Shown here piece by piece: positions 1 to 37,759 of a DNA stretch of 37,759 nt. Below the pieces are notes generated by a model. The model was not told the origin of the DNA and searched no databases. It saw only the letters and a list, made by a program, of their open reading frames with translations. How positions within the stretch are numbered: the stretch's first letter is position 1; every line of letters starts with the position of its first letter. The position numbers and the translations under genes are program-made. The DNA comes from Microcaldota archaeon (GTDB lineage: Archaea > Micrarchaeota > Micrarchaeia > Micrarchaeales > CABMGC01), in NCBI GenBank assembly GCA_021802765.1, contig JAJZRI010000007.1:1-37759 (forward strand), in the 5' to 3' direction.

Positions 1-99
1 ATTAGGTTTGAAGCTCTTAACATTTGAAACCTGTTCAGATAATACTGATGCAAATGAAAAATTTAGTAAGCAATCTGCATCTAAGAACCTAAATTTCAT
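1..99 (-). CDS. Partial ORF downstream of Panacea-like gene; possible toxin or partner
   Basis: An open frame starts at ATG (position 99) and runs 33 codons off the left edge without a stop. It begins MKFRFLDADC. It starts 7 nt after the stop of the Panacea-like gene, so the two form a two-gene minus-strand operon. Panacea-domain antitoxins are usually encoded beside a toxin, which makes this a candidate partner by position only. The visible residues are too few to assign a family. AT-rich codon use matches the neighbouring island genes and differs from the rest of the window. It could instead be an unrelated gene or a chance ORF. Confidence 0.45.
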   Translation of the reverse strand, partial: MKFRFLDADCLLNFSFASVLSEQVSNVKSFKPN

Positions 100-106
100 T
101 TTTTAG

Positions 107-676
107 TCACTCATAGCTCAAAATAAGCTCAGCTGTATCTTTTTCGATTATACCTGCATCTTTAAGCACTTTTATGTACTTTTCTTTATTAGATTTGAAG
201 TGTTCTTTTATCTCGGATTTGGAGGTAAAATACGACTTAACATCATTTGGTATATATGGATTATAATATATGAAAAATACTAGTGTTTTGGAGTCAACCT
301 TACTAAGCAAATTTAGGATATCATCAACTAAAAATTTAACATCTGCATCAAGTTTGCCCAATTCAGATACACCTTTTGGAGTAGCTTTAAATTCGGATTC
401 TGATTTTCGGTCCAAAAATCCTCTGCTTACCAAAGTGTCAATTTCACCATCTACACTTTCAGAATAAGGACCATACTTGTAAGGCACCATATCAAATTTT
501 TGAGCTATAAGTCCAAAATCGATGTTTTTATACTGAGAATATCTCCATAAAAAATAAAACACGGCTTTTTGTAATTTAAACTTATCAATAAGGTTGTTAC
601 TAGATAGATAGATTATTACATTATCAACTAATTCATACAGCGAGCTTGAGCTTAGTTGGGGCCTAAAACCGGACAT
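107..676 (-). CDS. Panacea/YwgA-like (DUF4065-type) protein, candidate antitoxin
   Basis: A 189-aa soluble protein. Residues about 32-62 read as a helical KLQKAVFYFLW-type segment. They are followed by the pattern MVPYKYGPYS and then GEIDTLVSRGFL, which resembles the PYKYGP(Y/F)S core and the following 'L..L...G(L/F)' helix of YwgA/SocA-Panacea proteins. That family includes antitoxins and proteolytic adaptors. The C-terminal half is helical and lysine-rich, and no DNA-binding domain is obvious. The start ATG lies about 25 nt from a symmetric TATA box shared with the divergent gene, so the mRNA should be leaderless. A small ORF follows 7 nt downstream. The gene is much more AT-rich than the housekeeping genes to the right, consistent with acquisition. 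Family assignment is by motif recognition only. Confidence 0.5.
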   Translation of the reverse strand: MSGFRPQLSSSSLYELVDNVIIYLSSNNLIDKFKLQKAVFYFLWRYSQYKNIDFGLIAQKFDMVPYKYGPYSESVDGEIDTLVSRGFLDRKSESEFKATPKGVSELGKLDADVKFLVDDILNLLSKVDSKTLVFFIYYNPYIPNDVKSYFTSKSEIKEHFKSNKEKYIKVLKDAGIIEKDTAELILSYE

Positions 677-726
677 ACTTACTAGTATGTAATTAGATTT
701 AAATAATACTTATGCAATAAAGTATT
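673..726. promoter_or_regulatory. Divergent promoter: one symmetric TATA box flanked by two inverted repeats
   Basis: The palindrome ATTTAAAT sits at 697-704, with its centre about 25 nt from the minus-strand ATG at 676 and about 26 nt from the plus-strand ATG at 727. One TATA element could therefore serve two leaderless transcripts. Perfect inverted repeats flank it on both sides: ACATACT/AGTATGT (673-679 and 684-690) over the minus start, and AATACTT/AAGTATT (705-711 and 720-726) touching the plus start. Both share the half-site ATACT/AGTAT, as expected for operators bound by an autoregulator. Confidence 0.6.
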
Positions 727-1803
727 ATGCGAATAAACGTTGACGAAGTGGCTTCCGAAGTTGACTTTAGTGCACTTAGTATAAAAAATCTAGAGGATGT
801 AGAGCAGAGGTTACCGTCGCGTGCATTCAAGAGAGTATATGGACTTTCAAATGCCCCACACATAAATGAAGTGGTTTTGAACGTTAAGCGAGAACATATT
901 GGCAAAGATGCAGATAATTCAGAATTGGAAGAAAAATTAAAGAAAGCTTCAACTAAAGATGAAGTAAATATAGTAACATTTTTTGGGGGCAAGGATGTTG
1001 ATCTTAAAGACCTACTTAAATATAGAGACGTTGGACTCCTTGCATCTTTTGAAAGTTTATACAATGATCATCTAGTTTCACTTCCATTTTCGTTAAAGTT
1101 TAGACAAGAAGACTTTGAATCTGAAAAAATAAACAAAGAGATTATGACATACTTATCTGATTTTATTGGTTCTAGCAAAAATAAGAGAAATATATTGGGA
1201 TATGTGCCTGCATTTTCCTGGTACAGAGATATTGAAAAATTAGTTGAGTTTTATTCGGATAAATTAGGTAGCAAGGCATATGGAACCGGCAATTATACGT
1301 ACGTGCCTTTATTAATAGATTATAAAAGCTGTAATGTCGATAGATTTAAGAGAGCTACAATAGCATTGAATGAACTTAAGAAAAAATACATGGAAGGAGG
1401 CTACTATTTGATGTATTATGGATTGGGTATATCTACTCCGAGAATGGGAATTAAGAAACAGGTTAATACAAATATTAAAGAGTACAAAGAAACCTTAGCT
1501 AAAGAATTTCTTTTGTCATTCTTAGGTTTTGATATAATAGGAAGCTCGCACGCTAAACCAACATATCCTAGATCTAGAGCAATACCTCCGGAACCCAAAA
1601 GAGTTGGGGAGTTCTCTAAGGCAGACTTTTTCTATTACCCTACTAAAGAAATGAGACTACCGCAAGTGCAAAAAGTAAGAAATCTAGAGGCACAAAACGA
1701 ATATCTTGATACTTTAAGTACTGGATTAATAAGAGAAAGAGAAATGCCAATAGATGAACTTAGAAAGAGAAAGGATGCTAGCGATTATGTCAATAGTTAT
1801 TGA
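727..1803 (+). CDS. Unrecognised 358-aa soluble protein of the AT-rich island
   Basis: No signal peptide or membrane segment is visible. The middle of the protein alternates hydrophobic strands and helices: ILGYVPAFSWYRDIEKL, a YVPLLIDYKS strand, a long ALNELKKKY helix, YYLMYYGLG, and LLSFLGFDIIGSSH. This looks like a beta/alpha barrel and faintly recalls tRNA-guanine transglycosylase-like proteins, but no catalytic motif could be confirmed, so no function is assigned. The C-terminal 60 residues are charged. The ATG is about 26 nt from the shared divergent TATA box, implying a leaderless mRNA. Base composition is AT-rich like the Panacea-like neighbour. The pair may be cargo of an integrated element or a defence or toxin-antitoxin type module. 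Confidence 0.6.
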   Translation: MRINVDEVASEVDFSALSIKNLEDVEQRLPSRAFKRVYGLSNAPHINEVVLNVKREHIGKDADNSELEEKLKKASTKDEVNIVTFFGGKDVDLKDLLKYRDVGLLASFESLYNDHLVSLPFSLKFRQEDFESEKINKEIMTYLSDFIGSSKNKRNILGYVPAFSWYRDIEKLVEFYSDKLGSKAYGTGNYTYVPLLIDYKSCNVDRFKRATIALNELKKKYMEGGYYLMYYGLGISTPRMGIKKQVNTNIKEYKETLAKEFLLSFLGFDIIGSSHAKPTYPRSRAIPPEPKRVGEFSKADFFYYPTKEMRLPQVQKVRNLEAQNEYLDTLSTGLIREREMPIDELRKRKDASDYVNSY

Positions 1804-1896
1804 ATTATAGTCGAACAGTGATTATTTATAAAACAAGTAAGACAAGGACTTAAATTGTGAGGAGGTTTTGTGGCACTAAATTCTAAAGAAAACTTG

Positions 1897-1962
1897 GATT
1901 CGAACACAGGATTTGACGTCGATAAAAAGAAACGGGGAGTCCGTGATTTGAACACGGGTCTT
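1897..1962 (-). repeat. Degenerate direct repeat of part of the tRNA-Pro T-arm
   Basis: Positions 1897-1914 (gattcgaacacaggattt) match 1945-1962 (gatttgaacacgggtctt) at 14 of 18 bases, 48 nt apart. On the minus strand both read as the 5' side of a T-stem plus a GTTCRAATC T-loop. The second copy lies inside the tRNA; the first lies just past its 3' end and lacks the pairing 3' half of the stem. This is the pattern of a decayed attachment site or tRNA fragment. Confidence 0.4.
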
Positions 1963-2005
1963 GAACTCCCAAAGCTCAAAGCCTACCAAGCTAGCCTAAC
2001 TCCCC
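1933..2005 (-). tRNA. tRNA-Pro (anticodon UGG)
   Basis: A full cloverleaf can be drawn. The acceptor stem GGGGAGT/ACTCCCC pairs 7 of 7. The D-stem GGCT/GGCT has two wobble pairs and an AGCTTGGTA loop. The anticodon stem TGAGC/GTTCA encloses loop TTTGGGA, giving anticodon UGG. The variable loop is AGAC, and the T-arm is CCGTG-TTCAAAT-CACGG. The discriminator base is G and no CCA is encoded. No intron is present. A T-rich run (TTTCTTTTT) follows immediately and should terminate transcription. Confidence 0.93.
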
Positions 2006-2030
2006 GCGATTTAGTATGAGCCTGTGCACA

Positions 2031-2040
2031 TTTATAAAAT
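2031..2040 (-). promoter_or_regulatory. TATA box of tRNA-Pro
   Basis: On the minus strand the sequence is ATTTTATAAA, centred about 30 nt upstream of the tRNA 5' end. This is the usual distance when transcription starts a few bases before the mature tRNA. It ends just before the stop codon of the upstream 300-aa gene, so the tRNA can be transcribed independently of that operon. Confidence 0.6.
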
Positions 2041-2043
2041 CAG

Positions 2044-2946
2044 TCACTGCTTCTTTTTCTTCTGGCCAGGCATCCTTCCCTTGGGCTTGGGTATCTTTAG
2101 ACCAGGGAACATGTCCATGAGGGTGTCTGGGCTTACTTCAAGATCCACTTTTAGGTTCTGGAGCATTCTGCTGAAGAGATGTATCACTGCTGCGCCCCTT
2201 ATTGATTGGTCTGTTATGGATTCGTCTATCTGCTTCTTGGCCTCCGAAGAGCGAAGTATCTGCGTTATCTTTTCCAGGTTTGCGGCGCTCTTTCTCATGT
2301 TTCCGGTTGCTTCTGCCGCGTAAATGTCAAGATTGTCAGTGTTGACTCCGAGTATCTGCGGGATCTTCCTGTCGGTTGCCAGGCGTATCGATGATAAATG
2401 CGCGGATACCTCCTCTGGCTTTGTGCTGCCGTCTATAGAGAGCTTCTTTATCGATACCCATTCCTTATACTTGGCCATGAAGGATATTCCTTCTGATGGG
2501 AATGGCACGGAAGTGCTTGCCTTCTGAGCAGGCGCGCTTGCGGCGAAGGCCTTGTTGTCCTTGCGCACATACCAATCAAGCCCCAGCCTATTTAGAGCCG
2601 CCCTGAAAAGATATGCCTTGGCAAATGGCTTGAGCTCCTCCCTGCCTTGCGCTGCCTTGTTTATTTCAGGCTCGGCGCCTGCCGATCCAAGAGACTTGTA
2701 AGCAGCGACAATTGCAGAATAATCGTTCTTTGGCAGTGACTTTGTAAAAATCTCGGAGTATGCATCAAGGGAGTTTGTATCTATCCCAAGCACTTCGAAG
2801 GCCCTCTTTGAGACGTCCTCCCTGACTGCTGCAAGATATGCCGAGACGTCCCTTGGCTGCGTCGAGCTTGTGCAGTTTATGCTCCTTGCGACTACCCATC
2901 CCTTGTACCTAGCGAAGAAATCTATCGAATCGGAGCTTTCTGACAT
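2044..2946 (-). CDS. Hypothetical protein with two copies of a domain
   Basis: A 300-aa soluble protein whose two halves are related. Residues about 7-66 (FFARYKGWVV, then LGIDTNSLDAY) align with about 155-214 (FMAKYKEWVS, then LGVNTDNLDIY). Each copy is followed by a mostly helical stretch. The C-terminus is proline-, glycine- and lysine-rich (KGRMPGQKKKKQ) and could contact nucleic acid. No known family was recognised. It is the third gene of a minus-strand run after L40e and a winged-helix protein, with a 23-nt gap, which suggests a role near translation or gene expression; that is guilt by association only. Confidence 0.75.
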   Translation of the reverse strand: MSESSDSIDFFARYKGWVVARSINCTSSTQPRDVSAYLAAVREDVSKRAFEVLGIDTNSLDAYSEIFTKSLPKNDYSAIVAAYKSLGSAGAEPEINKAAQGREELKPFAKAYLFRAALNRLGLDWYVRKDNKAFAASAPAQKASTSVPFPSEGISFMAKYKEWVSIKKLSIDGSTKPEEVSAHLSSIRLATDRKIPQILGVNTDNLDIYAAEATGNMRKSAANLEKITQILRSSEAKKQIDESITDQSIRGAAVIHLFSRMLQNLKVDLEVSPDTLMDMFPGLKIPKPKGRMPGQKKKKQ

Positions 2947-2969
2947 CTATTCTACCAGAAGAAGTTGTT

Positions 2970-3191
2970 TTATTGATGCGGGATTATGTAGTATCCGGAT
3001 GCCTTCTCCCTTACTACCCTCTTTATTACGCCCTTCCTGTCTAGCTCCACAAGCACGTTGCTTATCATGCTCTTGGGCCTGTTCGTCTTTTTTGCTATGT
3101 CGTCAGCAGTCTTCTTCTTTTCGTCGCTTGTGGCGCCGAGGTCCTTCATTGCCTGGAGAACTAGGCTCTCCATAGGATTCAAATCTACCAT
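2970..3191 (-). CDS. Small winged-helix DNA-binding protein
   Basis: A 73-aa protein that is a nearly bare winged helix-turn-helix: an N-terminal helix (ESLVLQAMKDLG), then TADDIAKKTNRPKSMISNVL as the helix-turn-helix, then VELDRKGVIKRVVREK with a two-strand wing ending GYYIIP. This fold is common among small archaeal regulators of the MarR/TrmB type. It sits 17 nt downstream of L40e and 23 nt upstream of the duplicated-domain gene in the same direction, so it is probably cotranscribed. The target is unknown. Confidence 0.75.
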   Translation of the reverse strand: MVDLNPMESLVLQAMKDLGATSDEKKKTADDIAKKTNRPKSMISNVLVELDRKGVIKRVVREKASGYYIIPHQ

Positions 3192-3208
3192 ACAATCACT
3201 CTAAACAA

Positions 3209-3361
3209 TTACTTCTTGACCCTCTTGTCCTTCCTCTTCGCCCTCATGTAAGTGGAGCCGCACTTTCTGCACTTGGCTACGCCTACCTTGTTCCTTGCTT
3301 TGCACTTCCTGCATATGACCATCCGTGTCAGAACGCGGTCTGCTAGTGGAAATTTACCCAT
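3209..3361 (-). CDS. rpl40e: Large-subunit ribosomal protein L40e
   Basis: A 50-aa protein starting MGKFPLADRV. Two CRKC pairs (Cys17/Cys20 and Cys31/Cys34) form the zinc ribbon, and the C-terminus is basic (RAKRKDKRVKK). This matches the length and spacing of archaeal L40e, a zinc-binding protein of the 50S subunit. A TATA-like element lies about 50 nt upstream. It heads a minus-strand run with the winged-helix and duplicated-domain genes and is divergent from cdc48. Confidence 0.92.
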   Translation of the reverse strand: MGKFPLADRVLTRMVICRKCKARNKVGVAKCRKCGSTYMRAKRKDKRVKK

Positions 3362-3410
3362 GATAAACACCATAATCTAAGTGTATAGACAATTCTTTTA
3401 CCTGACAAAG

Positions 3411-3420
3411 ATATTTAAAA
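3411..3420 (-). promoter_or_regulatory. TATA box upstream of rpl40e
   Basis: The minus strand reads TTTTAAATAT about 55 nt from the ATG at 3361, predicting a leader of roughly 25 nt. It is the best AT-rich element in the L40e/cdc48 divergent gap. Confidence 0.5.
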
Positions 3421-3530
3421 TGTTCTCTGCTTTTGCGCGGCGCACTATCGTTAAGCGGGCGCGGGACTGATACGGCAGTCGGGTATTTATAGCTTCTTCT
3501 GTTATAGGCTATATGCCGGTGCGGTATTCC

Positions 3531-3537
3531 TTTTAAG
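3531..3537 (+). promoter_or_regulatory. Possible TATA box of cdc48
   Basis: TTTTAAG is centred 33 nt upstream of the ATG at 3567, predicting a leader of about 7 nt. Other weak candidates (tatttata at 3484-3491, ctatat at 3509-3514) lie further up, so the choice is uncertain. Confidence 0.35.
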
Positions 3538-3566
3538 CACCTGCAACAACAGGTTTTGGTACATTT

Positions 3567-5723
3567 ATGGTAAACGCAATAGAGCTCACAGTCGCAGATG
3601 CCCTGGTGACAGACTCCGGTAGGAGCATTGCTAGGATAGACTCCAAGTCTAGGCAGGCTCTTGGCATAAGCACGGGAGATGTCATAGAGATAAAAGGGAA
3701 GGTGAAGTCCACTGCGGCAGTTGCGTGGCAGGCCCACCCAAGCGATGAAGGATTAGGATTCATAAGAATTGACGGTTACCTAAGGCAGAATCTTGGGGTC
3801 GGAATAGGGGACAAGGTATTCGTATCTAAGGCACTGGTAAAGGATGCGGAGCGCGTGGTGATAGCCCCGCCTCCAGGCCAAAAACCACCACTTTCTCCAG
3901 ACTTCGCAGAGTATGCCAAGAGAAGGCTTGATGGAAGGCCTCTTGCAAAGGGCGACTCCGTGCCAATACCTATGTTCGGCATAGTGTTTAATTTCGTGGT
4001 CATACAGGTGCTTCCGCACGGCATAGTCCGCGTAGGCAGCGCTACCAACTTCGTAGTAAGGAACGAGCCTGTGCCTGAATCTTCTGTGAAGATAGGGGAC
4101 GTGCACTACGAGGACATTGGAGGACTTGACGACGCCAAGCAGAAGATAAGGGAGATGGTGGAGCTTCCGATAAGATATCCGGAGCTCTTCCAAAAGCTCG
4201 GCATAGAGCCACCAAAAGGAGTGCTCCTATACGGCGCACCAGGGACGGGAAAGACGCTGCTTGCAAAGGCGGTGGCCAATGAGAGCGATGCTAATTTCAT
4301 ATCAATATCGGGACCCGAGCTCGTCTCGAAATTCGTCGGAGAGAGCGAGGAGAAGCTCAGGGAGATATTCAAGAGCGCAAACGAGAAGGCGCCATCAATA
4401 ATCTTCATGGACGAGATCGATGCGATAGCCCCGAAGAGGGAGGAGTCGACGAACGAGGTCGAAAGGAGGATGGTGTCGCAGCTGCTAACCCTAATGGACG
4501 GAATGGGCCAGCGCGGCCAGGTCATAGTCGTTGCGGCGACTAACAGGCCAGACGCAATAGATCCTGCACTGAGAAGGCCGGGGAGGTTCGACCGTGAAAT
4601 AGAGATCGGCGTACCCAACCGTGATGCAAGAAAGACGATACTTCAGATTCACACGCGCAACATGCCGCTGACAGACGACGTTCATGTGGATGAGCTTGCA
4701 AACATGACGCACGGCTATACCGGGGCAGACCTTAACGCGCTGGTGCGCGAAGCAGCGATGTCAAGACTTAGGGCAGAGATGCCAAAGATAGTCAACAAGC
4801 AATCTGTGCCAAGCGAGGTCCTGGAGAGCCTCAAGGTCTCAAGGGAAAACTTCGTAGAGGCAATGAGAAACATACAGCCTAGCGCACTAAGGGAGGTCTT
4901 CGTTGAGAGACCCAATGTCCACTGGACAGACGTCGGGGCACTTGAATCGGTAAAGGAGGAGCTAAGGGAGTCCATAGAGCTTCCGCTCACCCATCCAGAA
5001 TCATTTGAGAAGATGGGCATACGACCAGTGAGAGGACTTTTGCTTGTCGGACCGCCAGGTACAGGAAAGACGCTGCTTGCAAAGGCGGTGGCGACGGAGA
5101 GGGAATCAAATTTCATATCGATAAAGGGTCCAGAGGTAATAAGCAAGTACGTTGGTGACAGCGAAAAGACGGTCAGGGAGATATTTAGGAAGGCAAAGCT
5201 TGCCGCGCCGTGCATCATATTCATAGACGAGATAGACTCGATAACACATTCAAGGGGCGGGGAGGAGGGGGACTCCCGAGTATCTGAAAGAGTCGTAGAC
5301 ACGCTGCTCATAGAGCTCGATGGTCTGCAGGAGCTCAAGAATGTAGTAGTGCTTGCAGCGACGAACAGGCCTGAAGACATGGATCCTGCGCTTTTGCGTC
5401 CCGGAAGATTCGACAAGATAATAGAGATACCGATGCCTGATGATGCTGCAAGGATAAAGATATTCAACATACACACCAAGAAGATGCCTCTTGACAAGGA
5501 CGTTAACATAGAGGACCTTGCAGCGGCGACGGAGAACTACACCGGCGCGGAGATAGAGAACGTGTGCAGGGAGGCCGGCATGAATGCCATAAGGCACAAG
5601 CGCGATGTGGTCAACAAGTCAGACTTCGACCACGCGCTAACAGAAGTGCATCCTGCGGTGCCAAGGGAGCTTTCCGAGAGGATAAGCAGGTTCAAGGAGG
5701 AGCCACAGAGCATGTACAGATGA
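3567..5723 (+). CDS. cdc48: Cdc48/VAT-type AAA+ ATPase
   Basis: 718 aa, the usual size for archaeal Cdc48 (VAT). Residues 1-180 are the N-domain (double-psi barrel plus four-stranded part). The D1 module has Walker A GAPGTGKT (223-230), Walker B IIFMDEID (278-285) and the ATNRPD sensor/arginine-finger region. The D2 module has Walker A GPPGTGKT (495-502), Walker B IIFIDEID (550-557) and ATNRPE. The family unfolds proteins, feeding the 20S proteasome and disassembling complexes. The C-terminal tripeptide Met-Tyr-Arg fits the HbYX proteasome-docking motif. It is followed 22 nt later by S6e, and the three plus-strand genes are probably one unit. Confidence 0.97.
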
Positions 5724-5745
5724 TTTATTACGCTAAGATGATTTT

Positions 5746-6138
5746 ATGAAAATAGTGTTTTCCGACAAGAAGACTGGAAAGACGGCGCAGGCAGAGATAC
5801 CTAAGGGCAGCGAGGGGCTGCTGATGGGCAGGAAGATGAACGAAGTGGTCGATGGATCAGTAGCTGGACTAGACGGATACAAGCTCCTTATAACTGGACT
5901 AAGCGACTCGGCAGGCAGCCCGTCAAGGCCGGAGATAGACGGGACAAGAAAGGCGAAGGTCCTTGTCGCAAATGGCCCTGGGATGGCAAGACCTAAGAAG
6001 GGATTCAGGTCGAGAAGGAGCGTCAGGGGGAGCGTGATAAGCACCGACACGGCCCAGATAAATACAGTTATAACCGAGTACGGGTCAAGGCCTGTCGAGG
6101 AGATCTTCAAGCCGAAGGAGGCCAAGAAGGAAGAATAG
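5746..6138 (+). CDS. rps6e: Small-subunit ribosomal protein S6e
   Basis: A 130-aa protein matching archaeal S6e: MGRKMNEVVDG, then KLLITGLSDSAGSPSRPEIDG, GPGMARPKKGFRSRRSVRG and ISTDTAQIN. The glycine/arginine-rich centre is the conserved rRNA-binding surface of this 30S protein. The lysine- and glutamate-rich tail (KPKEAKKEE) is lineage-specific. It lies between cdc48 and aIF2 gamma with a 7-nt gap to the latter. S6e next to aIF2 gamma is a widespread archaeal gene pair, which supports both calls. Confidence 0.95.
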   Translation: MKIVFSDKKTGKTAQAEIPKGSEGLLMGRKMNEVVDGSVAGLDGYKLLITGLSDSAGSPSRPEIDGTRKAKVLVANGPGMARPKKGFRSRRSVRGSVISTDTAQINTVITEYGSRPVEEIFKPKEAKKEE

Positions 6139-6145
6139 AATTGAA

Positions 6146-7363
6146 ATGATTCAAATGTTAAAGCAGAGCGAATTCAACATAGGGACCCTTGGCCACGTGG
6201 ACCATGGGAAGACAACGCTTACTTCTGCGATAACGCACCAGTGGACCGACACGCACAGCGAGAGCGTGAAGAGAAGCATGACGATAAAGCTCGGTTACGC
6301 TGACGCGCTGATAAGCAGGTGCGAGGGAAAGGAGGGTGCTAGGTACACCACAGAAGAGAAGTGCCAGGACGGCTCTTTGCCGACACCTGTGCGCAGGATA
6401 TCCCTTCTTGATGCGCCTGGGCACGAGACGCTAATGGCAACAGCGATAGCAGGATCGAGCATAATAGATGCCGCTATGTTTGTCATATCTGCGTCTGAGC
6501 CGTGCCCTATGCCTCAGACCAGAGAGCACCTGATGATAATAAATGCGCTCAACATAAGCAGGGTGATTGTGGTGCAGACCAAGATAGACATAGTCGGGAT
6601 CGAGAAGGCAAGGCAGCACTACAACCAGATAAAGCAGTTCCTCAAAGGCAGCAAGATAGAGAACGCGCCGATAGTTCCGGTTATGGCGAACAAGAACGTC
6701 AATGTAGATGCGGTGCTTGAGGAGATAGTCAACCTAAAGCTCCCTGAGCGCGACCTCAAGTCAGATCCGGTCATGTACGTGGCAAGGTCTTTCGACGTGA
6801 ACAGGCCCGGGACGCAGATAAAGGATATCAAGGGAGGAGTCATAGGGGGATCGATAATAAAGGGAAGGTTCAAGGTGGGCGAGGAGATAGAGATAAGGCC
6901 CGGGATAAACACGGCAAAGGACAAGACCAAGAGGGAGTCATACGAGCCCATCTACACTAAGGTGGAGAGCCTCTCGGCTGGAAAGTACCAGCTTGACGAG
7001 GCTCAGGCTGGCGGACTAATTGCAATAGGCACGGAGATCGACCCGGCGCTCACAAAGGCTGACGGGCTTGTAGGGCAGATAGTCGGGCTTGCAGGCAAGC
7101 TTCCTGAGCCTACGCAGTCGGCGGAGCTCCAATTCGTCTCTCTAAACCGCAATGACATACCCAAGCAGGCATTCCGTGACGGCGAGCCGCTTTTGATGGG
7201 AGTTGGAACCGGCACGGTTGTAGGATACGTTAAGAAGGCTAGGAAGGACAGGCTGAGCGTTGATTTCAAGCACATGATCTGCATAGACAAGGATGCCAAG
7301 ATATCGGTGCTTAGGAACTTTAGCCAGAGATGGAGGCTCTCGGGCTACGGAACGCTAAGATGA
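6146..7363 (+). CDS. eif2g: Translation initiation factor aIF2 subunit gamma
   Basis: A 405-aa EF-Tu-like GTPase that carries initiator Met-tRNA to the small subunit. G1 is GHVDHGKT (residues about 17-24), the switch 1 region holds RSMTIKLGYADA, and G3 is DAPGHE. The barrel domains follow, with VARSFDVNRPGT and GGVIGGSI as in the family. Two points are unusual. G4 reads QTKID rather than the usual NKxD. The zinc-knuckle insert before G3 keeps only two cysteines (SRCEGK and EEKCQD), so it probably cannot bind zinc. ATG 6146 is used; a second ATG three codons on (6155) is possible. The stop abuts that of the convergent DHH gene with no spacer. Confidence 0.95.
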   Translation: MIQMLKQSEFNIGTLGHVDHGKTTLTSAITHQWTDTHSESVKRSMTIKLGYADALISRCEGKEGARYTTEEKCQDGSLPTPVRRISLLDAPGHETLMATAIAGSSIIDAAMFVISASEPCPMPQTREHLMIINALNISRVIVVQTKIDIVGIEKARQHYNQIKQFLKGSKIENAPIVPVMANKNVNVDAVLEEIVNLKLPERDLKSDPVMYVARSFDVNRPGTQIKDIKGGVIGGSIIKGRFKVGEEIEIRPGINTAKDKTKRESYEPIYTKVESLSAGKYQLDEAQAGGLIAIGTEIDPALTKADGLVGQIVGLAGKLPEPTQSAELQFVSLNRNDIPKQAFRDGEPLLMGVGTGTVVGYVKKARKDRLSVDFKHMICIDKDAKISVLRNFSQRWRLSGYGTLR

Positions 7364-8398
7364 TCATCCGAAGATAGGAGTCCTTGACTTGCTGGCCTTG
7401 AGCGGCTTTCCTGATTTATTATTCTTCTGGATCTCCTTGAGCTCCCTTTCAATATCATCAAGAAGCCGCTGCTTGTCGGCAGCTGTCCTGAACCTATTGT
7501 ACCGCTTAAGGCTTGGAGTGAATCCGGATGCGTGCGGATGCCCGCCGCCGCCGAACCTATTGGCCAGCTCGGTGAGCTCGTTTCTAACGCTGCGCATGTG
7601 CCCCCTTCCCTCGCTGGTGTTGACATATATGCCTATGTCCTTGCCGGTCTTCTCCATCAGCTTCATGCACGCATATGTCTTTTGTATGTCGCCGGCAAAT
7701 CCCATCGCTATGTCGTCTCCCAAATAGATGTCCTTGAGCATCTTCTTGGTGTTCCTGTCATTTATCTTCCTGTAGGCGTTCGCATCCGCCCTTATCTTTT
7801 TGTCAAGCAGCCTCCTGCCGGTTAGTACCTTGACCATGTGCCTGAGGCCGCTTATGTTCCTCTTTGCACCCTGCATCCTATAGAGCGCTATGCTTAGCGC
7901 GTATGCACCGACGAGGTCGTACTCTTTTTTGAGCTTGGGCCTTATCGCAAAATCGGAGAAGTGAACTATCCTGCAGAAGTATTTTGAGAACTTGTCATTT
8001 AATCCAAGCTCCTTTCTTGTTATCTCGGTTGCGCAGAGGAGCTCGTTCTCGCCTATTATGGATATGTCGCACAGCGGTGTGAGCTCCTTTATTGCGGCTC
8101 TTGCCCATGGGTGGTGGTCGAACCAGAAGACCCTTCCGCCCCTGTGCTTTATCGTCCTTAATATCTCCTTGAATATGGGCACGGTCTTCTCATTAACCCC
8201 CAAATCAGTTATGAAAAGGGACGTGCCCTTCTCTGCCTCCTTCTTTATGGCGCCTCTTATGGCATTTAGACTTTCTGTGGAGTAGTCGCTGAAGAAGATG
8301 TTATTTGGGTCCACACCATACTTTATGTTTATTAGTGCGGCGCTGCCCACGCCGTCTATGTCGCTTGCGTGGGATATGATCATTATTCCCTTATCCAT
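7364..8398 (-). CDS. DHH-family phosphoesterase (DHH-DHHA1)
   Basis: A 344-aa protein with the RecJ/NrnA-like metal-binding motifs: HASDIDGVGSAAL (10-22), LFITDLGVNE (61-70), FWFDHHPW (91-98, the DHH signature), and the DHHA1 substrate motif FGGGGHPHASG (282-292). All metal ligands appear intact, so it should hydrolyse short oligonucleotides or related phosphodiesters with Mn or Mg. The C-terminal 40 residues are lysine-rich. The exact substrate (nanoRNA, cyclic dinucleotide, DNA) cannot be decided. A TATA box about 28 nt upstream predicts a leaderless mRNA. It is convergent with aIF2 gamma, with the two stop codons directly adjacent. Confidence 0.88.
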   Translation of the reverse strand: MDKGIMIISHASDIDGVGSAALINIKYGVDPNNIFFSDYSTESLNAIRGAIKKEAEKGTSLFITDLGVNEKTVPIFKEILRTIKHRGGRVFWFDHHPWARAAIKELTPLCDISIIGENELLCATEITRKELGLNDKFSKYFCRIVHFSDFAIRPKLKKEYDLVGAYALSIALYRMQGAKRNISGLRHMVKVLTGRRLLDKKIRADANAYRKINDRNTKKMLKDIYLGDDIAMGFAGDIQKTYACMKLMEKTGKDIGIYVNTSEGRGHMRSVRNELTELANRFGGGGHPHASGFTPSLKRYNRFRTAADKQRLLDDIERELKEIQKNNKSGKPLKASKSRTPIFG

Positions 8399-8420
8399 AG
8401 ATTAATGATTTGCATGCCCG

Positions 8421-8430
8421 TTTTAATAAA
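8421..8430 (-). promoter_or_regulatory. TATA box of the DHH gene
   Basis: The minus strand reads TTTATTAAAA, centred about 27 nt upstream of the ATG at 8398, so transcription should begin at or next to the start codon. Confidence 0.6.
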
Positions 8431-8610
8431 GATATTGCTCCCAGTACGCAGGGAATTTGATATGCATAGGACATAATCACTCTTCATGCGCCTTGATTGT
8501 TGGCATCCAATTTTCCCGCCTTCGCAGCATTATGGGCAGCCAAATCCTTCACGTCGGAGGTTTTTTGGTTTACGTCGATAATGTTTAAACCATTACCTCC
8601 CTTCCCTTCC

Positions 8611-8747
8611 TTTGATTAAATATCTCTTTATCTCGGATGAGGGGCGCACGCGGCGCAGGAGCGCAGGATTTGATTAAATAAGAGTCTAGGATGTTATTGG
8701 AATTATTTTAGGTTATTCGACGACAGATTTTGCGATGTTTAATCAAA
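8611..8747. repeat. TTTGATTAAA element, two direct copies and one inverted
   Basis: TTTGATTAAATA occurs at 8611-8622 and again at 8669-8680. The reverse complement core TTTAATCAAA occurs at 8738-8747. Spacing is 58 and about 69 nt. They may be operator half-sites, alternative TATA elements or remnants of a repeat. Confidence 0.5.
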
Positions 8748-8752
8748 TTGGA

Positions 8753-8850
8753 TATGTGTGAGAAGGAGGAAAAAGTGATGAAATATTGGTGTGGTAGGTG
8801 TGTTTCGGGGTGGTTTTGAGGTGTTTTGTGGATTTGTTTGATGGTTTGCT
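8753..8850 (+). other. Cytosine-depleted G/T-rich tract
   Basis: Roughly 95 bases contain a single C (at 8806). G-runs cluster at 8788-8813 (GG, GG, GG, GGGG, GG separated by 2-8 nt), which could form a two-tier G-quadruplex on the plus strand. The tract lies about 250 nt upstream of the first LamG gene. Confidence 0.5.
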
Positions 8851-9030
8851 GCAGACTGCTGATGCTGCCTAGTTGAGTTAACTTTCAAAAAGAGGCTTTA
8901 CCGAGAATCTATGAGAACTAGGGGGCCGGAAAGGCTTAGGCTAGACCTACAGAAAGCGAAGCGTCTGCAACAATTATTATGACGAAATAATATCAATCCC
9001 ATTTTCCTCCGAAAACACAGGAGGCAAGGA

Positions 9031-9040
9031 TTATAAATTT
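9031..9040 (+). promoter_or_regulatory. TATA box of LamG gene 1
   Basis: TTATAAATTT is centred about 25 nt upstream of the ATG at 9060, predicting a leaderless transcript. This supports the long N-terminus of this protein over an internal start. Confidence 0.65.
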
Positions 9041-9059
9041 CACCTGATATACCCTTTCT

Positions 9060-10061
9060 ATGCGGCAGAACAGAATTAGTCCAAGGACGAATGCTACTAC
9101 GTCGCAAAAATCCCAGAGAGAAAGAATATCTGAGTCTAAACTTTCTGGAAAAAAGCCCAATCAGAAACCAATCCTGAGTTCATCGTCGAAGTCACAGTCC
9201 GCCATGGAGTACCTGATGACCTACGGCTGGGCAATTCTAATCATCGCAATTGTCATGGTCGCCCTCTTCCAGTTGGGCGTCTTCAACGGAACATTCTTTG
9301 CCCCGCGCGCAACCGCTGGTGCATGCGAGGTGTATCGGAGCGTGGAAGGAATAAATCTTGTCGGGCAGTGCCAGGGAGAGCTACCGCAGTTCGTGGCGCA
9401 GTTCAGTGGAACAGAAAATAGCTATATAGAAATTGCCAATCCAATAACAATAAATGTAAATCAGTACAGCTATACCGTAAGCGCTTGGATATATACCACT
9501 AAAGTTGACTCGTCTGATGCACAGACAATATTTAAGGGAATTAGCAATAATTATGCTGCTTTCGGTTTGAGCTTAAATTCTCCAGGACAAAACGGCGTTT
9601 GCGGCTGGGTGTATGGCATCTGTGGATCGTCAGTCTGCGGCCCTGAAACGTTAGTTAATCCAAACCAATGGTATTTTGTTACAGGTGTCTGGTCAGTAAG
9701 CACAACTTATGCAGCTATTTATGTAAACGGCAAATTTGCAGGAAATTGCGCTGGAGCCACAAGCCCTTACTCCGGAACATCCCAACCAGAAATTGCATCA
9801 GGACCGGATCTCAACAGTTATAATACTGCTTTTCAAGGAGATATATCCAACGTCCAAATCTACAACACCTCCCTTTCTGCCAATGAGATAAGTGCGCTTT
9901 ATACCGAAGGAATCGGGGGCGCACCTGTCGACCCTACGCACATCGTAGGTTGGTGGCCACTCAATGGCAATGCGCAGGACTACTCTGGGAACAACAACGG
10001 CGGCGTCCCAACAAATGTCGTTTATACCTCTTCGTGGGCTTACGGCTATACGGCGTCTTGA
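9060..10061 (+). CDS. Pilin-like surface protein with LamG domain (copy 1)
   Basis: A 333-aa protein. A basic N-terminal extension of about 45 residues precedes a class III (type IV prepilin-like) signal, SKSQSAMEYLMTYGW, followed by a hydrophobic helix ending in LFQLGVF. The prepilin peptidase would cut just before QSAMEY, and the helix would anchor or assemble the protein at the cell surface. Residues about 100-280 form a LamG/concanavalin A-like sandwich: AQFSGTENSYIEI, SAWIYTT, WYFVTGVW, IYVNGKFAG, GDISNVQIYNTSLSANEI. The C-terminus carries WWPLNGNAQDYSGNN. Such domains bind glycans or proteins, so adhesion is likely. Copy 2 has nearly identical ends but a different core, and also lacks the 45-residue extension. 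Confidence 0.85.
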   Translation: MRQNRISPRTNATTSQKSQRERISESKLSGKKPNQKPILSSSSKSQSAMEYLMTYGWAILIIAIVMVALFQLGVFNGTFFAPRATAGACEVYRSVEGINLVGQCQGELPQFVAQFSGTENSYIEIANPITINVNQYSYTVSAWIYTTKVDSSDAQTIFKGISNNYAAFGLSLNSPGQNGVCGWVYGICGSSVCGPETLVNPNQWYFVTGVWSVSTTYAAIYVNGKFAGNCAGATSPYSGTSQPEIASGPDLNSYNTAFQGDISNVQIYNTSLSANEISALYTEGIGGAPVDPTHIVGWWPLNGNAQDYSGNNNGGVPTNVVYTSSWAYGYTAS

Positions 10062-10994
10062 GATAAGGGAATAAATAAAAGCTTTATATCTGATTTATAC
10101 TTTATGTCGTTCAAGTCGCAGTCCGCCATGGAGTACTTGATGACATACGGTTGGGCCATCCTCATCATTGCGATAGTCATGGTCGCCCTCTTCCAGTTGG
10201 GTGTCTTCAACGGGACATTCTTTGCCCCGCGCGCAACCGCAGGCGCATGCGAGGTGTATCGGAGCGTGGAAGGAATAAATCTTGTCGGGCAGTGCCAGGG
10301 AGAGCTACCGCAGTTCGTTGCGCAGTTCAACGGACAGAATAGCTACATAAACATAAATAACTCTACAGTATTTGATTTTAATGGATTTACCCTGAATGCA
10401 TGGATTAGACCTGTTCCCAACGGCATAATTGGGTATACTGACGAAGGCATAATAAATAAAAACGGAAACATTATAGGAAGCCCGTCTGGCTCTTCAGAAA
10501 GTTATCTTCTGACACTTGAACAAGGTCCATCATACCCGCCGTATATAAGTCCTTCGGGTTTTGTAATAACGAGTAACGGCGAAATGTGGATAGGTAGTGG
10601 ATTAACTCCAAGTGCAAATTATTGGTATTTTATTACATTATCTTTTGATAAAACTACCTATCTCGAAAAAATATACGTAGATGGTGTTCTTGAAAATTCT
10701 TTATCTGCTAACGGACCTATAGTAAACAATAATGCAGCTTTAGGTATCGGGGGGCGGGGTAGTGCAAGCGGACAGCCCTATAGGATATTCAATGGGTTGA
10801 TAGCAAACGTTCAAGTTTATAATGCAACCCTTTCAGCTAATCAGATAGGTGTATTGTATCAGGAAGGTGTAGGCGGCGCGCCTATCGACCCGACGCACAT
10901 CGTAGGCTGGTGGCCGCTCAATGGCAATGCGCAGGACTACTCTGGGAACAACAACGGCGGCGTGCCGACAAATGTCGTTTATACCTCTTCGTGG
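9189..10994 (+). repeat. Two constant blocks shared by the LamG genes
   Basis: Block A, 9189-9405 matches 10113-10329: 217 bp, no gaps, about 15 differences, all synonymous by inspection, with a 73-bp identical stretch. Block B, 9918-10037 matches 10875-10994: about 120 bp, nearly identical. The DNA between the blocks (about 510-545 bp) is diverged and more AT-rich. The pattern suggests gene conversion or cassette exchange around a variable core. Confidence 0.85.
10071..10090 (+). promoter_or_regulatory. TATA region of LamG gene 2
   Basis: AATAAATAAA followed by GCTTTATATC lies 14-33 nt upstream of the ATG at 10104. The first element has the spacing for a leaderless start, so copy 2 probably has its own promoter although it follows copy 1 by only 42 nt. 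Confidence 0.5.
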
Positions 10995-11018
10995 ACTTCT
11001 GGTTACACGCAGCCTTAG
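10104..11018 (+). CDS. Pilin-like surface protein with LamG domain (copy 2)
   Basis: A 304-aa protein starting MSFKSQSAMEYLMTYGW, so the class III signal is right at the N-terminus, as usual for archaeal pilins. The hydrophobic helix and the next 40 residues (to ELPQFVAQF) are identical to copy 1. The LamG core (AQFNGQNSYI, LNAWIRPV, YWYFITLSF, EKIYVDGVLENS, NGLIANVQVYNATLSANQI) has the same fold pattern but little sequence identity to copy 1, and its codons are AT-richer. The C-terminal WWPLNGNAQDYSGNN block is again nearly identical. It is probably a surface adhesin and an alternative to, or partner of, copy 1. Confidence 0.85.
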   Translation: MSFKSQSAMEYLMTYGWAILIIAIVMVALFQLGVFNGTFFAPRATAGACEVYRSVEGINLVGQCQGELPQFVAQFNGQNSYININNSTVFDFNGFTLNAWIRPVPNGIIGYTDEGIINKNGNIIGSPSGSSESYLLTLEQGPSYPPYISPSGFVITSNGEMWIGSGLTPSANYWYFITLSFDKTTYLEKIYVDGVLENSLSANGPIVNNNAALGIGGRGSASGQPYRIFNGLIANVQVYNATLSANQIGVLYQEGVGGAPIDPTHIVGWWPLNGNAQDYSGNNNGGVPTNVVYTSSWTSGYTQP

Positions 11019-11070
11019 AAATGCATTGCGCTTGGCAATTCATTAACTTCTAGTGCACGCTGGGGATTAA

Positions 11071-11089
11071 AAAGACCTGGCAGGTCTTT
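11071..11089. terminator. Hairpin terminator after LamG gene 2
   Basis: A perfect 8-bp stem, AAAGACCT/AGGTCTTT, with a 3-nt loop and an A/T-rich base lies 53 nt after the LamG stop. It can act from both sides, since the next gene converges. Confidence 0.55.
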
Positions 11090-11123
11090 GCACAACCACT
11101 CGAAAGAATTAGTGAGTAGAAAG

Positions 11124-11144
11124 GGCCCTCTGGGGAGGAGGGCC
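11124..11144. terminator. GC-rich hairpin between convergent genes
   Basis: The stem GGCCCTC/GAGGGCC with a 7-nt loop lies just past the end of the minus-strand gene at 11153. It probably ends or insulates transcription of the convergent pair together with the hairpin at 11071. Confidence 0.5.
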
Positions 11145-11152
11145 TCATTTCC

Positions 11153-11689
11153 CTACTGTGGAGGTGATATGATTAGTGCATTAGTCGCCTTGCCAGCATC
11201 AAATCTGTAGTAAACCTTGTGACCCAATTGATCCTTCTTTAGCAGCCCGATCTTGCAGAGCGCATTTAGCCTTGCGCAGGCCGCGTTGCGGCCCTTGTAG
11301 TTCATGTGCTGCTTGACCTGGTCTGCGCATGCCATTGACTTATCGCTCGTGGCTATGAAGTCCAGGATCTTCGCATCTATGTATGAGAGAGGTATCTCTG
11401 AGAGCACCGGGGCGCCTGCTTGGCCCTCTACCGTCTCGTACTCGGAGTCGAGCTTATGCTCGAGCTGGGAGACCTTCTCGGTGAGACTCACAAGAAGCTT
11501 GTTGGTCCTCTCCCTCTCCTCCACCAGGAATTTAATGTAAGATGACAGGCCCTGGGACTGCGCTTCTTCAGGAACCCGCTCACCCTTCTCGGAAAGGGCT
11601 TTTATCCTCTCCTTGATTTCGATGAGCTCGTTCTCTATTTGATCCTTCCTTAGCGACATCCCAACCACCATCAGTCTTGAATCATTCAT
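11153..11689 (-). CDS. Coiled-coil plus winged-helix protein
   Basis: 178 aa. Residues about 15-85 form a heptad-rich coiled coil (ENELIEIKERIKALSE, then FLVEERERTNKLLVSL). Residues about 100-170 form a winged helix (SYIDAKILDFIATSD, CARLNALCKIGLL, HKVYYRFD). It is probably a dimeric DNA-binding regulator, although a similar coil/winged-helix layout recurs in two proteins of the secretion-like cluster. An internal ATG at residue 11 (MSLRKDQ), preceded by a G-rich stretch, is an alternative start. A TATA box lies about 75 nt upstream of the first ATG. Confidence 0.7.
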   Translation of the reverse strand: MNDSRLMVVGMSLRKDQIENELIEIKERIKALSEKGERVPEEAQSQGLSSYIKFLVEERERTNKLLVSLTEKVSQLEHKLDSEYETVEGQAGAPVLSEIPLSYIDAKILDFIATSDKSMACADQVKQHMNYKGRNAACARLNALCKIGLLKKDQLGHKVYYRFDAGKATNALIISPPQ

Positions 11690-11760
11690 GCACTGTTCGC
11701 GACGCCTTCGAGAAGCAATCGCGAGAGAATCATGAACGAATCATATCTATGATGATATTG

Positions 11761-11770
11761 ATATTTAAAG
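11761..11770 (-). promoter_or_regulatory. TATA box of the coiled-coil/winged-helix gene
   Basis: The minus strand reads CTTTAAATAT. Transcription from about 11740 would give a 50-nt leader to the first ATG or about 80 nt to the internal one. Confidence 0.5.
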
Positions 11771-11860
11771 CTTTCTGAACCTTTGAGGAATTCCACTGTT
11801 TGGAGAGAGGAAAAGCAGTCAGCCGCATCTTGCGATATCTTTATAGTCATTCTACATTCA

Positions 11861-11868
11861 AATATAAA
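11861..11868 (+). promoter_or_regulatory. TATA box of the KH-protein/TopoVI-B operon
   Basis: AATATAAA is centred 25 nt upstream of the ATG at 11889, predicting a leaderless operon mRNA. Confidence 0.65.
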
Positions 11869-11888
11869 AATGCTTCTGGCTGCTTGAG

Positions 11889-12398
11889 ATGGAACACATA
11901 CTAATACCGCACAAAAGGGCCGCACTCCTCGACGTCAAGACCCTCGAGAGGCTCAGGGAGACCTTAAAGTGCAAGATAGAGCTATCGGACAACGATGTGC
12001 TCATAGAGGGCGAACCTTATGACGAATACAACGCCAAGAACGTGATACACGCCTTCGCACGCGGCTTCGAATTAAGAAAGGCCTTGCGCCTGCTTAACGA
12101 GGACGTCTTCTTCCAGATGGTAAATCTAAAGGACCTCTTTAAGAGCAAGGACCAGCTCATGCGGATAAAGGCAAGGATAATAGGCGAGGAGGGCAGGGCT
12201 AAGGAGTACATAGAATCCGTAAGCGGAGCGGACGTTGCGGTCTTTGGCGGAACGGTAAGCACGATAGGCACTGCCGACGAACTCAAGGTGGCCAATGCTG
12301 GAATACAGGTAATCATAGATGGCGGAATGCATAAAACTGCGTACATGGTAATGGATAAGGAAAAGCAGAAGATCATAAGGGGTGAATTGCATGCCTAA
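11889..12398 (+). CDS. KH-domain RNA-binding protein, Dim2/Pno1/Krr1-like
   Basis: A 169-aa protein with two KH-like units. The first is at the N-terminus (IPHKRAALLDVKTLERL). The second holds the family signature RIIGEEGRAKEYIESVSGAD, then VAVFGGTVSTIG and VIIDGGMHKTAY. Archaeal Dim2/Pno1 binds the 3' end region of 16S rRNA during small-subunit maturation. It has a leaderless TATA promoter and overlaps the TopoVI-B gene by 8 nt, so the two are cotranscribed. Length and motif order match the archaeal family. Confidence 0.9.
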   Translation: MEHILIPHKRAALLDVKTLERLRETLKCKIELSDNDVLIEGEPYDEYNAKNVIHAFARGFELRKALRLLNEDVFFQMVNLKDLFKSKDQLMRIKARIIGEEGRAKEYIESVSGADVAVFGGTVSTIGTADELKVANAGIQVIIDGGMHKTAYMVMDKEKQKIIRGELHA

Positions 12399-14031
12399 TA
12401 GCGTCGTAGACGCGGACGTAATATTCAAGGAGCTAAAGACCAACTCGATATCCGAATTCTTCAGGAAGAACAGCCAGATGCTTGGATACTCCGGGAAGGT
12501 CAGGTCGCTCACTACTGTGGTGCATGAGTACGTAACCAACTCGCTGGACGCATGCGAGGAGGCCAATATACTACCTGAGATAATCGTCGAGGTAAAGCAG
12601 ATAGCCGAGAGCAAATACTCAGTAAAGGTCACGGACAACGGGCCTGGGATACCGACAAAGATAATGGGCAGGGTGCTTGCCACGGTCCTTTCAGGCACGA
12701 AGTTCCACAGGTACATGCAGCAGAGGGGACAGCAGGGGATCGGGGGATCAGGATGCACACTCTTCTCGCTGATAACGACGGGGAAGGCGATACACGTAAG
12801 GTCCGGGACCGGAAGGGGCGCATACGAGTGTGACCTTAGCATAGACATAAAGTCGAACAGGCCGCTCATAACTAACATGGTCGAGATAGACAAGGCATTC
12901 AAGGGGCTTGAGATATACGGGGAATTCGGGGAGGTGAAATACGAGAGCAGCGACCATGGCATATACGAGTACCTAAGGAGGACGGCGCTCTCCAATCCGC
13001 ACGCGACAATAAGGCTCATCGATCCGGAGGGAAAGAGCTTCAACTTCATAAGGTCGGTCACGGAGATGCCCACAAGGGCGAAGGCATCAAAGCCGCATCC
13101 GCTGGGCATAGGCACAAACGACCTCCTCGAATTTGCGCATGCAAGTGAGAGCAGGAAGATATCATCATTCCTGGTCGAGACATTCTCAAGGCTAAGCCAG
13201 AACAAGGTGGAGGAGTTGAAGGGGATAGTAGGAGAGCTGGATTTCGACAAGGATCCAAGGAAACTCACCTGGGACGAGGCAGAGAAGCTTGTGAACTCGT
13301 TCAAGCAGGTGAAGTGGATAGCACCGGACCTGGACTCGCTCTCTACAATAGGCAAGACGCAGATAGAGGCCACCATAAAGAACATACTTAATCCGCAGTT
13401 CATGAGCATAACCGAGAGGAAGCCCAAGGTCTTTAGAGGAGGGATCCCTTTCGTTGTTGAGGCAGGTATTGCATACGGAGGCAGTGCCGGTAAGACTACG
13501 GAGGTCGGATCGCAGGGAGTCCTGATAAGGTTCGCAAACAAGGTTCCGCTCCTCTTCGACGGCTCGGTCTGCGCGATAACAAGCGCTGTAAACGACATAC
13601 AGTGGAAGAGGTACGGGATAAAGGAGTTCGACCAGGAGCCCATAAGCGTAATGGTCAACGTATCAAGCGTATATGTGCCTTATTCCGGAGTGGGAAAGCA
13701 GGCGATATCGCAGGAGATGGAGATAATAGAGGAGATCAAGCTTGCGGTCATGGACTGCGCCAGGGGACTGCAGCGATACATGAGCGGGCAGAAGAACAAG
13801 TCCATACAGACCTCCAAGTACAACACGATAATGAAGTACGTGAGCCAGCTCTCGGAGAACCTCAGCGAGATAACGGACCTTAAGAAGGCCGACATAGAAA
13901 AGGAGCTCAAGGCCCTAATTGATAGCAGGTACAAGAAGCTGCTGGAGGTGGAGGCCGCCGAGGAGGCGAAGGCACAGGAGGAGGCTGAAGGTGAGGAAGA
14001 GGAGGACGTCGGCTCTGCTGAAGAAGAATGA
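12391..14031 (+). CDS. top6B: DNA topoisomerase VI subunit B
   Basis: 546 aa from the ATG at 12391. A GTG three codons earlier (12382) is possible, but a GGGGTGA element sits at the right distance for the ATG. The GHKL ATPase fold shows the N-box HEYVTNSLDACEEAN, G1 DNGPGIP and G2 RGQQGIGGSG. A transducer domain follows. The C-terminus is a glutamate-rich acidic tail. With subunit A the enzyme relaxes and decatenates DNA using ATP. The A subunit is not adjacent here, although topB-topA pairs are common in archaea. The downstream gene converges on it after 30 nt. Confidence 0.96.
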   Translation: MPNSVVDADVIFKELKTNSISEFFRKNSQMLGYSGKVRSLTTVVHEYVTNSLDACEEANILPEIIVEVKQIAESKYSVKVTDNGPGIPTKIMGRVLATVLSGTKFHRYMQQRGQQGIGGSGCTLFSLITTGKAIHVRSGTGRGAYECDLSIDIKSNRPLITNMVEIDKAFKGLEIYGEFGEVKYESSDHGIYEYLRRTALSNPHATIRLIDPEGKSFNFIRSVTEMPTRAKASKPHPLGIGTNDLLEFAHASESRKISSFLVETFSRLSQNKVEELKGIVGELDFDKDPRKLTWDEAEKLVNSFKQVKWIAPDLDSLSTIGKTQIEATIKNILNPQFMSITERKPKVFRGGIPFVVEAGIAYGGSAGKTTEVGSQGVLIRFANKVPLLFDGSVCAITSAVNDIQWKRYGIKEFDQEPISVMVNVSSVYVPYSGVGKQAISQEMEIIEEIKLAVMDCARGLQRYMSGQKNKSIQTSKYNTIMKYVSQLSENLSEITDLKKADIEKELKALIDSRYKKLLEVEAAEEAKAQEEAEGEEEEDVGSAEEE

Positions 14032-14061
14032 GCCCCTTATCTGCATTGATCCTACGTATCC

Positions 14062-16488
14062 TTAGAGCTTGAGATTGGAGAGGTTGTAGGAGTCTATTAG
14101 CTTTAGGTTCCCGTATGCTATTGCCATCTTTATTATCTCCGCATTCTTGCCATATGCCCGATAGAGCTTGTCCAGGAATGTGAGCCTTGCCTCCTCATCT
14201 AGGAAGACCAGGAACGCCTTTGTCTTCTGGTTTATCTCGATGTCCCTTACCTTCATGTCGGAAGAGTAAATCTTTACGTAGTTCTGAGTGCCCTTGTTTG
14301 TGACTATGACATCGGTCCTGCTTGATGCGCCAAGCTCGGTCATTAGCATGGCATTGGATATGCAATAATCTTTGAGCTTGCGGTATATCGTGAGATATTC
14401 CATGCTGTATCCGGACTCCTTTATCCACTTGGTCGGCGCATAGTAGTCATCCGCCATCTTTACTATGTCCTTCTCGACCAGGTAGTTAAGTATGGAGTAG
14501 GTATTTCTGAGAGTTATGGTCATTCTCGTATTCCCATACTTTATGTTGTTGCTTATGCCTGACTTGAGCTCCTCGGCCGTCAGAGGCATGTAATGCCACC
14601 TATAAAGGGCATTGACCTTATCGAATACCAAGACCATAGAGTCTGAAGATTCCTTTGCATGCTCCAGTTTTGCAGGTTTTATGTCAGGCACGTCTATGTA
14701 GTAGTCGTCCACATTCGGAGGCACTAGCACCTTGTTAAGTATTATTATGACTATCGCAGCAACTATGAATGCGACGTATAGGGGAGGCACGTTTATTGCG
14801 GTTGTTGAAGGATAGTTATATGGGACCGAGTAGTTCTCGCCCATCACCTCCACTGAGAAGGTGCCGTTGCCATGGCTTATGTAGGTATCCTTGGGGAGCG
14901 CGTATCTAAAGGCGCCGTTCTGTATTACACCGTTTACAGGATAGGCGCCGTTTATGCTGGCAGTGTACGCAACGCCGCTCACAGGATGGCCGTTGCTGGA
15001 TGCCAAGAATGAGAAGGTGGCGTTTGGGAAATCAAAATTGCTCTGCGTTATGCTGGAGTTGCTCACATAGAACAGCGCTGACGAATATATCAGGCCCTTC
15101 TGGTCGCTTAGCCTTGCCACATAGTATCCGCTTGGCAGGAAGAACTGCGGGAATTCATACACTGCCTGCTGGCCAGTCTGCCCCATGTATATCGGATTGC
15201 TCTGAGCGCTTGATAGGTTGCTTGAAAGGACTAGTACAAAGGTGGAGACCGTAGCGTTCTGTGACTGATTGAATACCTGAGCGCCAATTGTTAGTGGCTG
15301 TGAAAGTCCGACGACTGCAGGCATGCTAAGCAGTCCGTTCTGCCGCAGGCTGTACCTGAATGGCAGCTCGAGGTCCCTAAAGCCCGAAGGGTTCGACAGG
15401 TTGAGCATGAGCAGCGCATAGGAGCTGTTTATCTCATCAGATACAGATGGATAGTACTTTATTGCAGTGCTTGTGGTGAAGAGAGTAGTAGTTCCGGAAG
15501 GCGCGCCGGGTATACTCACAGTGCCGGTCGCCAACGGGGTCATCCAGAATCGCGACTTGAGTGCCTTTGCTATGTCTAAGGCCAGGTTTTCTACGCTGTT
15601 GTTCCATCCGACTGACGGATAATTTGAGAATAGGACAAGTGTGCCATTTAGTATCGGCGTTGCATACACATGTCCAAGGCTGCTACCGGACTTGAGGGCA
15701 AAGGTAGGCGTGCTGAAGAAGAAGATGCTGTTGGAGGAGCTTGATGCGGTGAAGTTTGAGTATGGGAGCAGGGCGGAATATTCCTGGACAGTGTTCTGCA
15801 TTGCCTGGCCGCTGCAGGATACGGATCTTGAGAAGTTCCTCCCTACATAGATCACCGTATCACCGTTGCCGAGTAGGGTCATTATTGAGATGTTCTCGTA
15901 GTTTGTGCACTTCTCATTATAAGTGGAATTGGGCAGGAGGATGTTTGGTATGAGACCGGATGGGATTATGACTGTAGAATTATGGGGTATTGTTGAGAGC
16001 TTGTTTATATCAACATAGTTGAGGCTAGAGCTTCCAAGGTATAGGCCATATCTATGCATTGATGCATTGAGCGCTACGAAGAGGCTAGAGCCTATGAAGC
16101 ATTGAACGCAGTAGCCCTCAAGGTTTACCAGGTATACGGGCTCAGATGGATTTGACGGATATATCGCAACGGTGAGGTTTGACGAGGATGAGTTTGACTG
16201 CGAGTAGCCCACCTTTGCGTAACCTACAAGGTAGTTTGAGTTGTTGTATGTGAGCATGCCGTACTGGGATATTGAAAGGCTACCGGATATGGGTCCTGTA
16301 GGGGTGGCGTTTACTGTAGGAAGGGACCGTATCTGGCCCTGCACATAAAGCACAATGCCACCGACTATCAGAAGCAGCACTATTGCAACAATTATTATTG
16401 TATTTACAACGGACCGGGACTTCTTTATCGGTTTTATTCCAGAGTCGTTGCGCCATGCAGACCCTGTGAAATCTTTTCCATCAGCCAT
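14062..16488 (-). CDS. Large membrane-anchored surface protein of the T4SS-like cluster
   Basis: 808 aa from the ATG at 16488 (an in-frame TTG just upstream is possible). A basic cytoplasmic start (KPIKKSRSV) leads to a membrane helix at about 30-52. Next comes an external region of about 530 residues, rich in Ser, Thr, Asn and Tyr with some 20 N-x-S/T sites and paired cysteines (YCVQC). A second helix (about 590-612) and a cytoplasmic tail of about 190 residues follow. The tail has a winged-helix-like stretch (ILNYLVEKDIVKMADDYYAP). The long extracellular part suggests a contact, adhesion or scaffold role. It is the last gene of the minus-strand operon that starts at 21284. No family recognised. 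Confidence 0.75.
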   Translation of the reverse strand: MADGKDFTGSAWRNDSGIKPIKKSRSVVNTIIIVAIVLLLIVGGIVLYVQGQIRSLPTVNATPTGPISGSLSISQYGMLTYNNSNYLVGYAKVGYSQSNSSSSNLTVAIYPSNPSEPVYLVNLEGYCVQCFIGSSLFVALNASMHRYGLYLGSSSLNYVDINKLSTIPHNSTVIIPSGLIPNILLPNSTYNEKCTNYENISIMTLLGNGDTVIYVGRNFSRSVSCSGQAMQNTVQEYSALLPYSNFTASSSSNSIFFFSTPTFALKSGSSLGHVYATPILNGTLVLFSNYPSVGWNNSVENLALDIAKALKSRFWMTPLATGTVSIPGAPSGTTTLFTTSTAIKYYPSVSDEINSSYALLMLNLSNPSGFRDLELPFRYSLRQNGLLSMPAVVGLSQPLTIGAQVFNQSQNATVSTFVLVLSSNLSSAQSNPIYMGQTGQQAVYEFPQFFLPSGYYVARLSDQKGLIYSSALFYVSNSSITQSNFDFPNATFSFLASSNGHPVSGVAYTASINGAYPVNGVIQNGAFRYALPKDTYISHGNGTFSVEVMGENYSVPYNYPSTTAINVPPLYVAFIVAAIVIIILNKVLVPPNVDDYYIDVPDIKPAKLEHAKESSDSMVLVFDKVNALYRWHYMPLTAEELKSGISNNIKYGNTRMTITLRNTYSILNYLVEKDIVKMADDYYAPTKWIKESGYSMEYLTIYRKLKDYCISNAMLMTELGASSRTDVIVTNKGTQNYVKIYSSDMKVRDIEINQKTKAFLVFLDEEARLTFLDKLYRAYGKNAEIIKMAIAYGNLKLIDSYNLSNLKL

Positions 16489-16498
16489 CAAACTTCAC

Positions 16499-16657
16499 TT
16501 AGTTGGAATCGATCGGCTTCTCCTTAAGCAGATACTTCTTTATCAGTGAGTCGACGAACCTTGAGAACTTGTTGGACTCGTCCTTGAGCGGCTTCTTTAT
16601 TATGCAGACCTTTACGTTGCTCACGGTCCTGTTTATGTTCACATAGTACACTGCCAT
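16499..16657 (-). CDS. 52-aa small basic protein in the T4SS-like operon
   Basis: The ATG at 16657 begins MAVYYVNINRTVSNVKVC and the frame closes at a TAA after 52 codons. It is hydrophilic and lysine-rich (IIKKPLKDES, SLIKKYLLKEK). It fits exactly between the upstream coiled-coil gene (9-nt gap) and the 809-aa gene (10-nt gap), and codon use is like its neighbours, which argues that it is real. No transmembrane segment or known motif; function unknown. Confidence 0.65.
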   Translation of the reverse strand: MAVYYVNINRTVSNVKVCIIKKPLKDESNKFSRFVDSLIKKYLLKEKPIDSN

Positions 16658-16666
16658 TACTATCAC

Positions 16667-17422
16667 TTAGCTCTTCAACTCAATATAACCCAGCGAGACC
16701 ATCTTATCGAGTATCTGCTCCACCCGGGTTGGTGAGAGATTGTGGTCCTTTGAGAATGCAATCACGTCTATTGAACTGTTGTGCACGGTGATCCATTCCT
16801 CCACAAGCGCCATGAGCGACTCGTCGCTGTATTTTTGGAGCGCGCCTAACTGCTCCCTAATCACTTTATTCTCTTCGACCAGTTGCGCTGATTGGAGGGT
16901 AAGGTTCCGGTTGGACGCAGATATCTCTATGTTTATCCTCTTCTGCTCCCTGTAATCTGTAAGGAGTGAATCGTACTTGTTGTAAAGGGAGGTGTAGGTC
17001 TGCGAGAGCCCAGATACAAGGCCTTCGAGTATCGAATCCACATACTGTATGAACTTCACCTGGTTTATGGTATACCTGTCCGAAACCATTGACAGGACTG
17101 AGGACATCTCCTTTAGGACCTCGGCCCTCCTGAGATTGAGGCTTGTGTCGGGTATGAGAGAGTAGGTGAGCGTTAGGCTGTCGGCCTTGAGTTTTATGAC
17201 GTGAAATAGGTATGGCTTCTTGCTTATGTTCCTGCTCTCCACCTTTGCGAGGGTAAGCTCGGTGGGCTCGAACTGCACAGAATAGAAGGGCAGCTTGCCC
17301 AGAGTATCGCGGATGTCATCAAGCGTTCCTGTTAGCTTTGCATCTATGGTGAATTCCTCGACTTTAGGCTGGAGCGCGGCCTGGTCGTTTTGAGGTTGGG
17401 CATCTGGCAACTGAACCACCAT
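16667..17422 (-). CDS. Coiled-coil protein with C-terminal winged helix
   Basis: 251 aa, soluble. Residues about 20-110 look like a beta-rich domain (EFTIDAKLTGTLDDI, SVQFEPTELTLAKV, DSLTLTYSLIPD). Residues about 135-200 form a coiled coil (LLTDYREQKRINIEI, QLVEENKVIREQLG). Residues about 205-250 form a winged helix (VIAFSKDHNLSPTRVEQIL, MVSLGYIEL). It lies inside the T4SS-like operon between a two-helix membrane protein and the 52-aa gene. The winged helix may serve protein contacts rather than transcription. Compare the 387-aa protein at 34693, which has the reverse order. Confidence 0.7.
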   Translation of the reverse strand: MVVQLPDAQPQNDQAALQPKVEEFTIDAKLTGTLDDIRDTLGKLPFYSVQFEPTELTLAKVESRNISKKPYLFHVIKLKADSLTLTYSLIPDTSLNLRRAEVLKEMSSVLSMVSDRYTINQVKFIQYVDSILEGLVSGLSQTYTSLYNKYDSLLTDYREQKRINIEISASNRNLTLQSAQLVEENKVIREQLGALQKYSDESLMALVEEWITVHNSSIDVIAFSKDHNLSPTRVEQILDKMVSLGYIELKS

Positions 17423-17444
17423 AACATATGGATATTAGGCATAT

Positions 17445-17816
17445 TTATTGTTTATGCTTAATTTTAGCCGTTTTTTTCTGGTCAGTCGCAAGCCCAGGCG
17501 TGTAATTGACCAGGGATATCAGGTAAAGCGCCGCGATGACCAGGACGGAGAGGAGAATTGTATTGATGCTGATTGAGATTATCAGGCCAAGTATGGCGAA
17601 TATGACACCCAGGGCCACATAGAGGTTCTTCCTAGATGTGAAGCGGTCCCTCTTCTTCTTGTACTCCTCCATGTCCTCGCTGCATACGACAAGGTCGTTG
17701 CCCTGCAAGCTATGCGTCACGTTGCCCTTGAACCACCTTAGGGACTGGAGCACGCGGTCATCCCTGATCGCAATTCCATTCTTCCTCTTTCCACACATTA
17801 TGCAATAAGTCGGCAT
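17445..17816 (-). CDS. Small zinc-ribbon-like protein with two membrane helices
   Basis: 123 aa. The N-terminus has a CIMCGKRKNG half-ribbon and a further Cys in VVCSEDMEEY, so four-ligand zinc binding is uncertain. Two adjacent hydrophobic helices lie at about 66-84 and 88-106, and the tail is lysine-rich (KKTAKIKHKQ), so both ends should be cytoplasmic. The start ATG follows the stop of the upstream gene directly, indicating translational coupling. Probably an accessory of the secretion-like complex; no family recognised. Confidence 0.7.
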   Translation of the reverse strand: MPTYCIMCGKRKNGIAIRDDRVLQSLRWFKGNVTHSLQGNDLVVCSEDMEEYKKKRDRFTSRKNLYVALGVIFAILGLIISISINTILLSVLVIAALYLISLVNYTPGLATDQKKTAKIKHKQ

Positions 17817-18125
17817 TCATTCAACCTTTAGCTCGACGAGCTTCCCGAACGTGTTCTTTATCTTCTCCTCCTCAAGCACGTCGAATATATTTGATATCGT
17901 GACATCGTCTATGCCGGCGCGCCTGAATAGGTTGACTACATCGTTGTGCTTGAGCCCGGCATTCTGGAGCATTCCAGTGAACATTATGACATTGACGTGC
18001 CGGTGCATGCGGTCCAGCTGCGCGAGTATGGAATCGGTGTTCTTGTCGCTGACCTTGAAGCTGGAGAGTATTCTCTTGAGCTCTATCTTGCTTATCGTAA
18101 AAGTTCCTCCCATATCATTCACCAT
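17817..18125 (-). CDS. Small helical protein coupled to the VirB4-like ATPase
   Basis: 102 aa, soluble and mostly helical: IELKRILSSFKVS, SILAQLDRMHRHV, FTGMLQNAGLKHNDVVNLF, VTISNIFDVLEEEKI. The start overlaps the end of the VirB4-like gene by 11 nt, and the stop is directly followed by the next ATG, so it is tightly coupled to both. A second ATG four codons on is an alternative start. The repeated two-helix look could be an adaptor to the ATPase; this is inference. No known motif. Confidence 0.7.
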   Translation of the reverse strand: MVNDMGGTFTISKIELKRILSSFKVSDKNTDSILAQLDRMHRHVNVIMFTGMLQNAGLKHNDVVNLFRRAGIDDVTISNIFDVLEEEKIKNTFGKLVELKVE

Positions 18126-19620
18126 AGCTAAATGCCCGGGTTATCAGCTGGTCGGATATCCCACTGCCCCTTAAGAAGGATACAACGAGCTCCCTTTGCA
18201 GCTTCTGGCCCAGCATCATCCTAACGAATTCCTTAAGGTCGACGAGCCTGTTCTTTGAGTCGAGCTCATTCATTATGCCGTCTATCGCGTCGGTGTTCGC
18301 CTCGCTCTCTATCAGCTTAGACCTAAGGAACGGCTTCTCGAATGAGTACTCCTTCTGTATCGACTGATCCCTGAGCTCGGTCTCTGTAAGCAGGTCGGCC
18401 AGCGTTATGGTATAGACGTCAAGAGGCACCTCTCCCACCACCCTGTTTATTATGAAGGTTGACGGGAATTGCTGAGAGGTCTGGAAAGACATATCTATGG
18501 CTGCCTGACCCACGCCAAGCTTGCTTATCTCTCCCCTTATGAACTGCGAGAAGTTAAGCGACCCCTGTAGGTAGTCCATGAACTTCTGGAATTTTATCTT
18601 CAGTATCACGTTGGTGCCGACATTTGAGAAGATTGCCTCGTTTATGTCCGTAGGGTTCTGGGAGGCCACTATTAGTCCGAACTGGTACTTCCTACCCTCC
18701 CTTATTATTGTTATGGCGTCGCTGCGCTCGTCGCTTGCCACCTTCCATGCCTCGTCGAGCACTATTATTGCCTTTAGGCCCTTGGCCGCGCTCCAGCCCG
18801 CGAGCCTCATCTTCTCCTTGAGCGTCTGGAGTATGAAGAGTGCCGCAAGAGCCCTGAACTTCTCATCGGGCAGGCCTGAGAGGTCTATGGCTACCAGCCC
18901 CGAGCTTATTATCTTGTCAAGGTCTATGGTGCTCTTCTGGGCAAAGTAATCCTCGCCCTCGCGCGAGAACTGCCTGAGCCTGTAAATCGCATTCTCAAGC
19001 TCCGCCGGATACTGGTAAGTGCCCTCCTGTAGCTTCTCCTCCAGAAGGCCGACGACATCCTTGAGTGTGGGAGCGTCCCTGTCCCCTACAGGAACGCTTG
19101 CCATTATGAATCCTGCATTGAGATAGGACTGCTCTATTGCCTCCGAAGTAAGCCTCTTCTGCTCTGGGAAGTTTGATATGTCAGTAAGTATGTCAAGGGA
19201 GTTCATTATCTGCTTGACCCTGTCTATCGGCTTTGCGCCTGCAAGATCCATAAGGTTGAGGTAATCGCCCTTTCCGAATGAGACTATCGTACCTCCGCTC
19301 TGCTTCACCCATCCCTTGTACTCCCCAGCCCAGTCGATTATTATGGCGTTCGTGCCCCAGACGTAGCTTGCGCGTATGAGGAAGGTCTTTACGAAGAAAC
19401 TCTTTCCCGACCCAGTTATGCCCACAACTGAGAGGTGGGGGTTTGTGAGCGTGTTGAATGTCCAAGTGAATGGCACGCCGAATCTACGGGTTATGCCTAT
19501 GAATATCGAATCTGTGGGGTCGTTTAGCAGGAGCTCGTACGGAGGCTCCGGGGGCCTTGTTATGAAGGTCCTCTTTGCGAGCTCATTTCCCATTATTTTT
19601 TGTATCTTTATAAGGCTCAT
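18115..19620 (-). CDS. VirB4/HerA-type ATPase, stand-alone motor domain
   Basis: 501 aa from the ATG at 19620 (a TTG 10 codons upstream overlaps the previous gene and is less likely). Walker A is GITGSGKS (67-74). IIIDWAGEY follows at about 93-101. Walker B is AIIVLDEAWK (284-293), with REGRKYQFGLIVASQNP after it (307-323), which is the hallmark order of VirB4/TrbE and HerA-like pumping ATPases. The family hexamerises at the inner membrane face and drives DNA or protein transfer. The usual VirB4 N-terminal domain of about 200 residues is missing; two upstream genes look like separate versions of it. In Sulfolobales the comparable motor is CedB. Confidence 0.88.
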   Translation of the reverse strand: MSLIKIQKIMGNELAKRTFITRPPEPPYELLLNDPTDSIFIGITRRFGVPFTWTFNTLTNPHLSVVGITGSGKSFFVKTFLIRASYVWGTNAIIIDWAGEYKGWVKQSGGTIVSFGKGDYLNLMDLAGAKPIDRVKQIMNSLDILTDISNFPEQKRLTSEAIEQSYLNAGFIMASVPVGDRDAPTLKDVVGLLEEKLQEGTYQYPAELENAIYRLRQFSREGEDYFAQKSTIDLDKIISSGLVAIDLSGLPDEKFRALAALFILQTLKEKMRLAGWSAAKGLKAIIVLDEAWKVASDERSDAITIIREGRKYQFGLIVASQNPTDINEAIFSNVGTNVILKIKFQKFMDYLQGSLNFSQFIRGEISKLGVGQAAIDMSFQTSQQFPSTFIINRVVGEVPLDVYTITLADLLTETELRDQSIQKEYSFEKPFLRSKLIESEANTDAIDGIMNELDSKNRLVDLKEFVRMMLGQKLQRELVVSFLRGSGISDQLITRAFSYGE

Positions 19621-19624
19621 GTCA

Positions 19625-20446
19625 TCAGTTTTGCGTATTGAAGATTGCAAACATCTCCTTCTCGTCGGGTATGATGTAATTGAAGCTGAAGAGCGAGTAG
19701 ACCTCCCTGCCCGTGACCCTGATCAGGCTCAGGTCGAATACGTTGAATACGGTCTGGAGCTCGCTGAGCTGGTTTGTAAGGGCATCCTGGGCGTCCTTTA
19801 GGCTTACCCCGACCGCAGTCGACTCCAGGTACATTATGCTGTTGACAGGCTTCTCACCTTCGCCTATCTTGTCTATCCTTGTCTGTATCACGTTTATCTC
19901 CCTTTGCATGTTCTCAAGGCCCATAGGGTTTGGGTTTGTAGACTGCATCTCCTTTGAGTATTGGAACTCGAGGAGGCCCCTTTTTGTCTCCAATTCGTCG
20001 CGGTACTTCTGTATGTCCTCTGATGCCGCTATTAGGTTGAACTTGAACGGGAACTTTAGGTTCATTATGGCCTTTTCCCATTTTTCTGGAGCAGCAACAA
20101 GCTCAGGGCGGTCATCGATAGATCGCTCTGCGGTGAATATGTAGTTGTACACGTTAGCAGTGAGGTATCCGGTTGCATAGTATATGCCGTTTGAGTACTT
20201 TATGACCGAATCCTGACTGCTTGTTATCGTGAAGTTCTTTGCAGGGGTTATGGTTATTCCTAGCAGCCGCGTAATTACCGGCACGAGCAGGAAGTCTGCA
20301 AATGCGAGAAGAAGTATCAATATCACAGTAAGGCCGGCTAACATGTCTATTATTATGCCGAAGATCCCGAACCTTGAAGAAGCTGTGAACACCAGTATTG
20401 CCACAAGAATGGATGCCGCAATGGAGATTATAGTTGTTTCATCCAT
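19625..20446 (-). CDS. Two-helix membrane protein resembling VirB3 plus VirB4 N-terminal domain (copy 2)
   Basis: 273 aa. Membrane helices lie at about 5-27 and 31-58, as in VirB3/PrgI-type subunits. A cytoplasmic domain follows: NGIYYATGYLTANVYNY, LKFPFKFNLIAASEDIQKYRD, a coiled coil at about 140-215, then DLSLIRVTGREVY and YIIPDEKEMF. Strand-helix order and the terminal 'G.E..........P' pattern resemble the VirB4 N-terminal domain. It ends 4 nt before the motor gene, which lacks that domain, and copy 1 lies immediately upstream. The VirB3/VirB4-N reading is inference from pattern and context; a profile search would test it. Confidence 0.6.
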   Translation of the reverse strand: MDETTIISIAASILVAILVFTASSRFGIFGIIIDMLAGLTVILILLLAFADFLLVPVITRLLGITITPAKNFTITSSQDSVIKYSNGIYYATGYLTANVYNYIFTAERSIDDRPELVAAPEKWEKAIMNLKFPFKFNLIAASEDIQKYRDELETKRGLLEFQYSKEMQSTNPNPMGLENMQREINVIQTRIDKIGEGEKPVNSIMYLESTAVGVSLKDAQDALTNQLSELQTVFNVFDLSLIRVTGREVYSLFSFNYIIPDEKEMFAIFNTQN

Positions 20447-20450
20447 TTAA

Positions 20451-21284
20451 TCACGACGCTGGAGAGGTCTTGTATTTCATTACCTCTGATATCGTTGCTG
20501 GCGGTATCATCCTGTCAGGCTCTATGAATATCAGTATCTCGTTTCCGGTTATCATTGACGCGGCAACTCCAAGGGTAGTGCTTATTCCTGCTGCGATCTC
20601 CTCGGCCTTTATGGTGACCAAGTTCACGGCCTCATCCTCAGAGTTTCCTGACGCAGATATGCTGGCATAGACTTCAAGCTGCTGCGAGTTGCTCCTGGAT
20701 ACATTGTCAAGAAGGTTGCGCCACATCGTCACCTCTCCCTTAACCCTGTCCAGAGCCTTCGGATCCGCGTTCTTGTCTACCTGAAGCGTGTTGTATCTCC
20801 CTTCCGATTCGCTTAGCTTTGCATTGATCCTTGCGATGTAATCATCCTTGTTTATCGAATGGAGCTGCGAGGAAAGCCTCATTGGCGTCTTGCTTATGCT
20901 CACAAGCCTTGCAAAGAGCGTCGCAAAGTTGTACTTCTGGTCGTCGTCCATCTCGGTCGCGGTGCTGTATATCGGGATCTTCACAAAGGATGTGGCGAAG
21001 ATATCGTTGTTGCGCCTCACAACTATGGCACTGCCGCTAGGGGTCATGTAATATGGCTCGTTCTCATCGACCACTATGTTCATGTGCTTCATCTTTGTTA
21101 TCGGCTCGAAGAGAAAGAGGTAGTCCTTTGTGGCAAATGCAATCATCCCAGAAAGTAGCGCCATTATGGCAACTATGAGGGCCAGCGGCGCAAAGCCTGA
21201 GGGTATGAAGCTCATTATCACAACACAGACTATCCCGACACCTACAGCTATGGCGAAAACGAGCATCTGGCTTTGACTATTCAA
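20451..21284 (-). CDS. Two-helix membrane protein resembling VirB3 plus VirB4 N-terminal domain (copy 1)
   Basis: 277 aa from a TTG at 21284; the ATG at 21266 (MLVFAIAV) is the alternative. Helices lie at about 9-27 and 32-52. Then come a strand-rich region (HMNIVVDENEPYYMT, AIVVRRNNDIFATSFVKIPIYS), helices (NFATLFARLVSISKTPMRL), a coiled coil, and ASMITGNEILIFIEPDRMIPP. The layout matches the next gene (19625-20446) although sequence identity is low, so they are probably ancient paralogues. It heads the operon that continues through the VirB4-like motor to the 809-aa protein. Two TATA-like elements lie just upstream. Confidence 0.6.
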   Translation of the reverse strand: MNSQSQMLVFAIAVGVGIVCVVIMSFIPSGFAPLALIVAIMALLSGMIAFATKDYLFLFEPITKMKHMNIVVDENEPYYMTPSGSAIVVRRNNDIFATSFVKIPIYSTATEMDDDQKYNFATLFARLVSISKTPMRLSSQLHSINKDDYIARINAKLSESEGRYNTLQVDKNADPKALDRVKGEVTMWRNLLDNVSRSNSQQLEVYASISASGNSEDEAVNLVTIKAEEIAAGISTTLGVAASMITGNEILIFIEPDRMIPPATISEVMKYKTSPAS

Positions 21285-21312
21285 TCATACCACTGCCTAG
21301 ATATTAGTATTA

Positions 21313-21350
21313 AACTATTTAATAGCTTATCAAAGGCAGCGTATAAACGG
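21313..21350 (-). promoter_or_regulatory. Promoter region of the VirB4-like operon
   Basis: Two AT-rich elements occur on the minus strand: GCTATTAAATAG near 21315-21326, part of a small palindrome, and CGTTTATACG near 21339-21349. Either could serve the genes from 21284 down to 14062; the nearer one would start transcription about 10 nt before the TTG. Confidence 0.45.
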
Positions 21351-21359
21351 ATTCGGGAT

Positions 21360-23780
21360 TTATTCGCCTGCGTCTTCCTCTTCGCCCTCGGATTCCTGAA
21401 CTGGCGCATTTTCTGCCGCGCCTTCCTGTGAATCGTCGACCGCGTGCTCTGTCTTTTTTGGCTTCTCTTTCCTCTTCGAACGCTTTGCCATTTCAGCCTT
21501 GGCTGACTTTGCAACTTCCTTGTTCTTGTCATCCATCATGTGCGCCATTAATTCAAGACTGGTGTCTGGATTCTTTATGATACCAATCTTGGTGGCTGTG
21601 CCATACGCATCCTCCTTGCCTCCTGACGATTTGTACTCTACACCGGTTTTCTCCAGCGTCTCGTATATTGATTCAATATTCTGGCTGCCGATCTCGGGCC
21701 TTGAAGCAAGCGAATGCAATGGCAATGTTGCGCGGTCGAGGTCCTTTAGGGCGCTGGCAACATTCGCCTCTGCTGCAGCAGACCTAGTCTCGTCGTTCCT
21801 TGATTTCGCATCCTCGTAGTCCTTCTTGGCACTCTTTAGCTTTTCCGCAGCAGCATTGACGTTTGCAGTTTCTCTCTGCGTTAGGTCATGAAGCTCGCTT
21901 TCAGAAAGCCGAATTGTGCTGTTTGCTATTGCCGATGCCCGCACTTCAGGATTTGAAGGCACTTCTCTTGCCTCTCTTCCGAAGGCAATGTCCTTGACCA
22001 CATCCTCTGGCATGTTTTTATTAAGCATTGCGCGGGCCTTTATGGAATTAAGGCGGTCTATATGCGCTTGGTCATACTTGAGCCCAAGAGTAAGCTCTTT
22101 TTCGCTGTCGCCCTTTAATTGCGCGGCGCTGGTTGGTGCGCTTCTTAGCTGCGCAGTCCGACTATTGATCTTCTCAGTGGTCGCAGTTATGTCCTTATCG
22201 ATTGTTTCAAGGTGTGCAGCGAGGATCTTTGGATCTTTTGTTTGAGCAACGGACATCTCTCTAAGTTTCAGGGTCCTGTTTGCAACGGCCTTTGCCCAGT
22301 CGCTTTCATTCTCGTTGGCAAGCTTGTCCGAATGTATTGTGGATTTCCTTATCGCACCTTCATGATTCGTTTTTCCGGCGCGGGTATTAATAATTGCTGC
22401 CGCGGTGGCAGCAGCGGCGGAGGCGAATTTTATTGATTGAGGCGTTGTTGATTTTTCTTGAGCGTTTACGAGCTTGTGCAGTAGCAGGTTCTTTGCCTCC
22501 CTTGGACCGGTTGTGCCTTCAGCAGCCTTTCCTCGGCTTATGGCCGCGGCGAAATCCTTTACGTTCTTATAGGCGGAACCTTTAAGGATCTCTTTGGCAG
22601 CTGCGCGGTCACCTTTAAGCGTGGCAGTTATTGCAGGGCCATTCACAAGGCTCCTAAGCGCGCTTCCTGCAAGTGTTTTTTGCGGCGCCGTATCTTCCTT
22701 GTACCCTTTAGCTATTTCCCTTCTTGCTTCACGCTTTACATCTCTCCTTTGGGATTTTGTCATGTTTGAATAGCCGCCATATTCCGCAACTCTGGCAGTC
22801 GCTCTTTCCTTTGCAGTGGCAAGCGACTCGAGTGTATGCGCTCTTCCTTTCGTTTGGTCTTCGTTTGGCTGCCTTGCTCCCGTGGCCAGTCTCCTAGCTT
22901 CGACGACTTTGTTGGCCTTGCGGCCTGTCGCCCGCAATAAAGTGTAACCTGGAACGGCTATTGCAGCAGTTGTATTGATGAAGGATTTGAGTGATGCGCG
23001 GTTCTTGCTTCCCTCTGGGGCAATACGTAATTTTGGATCTTGTACTCTAAAATCATGCCCGCCTCTGGCCAATTTTATTGGATTTGTGTATACATAATTT
23101 TTAATCGCCTTCGCCGGTTTTGTTGAAAATTGATAGACTTTGCTGCCTTTGAGTGCGCCTACAGCGCGTGAATTTGCCATTTTATATTTTGAGTGTTGAT
23201 ATGAACCATTAATTTTTTTAAGCGTCCGAGAAATTGCACTTGGTCCGCCTCTGGCTTGGCTTGCTGTCTTCATTTCTTTTGCCACTGCTTTTACTGGCTT
23301 GTAGAGCAGACCTTCCCCGACTTTTTTAGACATTTGCCATGTCTTTGACCCTTTTGCGGTCTGCGCGGCCTTTGATATCTTTGGCCATCTTGTTGCAAAG
23401 CGGCTTGGAGCCGCACTGGAAGCGGCTTTTCCCTGCGGATTCTTGATGCCGCGCATTATTGATCTTGAGCCAACTCTTGACATGAAGGCGCGGCCTATTC
23501 CTCTTGATACCTTGGCGACCGTTCTGCTTCCGAGCCTAGTAGTCGCACCTATTCCTGAACCGTGAATAAATGCGGCAGCAAAATTGAACCCAGTCTTCCC
23601 TGCAACTGATGCTTTTCCACCTGGATTTATTCCAGCCAGGGTGGAAAGGCCGAAGAAATTGAATAGGCTGTATCCTCGATTAAGCCCTGCTGCAGCAACA
23701 AGAAGAATCAGTATTATAATAATAGGTATCATAGCGTTTATCGCGCCGAGCGAGAGCAGAATACCAAACAAGGCCAACAT
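21360..23780 (-). CDS. 806-aa membrane-anchored basic/coiled-coil protein
   Basis: One long N-terminal hydrophobic segment (about 1-34, with MIPIIIILILLVAAAG) anchors a large, presumably cytoplasmic, protein. Residues about 50-450 are very rich in Lys, Arg, Ala, Ser and Gly (pI clearly high; e.g. SRTVAKVSRGIGRAF, RRDVKREARREIAKG). Residues about 480-740 are Ala/Lys/Glu helical coiled coil. The last 45 residues are strongly acidic (ESEGEEEDAGE). This basic-to-acidic layout could bind nucleic acid or a filament. It has its own TATA box and lies between the VirB6-like array and the VirB4-like operon, which suggests a scaffold or substrate-handling part. No family recognised. Confidence 0.7.
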   Translation of the reverse strand: MLALFGILLSLGAINAMIPIIIILILLVAAAGLNRGYSLFNFFGLSTLAGINPGGKASVAGKTGFNFAAAFIHGSGIGATTRLGSRTVAKVSRGIGRAFMSRVGSRSIMRGIKNPQGKAASSAAPSRFATRWPKISKAAQTAKGSKTWQMSKKVGEGLLYKPVKAVAKEMKTASQARGGPSAISRTLKKINGSYQHSKYKMANSRAVGALKGSKVYQFSTKPAKAIKNYVYTNPIKLARGGHDFRVQDPKLRIAPEGSKNRASLKSFINTTAAIAVPGYTLLRATGRKANKVVEARRLATGARQPNEDQTKGRAHTLESLATAKERATARVAEYGGYSNMTKSQRRDVKREARREIAKGYKEDTAPQKTLAGSALRSLVNGPAITATLKGDRAAAKEILKGSAYKNVKDFAAAISRGKAAEGTTGPREAKNLLLHKLVNAQEKSTTPQSIKFASAAAATAAAIINTRAGKTNHEGAIRKSTIHSDKLANENESDWAKAVANRTLKLREMSVAQTKDPKILAAHLETIDKDITATTEKINSRTAQLRSAPTSAAQLKGDSEKELTLGLKYDQAHIDRLNSIKARAMLNKNMPEDVVKDIAFGREAREVPSNPEVRASAIANSTIRLSESELHDLTQRETANVNAAAEKLKSAKKDYEDAKSRNDETRSAAAEANVASALKDLDRATLPLHSLASRPEIGSQNIESIYETLEKTGVEYKSSGGKEDAYGTATKIGIIKNPDTSLELMAHMMDDKNKEVAKSAKAEMAKRSKRKEKPKKTEHAVDDSQEGAAENAPVQESEGEEEDAGE

Positions 23781-23810
23781 TTTCTCAACGTATATTATGA
23801 TTTTTCAGGT

Positions 23811-23820
23811 ATAAATATCC
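23811..23820 (-). promoter_or_regulatory. TATA box of the 806-aa gene
   Basis: The minus strand reads GGATATTTAT, centred about 34 nt upstream of the ATG at 23780, predicting a leader under 10 nt. It lies just before the end of the VirB6-like array, allowing separate expression. Confidence 0.55.
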
Positions 23821-23823
23821 AGC

Positions 23824-24906
23824 TCATACAAGCGCCCTGAGCTTGGACGAGGTCTTGCCCATGCCCCCGAGGATCTCTGCCATCTGTGTTATCAGCATAT
23901 ATGTCATGGAGATTATGAGCGCCGGAAAGAACAGTATAGATAGCCAGTAAGAAGACATTGTTCCTTGCACCTGGGAAAGCGTCTGCGCAAGCGGAGAGCT
24001 TGGAGAGGCTGCAGTTGAAAGGGAATTGGGCATGCTTGAGTACTGGTTGAGCACGCTCTGCGTCTGGGCAAGCTGAAGCTGTATGCTGTTTGAAGTGAAA
24101 TAATATGCCACAGAGAATAGTATTGGCATTATGAAATAGAAGCCTATGGCCATTGCTATCATCATTCCGCCGAGGTTCCTTGTGGGTATGAGCGCCCTGA
24201 AGATGACTCCGGGTATGAGAAAGACGGGTATTGCTGCATACATGAAGAAGGTTATCAGGTAATACTGAGTATAAAGCGATATGAATGCGTCGAACATCAT
24301 ACCGAGTATGGAGAATGCCGGATAGAAAAACAGGTAATAGAAAGGTAGGGTGAGGATTGGTAGGACGTTTGGTATCTGCACGCCGTTTATGGAACCTTGT
24401 ATGTTGAAAGTCGTATAGGAGCTGTCTATTGCCGCAATGTAAAATAGGTTGGATGCTGTAGAATATGTGCTATTTATTGTCGTTGATATGTAGGCTAGCG
24501 CAGCATCATACGGATTTATTGCGCCGACCGTTATGGATGGCAATAGTCCGAAGAAGACTGCGGCTATGAATACGAACAATGCACCGATCATTGCTGAGGC
24601 AGTGGCCTCGTATAACTCGGCTATGCCAAAAGTTTTTAGCCGCTCATTCCTAAGAGCTATTCCGAACATGAATATGACCGCAGCGATAGTATAGGACAGG
24701 GTCACAGCTATGAACAGGATCGGGAAATACTGCGCCCATTCTTTTGTTATTATTGGGTCGGAAGTAGTGCAGTACCATGGTGCAAAGGTATTTACAACCC
24801 CAGATGTACCGCTTCCACAATACTGGTCCAGTATGGGTATGCTTGAGTGCATCGTGCCTATCAGCGCGGCAATTGCAAACGATAGCATGAGTATCTGGTA
24901 TTTCAT
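23824..24906 (-). CDS. VirB6/TrbL-like polytopic membrane protein, paralogue 6
   Basis: 360 aa with a signal-like N-terminus (LSFAIAALIGTMHSS), an external cysteine-bearing loop (DQYCGSG, WYCTTSD) and about six membrane helices. It carries the two landmarks of the array: a TM-loop-TM unit with a charged loop (FGIALRNERLKTFGIAELYEA, about 81-101) and FRALIPTRNLGG (236-247) entering the next helix, IAMAIGFYFIMP. The C-terminus ends with a short amphipathic segment, EILGGMGKTSSKLRALV. VirB6/TrbL proteins form the inner-membrane channel of T4SS, and archaeal CedA is comparable. It is the last gene of the six, 8 nt after paralogue 5. Confidence 0.7.
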   Translation of the reverse strand: MKYQILMLSFAIAALIGTMHSSIPILDQYCGSGTSGVVNTFAPWYCTTSDPIITKEWAQYFPILFIAVTLSYTIAAVIFMFGIALRNERLKTFGIAELYEATASAMIGALFVFIAAVFFGLLPSITVGAINPYDAALAYISTTINSTYSTASNLFYIAAIDSSYTTFNIQGSINGVQIPNVLPILTLPFYYLFFYPAFSILGMMFDAFISLYTQYYLITFFMYAAIPVFLIPGVIFRALIPTRNLGGMMIAMAIGFYFIMPILFSVAYYFTSNSIQLQLAQTQSVLNQYSSMPNSLSTAASPSSPLAQTLSQVQGTMSSYWLSILFFPALIISMTYMLITQMAEILGGMGKTSSKLRALV

Positions 24907-24914
24907 ATAACGAC

Positions 24915-26036
24915 CTATAATATTCTTGTCATGAGCGAAAAGAGATCCATCCTTTCGCCTATTGCCTTGGAGAAGTCAACTATGAATGCATCCACCACTA
25001 TCAGATTTAGCAGTGGTATCAATATAAGGCCTGCAGAGACAAATCCGCCATACACTATGAATGGGGTAAGGATCTGGTTGAATGGTATCGCATTGCCAAA
25101 TATCCAGTTTATTGGAAGTGCTAGTATGCCGGGAATTATTATGCTTGCCAGGGATGGAAGAGTGCAGGCATTGCCATGCAGTGGAAGGCCGGCGCATGCG
25201 GTGGCCTGGGCGTTTAGCATTGCCGTGTCTATAAAACCATAAGTGAGCATTGCCATAAGGGGGAACACAAATCCAAGCCCTATCCCGAATGCTATCATCG
25301 CGCCACCGAAGCTCTTTGTTATACTAAATGACCTTGCAATCAGTCCGAGTATCAGGAATACAGAGAGTAAAAGCATAGATGCGCTAAGGACTATCTGCAG
25401 CAGCTCAGAAGCCAGTATTGCAGCAAAATATGCCTGTATGTATGGTATTACGTATTGGTGCACCAGCACTATCGGAAATAGCGCTATTGAGAAGCTAACG
25501 CCTATTCCGGGCCCGGCAGGACTTGGCATGAACGGATATGGCTCTGGAGGGAGGAACACAGATAGTGTAGGATTTATGCCGAGCACGATGGACATCCAGT
25601 ATAGGCTCTGCGTAAACGAGGCTGCATTGAGGTTGAACTGGTACATTTCGCATAATGACAGTCCGTATATGTCAGATATGCCGGATGACGAGGGAGTGTT
25701 GGCCACATTTGGATCGCATGTTGTAGGCAGTATGCCTAGTGAGCGCATTGGGCTTACCGGACTGACAGTGCATATGGCAGTGGAGAAGCTCAGGAAGATT
25801 ATTGCAAATACTATTGTCACAAGCGCGTCGTATATCTTTGCACGGGCCCATGTCCGTATGTCCGTCCTTCCCATAAGCGGGCTAAGAGCATAGATCAACC
25901 CGACTATAGTTATTATCGCCAGAGCGGCAATGAGGATTACAGGGAACCAGACGTTTGGACCAGAGGTAAGGAAACTGGTTATGCTTCCAGTGCAGTAATT
26001 TGCAATCAGCAATATTCCAGGAAGCAGGTTAATCAT
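24915..26036 (-). CDS. VirB6/TrbL-like polytopic membrane protein, paralogue 5
   Basis: 373 aa, six or seven membrane helices. The N-terminus is MINLLPGILLIANYC. The first TM-loop-TM unit contains PLMGRTDIRTWARAKIYDA. The array signature is ARSFSITKSFGG (234-245), running into MIAFGIGLGFVFP. The external loop before it is proline-rich (FLPPEPYPFMPSPAGPG) and holds cysteines further upstream. The C-terminus is KAIGERMDLFSLMTRIL. The start codon overlaps the stop of the preceding paralogue (ATGA), so translation is coupled. It probably forms part of a hetero-oligomeric membrane channel with its five sisters. Confidence 0.7.
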   Translation of the reverse strand: MINLLPGILLIANYCTGSITSFLTSGPNVWFPVILIAALAIITIVGLIYALSPLMGRTDIRTWARAKIYDALVTIVFAIIFLSFSTAICTVSPVSPMRSLGILPTTCDPNVANTPSSSGISDIYGLSLCEMYQFNLNAASFTQSLYWMSIVLGINPTLSVFLPPEPYPFMPSPAGPGIGVSFSIALFPIVLVHQYVIPYIQAYFAAILASELLQIVLSASMLLLSVFLILGLIARSFSITKSFGGAMIAFGIGLGFVFPLMAMLTYGFIDTAMLNAQATACAGLPLHGNACTLPSLASIIIPGILALPINWIFGNAIPFNQILTPFIVYGGFVSAGLILIPLLNLIVVDAFIVDFSKAIGERMDLFSLMTRIL

Positions 26037-27238
26037 AGCAATCTACCCAGAGCCCTTGAACCCTGCACTGAAGGGGCACCCAGTATGTTTCCAAGTTTCT
26101 CGACCATTTCATAGGATATCAGCATGGCGATTATTAATCCCACCATGTTGATTCCGGTAAACTCCACGCCTATCACGAATGAGTATACATCATCATAGTA
26201 AAGATCACCGAAATTAAATGTGATGAGGTTTAGGTATTTGCTCCAGGAATTCGTAAGGAAGCTGCTGGAGCCATCGCAGAGTATCTGCATACTCTGCGGT
26301 AGCTGTGATTGCTGCGATGCTCCGCTTGCAGAATTGAAATTCTGCGAGCAGAAGCCTTTGCCCATTGCAGGGTCAGAAGCAGGACCCACTACTGAGAACG
26401 GGTATATCAATGCAGGGAAGATAATATAAAAGGCTATAAAGAGCGCTATGAAAGACCCCCCTGCAGGCCTTGTCCATGGGAACGATCTTAGGGCTATACC
26501 GACATAGAGGAATATGGGGAAGAGGAAGTAGATTATGAACAGCAGAATTATGAGAAACATCCCCAGGAACATGGAACCGAAATAAGTAAGCTGCGCATCC
26601 CAGAGGAGAGTGGTCACCAATGACATGCCCTGGAAGGGTACGAAGGCTATTCCAAATGAATTTGGCATCAGATGGATGGTCAACCCGCCGTTCGGAGGGC
26701 TGCCCGTAGCAAAGAAGTTTGTGATGTAGAGATTCAGGAAGATTCCGGCCCAATTCTCTAGTCCTGCTATTATCATATTGTCCTGGAAGTTGGAGCATAG
26801 GTTGATGTAGAATGCGGAAGTCGAAGAGGTTGAAGCCGTTGGCGCGCCTGTGTTGAGCGCGGCCAAGGCCGTAAAGAAATGCATTGCGGCAGGCACTAGG
26901 TGCATCCCGGTTCCCACCGCGGCGATTATAAGTATATTTCCAAATGCCTCGAGCATCTCGGTCTTCGAGAAATTCATAAGGGCGTCGATGTGGAAAGCAA
27001 ATCCGAAGGCATAGGCTACGCCTAGCACGATAAGCATCATCAGAACTACAAGCAAGGCAACTGAGACTATAGATCCGTAACCGGTTATTCCTGAAAGCAC
27101 TGGAAGATAAGGATTTTGCGATCCTGAAGAAAATATGCTAGTGCAATCTACTATAGGCTGCGGTGCAGACGAAGCTGCCGATACTATCGTAGACAGGATT
27201 ATTGCAAAGAGCAGTATTGAAATTGCGGTTTTATTCAT
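26033..27238 (-). CDS. VirB6/TrbL-like polytopic membrane protein, paralogue 4
   Basis: 401 aa from the ATG at 27238, which has a GTGGT element upstream; a GTG three codons earlier is possible. A clear signal peptide (ISILLFAIILSTIVSAAS) is followed by an external cysteine (IVDCTSIF). The TM-loop-TM unit reads FHIDALMNFSKTEMLEAFG (82-100), and the array signature is LRSFPWTRPAGG (250-261), leading to FIALFIAFYIIFP. A large external region of about 60 residues with Cys, Gly and Gln (KGFCSQNFNSASG) precedes the last helix. The C-terminus is LGAPSVQGSRALGRLL. Confidence 0.7.
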   Translation of the reverse strand: MNKTAISILLFAIILSTIVSAASSAPQPIVDCTSIFSSGSQNPYLPVLSGITGYGSIVSVALLVVLMMLIVLGVAYAFGFAFHIDALMNFSKTEMLEAFGNILIIAAVGTGMHLVPAAMHFFTALAALNTGAPTASTSSTSAFYINLCSNFQDNMIIAGLENWAGIFLNLYITNFFATGSPPNGGLTIHLMPNSFGIAFVPFQGMSLVTTLLWDAQLTYFGSMFLGMFLIILLFIIYFLFPIFLYVGIALRSFPWTRPAGGSFIALFIAFYIIFPALIYPFSVVGPASDPAMGKGFCSQNFNSASGASQQSQLPQSMQILCDGSSSFLTNSWSKYLNLITFNFGDLYYDDVYSFVIGVEFTGINMVGLIIAMLISYEMVEKLGNILGAPSVQGSRALGRLL

Positions 27239-27247
27239 GATTACCAC

Positions 27248-28879
27248 TCATATGAACCTGGACAGACCAATTATCGTGGTTTCACCGCCTATAATGGACG
27301 AGATTCCGGTCATGGCAGACAGGCATATCAGTAAGTTTAATATCGGGAGTATGAAGCCAGCGACCGAGATTATGCCGTACATATTTGTAAGTGAAGTCAG
27401 GGTAGCGACAAGATTGTGCGGATTCATCTGCGATATGCAGCTCTGACCTCCCGTTGGACTGAAGAATGGGGATACCAGATTGTTTGAGCCCAATGCAAAG
27501 TTGCTTGCAAACAGCGACAGTACGCCCTGCACTGCTATTGTTGCGCTTGATACAAGGGTGGAGAGCAGTATCTCGGCTTCTGTAGGCAGTATCGTACCGG
27601 ATGAAGGATAGCACGAATAGAATGTGATTATGTCTTTTGCATTTGGGAATGCGTAAAGGCTTAGGTTCTTCTTTACATAGCATGGGGGAGGTGAGTCAAA
27701 TGGCTTGGCCTCGCTTGTAGGGACCGAAGTGCAGGCATTCATGGTAGCGGGCCAGCCCTGCGGCTGCAGATTCTTGTAGATGTAGCTTGTCTGTAGCGTG
27801 TTTGCACTTGTGTAGCAATAAAGGACATCGGCATTGTTGCTGCCTTGCACTGGACCAAAACCACAAAGAGCCATTCCTTGAATCTGGCTGGATCCTATCG
27901 CAGGCTGAGCAACGAGATTGTTGAGCGCAGAGTATTCTATCAGGAAGATGGTTGGCAATATGAGTACGCCAACTATTGTTGCGGCTATTATCAGCCCGCC
28001 TGCTCTTCTTGTGAACGGGATAGTCCTTAGCACTATGCCTGCCCCGAGAAGGTACGGCCAGAATAACAATAGCATCAGTATTATAACCAGCTCTAGCGTC
28101 ATCATGTAATTGGAGAGTATGGCCTGGGTGGCTATCGTAGGCATTATCGTACGATGGAGCACGTAGCCATTGAATGGTTTGTAGCTTAGCTGTAGGCTTT
28201 CGGCCCTTGGGATGATTGGTGCGATGCACTCGACAGGGAAGCAGACGCCTATGTAGGGGTTGAGGTTCCTGAGGAAGAAGATTATGCTCTCCAGATTATA
28301 GATTGAATTCAGCTCAAATATGGACTGGTTCGTCATGTTAGCTATGACGACATATGTTGAGGCAAGGCCGTAATCTATGTTGGTGGTTATCTGGTCGGCG
28401 GAGGCCTTGGGGCCATTTGATCCTATGAGGTTCTGGCAGATTGCAGTGGTAGGGTATGGAAGGCCAGTGGCAGGGTCATGCTGGGTAGAGCTTATCATCC
28501 ATACCATGTTGTTCTTGAGGTAAGTGTTGCATATCTTTGAGAAATCTGAGGTGTGGGATCCTAAAAGCCCTGAGAAGCTGATGCTGGCAGAAGTTCCTAC
28601 GAGATAGAGTACTGCAACTATTATTACGACTAAAAATATGCTGCCGGCTGCCTGCTCCACCTCGGATATTGCGGAGGATTTTATCCTCGCATTATTAAGG
28701 AAGTAACCTATCATGTAATACACTCCTGCAAGCAGAACTGCAAGCAGCGAGGCTATTAAGAGGACAGGGAACCAGTTTGTGAAGGCAGAATATGGCGCGG
28801 TTATCGAAGTTGATGATGCCGCAGTGGCAATTGCAATGAAGGCCAGGGCAATTGGTACATATTTTAGCATCAATTTCAT
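27248..28879 (-). CDS. VirB6/TrbL-like polytopic membrane protein, paralogue 3 (longest)
   Basis: 543 aa, longer than its sisters because of two large external loops. One (about 105-235) has several cysteines (FSKICNTY, TTAICQNL, GVCFPVECIAP), and one lies after the signature (CYTSANTLQTSY, MNACTSVP, FYSCYPSSG). N-terminal signal peptide (IALAFIAIATAASS). The TM-loop-TM unit holds NNARIKSSAISEVEQAAG, and the array signature is LRTIPFTRRAGG (284-295). The ATG is preceded by GGTGA, a fair ribosome binding site. The disulfide-rich exterior may form the visible face of the channel or contact the pilus. Confidence 0.7.
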   Translation of the reverse strand: MKLMLKYVPIALAFIAIATAASSTSITAPYSAFTNWFPVLLIASLLAVLLAGVYYMIGYFLNNARIKSSAISEVEQAAGSIFLVVIIVAVLYLVGTSASISFSGLLGSHTSDFSKICNTYLKNNMVWMISSTQHDPATGLPYPTTAICQNLIGSNGPKASADQITTNIDYGLASTYVVIANMTNQSIFELNSIYNLESIIFFLRNLNPYIGVCFPVECIAPIIPRAESLQLSYKPFNGYVLHRTIMPTIATQAILSNYMMTLELVIILMLLLFWPYLLGAGIVLRTIPFTRRAGGLIIAATIVGVLILPTIFLIEYSALNNLVAQPAIGSSQIQGMALCGFGPVQGSNNADVLYCYTSANTLQTSYIYKNLQPQGWPATMNACTSVPTSEAKPFDSPPPCYVKKNLSLYAFPNAKDIITFYSCYPSSGTILPTEAEILLSTLVSSATIAVQGVLSLFASNFALGSNNLVSPFFSPTGGQSCISQMNPHNLVATLTSLTNMYGIISVAGFILPILNLLICLSAMTGISSIIGGETTIIGLSRFI

Positions 28880-28883
28880 ATCG

Positions 28884-30119
28884 TCACCAGAACGGGCCTA
28901 CGCTTAGCATCCTGCCTATCCCATTGAGGCCCTTTGTCAGCCCCTGTGAGAATGCGAGGGTTATTGCAAGGTCGAGTCCTATCAGGAATATGGCATTGAA
29001 CACGTATTCTGCCGTCTTTAGAGAATAAGTGACCATTATCTGGGGTAGCGCATATGTGACCTCAAGCACGCCGACAAGCCCGCCGAGTATTCCGCCGCCC
29101 TGGGCTATGCTCGATGAAAGGAACGAATTCGGTATCTGTATGCTTGCAAAGATGTTTCCCAGAGGGGAAGTGGCAGAACCCAGCTTCTGCGGCGGGGTAT
29201 TGAATAGCTGGTTTGTGTCAACCTGCTGGAGCTTGTAGGCTGCTGTGAACTGGCTGTAGGGATTGCACAAAGACCCGGTAGTTGCATTGCATGAGGTGTA
29301 TATCCAGTGGAAAAGATAGCTGTTCATGAGTATAGCCAGAGGTAGTATGAAATAGAAGCCCACTGCAAGTGAAAGGAAGGTGTCCGATGATTCGCGGAGT
29401 TTTGGTCCTGCAAAAGGAATCGACCTCATTATAAGGGCGAGCGGGACTATCACGGTCAGTGCCAGGGACTGTATCATTGGAAGCAGGAGGTATATCATGA
29501 AAAGTACGCCGAAGGACACCACGATAAGTGCCTCAAATGTAGATCCTAAAGCTCCGCTAAAACCAAACAGAGTGCCCATGAGGCCCGGGCTGAATGAGAT
29601 GCTTACAAAGCCTTCCACAACGTTTTCAAGCGCCTCGTCGATTATGCTTGCAAGGTTTGCGTTTATCGCAAGCAGTACTGACTCGGTGTATATCTGGGAA
29701 AAGAGGGAGAGACCCTGCGAAAACATCAGGTTGCCTATGTACGATTCTGCAAACTGCATCGGATTCTGATAGGTCGTATTAGTTACCTGCGCTGAAGATG
29801 CAACAAGAGCAGAACCTATGTTGCATGTCACGGAGGAGAAGGCTATTAACACTATGATTATGGCTACGCTTATCAGCCCCTGGAAGGCCTCGAACTTTGC
29901 GGCTCCTTTCATCTTCTCCCTGGTTGAGGCCGGGAATATGTTGCTTATTGAGTAGGCTATTGCAGCTATAGAGAATGAAAGGAGGATTACTAGGAAATTG
30001 ATGCCTATCCAGTTGCCGGTGTTCAGGCTTGCGCTTGATGTCACCGAGCCTCCGAATATGCATTCGGAAGAATAGGAGTTGGAGGCAATTCCCAATAGTA
30101 TCGAACCTGGATTTATCAT
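28884..30119 (-). CDS. VirB6/TrbL-like polytopic membrane protein, paralogue 2
   Basis: 411 aa from the ATG at 30119, 4 nt after the stop of paralogue 1; a TTG five codons upstream would overlap that gene. The TM-loop-TM unit has ASTREKMKGAAKFEAFQG (64-81). The signature is divergent: MRSIPFAGPKLRESSDT (231-247) keeps the Arg-Ser-x-Pro-Phe part but lacks the Gly-Gly pair found in the other five. LAVGFYFILP follows as expected. A long helix-rich external or interface segment (about 120-190) is unusual. The C-terminus is GLTKGLNGIGRML. Confidence 0.7.
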   Translation of the reverse strand: MINPGSILLGIASNSYSSECIFGGSVTSSASLNTGNWIGINFLVILLSFSIAAIAYSISNIFPASTREKMKGAAKFEAFQGLISVAIIIVLIAFSSVTCNIGSALVASSAQVTNTTYQNPMQFAESYIGNLMFSQGLSLFSQIYTESVLLAINANLASIIDEALENVVEGFVSISFSPGLMGTLFGFSGALGSTFEALIVVSFGVLFMIYLLLPMIQSLALTVIVPLALIMRSIPFAGPKLRESSDTFLSLAVGFYFILPLAILMNSYLFHWIYTSCNATTGSLCNPYSQFTAAYKLQQVDTNQLFNTPPQKLGSATSPLGNIFASIQIPNSFLSSSIAQGGGILGGLVGVLEVTYALPQIMVTYSLKTAEYVFNAIFLIGLDLAITLAFSQGLTKGLNGIGRMLSVGPFW

Positions 30120-30123
30120 GATA

Positions 30124-31401
30124 TCAGCTCGCAAGCCTTAGCTTTCCTCCAAGCGACAGGCGTATTGTGCCACCTAGCGACCTTGCTATGCTGTCAACCA
30201 GTGGATACATTATTATCAAGTCTATCACGAAGAGCAGCATCTGTATTATCAGGTATACTCCGAAGAGGAGTATCCTGTTCATATAGGTGTAGATGGCATT
30301 TGTCTGGAATACGACAAGGGCATCCCATATCGATCCTGCAATGTTAGCGGCAAGCTGGCTTATGCCACCTACGTTTAAGGTATTGCATATCAGACTGGAG
30401 CCCCATGAGGTAAATACGCTAAAGAAGCTGTTGCAGGAGTTCTGACCAAATGCATATAGCGGTGGCTGCGTCTGCACTATTGGGATAGCACTGGCCATCA
30501 TGTTGGTCGCTATGGAATTGAACAATATAAACGTTGCAGGAAGTACAAGGCAAAGAGCAATGCCTATGGCTATAAGCGTTCCGCCAATTCCCCTTATGAA
30601 AGGAAGTGCCCTGAAGATAAGGCCCATTGGTATGAAGAAGTTCAGGCCGATGTATGCGAACGACGGAAGCGTCGTTATAAGGCCTATCACCAGTGACGAG
30701 AATGGGAAGAGAATGAAGTTGACCATGTCGTTTATTATCGAGCCATACCATGCAATCATGAAGTTTCCTGTCTGCAGCAGCCAGTTCGCGAATGGCAGGA
30801 ACATTACGCCATCATATATTGCAAAGAAGGGGCCGATCGGTATTGGAACGTAAAAACCCATCTGAAATGTCGACCAGAAGCCTGTCCCTCCAGACATTAT
30901 GCCCATGCTCTCCCATGCATACGCCATCTGGGTGTTGACATTGCAGAGGTAGTTCTCCGCGCCCATTATTAGGGGCGCGAGGTTTATCCCGCCTCCTGGC
31001 TGAGCCACGCTTCCGGCACCACCAAGAGGGGAGGATATAGTGTATGCTATGTTTCCTACAATTATCATTGCAGAATATATGACCACTATGATTAGGGCGC
31101 TCTTCATTATCTCCCAGTACTCGCCCTGCACCCAGCTTCGCAGCCCGGCATTTGTGAATATCCGACTTAGAAGAAATGCTATCGCAACAACGTCAAATGA
31201 TACTGTGAGCGCAATGAGGGCAAGCCCGAGCTCCTTTCCTGTAGAGGAAAAGATGCCCGAGAGCAACTGTGGATTTGAGCAGAATTGAGGAACAACCAGC
31301 CCTGAACCACCCACAGGCACGGATTGCGCATATGGCGCATTGAAAAATAGTGACAGCACAACTAGTAGCAATGCAGGGAGACTGGCCGACTTTATTCGCA
31401 T
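30124..31401 (-). CDS. VirB6/TrbL-like polytopic membrane protein, paralogue 1
   Basis: 425 aa, the first gene of the six-member array. A signal peptide (LLLVVLSLFFNAPYAQS) is followed by an external Cys (PQFCSNPQ). The TM-loop-TM unit holds NAGLRSWVQGEYWEIMKS (84-101). The signature is FRALPFIRGIGG (263-274), leading to LIAIGIALCLVLP. About six to eight helices in total. The C-terminus is LGGTIRLSLGGKLRLAS. A TATA box about 34 nt upstream marks the array promoter. The repeated R(S/A)xPFxRxxGG motif across six adjacent genes is the main argument that they are paralogues. Confidence 0.72.
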   Translation of the reverse strand: MRIKSASLPALLLVVLSLFFNAPYAQSVPVGGSGLVVPQFCSNPQLLSGIFSSTGKELGLALIALTVSFDVVAIAFLLSRIFTNAGLRSWVQGEYWEIMKSALIIVVIYSAMIIVGNIAYTISSPLGGAGSVAQPGGGINLAPLIMGAENYLCNVNTQMAYAWESMGIMSGGTGFWSTFQMGFYVPIPIGPFFAIYDGVMFLPFANWLLQTGNFMIAWYGSIINDMVNFILFPFSSLVIGLITTLPSFAYIGLNFFIPMGLIFRALPFIRGIGGTLIAIGIALCLVLPATFILFNSIATNMMASAIPIVQTQPPLYAFGQNSCNSFFSVFTSWGSSLICNTLNVGGISQLAANIAGSIWDALVVFQTNAIYTYMNRILLFGVYLIIQMLLFVIDLIIMYPLVDSIARSLGGTIRLSLGGKLRLAS

Positions 31402-31430
31402 GAATATAGTTGACTCACAGAAGCTTAAAA

Positions 31431-31440
31431 ATCTTTATAA
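31431..31440 (-). promoter_or_regulatory. TATA box of the six-gene VirB6-like array
   Basis: The minus strand reads TTATAAAGAT, centred about 34 nt upstream of the ATG at 31401, giving a leader of about 8 nt. It sits immediately after the stop codon of the upstream 251-aa gene. Confidence 0.6.
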
Positions 31441-31445
31441 GGAGA

Positions 31446-32201
31446 TCAGTGCCTTAGAAGCCTGAAGGTGTCCATGTAGGCCTCCGCCTGGAATATTACG
31501 AAATAAGGAACGATGAGCAGCGAATTGAGTATCAGGACGATATATTTTGACAGGACAGTGCCGAAGAGCGCTATGCAGACAACATCAAGGGCAGAGATTA
31601 TGACAGTTATCAGGACAAGCCACATCACAAAGTACTGCGGTTCCTTGAAGAGTAGCCTTATGCTGTCCTTGACCGCCCTCCCGATTCTCTTGTCGTCCAT
31701 CACAATGGCGCTTGGCGCATAGAAGAGAAGTGCGAAGAGCACAAAACCCACAAGGCCGGTAAGCAGTGCGGAGAGGCCGACAAAGTATCCAAGTATGTTC
31801 ACTATGACTATGGCTGCAGTGTACATCAGAAATATCAAGAAGACCTTGCCGATGTAGGACTCTATGTTCTTCATCGCCATTATGCCTATCTTCGAGTGCG
31901 TCCTCTTGGACTTCACGAGCATGCTTATCAGCACGAACGCAAAGCTGAGAAAGAGGAGCGAGAATATTGTTGATATAGTTATGACTATGAGGCTAAGCTG
32001 GCTTATGCTCCCGTTCACGAAGATGCTTGCGCTCCTTAGGAATATGGCGCCTGCAGTAAGATATGTTGGGAGGGATGCGAGCATTGGTATTGCGAACGCT
32101 ATTATGAATGGTATTGAGAATAGAAGGATGAGGCTTATCTTCTCCCTGTACAACTCGTACGATTCCTCAAGCACTCCAGCCAATATCACACCGATAATCA
32201 T
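31446..32201 (-). CDS. Polytopic membrane protein, about six helices
   Basis: 251 aa. Hydrophobic helices lie at about 25-48, 65-95, 118-140, 142-165, 192-215 and 218-240. A conserved-looking cytoplasmic loop, MDDKRIGRAVKDSIRLLFKEP, before the fifth helix is typical of a broad class of archaeal/bacterial membrane proteins with a central 'A.kdS..l' motif (DUF975-like look). It does not carry the VirB6-like array signature. It follows the glycosyltransferase-like gene by 35 nt, so it is probably in the pilin operon. Function unknown. Confidence 0.65.
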   Translation of the reverse strand: MIIGVILAGVLEESYELYREKISLILLFSIPFIIAFAIPMLASLPTYLTAGAIFLRSASIFVNGSISQLSLIVITISTIFSLLFLSFAFVLISMLVKSKRTHSKIGIMAMKNIESYIGKVFLIFLMYTAAIVIVNILGYFVGLSALLTGLVGFVLFALLFYAPSAIVMDDKRIGRAVKDSIRLLFKEPQYFVMWLVLITVIISALDVVCIALFGTVLSKYIVLILNSLLIVPYFVIFQAEAYMDTFRLLRH

Positions 32202-32236
32202 TTGGGTTAAAAGTTAAAAAAGATATGCCTGGATAT

Positions 32237-34108
32237 CTAGCCATACCTTATTGCAGGAGCCTGATAGTAGTACTGACTATTGGAGAGTATCATGGAGAGA
32301 TATGCGGGGCGGGGGATATTTGAAGGAAGAATTGCCGTAAGATTATATGTTCCTGAACCATTTAGATGCACGATATTTACATTCACAGCGCAGGGGAAGG
32401 CGCATCTGTGGCTGCCTGAGAGTATGCTGCTATTAAACAGGCCGTAATACCTGCCGCTACCGTTTGAATTTGCCTCCATAATTAGATATAGATTTGCAGC
32501 TGCACCCTTATTGTAGTGGATAACTGCCCCGTATGCAAGATGAGTGGAGTTGATATAGCTGATTCCGATTCCGGTCGCACTCAGGTTGAGGGTGCTTTCA
32601 TATGAACGATGAGATTGCAAGATTATCAAAACCATTGCAAGCAGGATGGCACTTATAGAAAGCAGGTATGCAATCTTCAAATTCCTGTCCTTGGAGATGG
32701 TGCTGGAGAGTAAATTCTTCATTGTATCTTTTGACACTGGATCCGCTACAAGGGCAAGCACTGCTACTGGAAGTATGTAGTAGATCTGCGTCGCATGCCC
32801 AAGAAACAGGAACGGGATAGCGCTGAGCAGGGGGAGCAGCTGCCTGTTGTTTACATAGAGAGATATCAAAAGCACCAATGCCATCGATGCTGCGAATAAG
32901 TAGTTGAATGCGCTAAGCAATACGCCTATATGCACCGCAATTGCATAGCCTATCGGAGAGAGCGAGTTGGGCAGAATTGTGCCAGTGACTGCAAGGAAAT
33001 TGCCCGCATATCCTGAAGGATCGGTTAAAATGAAGTACCCATTAAATACCATAAAGACAGCGAATGTCAGGGCGAGATTCCTTACTCCTGCCTTCTTGCC
33101 ATGCACATTGAAGGAATAGGCTATGAAGAGAAGCGCCATAAACCATAGCTGCTCCTGAAGCGAAACGGCAATGCCGAGGATTAGCCATTCGTACTTGTCA
33201 GCCGCAGTAGAATACAGCATTATCACAACAGCCAGCATAAGTATTATTATCATCGACGGCATGTAGATGCTAAAAAGCCCAAGCGCTATGTAAAATGCGT
33301 AATTGGGCTGCGCATACCTCTTTTTGCCCTCGAAAATTACATACGACATTAGTAGGATCAGGGTGAATACAAATCCTTCGGTGTGCATGAAATTTCCGGA
33401 AAGCTGCTGCGGTGGCTGCCTTATGAGCACATAAAATGGAATCTGGATAAGGAAGTATAAGGAGGGATAATCCATCAGCCCCATTATTGTGCCATTGGTA
33501 CTTGCAGTAAATCCGATACGGGAATGCTGGAGCAGGACGTATATCTGCTGCGCAATATTTATGGAGTACGGATTCGTTCCGGCGGCAAGCGCCTTTATGC
33601 CGTAATAGCTTAGGAGCACTTCATCGTCTACCATATAACTTGTGGTGCTTGGAATGAAATAGAGTACCAATAATAGCACGACTACTATGGATATTATAGA
33701 TCTCACTCGCCAGTCCTTGATGTAGAAGAAGATCTGTATTATGGCAAATATGAGCAGGAATATGACTAGATAGGCAACAAGGTATTCGAGCTCAGAAAAA
33801 TCATGCATCGACAGTTGGCCAAGACCAATGTGCAACCAGGTACCTGCAACAAACAGCAATAAGGACAGCATGAAGAGGATTGATGAAGCGATGGAAAAGG
33901 ACTCTGACCGACCAGAAAGGCCATATGATATAACATAGAGAGCGGCGACTGCTGAAAACGCAACATCTATTGCCGTTCCCTTTGCAGAGTATACGGAAGT
34001 GTTGTAGCTGACAGTTATTATGAAAAGAATAAATGAAAGGATAAGAAGTCTTGAGTCATTGCCCAAAAGCAGCAGAGACCCTTTGTCTCTGCCTTTTTGG
34101 TAGTGCAC
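32237..34108 (-). CDS. GT-C-type membrane glycosyltransferase-like protein
   Basis: 623 aa from a GTG at 34108, 7 nt after the pilin stop. About 12-13 membrane helices are followed by an external C-terminal domain of about 120 residues with several N-x-S/T sites. After the fourth or fifth helix the first loop has MVDDEVLLSYYGIKALAAGTNPY and then MDYPSLYFLI, resembling the acidic-pair loop and the 'G.nPY...YPPl' pattern of GT-C lipid-linked sugar transferases (GT87/PMT-like). Such an enzyme would glycosylate exported proteins. Coupling to the pilin gene suggests that the pilin or its partners are substrates. The fold is inferred; no match was computed. Confidence 0.6.
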   Translation of the reverse strand: MHYQKGRDKGSLLLLGNDSRLLILSFILFIITVSYNTSVYSAKGTAIDVAFSAVAALYVISYGLSGRSESFSIASSILFMLSLLLFVAGTWLHIGLGQLSMHDFSELEYLVAYLVIFLLIFAIIQIFFYIKDWRVRSIISIVVVLLLVLYFIPSTTSYMVDDEVLLSYYGIKALAAGTNPYSINIAQQIYVLLQHSRIGFTASTNGTIMGLMDYPSLYFLIQIPFYVLIRQPPQQLSGNFMHTEGFVFTLILLMSYVIFEGKKRYAQPNYAFYIALGLFSIYMPSMIIILMLAVVIMLYSTAADKYEWLILGIAVSLQEQLWFMALLFIAYSFNVHGKKAGVRNLALTFAVFMVFNGYFILTDPSGYAGNFLAVTGTILPNSLSPIGYAIAVHIGVLLSAFNYLFAASMALVLLISLYVNNRQLLPLLSAIPFLFLGHATQIYYILPVAVLALVADPVSKDTMKNLLSSTISKDRNLKIAYLLSISAILLAMVLIILQSHRSYESTLNLSATGIGISYINSTHLAYGAVIHYNKGAAANLYLIMEANSNGSGRYYGLFNSSILSGSHRCAFPCAVNVNIVHLNGSGTYNLTAILPSNIPRPAYLSMILSNSQYYYQAPAIRYG

Positions 34109-34115
34109 CGCCTTA

Positions 34116-34469
34116 TCAGCAGGAAACTCCGGTTCCCAGGTTTCCTGCAGTGTATATCATGGAAATCAGGTGAGGCGCAATTATCACGATTATGAGGCCC
34201 ACTATTCCTCCGACTATCATTCCTAGGGACCAACCCTGTAGGTTTCCCTTAAGGTTGCCTGCTGCAGGAAGCATGTGAGCCACTGCATAGAATGCTCCTC
34301 CGAGTATGAATAGTGCAAGTGCTATTATTCCTACGACAGCCTGTATGCTCTTTATTATGCCGCACAGGCTGGAGCTTATCACTGAAGATGCCGACTGGGC
34401 AGCTACTAGTGGAGCCACCAGTCCGACCAAGGACAGGGCCAACAGGACGTATCTATTTATTGTTGTCAT
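34116..34469 (-). CDS. VirB2/TrbC-like pilin
   Basis: 117 aa. A signal peptide (YVLLALSLVGLVAPLVAA) is likely cut before Gln25. The mature part of about 93 residues has two hydrophobic helices (about 39-65 and 80-105) around a short polar loop (PAAGNLKGNLQG), the standard VirB2/TrbC/CedA1 layout. The SIQAVVGIIALALFILGG and GMIVGGIVGLIIVIIAP segments resemble T4SS pilins. Two cysteines (Cys36 and the C-terminal Cys117) could pair. In T4SS this protein forms the conjugative filament. It has a good TATA box and is divergent from the coiled-coil/ATPase genes. It is not a class III (type IV) pilin. Confidence 0.75.
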   Translation of the reverse strand: MTTINRYVLLALSLVGLVAPLVAAQSASSVISSSLCGIIKSIQAVVGIIALALFILGGAFYAVAHMLPAAGNLKGNLQGWSLGMIVGGIVGLIIVIIAPHLISMIYTAGNLGTGVSC

Positions 34470-34506
34470 TTACATCAACATTTTGTGAGAATATAGGACA
34501 TTATCT

Positions 34507-34516
34507 TATTTAAATA
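34507..34516 (-). promoter_or_regulatory. TATA box of the pilin operon
   Basis: The minus strand reads ATATTTAAAT within ATATTTAAATAA, centred about 42 nt upstream of the ATG at 34469, giving a leader of about 17 nt. This is one of the strongest TATA elements of the window. Confidence 0.65.
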
Positions 34517-34529
34517 TCTTTCGGGAAAA

Positions 34530-34596
34530 CCACGTATGGGATTTTAAGGAAAAATCGAAAAACTAGGCAAATTGCCAGAATCAGACATATACGTGG
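34530..34596. promoter_or_regulatory. Palindromic elements between pilin and coiled-coil/ATPase operons
   Basis: A perfect 8-nt inverted repeat, CCACGTAT (34530-34537) and ATACGTGG (34589-34596), encloses a smaller palindrome, GGCAAATTGCC (34566-34576). The elements lie between the two divergent TATA boxes, a good place for a regulator to control both operons together. Confidence 0.45.
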
Positions 34597-34653
34597 CGCA
34601 TTTAGCGCATGGAAAAACTTGCAGCCGCCAGGCAGATATTAAATTAGTTAATA

Positions 34654-34660
34654 TTATAAG
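34654..34660 (+). promoter_or_regulatory. TATA box of the coiled-coil/ATPase operon
   Basis: TTATAAG is centred 36 nt upstream of the ATG at 34693, with a leader of about 10 nt. CTTAAAG (34661-34667) directly after it is an alternative that would give a leaderless start. Confidence 0.5.
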
Positions 34661-34692
34661 CTTAAAGATTTAATTATGGGTTTGCTGATGGG

Positions 34693-35856
34693 ATGGCCGA
34701 CCAGGAGATTAAGACAGGGATTGATGCCCTTGTCACCTATCTAAACGAGCATGGAGAGACCAATATCTCGGTAATAGCCACAGCACTGGGCGTCGGGGAG
34801 GCTGCGGTTCTTGAATGGGCGAACGTCCTCGAGAAGGCCAATCTTATACTAATCAGCCACAGGTCCGGAAGGCTCTTCCTAGCGCCCATGACCGGAGCGG
34901 CTAAGGCGAGCAGAGAGACGGCCCAGGCAAAGCAGTCCTCGGTTCAGGAACTCATATCCTCTGATCTTGCTGCAGTTGACCAGATATCGCTTGACCTTGA
35001 CGAGTTCATGAAGTCCATAGGAAGGATAGATGACATATTCAACACCAAGTACAAGAATGCCAAGGTAATGCTCGACAAGCTAAATGGCATAGACGCAAAT
35101 ATGGCAAAGATCGAAAAGGACATAACGGACAGGTCGAATTACATCAAGACGGTGTCCGAGAAGTCTAAGGAACAGGTGGCTACTGCAAGGGGCCATCTCT
35201 CTGTACTGCTTGGATTCTCGCTTGACACCAACAACGCCAAGGCCGTGTCGCAGGAGCTGCGTGACCTGCTCAAGGCATATGAAAGGAATATCTCGGATCT
35301 GAACAAGGCGCTTGACCAGACAATCTACCAGTATAGGAAGAACGCGCTCACGCTATCAAAGAGCATAAAGGAGAAGCATGAGCAGCTTGTCGAGGTGCTG
35401 AGCTTCGACGAGAAGCAGATAAGGGAGTACGAAAGGATTGGTGAGGATTACAAGAGGGAGCAGGCCCGGTTGCAAAGACAGATGGACAGCATAAGCAAGA
35501 AGACGCTAGACGAAATAGAAGCCGGGAAGGCGGAGATGGCAAGGCAGATAGAACTTTCAAAGGTGCAGATGAACGCCATAAGGCCCAAGATAGACGACAT
35601 AAAGAAGGATCTTGGGCAGCTTGCAGAGCTCAACTCCCAGATAGCCTCGCTTAGGACAGGCATAGACGAGCTGGTAAAGCAGAGGGAAGGAATCCTTCCG
35701 GAACTAAGAAAGCTCCAGCAGGACGTCAAAACAGGGGATAACATGGAGGCAGTGGAGGAGAGGGCAAACAAGGTGTCTGATAGGATAAATGAGGTTAAGG
35801 GAAAGGTGGAAATCATAAGGAAGAATTTTGAGGGTATGGGAAAGAAAGATAAGTGA
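34693..35856 (+). CDS. Winged-helix protein with long coiled coil
   Basis: 387 aa, soluble. Residues about 8-65 form a winged helix (DALVTYLNEHGETNISVIA, LEKANLILISHRSGRLFLAP). The rest (about 95-385) is almost continuous heptad-rich coiled coil (ERIGEDYKREQARLQRQM, LSKVQMNAIRPKIDDIKKDL), broken near 165-185. It ends 7 nt before the ATPase gene. Coiled-coil partners of secretion ATPases are common in archaeal pilus and archaellum systems, so it may link the ATPase to the membrane complex. It could also be a regulator. The reverse arrangement (coil then winged helix) occurs at 16667 and 11153. Confidence 0.75.
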   Translation: MADQEIKTGIDALVTYLNEHGETNISVIATALGVGEAAVLEWANVLEKANLILISHRSGRLFLAPMTGAAKASRETAQAKQSSVQELISSDLAAVDQISLDLDEFMKSIGRIDDIFNTKYKNAKVMLDKLNGIDANMAKIEKDITDRSNYIKTVSEKSKEQVATARGHLSVLLGFSLDTNNAKAVSQELRDLLKAYERNISDLNKALDQTIYQYRKNALTLSKSIKEKHEQLVEVLSFDEKQIREYERIGEDYKREQARLQRQMDSISKKTLDEIEAGKAEMARQIELSKVQMNAIRPKIDDIKKDLGQLAELNSQIASLRTGIDELVKQREGILPELRKLQQDVKTGDNMEAVEERANKVSDRINEVKGKVEIIRKNFEGMGKKDK

Positions 35857-35863
35857 TGCTTTT

Positions 35864-37393
35864 ATGGTTGATGATGAAGTAAAGAACAGCAGTGGCAAGG
35901 AAGAAGCCGACAGGGAGATGGCTAGCTATGACCTCAATGCCAACGGGATACTTGCCCGCGTAAGGATAATGGACCGCGGAGGCATAGTGCCGTCATACGA
36001 GGTCACGGTTCCTGGACTTGGGGAAGCCACAAAGATACTCATAGCATCGCTTAGGCAGGAGCTGCTGCGTCTTGTTCCGATAGACACCAGCAAGATAGGC
36101 GACCAGGAGTACGTAAAGGAGCTCAACAAGAAGTACACTGACGCAGCGGCAGTTGTCATAGAGAGATATCTCCCTGGAACGGCACGGGAGGTCAAGGCAA
36201 TATTAATAGCCTACATAATCAACCTCATGCTCGGCCTGGGGGACATGGAGGTGCTTCTTTCCGATGACAACCTGGAAGAGATTGCAGTGAACTCGGCAAA
36301 GGACGGAGTATGGGTCTTCCATAAGGTCTATAGCTGGTGCAGGACCAACATAAAGATATACAGCGACGAGGACATCTACGACCGTTCTGACCAGATAGGA
36401 CGTAGGGTTGGCAGGCAGATATCGACGCTTACCCCGCTCATGGACGCAGAGCTTGGAGATGGATCCAGAGTCAACGCAACGCTCTACCCGATATCGCAGC
36501 GGGGAAACACGATAACAATAAGAAAATTCTCCAAGAATCCATGGACCATGCCGGCGCTCATGGAGAGGAACACAGTGTCTCCCGAGATAGCCGCGATAAT
36601 ATGGCTGTGCATGCAGAATGAGATCAGCGTGCTCATATCCGGAGGTACGGCAAGCGGAAAAACTAGCTTCCTCAATGCGATGAGCATATTCATGCCCTCG
36701 AACCACAGGGTGATATCCATTGAAGAGACCAGGGAGCTCACGCTTCCAAACTTCCTGCAGTGGGTGCCTATGCTTACAAGGCAGGCCAACGCTGAAGGCA
36801 AGGGAGAGATAAGCCTTTACAATCTCATGATAAACGCCCTGAGACAAAGGCCGGACATAATACTAGTGGGAGAGATAAGAACCAAATGGGATGCCCAGAC
36901 GCTCTTCGAGGCAATACATACGGGTCATGCCGTCTACGGCACCATACACGCGGACAATGTGCAGGATACCATAATAAGGATGACAAATCCGCCGATAGAT
37001 CTGCCCAAGATAATGCTTAATTCTCTGGGCGGGGTGATTTCCCTTTTCAGACATAGGCGTCTTGGGATAAGGCGAGTGCTGGAGTTCGGAGAGATAACCA
37101 ACAGCGGCGACGCCAACGTGCTAAACAGGTGGAACATGAGAAGCGACACGTTCGCGAAGATATCGAACATGACAAGGCTTGCAGAGATGATAGCGCTTTA
37201 CGGAGGCTACACCTACAATGAGATACTGGAGGACGTGGCCGAGAAAGGCAGCATTTTGCAGTGGATGGTAAACAACAAGATAACTGATGTAGACAGAGCT
37301 GGAGGCGTCGTAGCAAAGTACTATAAGGACAAAGACGCAGTAGTCAAGATAATCAATGACAAGGTTCCGTATTCGGACGACCTGTTCAAATGA
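35864..37393 (+). CDS. Type II/IV secretion ATPase (VirB11/PilB/GspE superfamily)
   Basis: 509 aa from the ATG at 35864; an upstream in-frame TTG overlaps the previous gene and is less likely. The N-terminal domain has YEVTVPGLGEATKILI. The RecA-like core shows Walker A GGTASGKT (260-267), Asp box VISIEETREL (283-292), Walker B DIILVGEIR (331-339) and His box HTGHAVYGTIHAD (352-364). These ATPases power pilus assembly or substrate transfer. Context beside the VirB2-like pilin and VirB4-like genes favours a VirB11 role, but size and N-terminal domain also fit archaeal type IV pilus ATPases that could serve the LamG pilins. The next gene overlaps the stop (ATGA). Confidence 0.93.
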   Translation: MVDDEVKNSSGKEEADREMASYDLNANGILARVRIMDRGGIVPSYEVTVPGLGEATKILIASLRQELLRLVPIDTSKIGDQEYVKELNKKYTDAAAVVIERYLPGTAREVKAILIAYIINLMLGLGDMEVLLSDDNLEEIAVNSAKDGVWVFHKVYSWCRTNIKIYSDEDIYDRSDQIGRRVGRQISTLTPLMDAELGDGSRVNATLYPISQRGNTITIRKFSKNPWTMPALMERNTVSPEIAAIIWLCMQNEISVLISGGTASGKTSFLNAMSIFMPSNHRVISIEETRELTLPNFLQWVPMLTRQANAEGKGEISLYNLMINALRQRPDIILVGEIRTKWDAQTLFEAIHTGHAVYGTIHADNVQDTIIRMTNPPIDLPKIMLNSLGGVISLFRHRRLGIRRVLEFGEITNSGDANVLNRWNMRSDTFAKISNMTRLAEMIALYGGYTYNEILEDVAEKGSILQWMVNNKITDVDRAGGVVAKYYKDKDAVVKIINDKVPYSDDLFK

Positions 37394-37759
37394 ATGCGAG
37401 GATATGGATGGATTACAACGAAAGCGTATCGCTAATTGATTCAATACAGTCCAAGGATACCGAGGTGCGGACCGTTGTGGCAGACATATACGACCTTGGA
37501 GACGAGATAAGCATAAAGGAGTATCTTGGAGTGGAATCCGTAGAACTTGTAAGTGGAATTGAAAAGCAGCCCGAAGCGGCCAAGACCCCGGAGGAGGCGG
37601 CAAAGCCGGTAGTTCAAAGGCAAAAGGGGACTGCAGTAAGACGCATGCCAAATGTGCTTGGCAAGATAACAGAGAGGAAGAAGGAGGTTGCAAGGGAGCT
37701 TGAGGAGATGATAAAGGCCGAGACAAAGGCCAAGCCCCTGGAGCCAGAGAAGGCAAAGG
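37390..37759 (+). CDS. Partial gene downstream of the secretion ATPase
   Basis: The ATG overlaps the ATPase stop by 4 nt (ATGA), and the frame is open for 123 codons to the window edge. The visible part starts MNARIWMDYNESVSLIDS and is hydrophilic: a small alpha/beta start (VADIYDLGDEISIKEYLGV), then a Lys/Glu/Pro-rich linker (KTPEEAAKPVV, ERKKEVARELEEMIKAE). No membrane helix is reached. In archaeal pilus operons the gene after the ATPase is often a TadC/PilC-like membrane protein; a hydrophilic N-terminal extension of one is possible but unproven. Confidence 0.7.
   Translation, partial: MNARIWMDYNESVSLIDSIQSKDTEVRTVVADIYDLGDEISIKEYLGVESVELVSGIEKQPEAAKTPEEAAKPVVQRQKGTAVRRMPNVLGKITERKKEVARELEEMIKAETKAKPLEPEKAK

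Follow-up and report, generated by a model that had tools for sequence, protein, structure and literature searches.

We identified a gene block that probably encodes a chromosomal, vertically kept (domesticated), relaxase-less envelope machine derived from the T4SS/conjugation family, a judgement that leaves the substrate of the machine aside. The block occupies positions 14062–34469, on the minus strand, of the 37,759-nt stretch of Micrarchaeota DNA that we analyzed (hereafter, the window). It comprises a VirB2/TrbC-like pilin, six tandem VirB6-like genes, two VirB4-N-like paralogues, a VirB4/HerA ATPase, and conserved new partners, and the machine is Ced/Ted-like in its parts, with a split VirB4. 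A first-pass annotation of this DNA had proposed that the Micrarchaeon carries in its chromosome a machine related to T4SS and Ced and lacking a relaxase; the parts, the conserved gene order, and the absence of the relaxase family PF03432 support that proposal. In the literature searched, we found no account of a six-VirB6 system.

Organization of the gene block

The genes are ordered from 34469 down to 14062 and are as tightly packed as previously described, most gaps being <80 bp and several genes overlapping; the final gap, ahead of the gene for an 809-aa protein, is 176 bp. The neighbours (CDC48, S6e, eIF2-gamma, KH, and Top6B) confirmed a chromosomal site beside core genes. The cluster had originally been drawn at 14062–37393. 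Its part at 14062–34469 stood, and the plus-strand pair at 34693–37393 proved to be a separate, neighbouring type IV pilus operon.

Several genes of the block encode proteins outside the recognizable T4SS components. An accessory membrane protein of 623 aa with 12–13 transmembrane (TM) segments (32237–34108), found mostly in the window's own family, showed no match in a Pfam search, and its topology alone suggests a glycosyltransferase-like protein. It is followed by a conserved membrane protein of 251 aa with 6–7 TM segments and no known family (31446–32201). The large bitopic protein of 809 aa encoded by the last gene of the block (14062–16491) consists of an N-terminal TM segment, an outside region of ~520 aa, a second TM segment, and an inside domain of ~220 aa. 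A conserved soluble protein of 251 aa (16667–17422) comprises an N-domain, a coiled coil, and a C-terminus that is a probable winged helix. Pfam and PDB searches with the 809-aa protein and the two 251-aa proteins returned nothing usable. The adjacent conserved small protein of 123 aa (17445–17816) has two TM segments and Cys pairs that may be zinc-ribbon-like. A membrane-anchored, strongly basic long tail protein of 806 aa (net +53; 21360–23780) lies between the sixth VirB6-like gene and the VirB4-N genes in only part of the window's family, and was dropped as a candidate universal part.

A VirB4 motor divided between separate proteins

The ATPase (511 aa; 18115–19650, with a start near 19620 by alignment) is of the VirB4/HerA type and lacks the VirB4 N-terminal domain. 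Its Walker A and DEAW motifs were invariant, and it matched DUF87 (4e-14) and TraG_P-loop (2e-13) in Pfam and HerA and VirB4 (4ag5) in the PDB. The best NCBIfam matches were CedD, CedB, and TraC, the last aligned at positions 412–737 of 800, which is its C-terminal half. These matches bear out the VirB4/HerA motor with intact Walker motifs of the first-pass annotation. The scores against the CedD and CedB models were 77 and 68 bits, far below the curated cut-offs of 600 and 700, and the ATPase scored HerA about as well as VirB4, the matches covering the ATPase core. A small protein of 102 aa (17817–18125) is a free-standing relative of the C-terminal ~90 residues of the ATPase, with positions 17871–18110 matching positions 422–501 of the ATPase model (E = 3.5e-11).

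Two proteins encoded next to the ATPase, each with a two-TM N-terminus, resemble the VirB4 N-terminal domain: B3y (273 aa; 19625–20446), the universal partner of the ATPase, and its paralogue B3x (277 aa; 20451–21284), the two aligning in hhalign at 99.8% (E = 3e-28). Structural prediction of B3y by AF2 (pLDDT 80) followed by a Foldseek search showed that R388 T4SS entries with TrwK/VirB4 accounted for 10 of the 11 best PDB matches (probability up to 1.00, E-values of at least 0.013); a PDB profile search with B3y gave no significant match, so that the likeness appears only via the predicted fold. The VirB3 profile matched neither B3x nor B3y, and their two-TM part may be VirB3-like by topology. 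On this evidence, a VirB4-family ATPase with its N-terminal domain, as in a T4SS, is present in substance, with the domain on a separate protein rather than in one chain. The VirB4-N-like pair (19625–21284), which carries much of the T4SS evidence, had been overlooked in the first-pass annotation, as had the split of VirB4 and the conservation of the six VirB6-like genes as a sextet.

The pilin and the VirB6-like sextet

The first gene of the block encodes a pilin of 117 aa (34116–34469) with a signal peptide, two hydrophobic helices, and a short basic loop; almost every complete cluster has its pilin gene in this position. The window's pilin matched Pfam TrbC with E = 0.0014; across the pilin family, TrbC matched 11 of 27 members (best 9.7e-8) and T4SS_pilin (PF18895) 6 of 27 (best 9.3e-7). 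The best match in a PDB profile search was TrwL, the R388 pilin (E = 0.0049). These data agree with the two-helix VirB2-like pilin recognized earlier and establish, at the level of sequence, that a VirB2-like pilin is present.

Six polytopic proteins with 6–7 TM segments follow the 251-aa membrane protein. From position 1 to position 6 these are B6f (425 aa, 7 TM; 30124–31401), B6e (416 aa; 28884–30134), B6d (543 aa; 27248–28879), B6c (404 aa; 26033–27247), B6b (373 aa; 24915–26036), and B6a (360 aa, 7 TM; 23824–24906), which is the best conserved of the six. Comparison by hhalign identified them as mutual paralogues (98–99.9%); the six membrane proteins noted earlier are real, their VirB6 label being a separate matter. 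None matched the Pfam VirB6 profile, and a PDB profile search with B6a gave no significant match. The AF2 model of B6a, the sole member with a predicted structure (pLDDT 84), weakly resembled VirB6 in Foldseek (7o3v_J, rank 4, E = 0.27, probability 0.60). We tentatively assigned VirB6 identity to the six because of their topology, their neighbourhood, and their relationship to the pilin: the pilin aligned with the first two TM segments of B6e (hhalign, 69%, E = 4.6e-5), and a general VirB6-like model also matched pilins. This pilin–VirB6 homology parallels the reported homology of CedA1/CedA and VirB2/VirB6 (PMC9905601).

The number of VirB6-like genes was exactly six in 64 of 67 complete clusters, the three exceptions having artefactual explanations, and 13 further sextet loci also contained six members each. 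In a first tree, each paralogue was monophyletic with full support within the window's taxonomic order, and positions 1, 2, 3, 5, and 6 of another family stood beside their counterparts with strong to moderate support. A second, larger tree including nine of the 13 further loci sorted members largely by position; its branches were long, and for the window's order positions 3, 4, and 6 joined their counterparts uncleanly, so that orthology by position appears well supported there only for positions 1, 2, and 5. The whole sextet was duplicated in several families, usually along with the motor, and five of the six genomes with two sextets encoded two full-length ATPases. Sequence comparison shows the six to be old paralogues kept in one order.

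Conservation and distribution in Micrarchaeota

Scattering of these genes among related genomes had been named as an outcome that would refute the proposed machine. Gene order was instead near-invariant across ~90 related loci, including that of the cultured Ca. Micrarchaeum A_DKE, at ~807–824 kb of NZ_CP060530; it was kept across the window's taxonomic order, where the cluster lies beside top6B in most cases, and was recognizable in other families. Relatives were searched within the order, and one scan of genome contigs returned Micrarchaeota or records titled Marsarchaeota. The 809-aa protein was present in 106 of 116 Micrarchaeota genomes. It and the VirB6-like genes were absent from the same nine genomes, in which the ATPase orthologue was also absent or weakly matched. 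Genomes without the machine may be incomplete, though nine high-completeness ones agree.

A compact second locus, with the composition pilin–VirB6–VirB4N–VirB4–HTH and one VirB6-like gene, is present in the window's genome and also in A_DKE. This Ced-like locus had also escaped the first-pass annotation. The soluble 251-aa HTH protein of the block has a relative there (hhalign, 86%, E = 5e-6).

Comparison with known systems

The machine shares with Ced of Sulfolobales and Ted of Thermoproteales a chromosomal location, the lack of a relaxase, and the combination of a VirB2-like pilin, a VirB6-like protein, and a VirB4/HerA-like ATPase, and the ATPase scores best against the CedD and CedB models. 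In contrast, Ced/Ted have one or two VirB6-like proteins rather than six, and their ATPases include an N-terminal domain in the same chain, CedB and CedD covering different parts of the VirB4 N-domain (PMC9905601, PMC11868833), whereas in Micrarchaeota this domain is a separate two-TM protein encoded as two paralogues. The Micrarchaeota block is further distinguished by some eight additional conserved genes, and CedA/CedA1 gave no match. The compact second locus is the closer Ced counterpart.

In the solved R388 structure, VirB4 forms a hexamer of dimers whose N-domains contact VirB3, and a VirB6 platform lies beneath the pilus (PMC9259494). The predicted fold of B3y matches R388 VirB4; however, VirB6 is a homo-pentamer in R388 rather than six different paralogues, and Micrarchaeota encode the VirB4 N-domain separately from the motor. 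None of the cluster proteins matched VirB8 in Pfam, and VirB8–VirB10 were not found in the block. The rvh T4SS of Rickettsiales resembles the present system in its expanded VirB6 family, some members of which have large insertions, and in belonging to host-dependent cells; rvhB6 occurs in three to five copies (PMC10732058), compared with six in fixed order in Micrarchaeota, and four VirB6 paralogues of Ehrlichia are described as interacting in work cited in PMC12857230. The rvh system differs in being a double-membrane (Gram-negative) P-type T4SS with VirB8–VirB10 and VirD4.

Two systems of reduced or DPANN lineages bear on function. The T4SS of Patescibacteria (CPR) has VirB2-, VirB3-, and VirB6-like parts with VirB4, is chromosomal, mostly relaxase-less, and near-universal in a reduced, host-dependent phylum, and is reported to be essential for epibiotic growth (PMC12102498); VirB3–VirB4 fusions were not found in Patescibacteria, and a six-gene VirB6 sextet is not reported for them. 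The nanohaloarchaeal SPEARE/giant Ig-repeat proteins are likewise DPANN surface machinery with large outside regions and a VirB4-like ATPase domain (PMC10266531), but are single giant fusion proteins, in contrast to the many-gene cluster with a pilin and VirB6-like sextet described here. Both parallels favour a T4SS-derived secretion or attachment apparatus that exports proteins into, or fuses with, a host archaeon, serving symbiosis rather than DNA traffic, as do the near-universal occurrence of the machine in a phylum described as host-dependent and the big outside region of its large bitopic protein. We consider this explanation rather unlikely, albeit the strongest of the alternatives: no effector candidates were identified, and among curated models the motor best matches CedD and CedB, which are DNA-import ATPases.

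Alternative explanations of the gene block

The comparable scores of the ATPase against HerA and VirB4, together with the weak Foldseek support for VirB6, would also fit a HerA-type DNA-repair motor encoded beside a separate, unrelated transporter. We regard this as improbable, given that all parts are co-conserved, that a VirB4-N domain and a VirB2-like pilin are among them, and that no NurA gene was identified in the block or among the window genes scanned.

T4SS parts and the distant similarity of the motor to TraC of conjugative plasmids could indicate the transfer module of an integrated conjugative element or its remnant. The first-pass annotation had seen no relaxase in the window, and this held at the genome level: PF03432, the one relaxase family searched, was absent from the window's own genome (81% complete) and from six complete or nearly complete relatives. 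Archaeal elements have been reported to lack known relaxases (PMC9905601). The coupling protein family PF02534 reached 13.5 bits in the window's own genome (81% complete), which is below the cut-off. The nearest plasmid matches shared 24–28% identity, and no relatives of the cluster were found in the viral contigs searched, nor close relatives in plasmids or phages. With its fixed place beside top6B and near-universal, vertical retention, the cluster is very unlikely to be a mobile element, an explanation that its conserved location already largely refutes and that we rejected.

A VirB11/PilB ATPase had been counted as part of the machine. The gene concerned (35828–37393, plus strand) scores best as FlaI/TadA, above VirB11, and begins the neighbouring pilus operon, in which two TadC/FlaJ-like genes follow it in two close relatives; it was present in 116 of 116 genomes, usually far from the cluster, and only certain close relatives have it near the block. 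We ruled out VirB11 as a part on these grounds, and no VirB11 ATPase is encoded with the system. The occurrence of this ATPase and of LamG pilins on either side of the block might suggest a type IV pilus or archaellum-like adhesion system with the membrane proteins as its platform, which is scarcely credible, being already contradicted by the non-conserved linkage of an ATPase with its own operon and TadC-like platform genes, by the lack of a Pfam T2SSF match in the six membrane proteins, and by a cluster pilin that is VirB2-like, not class III.

Proposed mechanism and biological implications

For the T4SS-derived envelope machine, we propose that the ATPase would form a hexamer docked by B3x and B3y, as VirB4-N/VirB3-like proteins, beneath a membrane channel. 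The VirB6-like channel is probably hetero-oligomeric and would be built from six different subunits, probably one of each; alternatively, the six may be co-expressed yet form separate homomers. Pilins would assemble on the channel, forming a short pilus or conduit. The large bitopic protein of 809 aa would couple the outside to the motor side. With neither a relaxase of the family searched nor a recognized coupling protein, the machine would move macromolecules between the Micrarchaeon and a cell in contact with it. A Ced/Ted-like role in DNA import or exchange may be the likeliest, a choice that we make tentatively, and protein export to, or uptake from, a host would come next, as a doubtful possibility. 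It is also possible, though we would not presume it, that the machine represents a distinct, Micrarchaeota-specific class of T4SS-derived systems, in which an obligate VirB6-like hetero-hexamer matches the six-fold VirB4 motor and the N-domain is split off into two specialized paralogues, which might correspond to the inner VirB4 and the outer VirB4 of R388; such a machine would serve as the main conduit to host or neighbouring cells.

For the contact and exchange of DPANN archaea with their hosts, the present block provides a large, near-universal candidate apparatus in one DPANN phylum. The sextet yields a sharp structural prediction, namely six different VirB6-like subunits as opposed to the R388 homo-pentamer, and the machine is testable because a cultured strain, Ca. 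Micrarchaeum A_DKE, has it. Taken with Ced/Ted and the Patescibacteria T4SS, the machine would show that conjugation machinery has been domesticated repeatedly, with two cases in reduced, host-dependent lineages. Micrarchaeota are tiny archaea that probably depend on hosts, and the machine may be the channel for their exchange of material with other cells.

Gene Order and Chromosomal Surroundings

The contig (C4, 37,759 bp, entire) derives from a genome of 872 kb that is 81% complete. The first-pass annotation had proposed one T4SS/Ced-like cluster at 14062–37393. Its minus-strand genes (14062–34469) stood as such, running from the pilin gene (34469) to the gene for an 809-aa protein ending at 14062, whereas the plus-strand ATPase gene (35828–37393) fell to a separate type IV pilus operon. 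Upstream, core chromosomal genes adjoin the block, the last being top6B, convergent to it; the proposed chromosomal placement was thus retained.

The genes are ordered as pilin, (12-TM protein), 251-aa membrane protein, six VirB6-like genes (B6f-e-d-c-b-a), (basic 806-aa protein), B3x, B3y, ATPase, 102 aa, 123 aa, HTH, and 809 aa, followed by top6B. Gene order was compared in 20 regions from relatives' genomes and 80 loci from GTDB genomes, one of these loci (L100) coming from the complete genome of the cultured Ca. Micrarchaeum A_DKE. A single common order was found, and a few of the 20 regions (other families and genome G017) carried the ATPase part alone, with the sextets elsewhere. Three partners downstream of the ATPase were kept in the main loci examined in all families: a small protein with two TM segments and Cys pairs, a soluble protein of coiled-coil/HTH-like type, and the bitopic protein of 809 aa. 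Pfam and PDB searches gave no useful matches for these three.

A rearranged version, with the 809-aa and HTH genes inverted right after the sextet, occurred in loci L133, L136, and L139. Several MAGs titled 'Candidatus Marsarchaeota' (L084, L092, L103, L105, L117, and others) carried a typical Micrarchaeota cluster, with 39–50% identity in the sextet gene searched; these titles are probably wrong or from another naming.

The first ~2 kb of the window (1–2006) have a GC content of 32–34%, compared with ~49% in the remainder. The shift coincides with a tRNA-Pro gene (1932–2006), two unassigned genes lie on the low-GC side, and this end is possibly an integrated element or an assembly join. At 9060–11018, two tandem pilin-like genes with class III signals have near-identical 5' parts (90.7% over 246 bp), similar 3' parts (82% over 210 bp), and mutually unalignable LamG middles, a pattern suggesting that cassettes are exchanged or that a surface lectin is being diversified.

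The Neighbouring Type IV Pilus Operon

The ATPase at 35828–37393 had been read as a VirB11/PilB component of the cluster, an assignment that we abandoned. Its top model was FlaI (260 bits), followed by TadA and then BasE, with VirB11 below these (127 bits). In the corresponding regions of two close relatives (genomes G045 and G095), the ATPase gene precedes a ~208-aa gene and two genes named TadC/FlaJ-like from their sequence rather than by profile search; the window's contig stops short of these. The ATPase belongs to a divergent type IV pilus operon (34693–37393, continued in the relatives), which also includes an HTH/coiled-coil gene. This ATPase was found in 116 of 116 genomes, usually far from the cluster, and the operon adjoins the sextet cluster only in some members of the window's family.

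Pilin and Probable Split VirB4 Motor

The 117-aa protein consists of a signal peptide and two more hydrophobic helices, as first described. It matched Pfam TrbC (E = 0.0014); when 27 family members were scanned singly, TrbC was detected in 11 (best 9.7e-8) and T4SS_pilin in six (best 9.3e-7), and the top PDB match of the family profile was TrwL, the R388 pilin (E = 0.0049). These matches provide good sequence evidence for a VirB2-type pilin.

In the ATPase (511 aa, 18115–19650) the Walker A and DEAW motifs are invariant, and the protein matched both HerA and VirB4 in Pfam and the PDB, in line with the VirB4/HerA motor originally suggested. The best NCBIfam models were CedD, CedB, and TraC; with its alignment limited to TraC residues 412–737 of 800, the ATPase is the C-terminal half only. 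The 102-aa gene 3' of it encodes a free-standing relative of its C-terminal ~90 residues. The two genes upstream, B3x (277 aa, 20451–21284) and B3y (273 aa, 19625–20446), encode two-TM proteins that are mutual paralogues (hhalign, 99.8%). B3y was modelled with AlphaFold2 (pLDDT 80, pTM 0.61), and 10 of the first 11 PDB hits of the model in Foldseek were R388 T4SS entries that include TrwK/VirB4 (best E = 0.013, probabilities reaching 1.00). These hits make it most probable that the absent VirB4 N-terminal domain is provided in trans. CedB and CedD are reported each to span a different part of the VirB4 N-domain (PMC11868833), and R388 VirB4 is a hexamer of dimers whose N-domains touch VirB3 and VirB8 (PMC9259494, PMC12857230). 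Speculatively, B3x and B3y might be counterparts of the inner and outer VirB4 of R388.

The VirB6-Like Sextet

All six VirB6-like proteins were mutually homologous (hhalign, 98.3–99.9%), and hhalign detected no homology between them and the adjacent 251-aa membrane protein. The pilin aligned to the first two helices of B6e (hhalign, 69%, E = 4.6e-5), and the general VirB6-like model matched pilins of two other genomes (E = 2e-6 to 1e-3); the same kinship is reported to link CedA1 to CedA and VirB2 to VirB6 (PMC9905601). The predicted structure of B6a was confident (pLDDT 84), but in Foldseek R388 VirB6 ranked only fourth (E = 0.27, probability 0.60). Because of this rank, the VirB6 assignment is a putative one, drawn from several lines of evidence taken together.

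Exactly six VirB6-like ORFs were present in 64 of the 67 clusters that other genes flank at both ends; the exceptions were one cluster with split ORFs and two whose pilins also match the VirB6-like model. Within the window's order, each paralogue formed a clade with full support, and next to five of these clades stood the same-position gene of another family, with strong (96/95) to moderate support. Families with a lone ATPase core carry their VirB6-like genes elsewhere, as two separate tandem sets, and six were counted in each of the 13 additional loci inspected, of which 12 came from these families and one from G017. In a second tree including nine of these loci, members mostly sorted by their place in the set: those at positions 1, 2, and 5 grouped across everything, those at positions 3, 4, and 6 within the other families, and each position had two subclades matching the two sextet types. 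On this topology, the sextet probably had a single origin and a later block duplication. Five of six two-sextet genomes have two full-length ATPases, the exception (G005) having one. Six diverged paralogues kept in order through block duplication are most simply explained as subunits of one complex, which we infer to be a VirB6-like hetero-hexamer; R388 VirB6 is a homo-pentamer (PMC9259494).

In the two-sextet families (loci L159, L160, L155, L161, L163), some sextet members reach 600–1140 aa through large insertions, and very large proteins (1431–1867 aa) lie beside some sextets. A genome of the same genus (G066, 1.2 Mb) gave 25 VirB6-like matches on several contigs, reflecting either extra copies or a mixed bin.

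A compact locus (pilin-VirB6-VirB4N-ATPase-HTH) with a single VirB6-like gene was found in the window's own genome (contig C8, L172 6443–10366), in A_DKE (L173 6345–10236), and in a region of G020. Its parts are homologous to those of the main system (hhalign, 98–99.5%; HTH, 86%). It looks like a closer counterpart of Ced than the sextet cluster, which in turn looks like an elaborated version of it.

Distribution in the Phylum

The ATPase search matched 267 of 295 phylum genomes (E ≤ 1e-10), about 245 of them as strong matches at orthologue level; the remainder matched weakly and were HerA-like or belonged to the compact system. In a set of 116 genomes (at least 85% complete, plus the window's own at 81%, counted within the 116), VirB6-like genes were present in 107 and the 809-aa protein in 106. 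Both were absent from the same nine genomes, in which the ATPase orthologue was likewise absent or weakly matched.

Functional Implications

By analogy with Ced/Ted, DNA import or exchange would be the most parsimonious role. Host interaction rather than DNA traffic comes close behind, given the precedents set by the T4SS of Patescibacteria (PMC12102498) and by giant VirB4-like surface proteins of nanohaloarchaea (PMC10266531). A self-transfer element is unlikely, as the first-pass annotation had supposed from the lack of a visible relaxase: relaxase PF03432 was found neither in the window's own genome nor in six relatives whose genomes are complete or nearly so, no coupling protein scored above cut-off in the own genome, and no close relatives were found on plasmids, phages, or viral contigs.

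A literature search, mostly without subscription journals, found no description of a T4SS-like system in Micrarchaeota. Rickettsiales are known to carry three to five paralogues of VirB6 (PMC10732058), compared with six here. The T4SS ancestry of the system is clear, and to our knowledge its split motor and six-paralogue membrane part are new, being unreported elsewhere.
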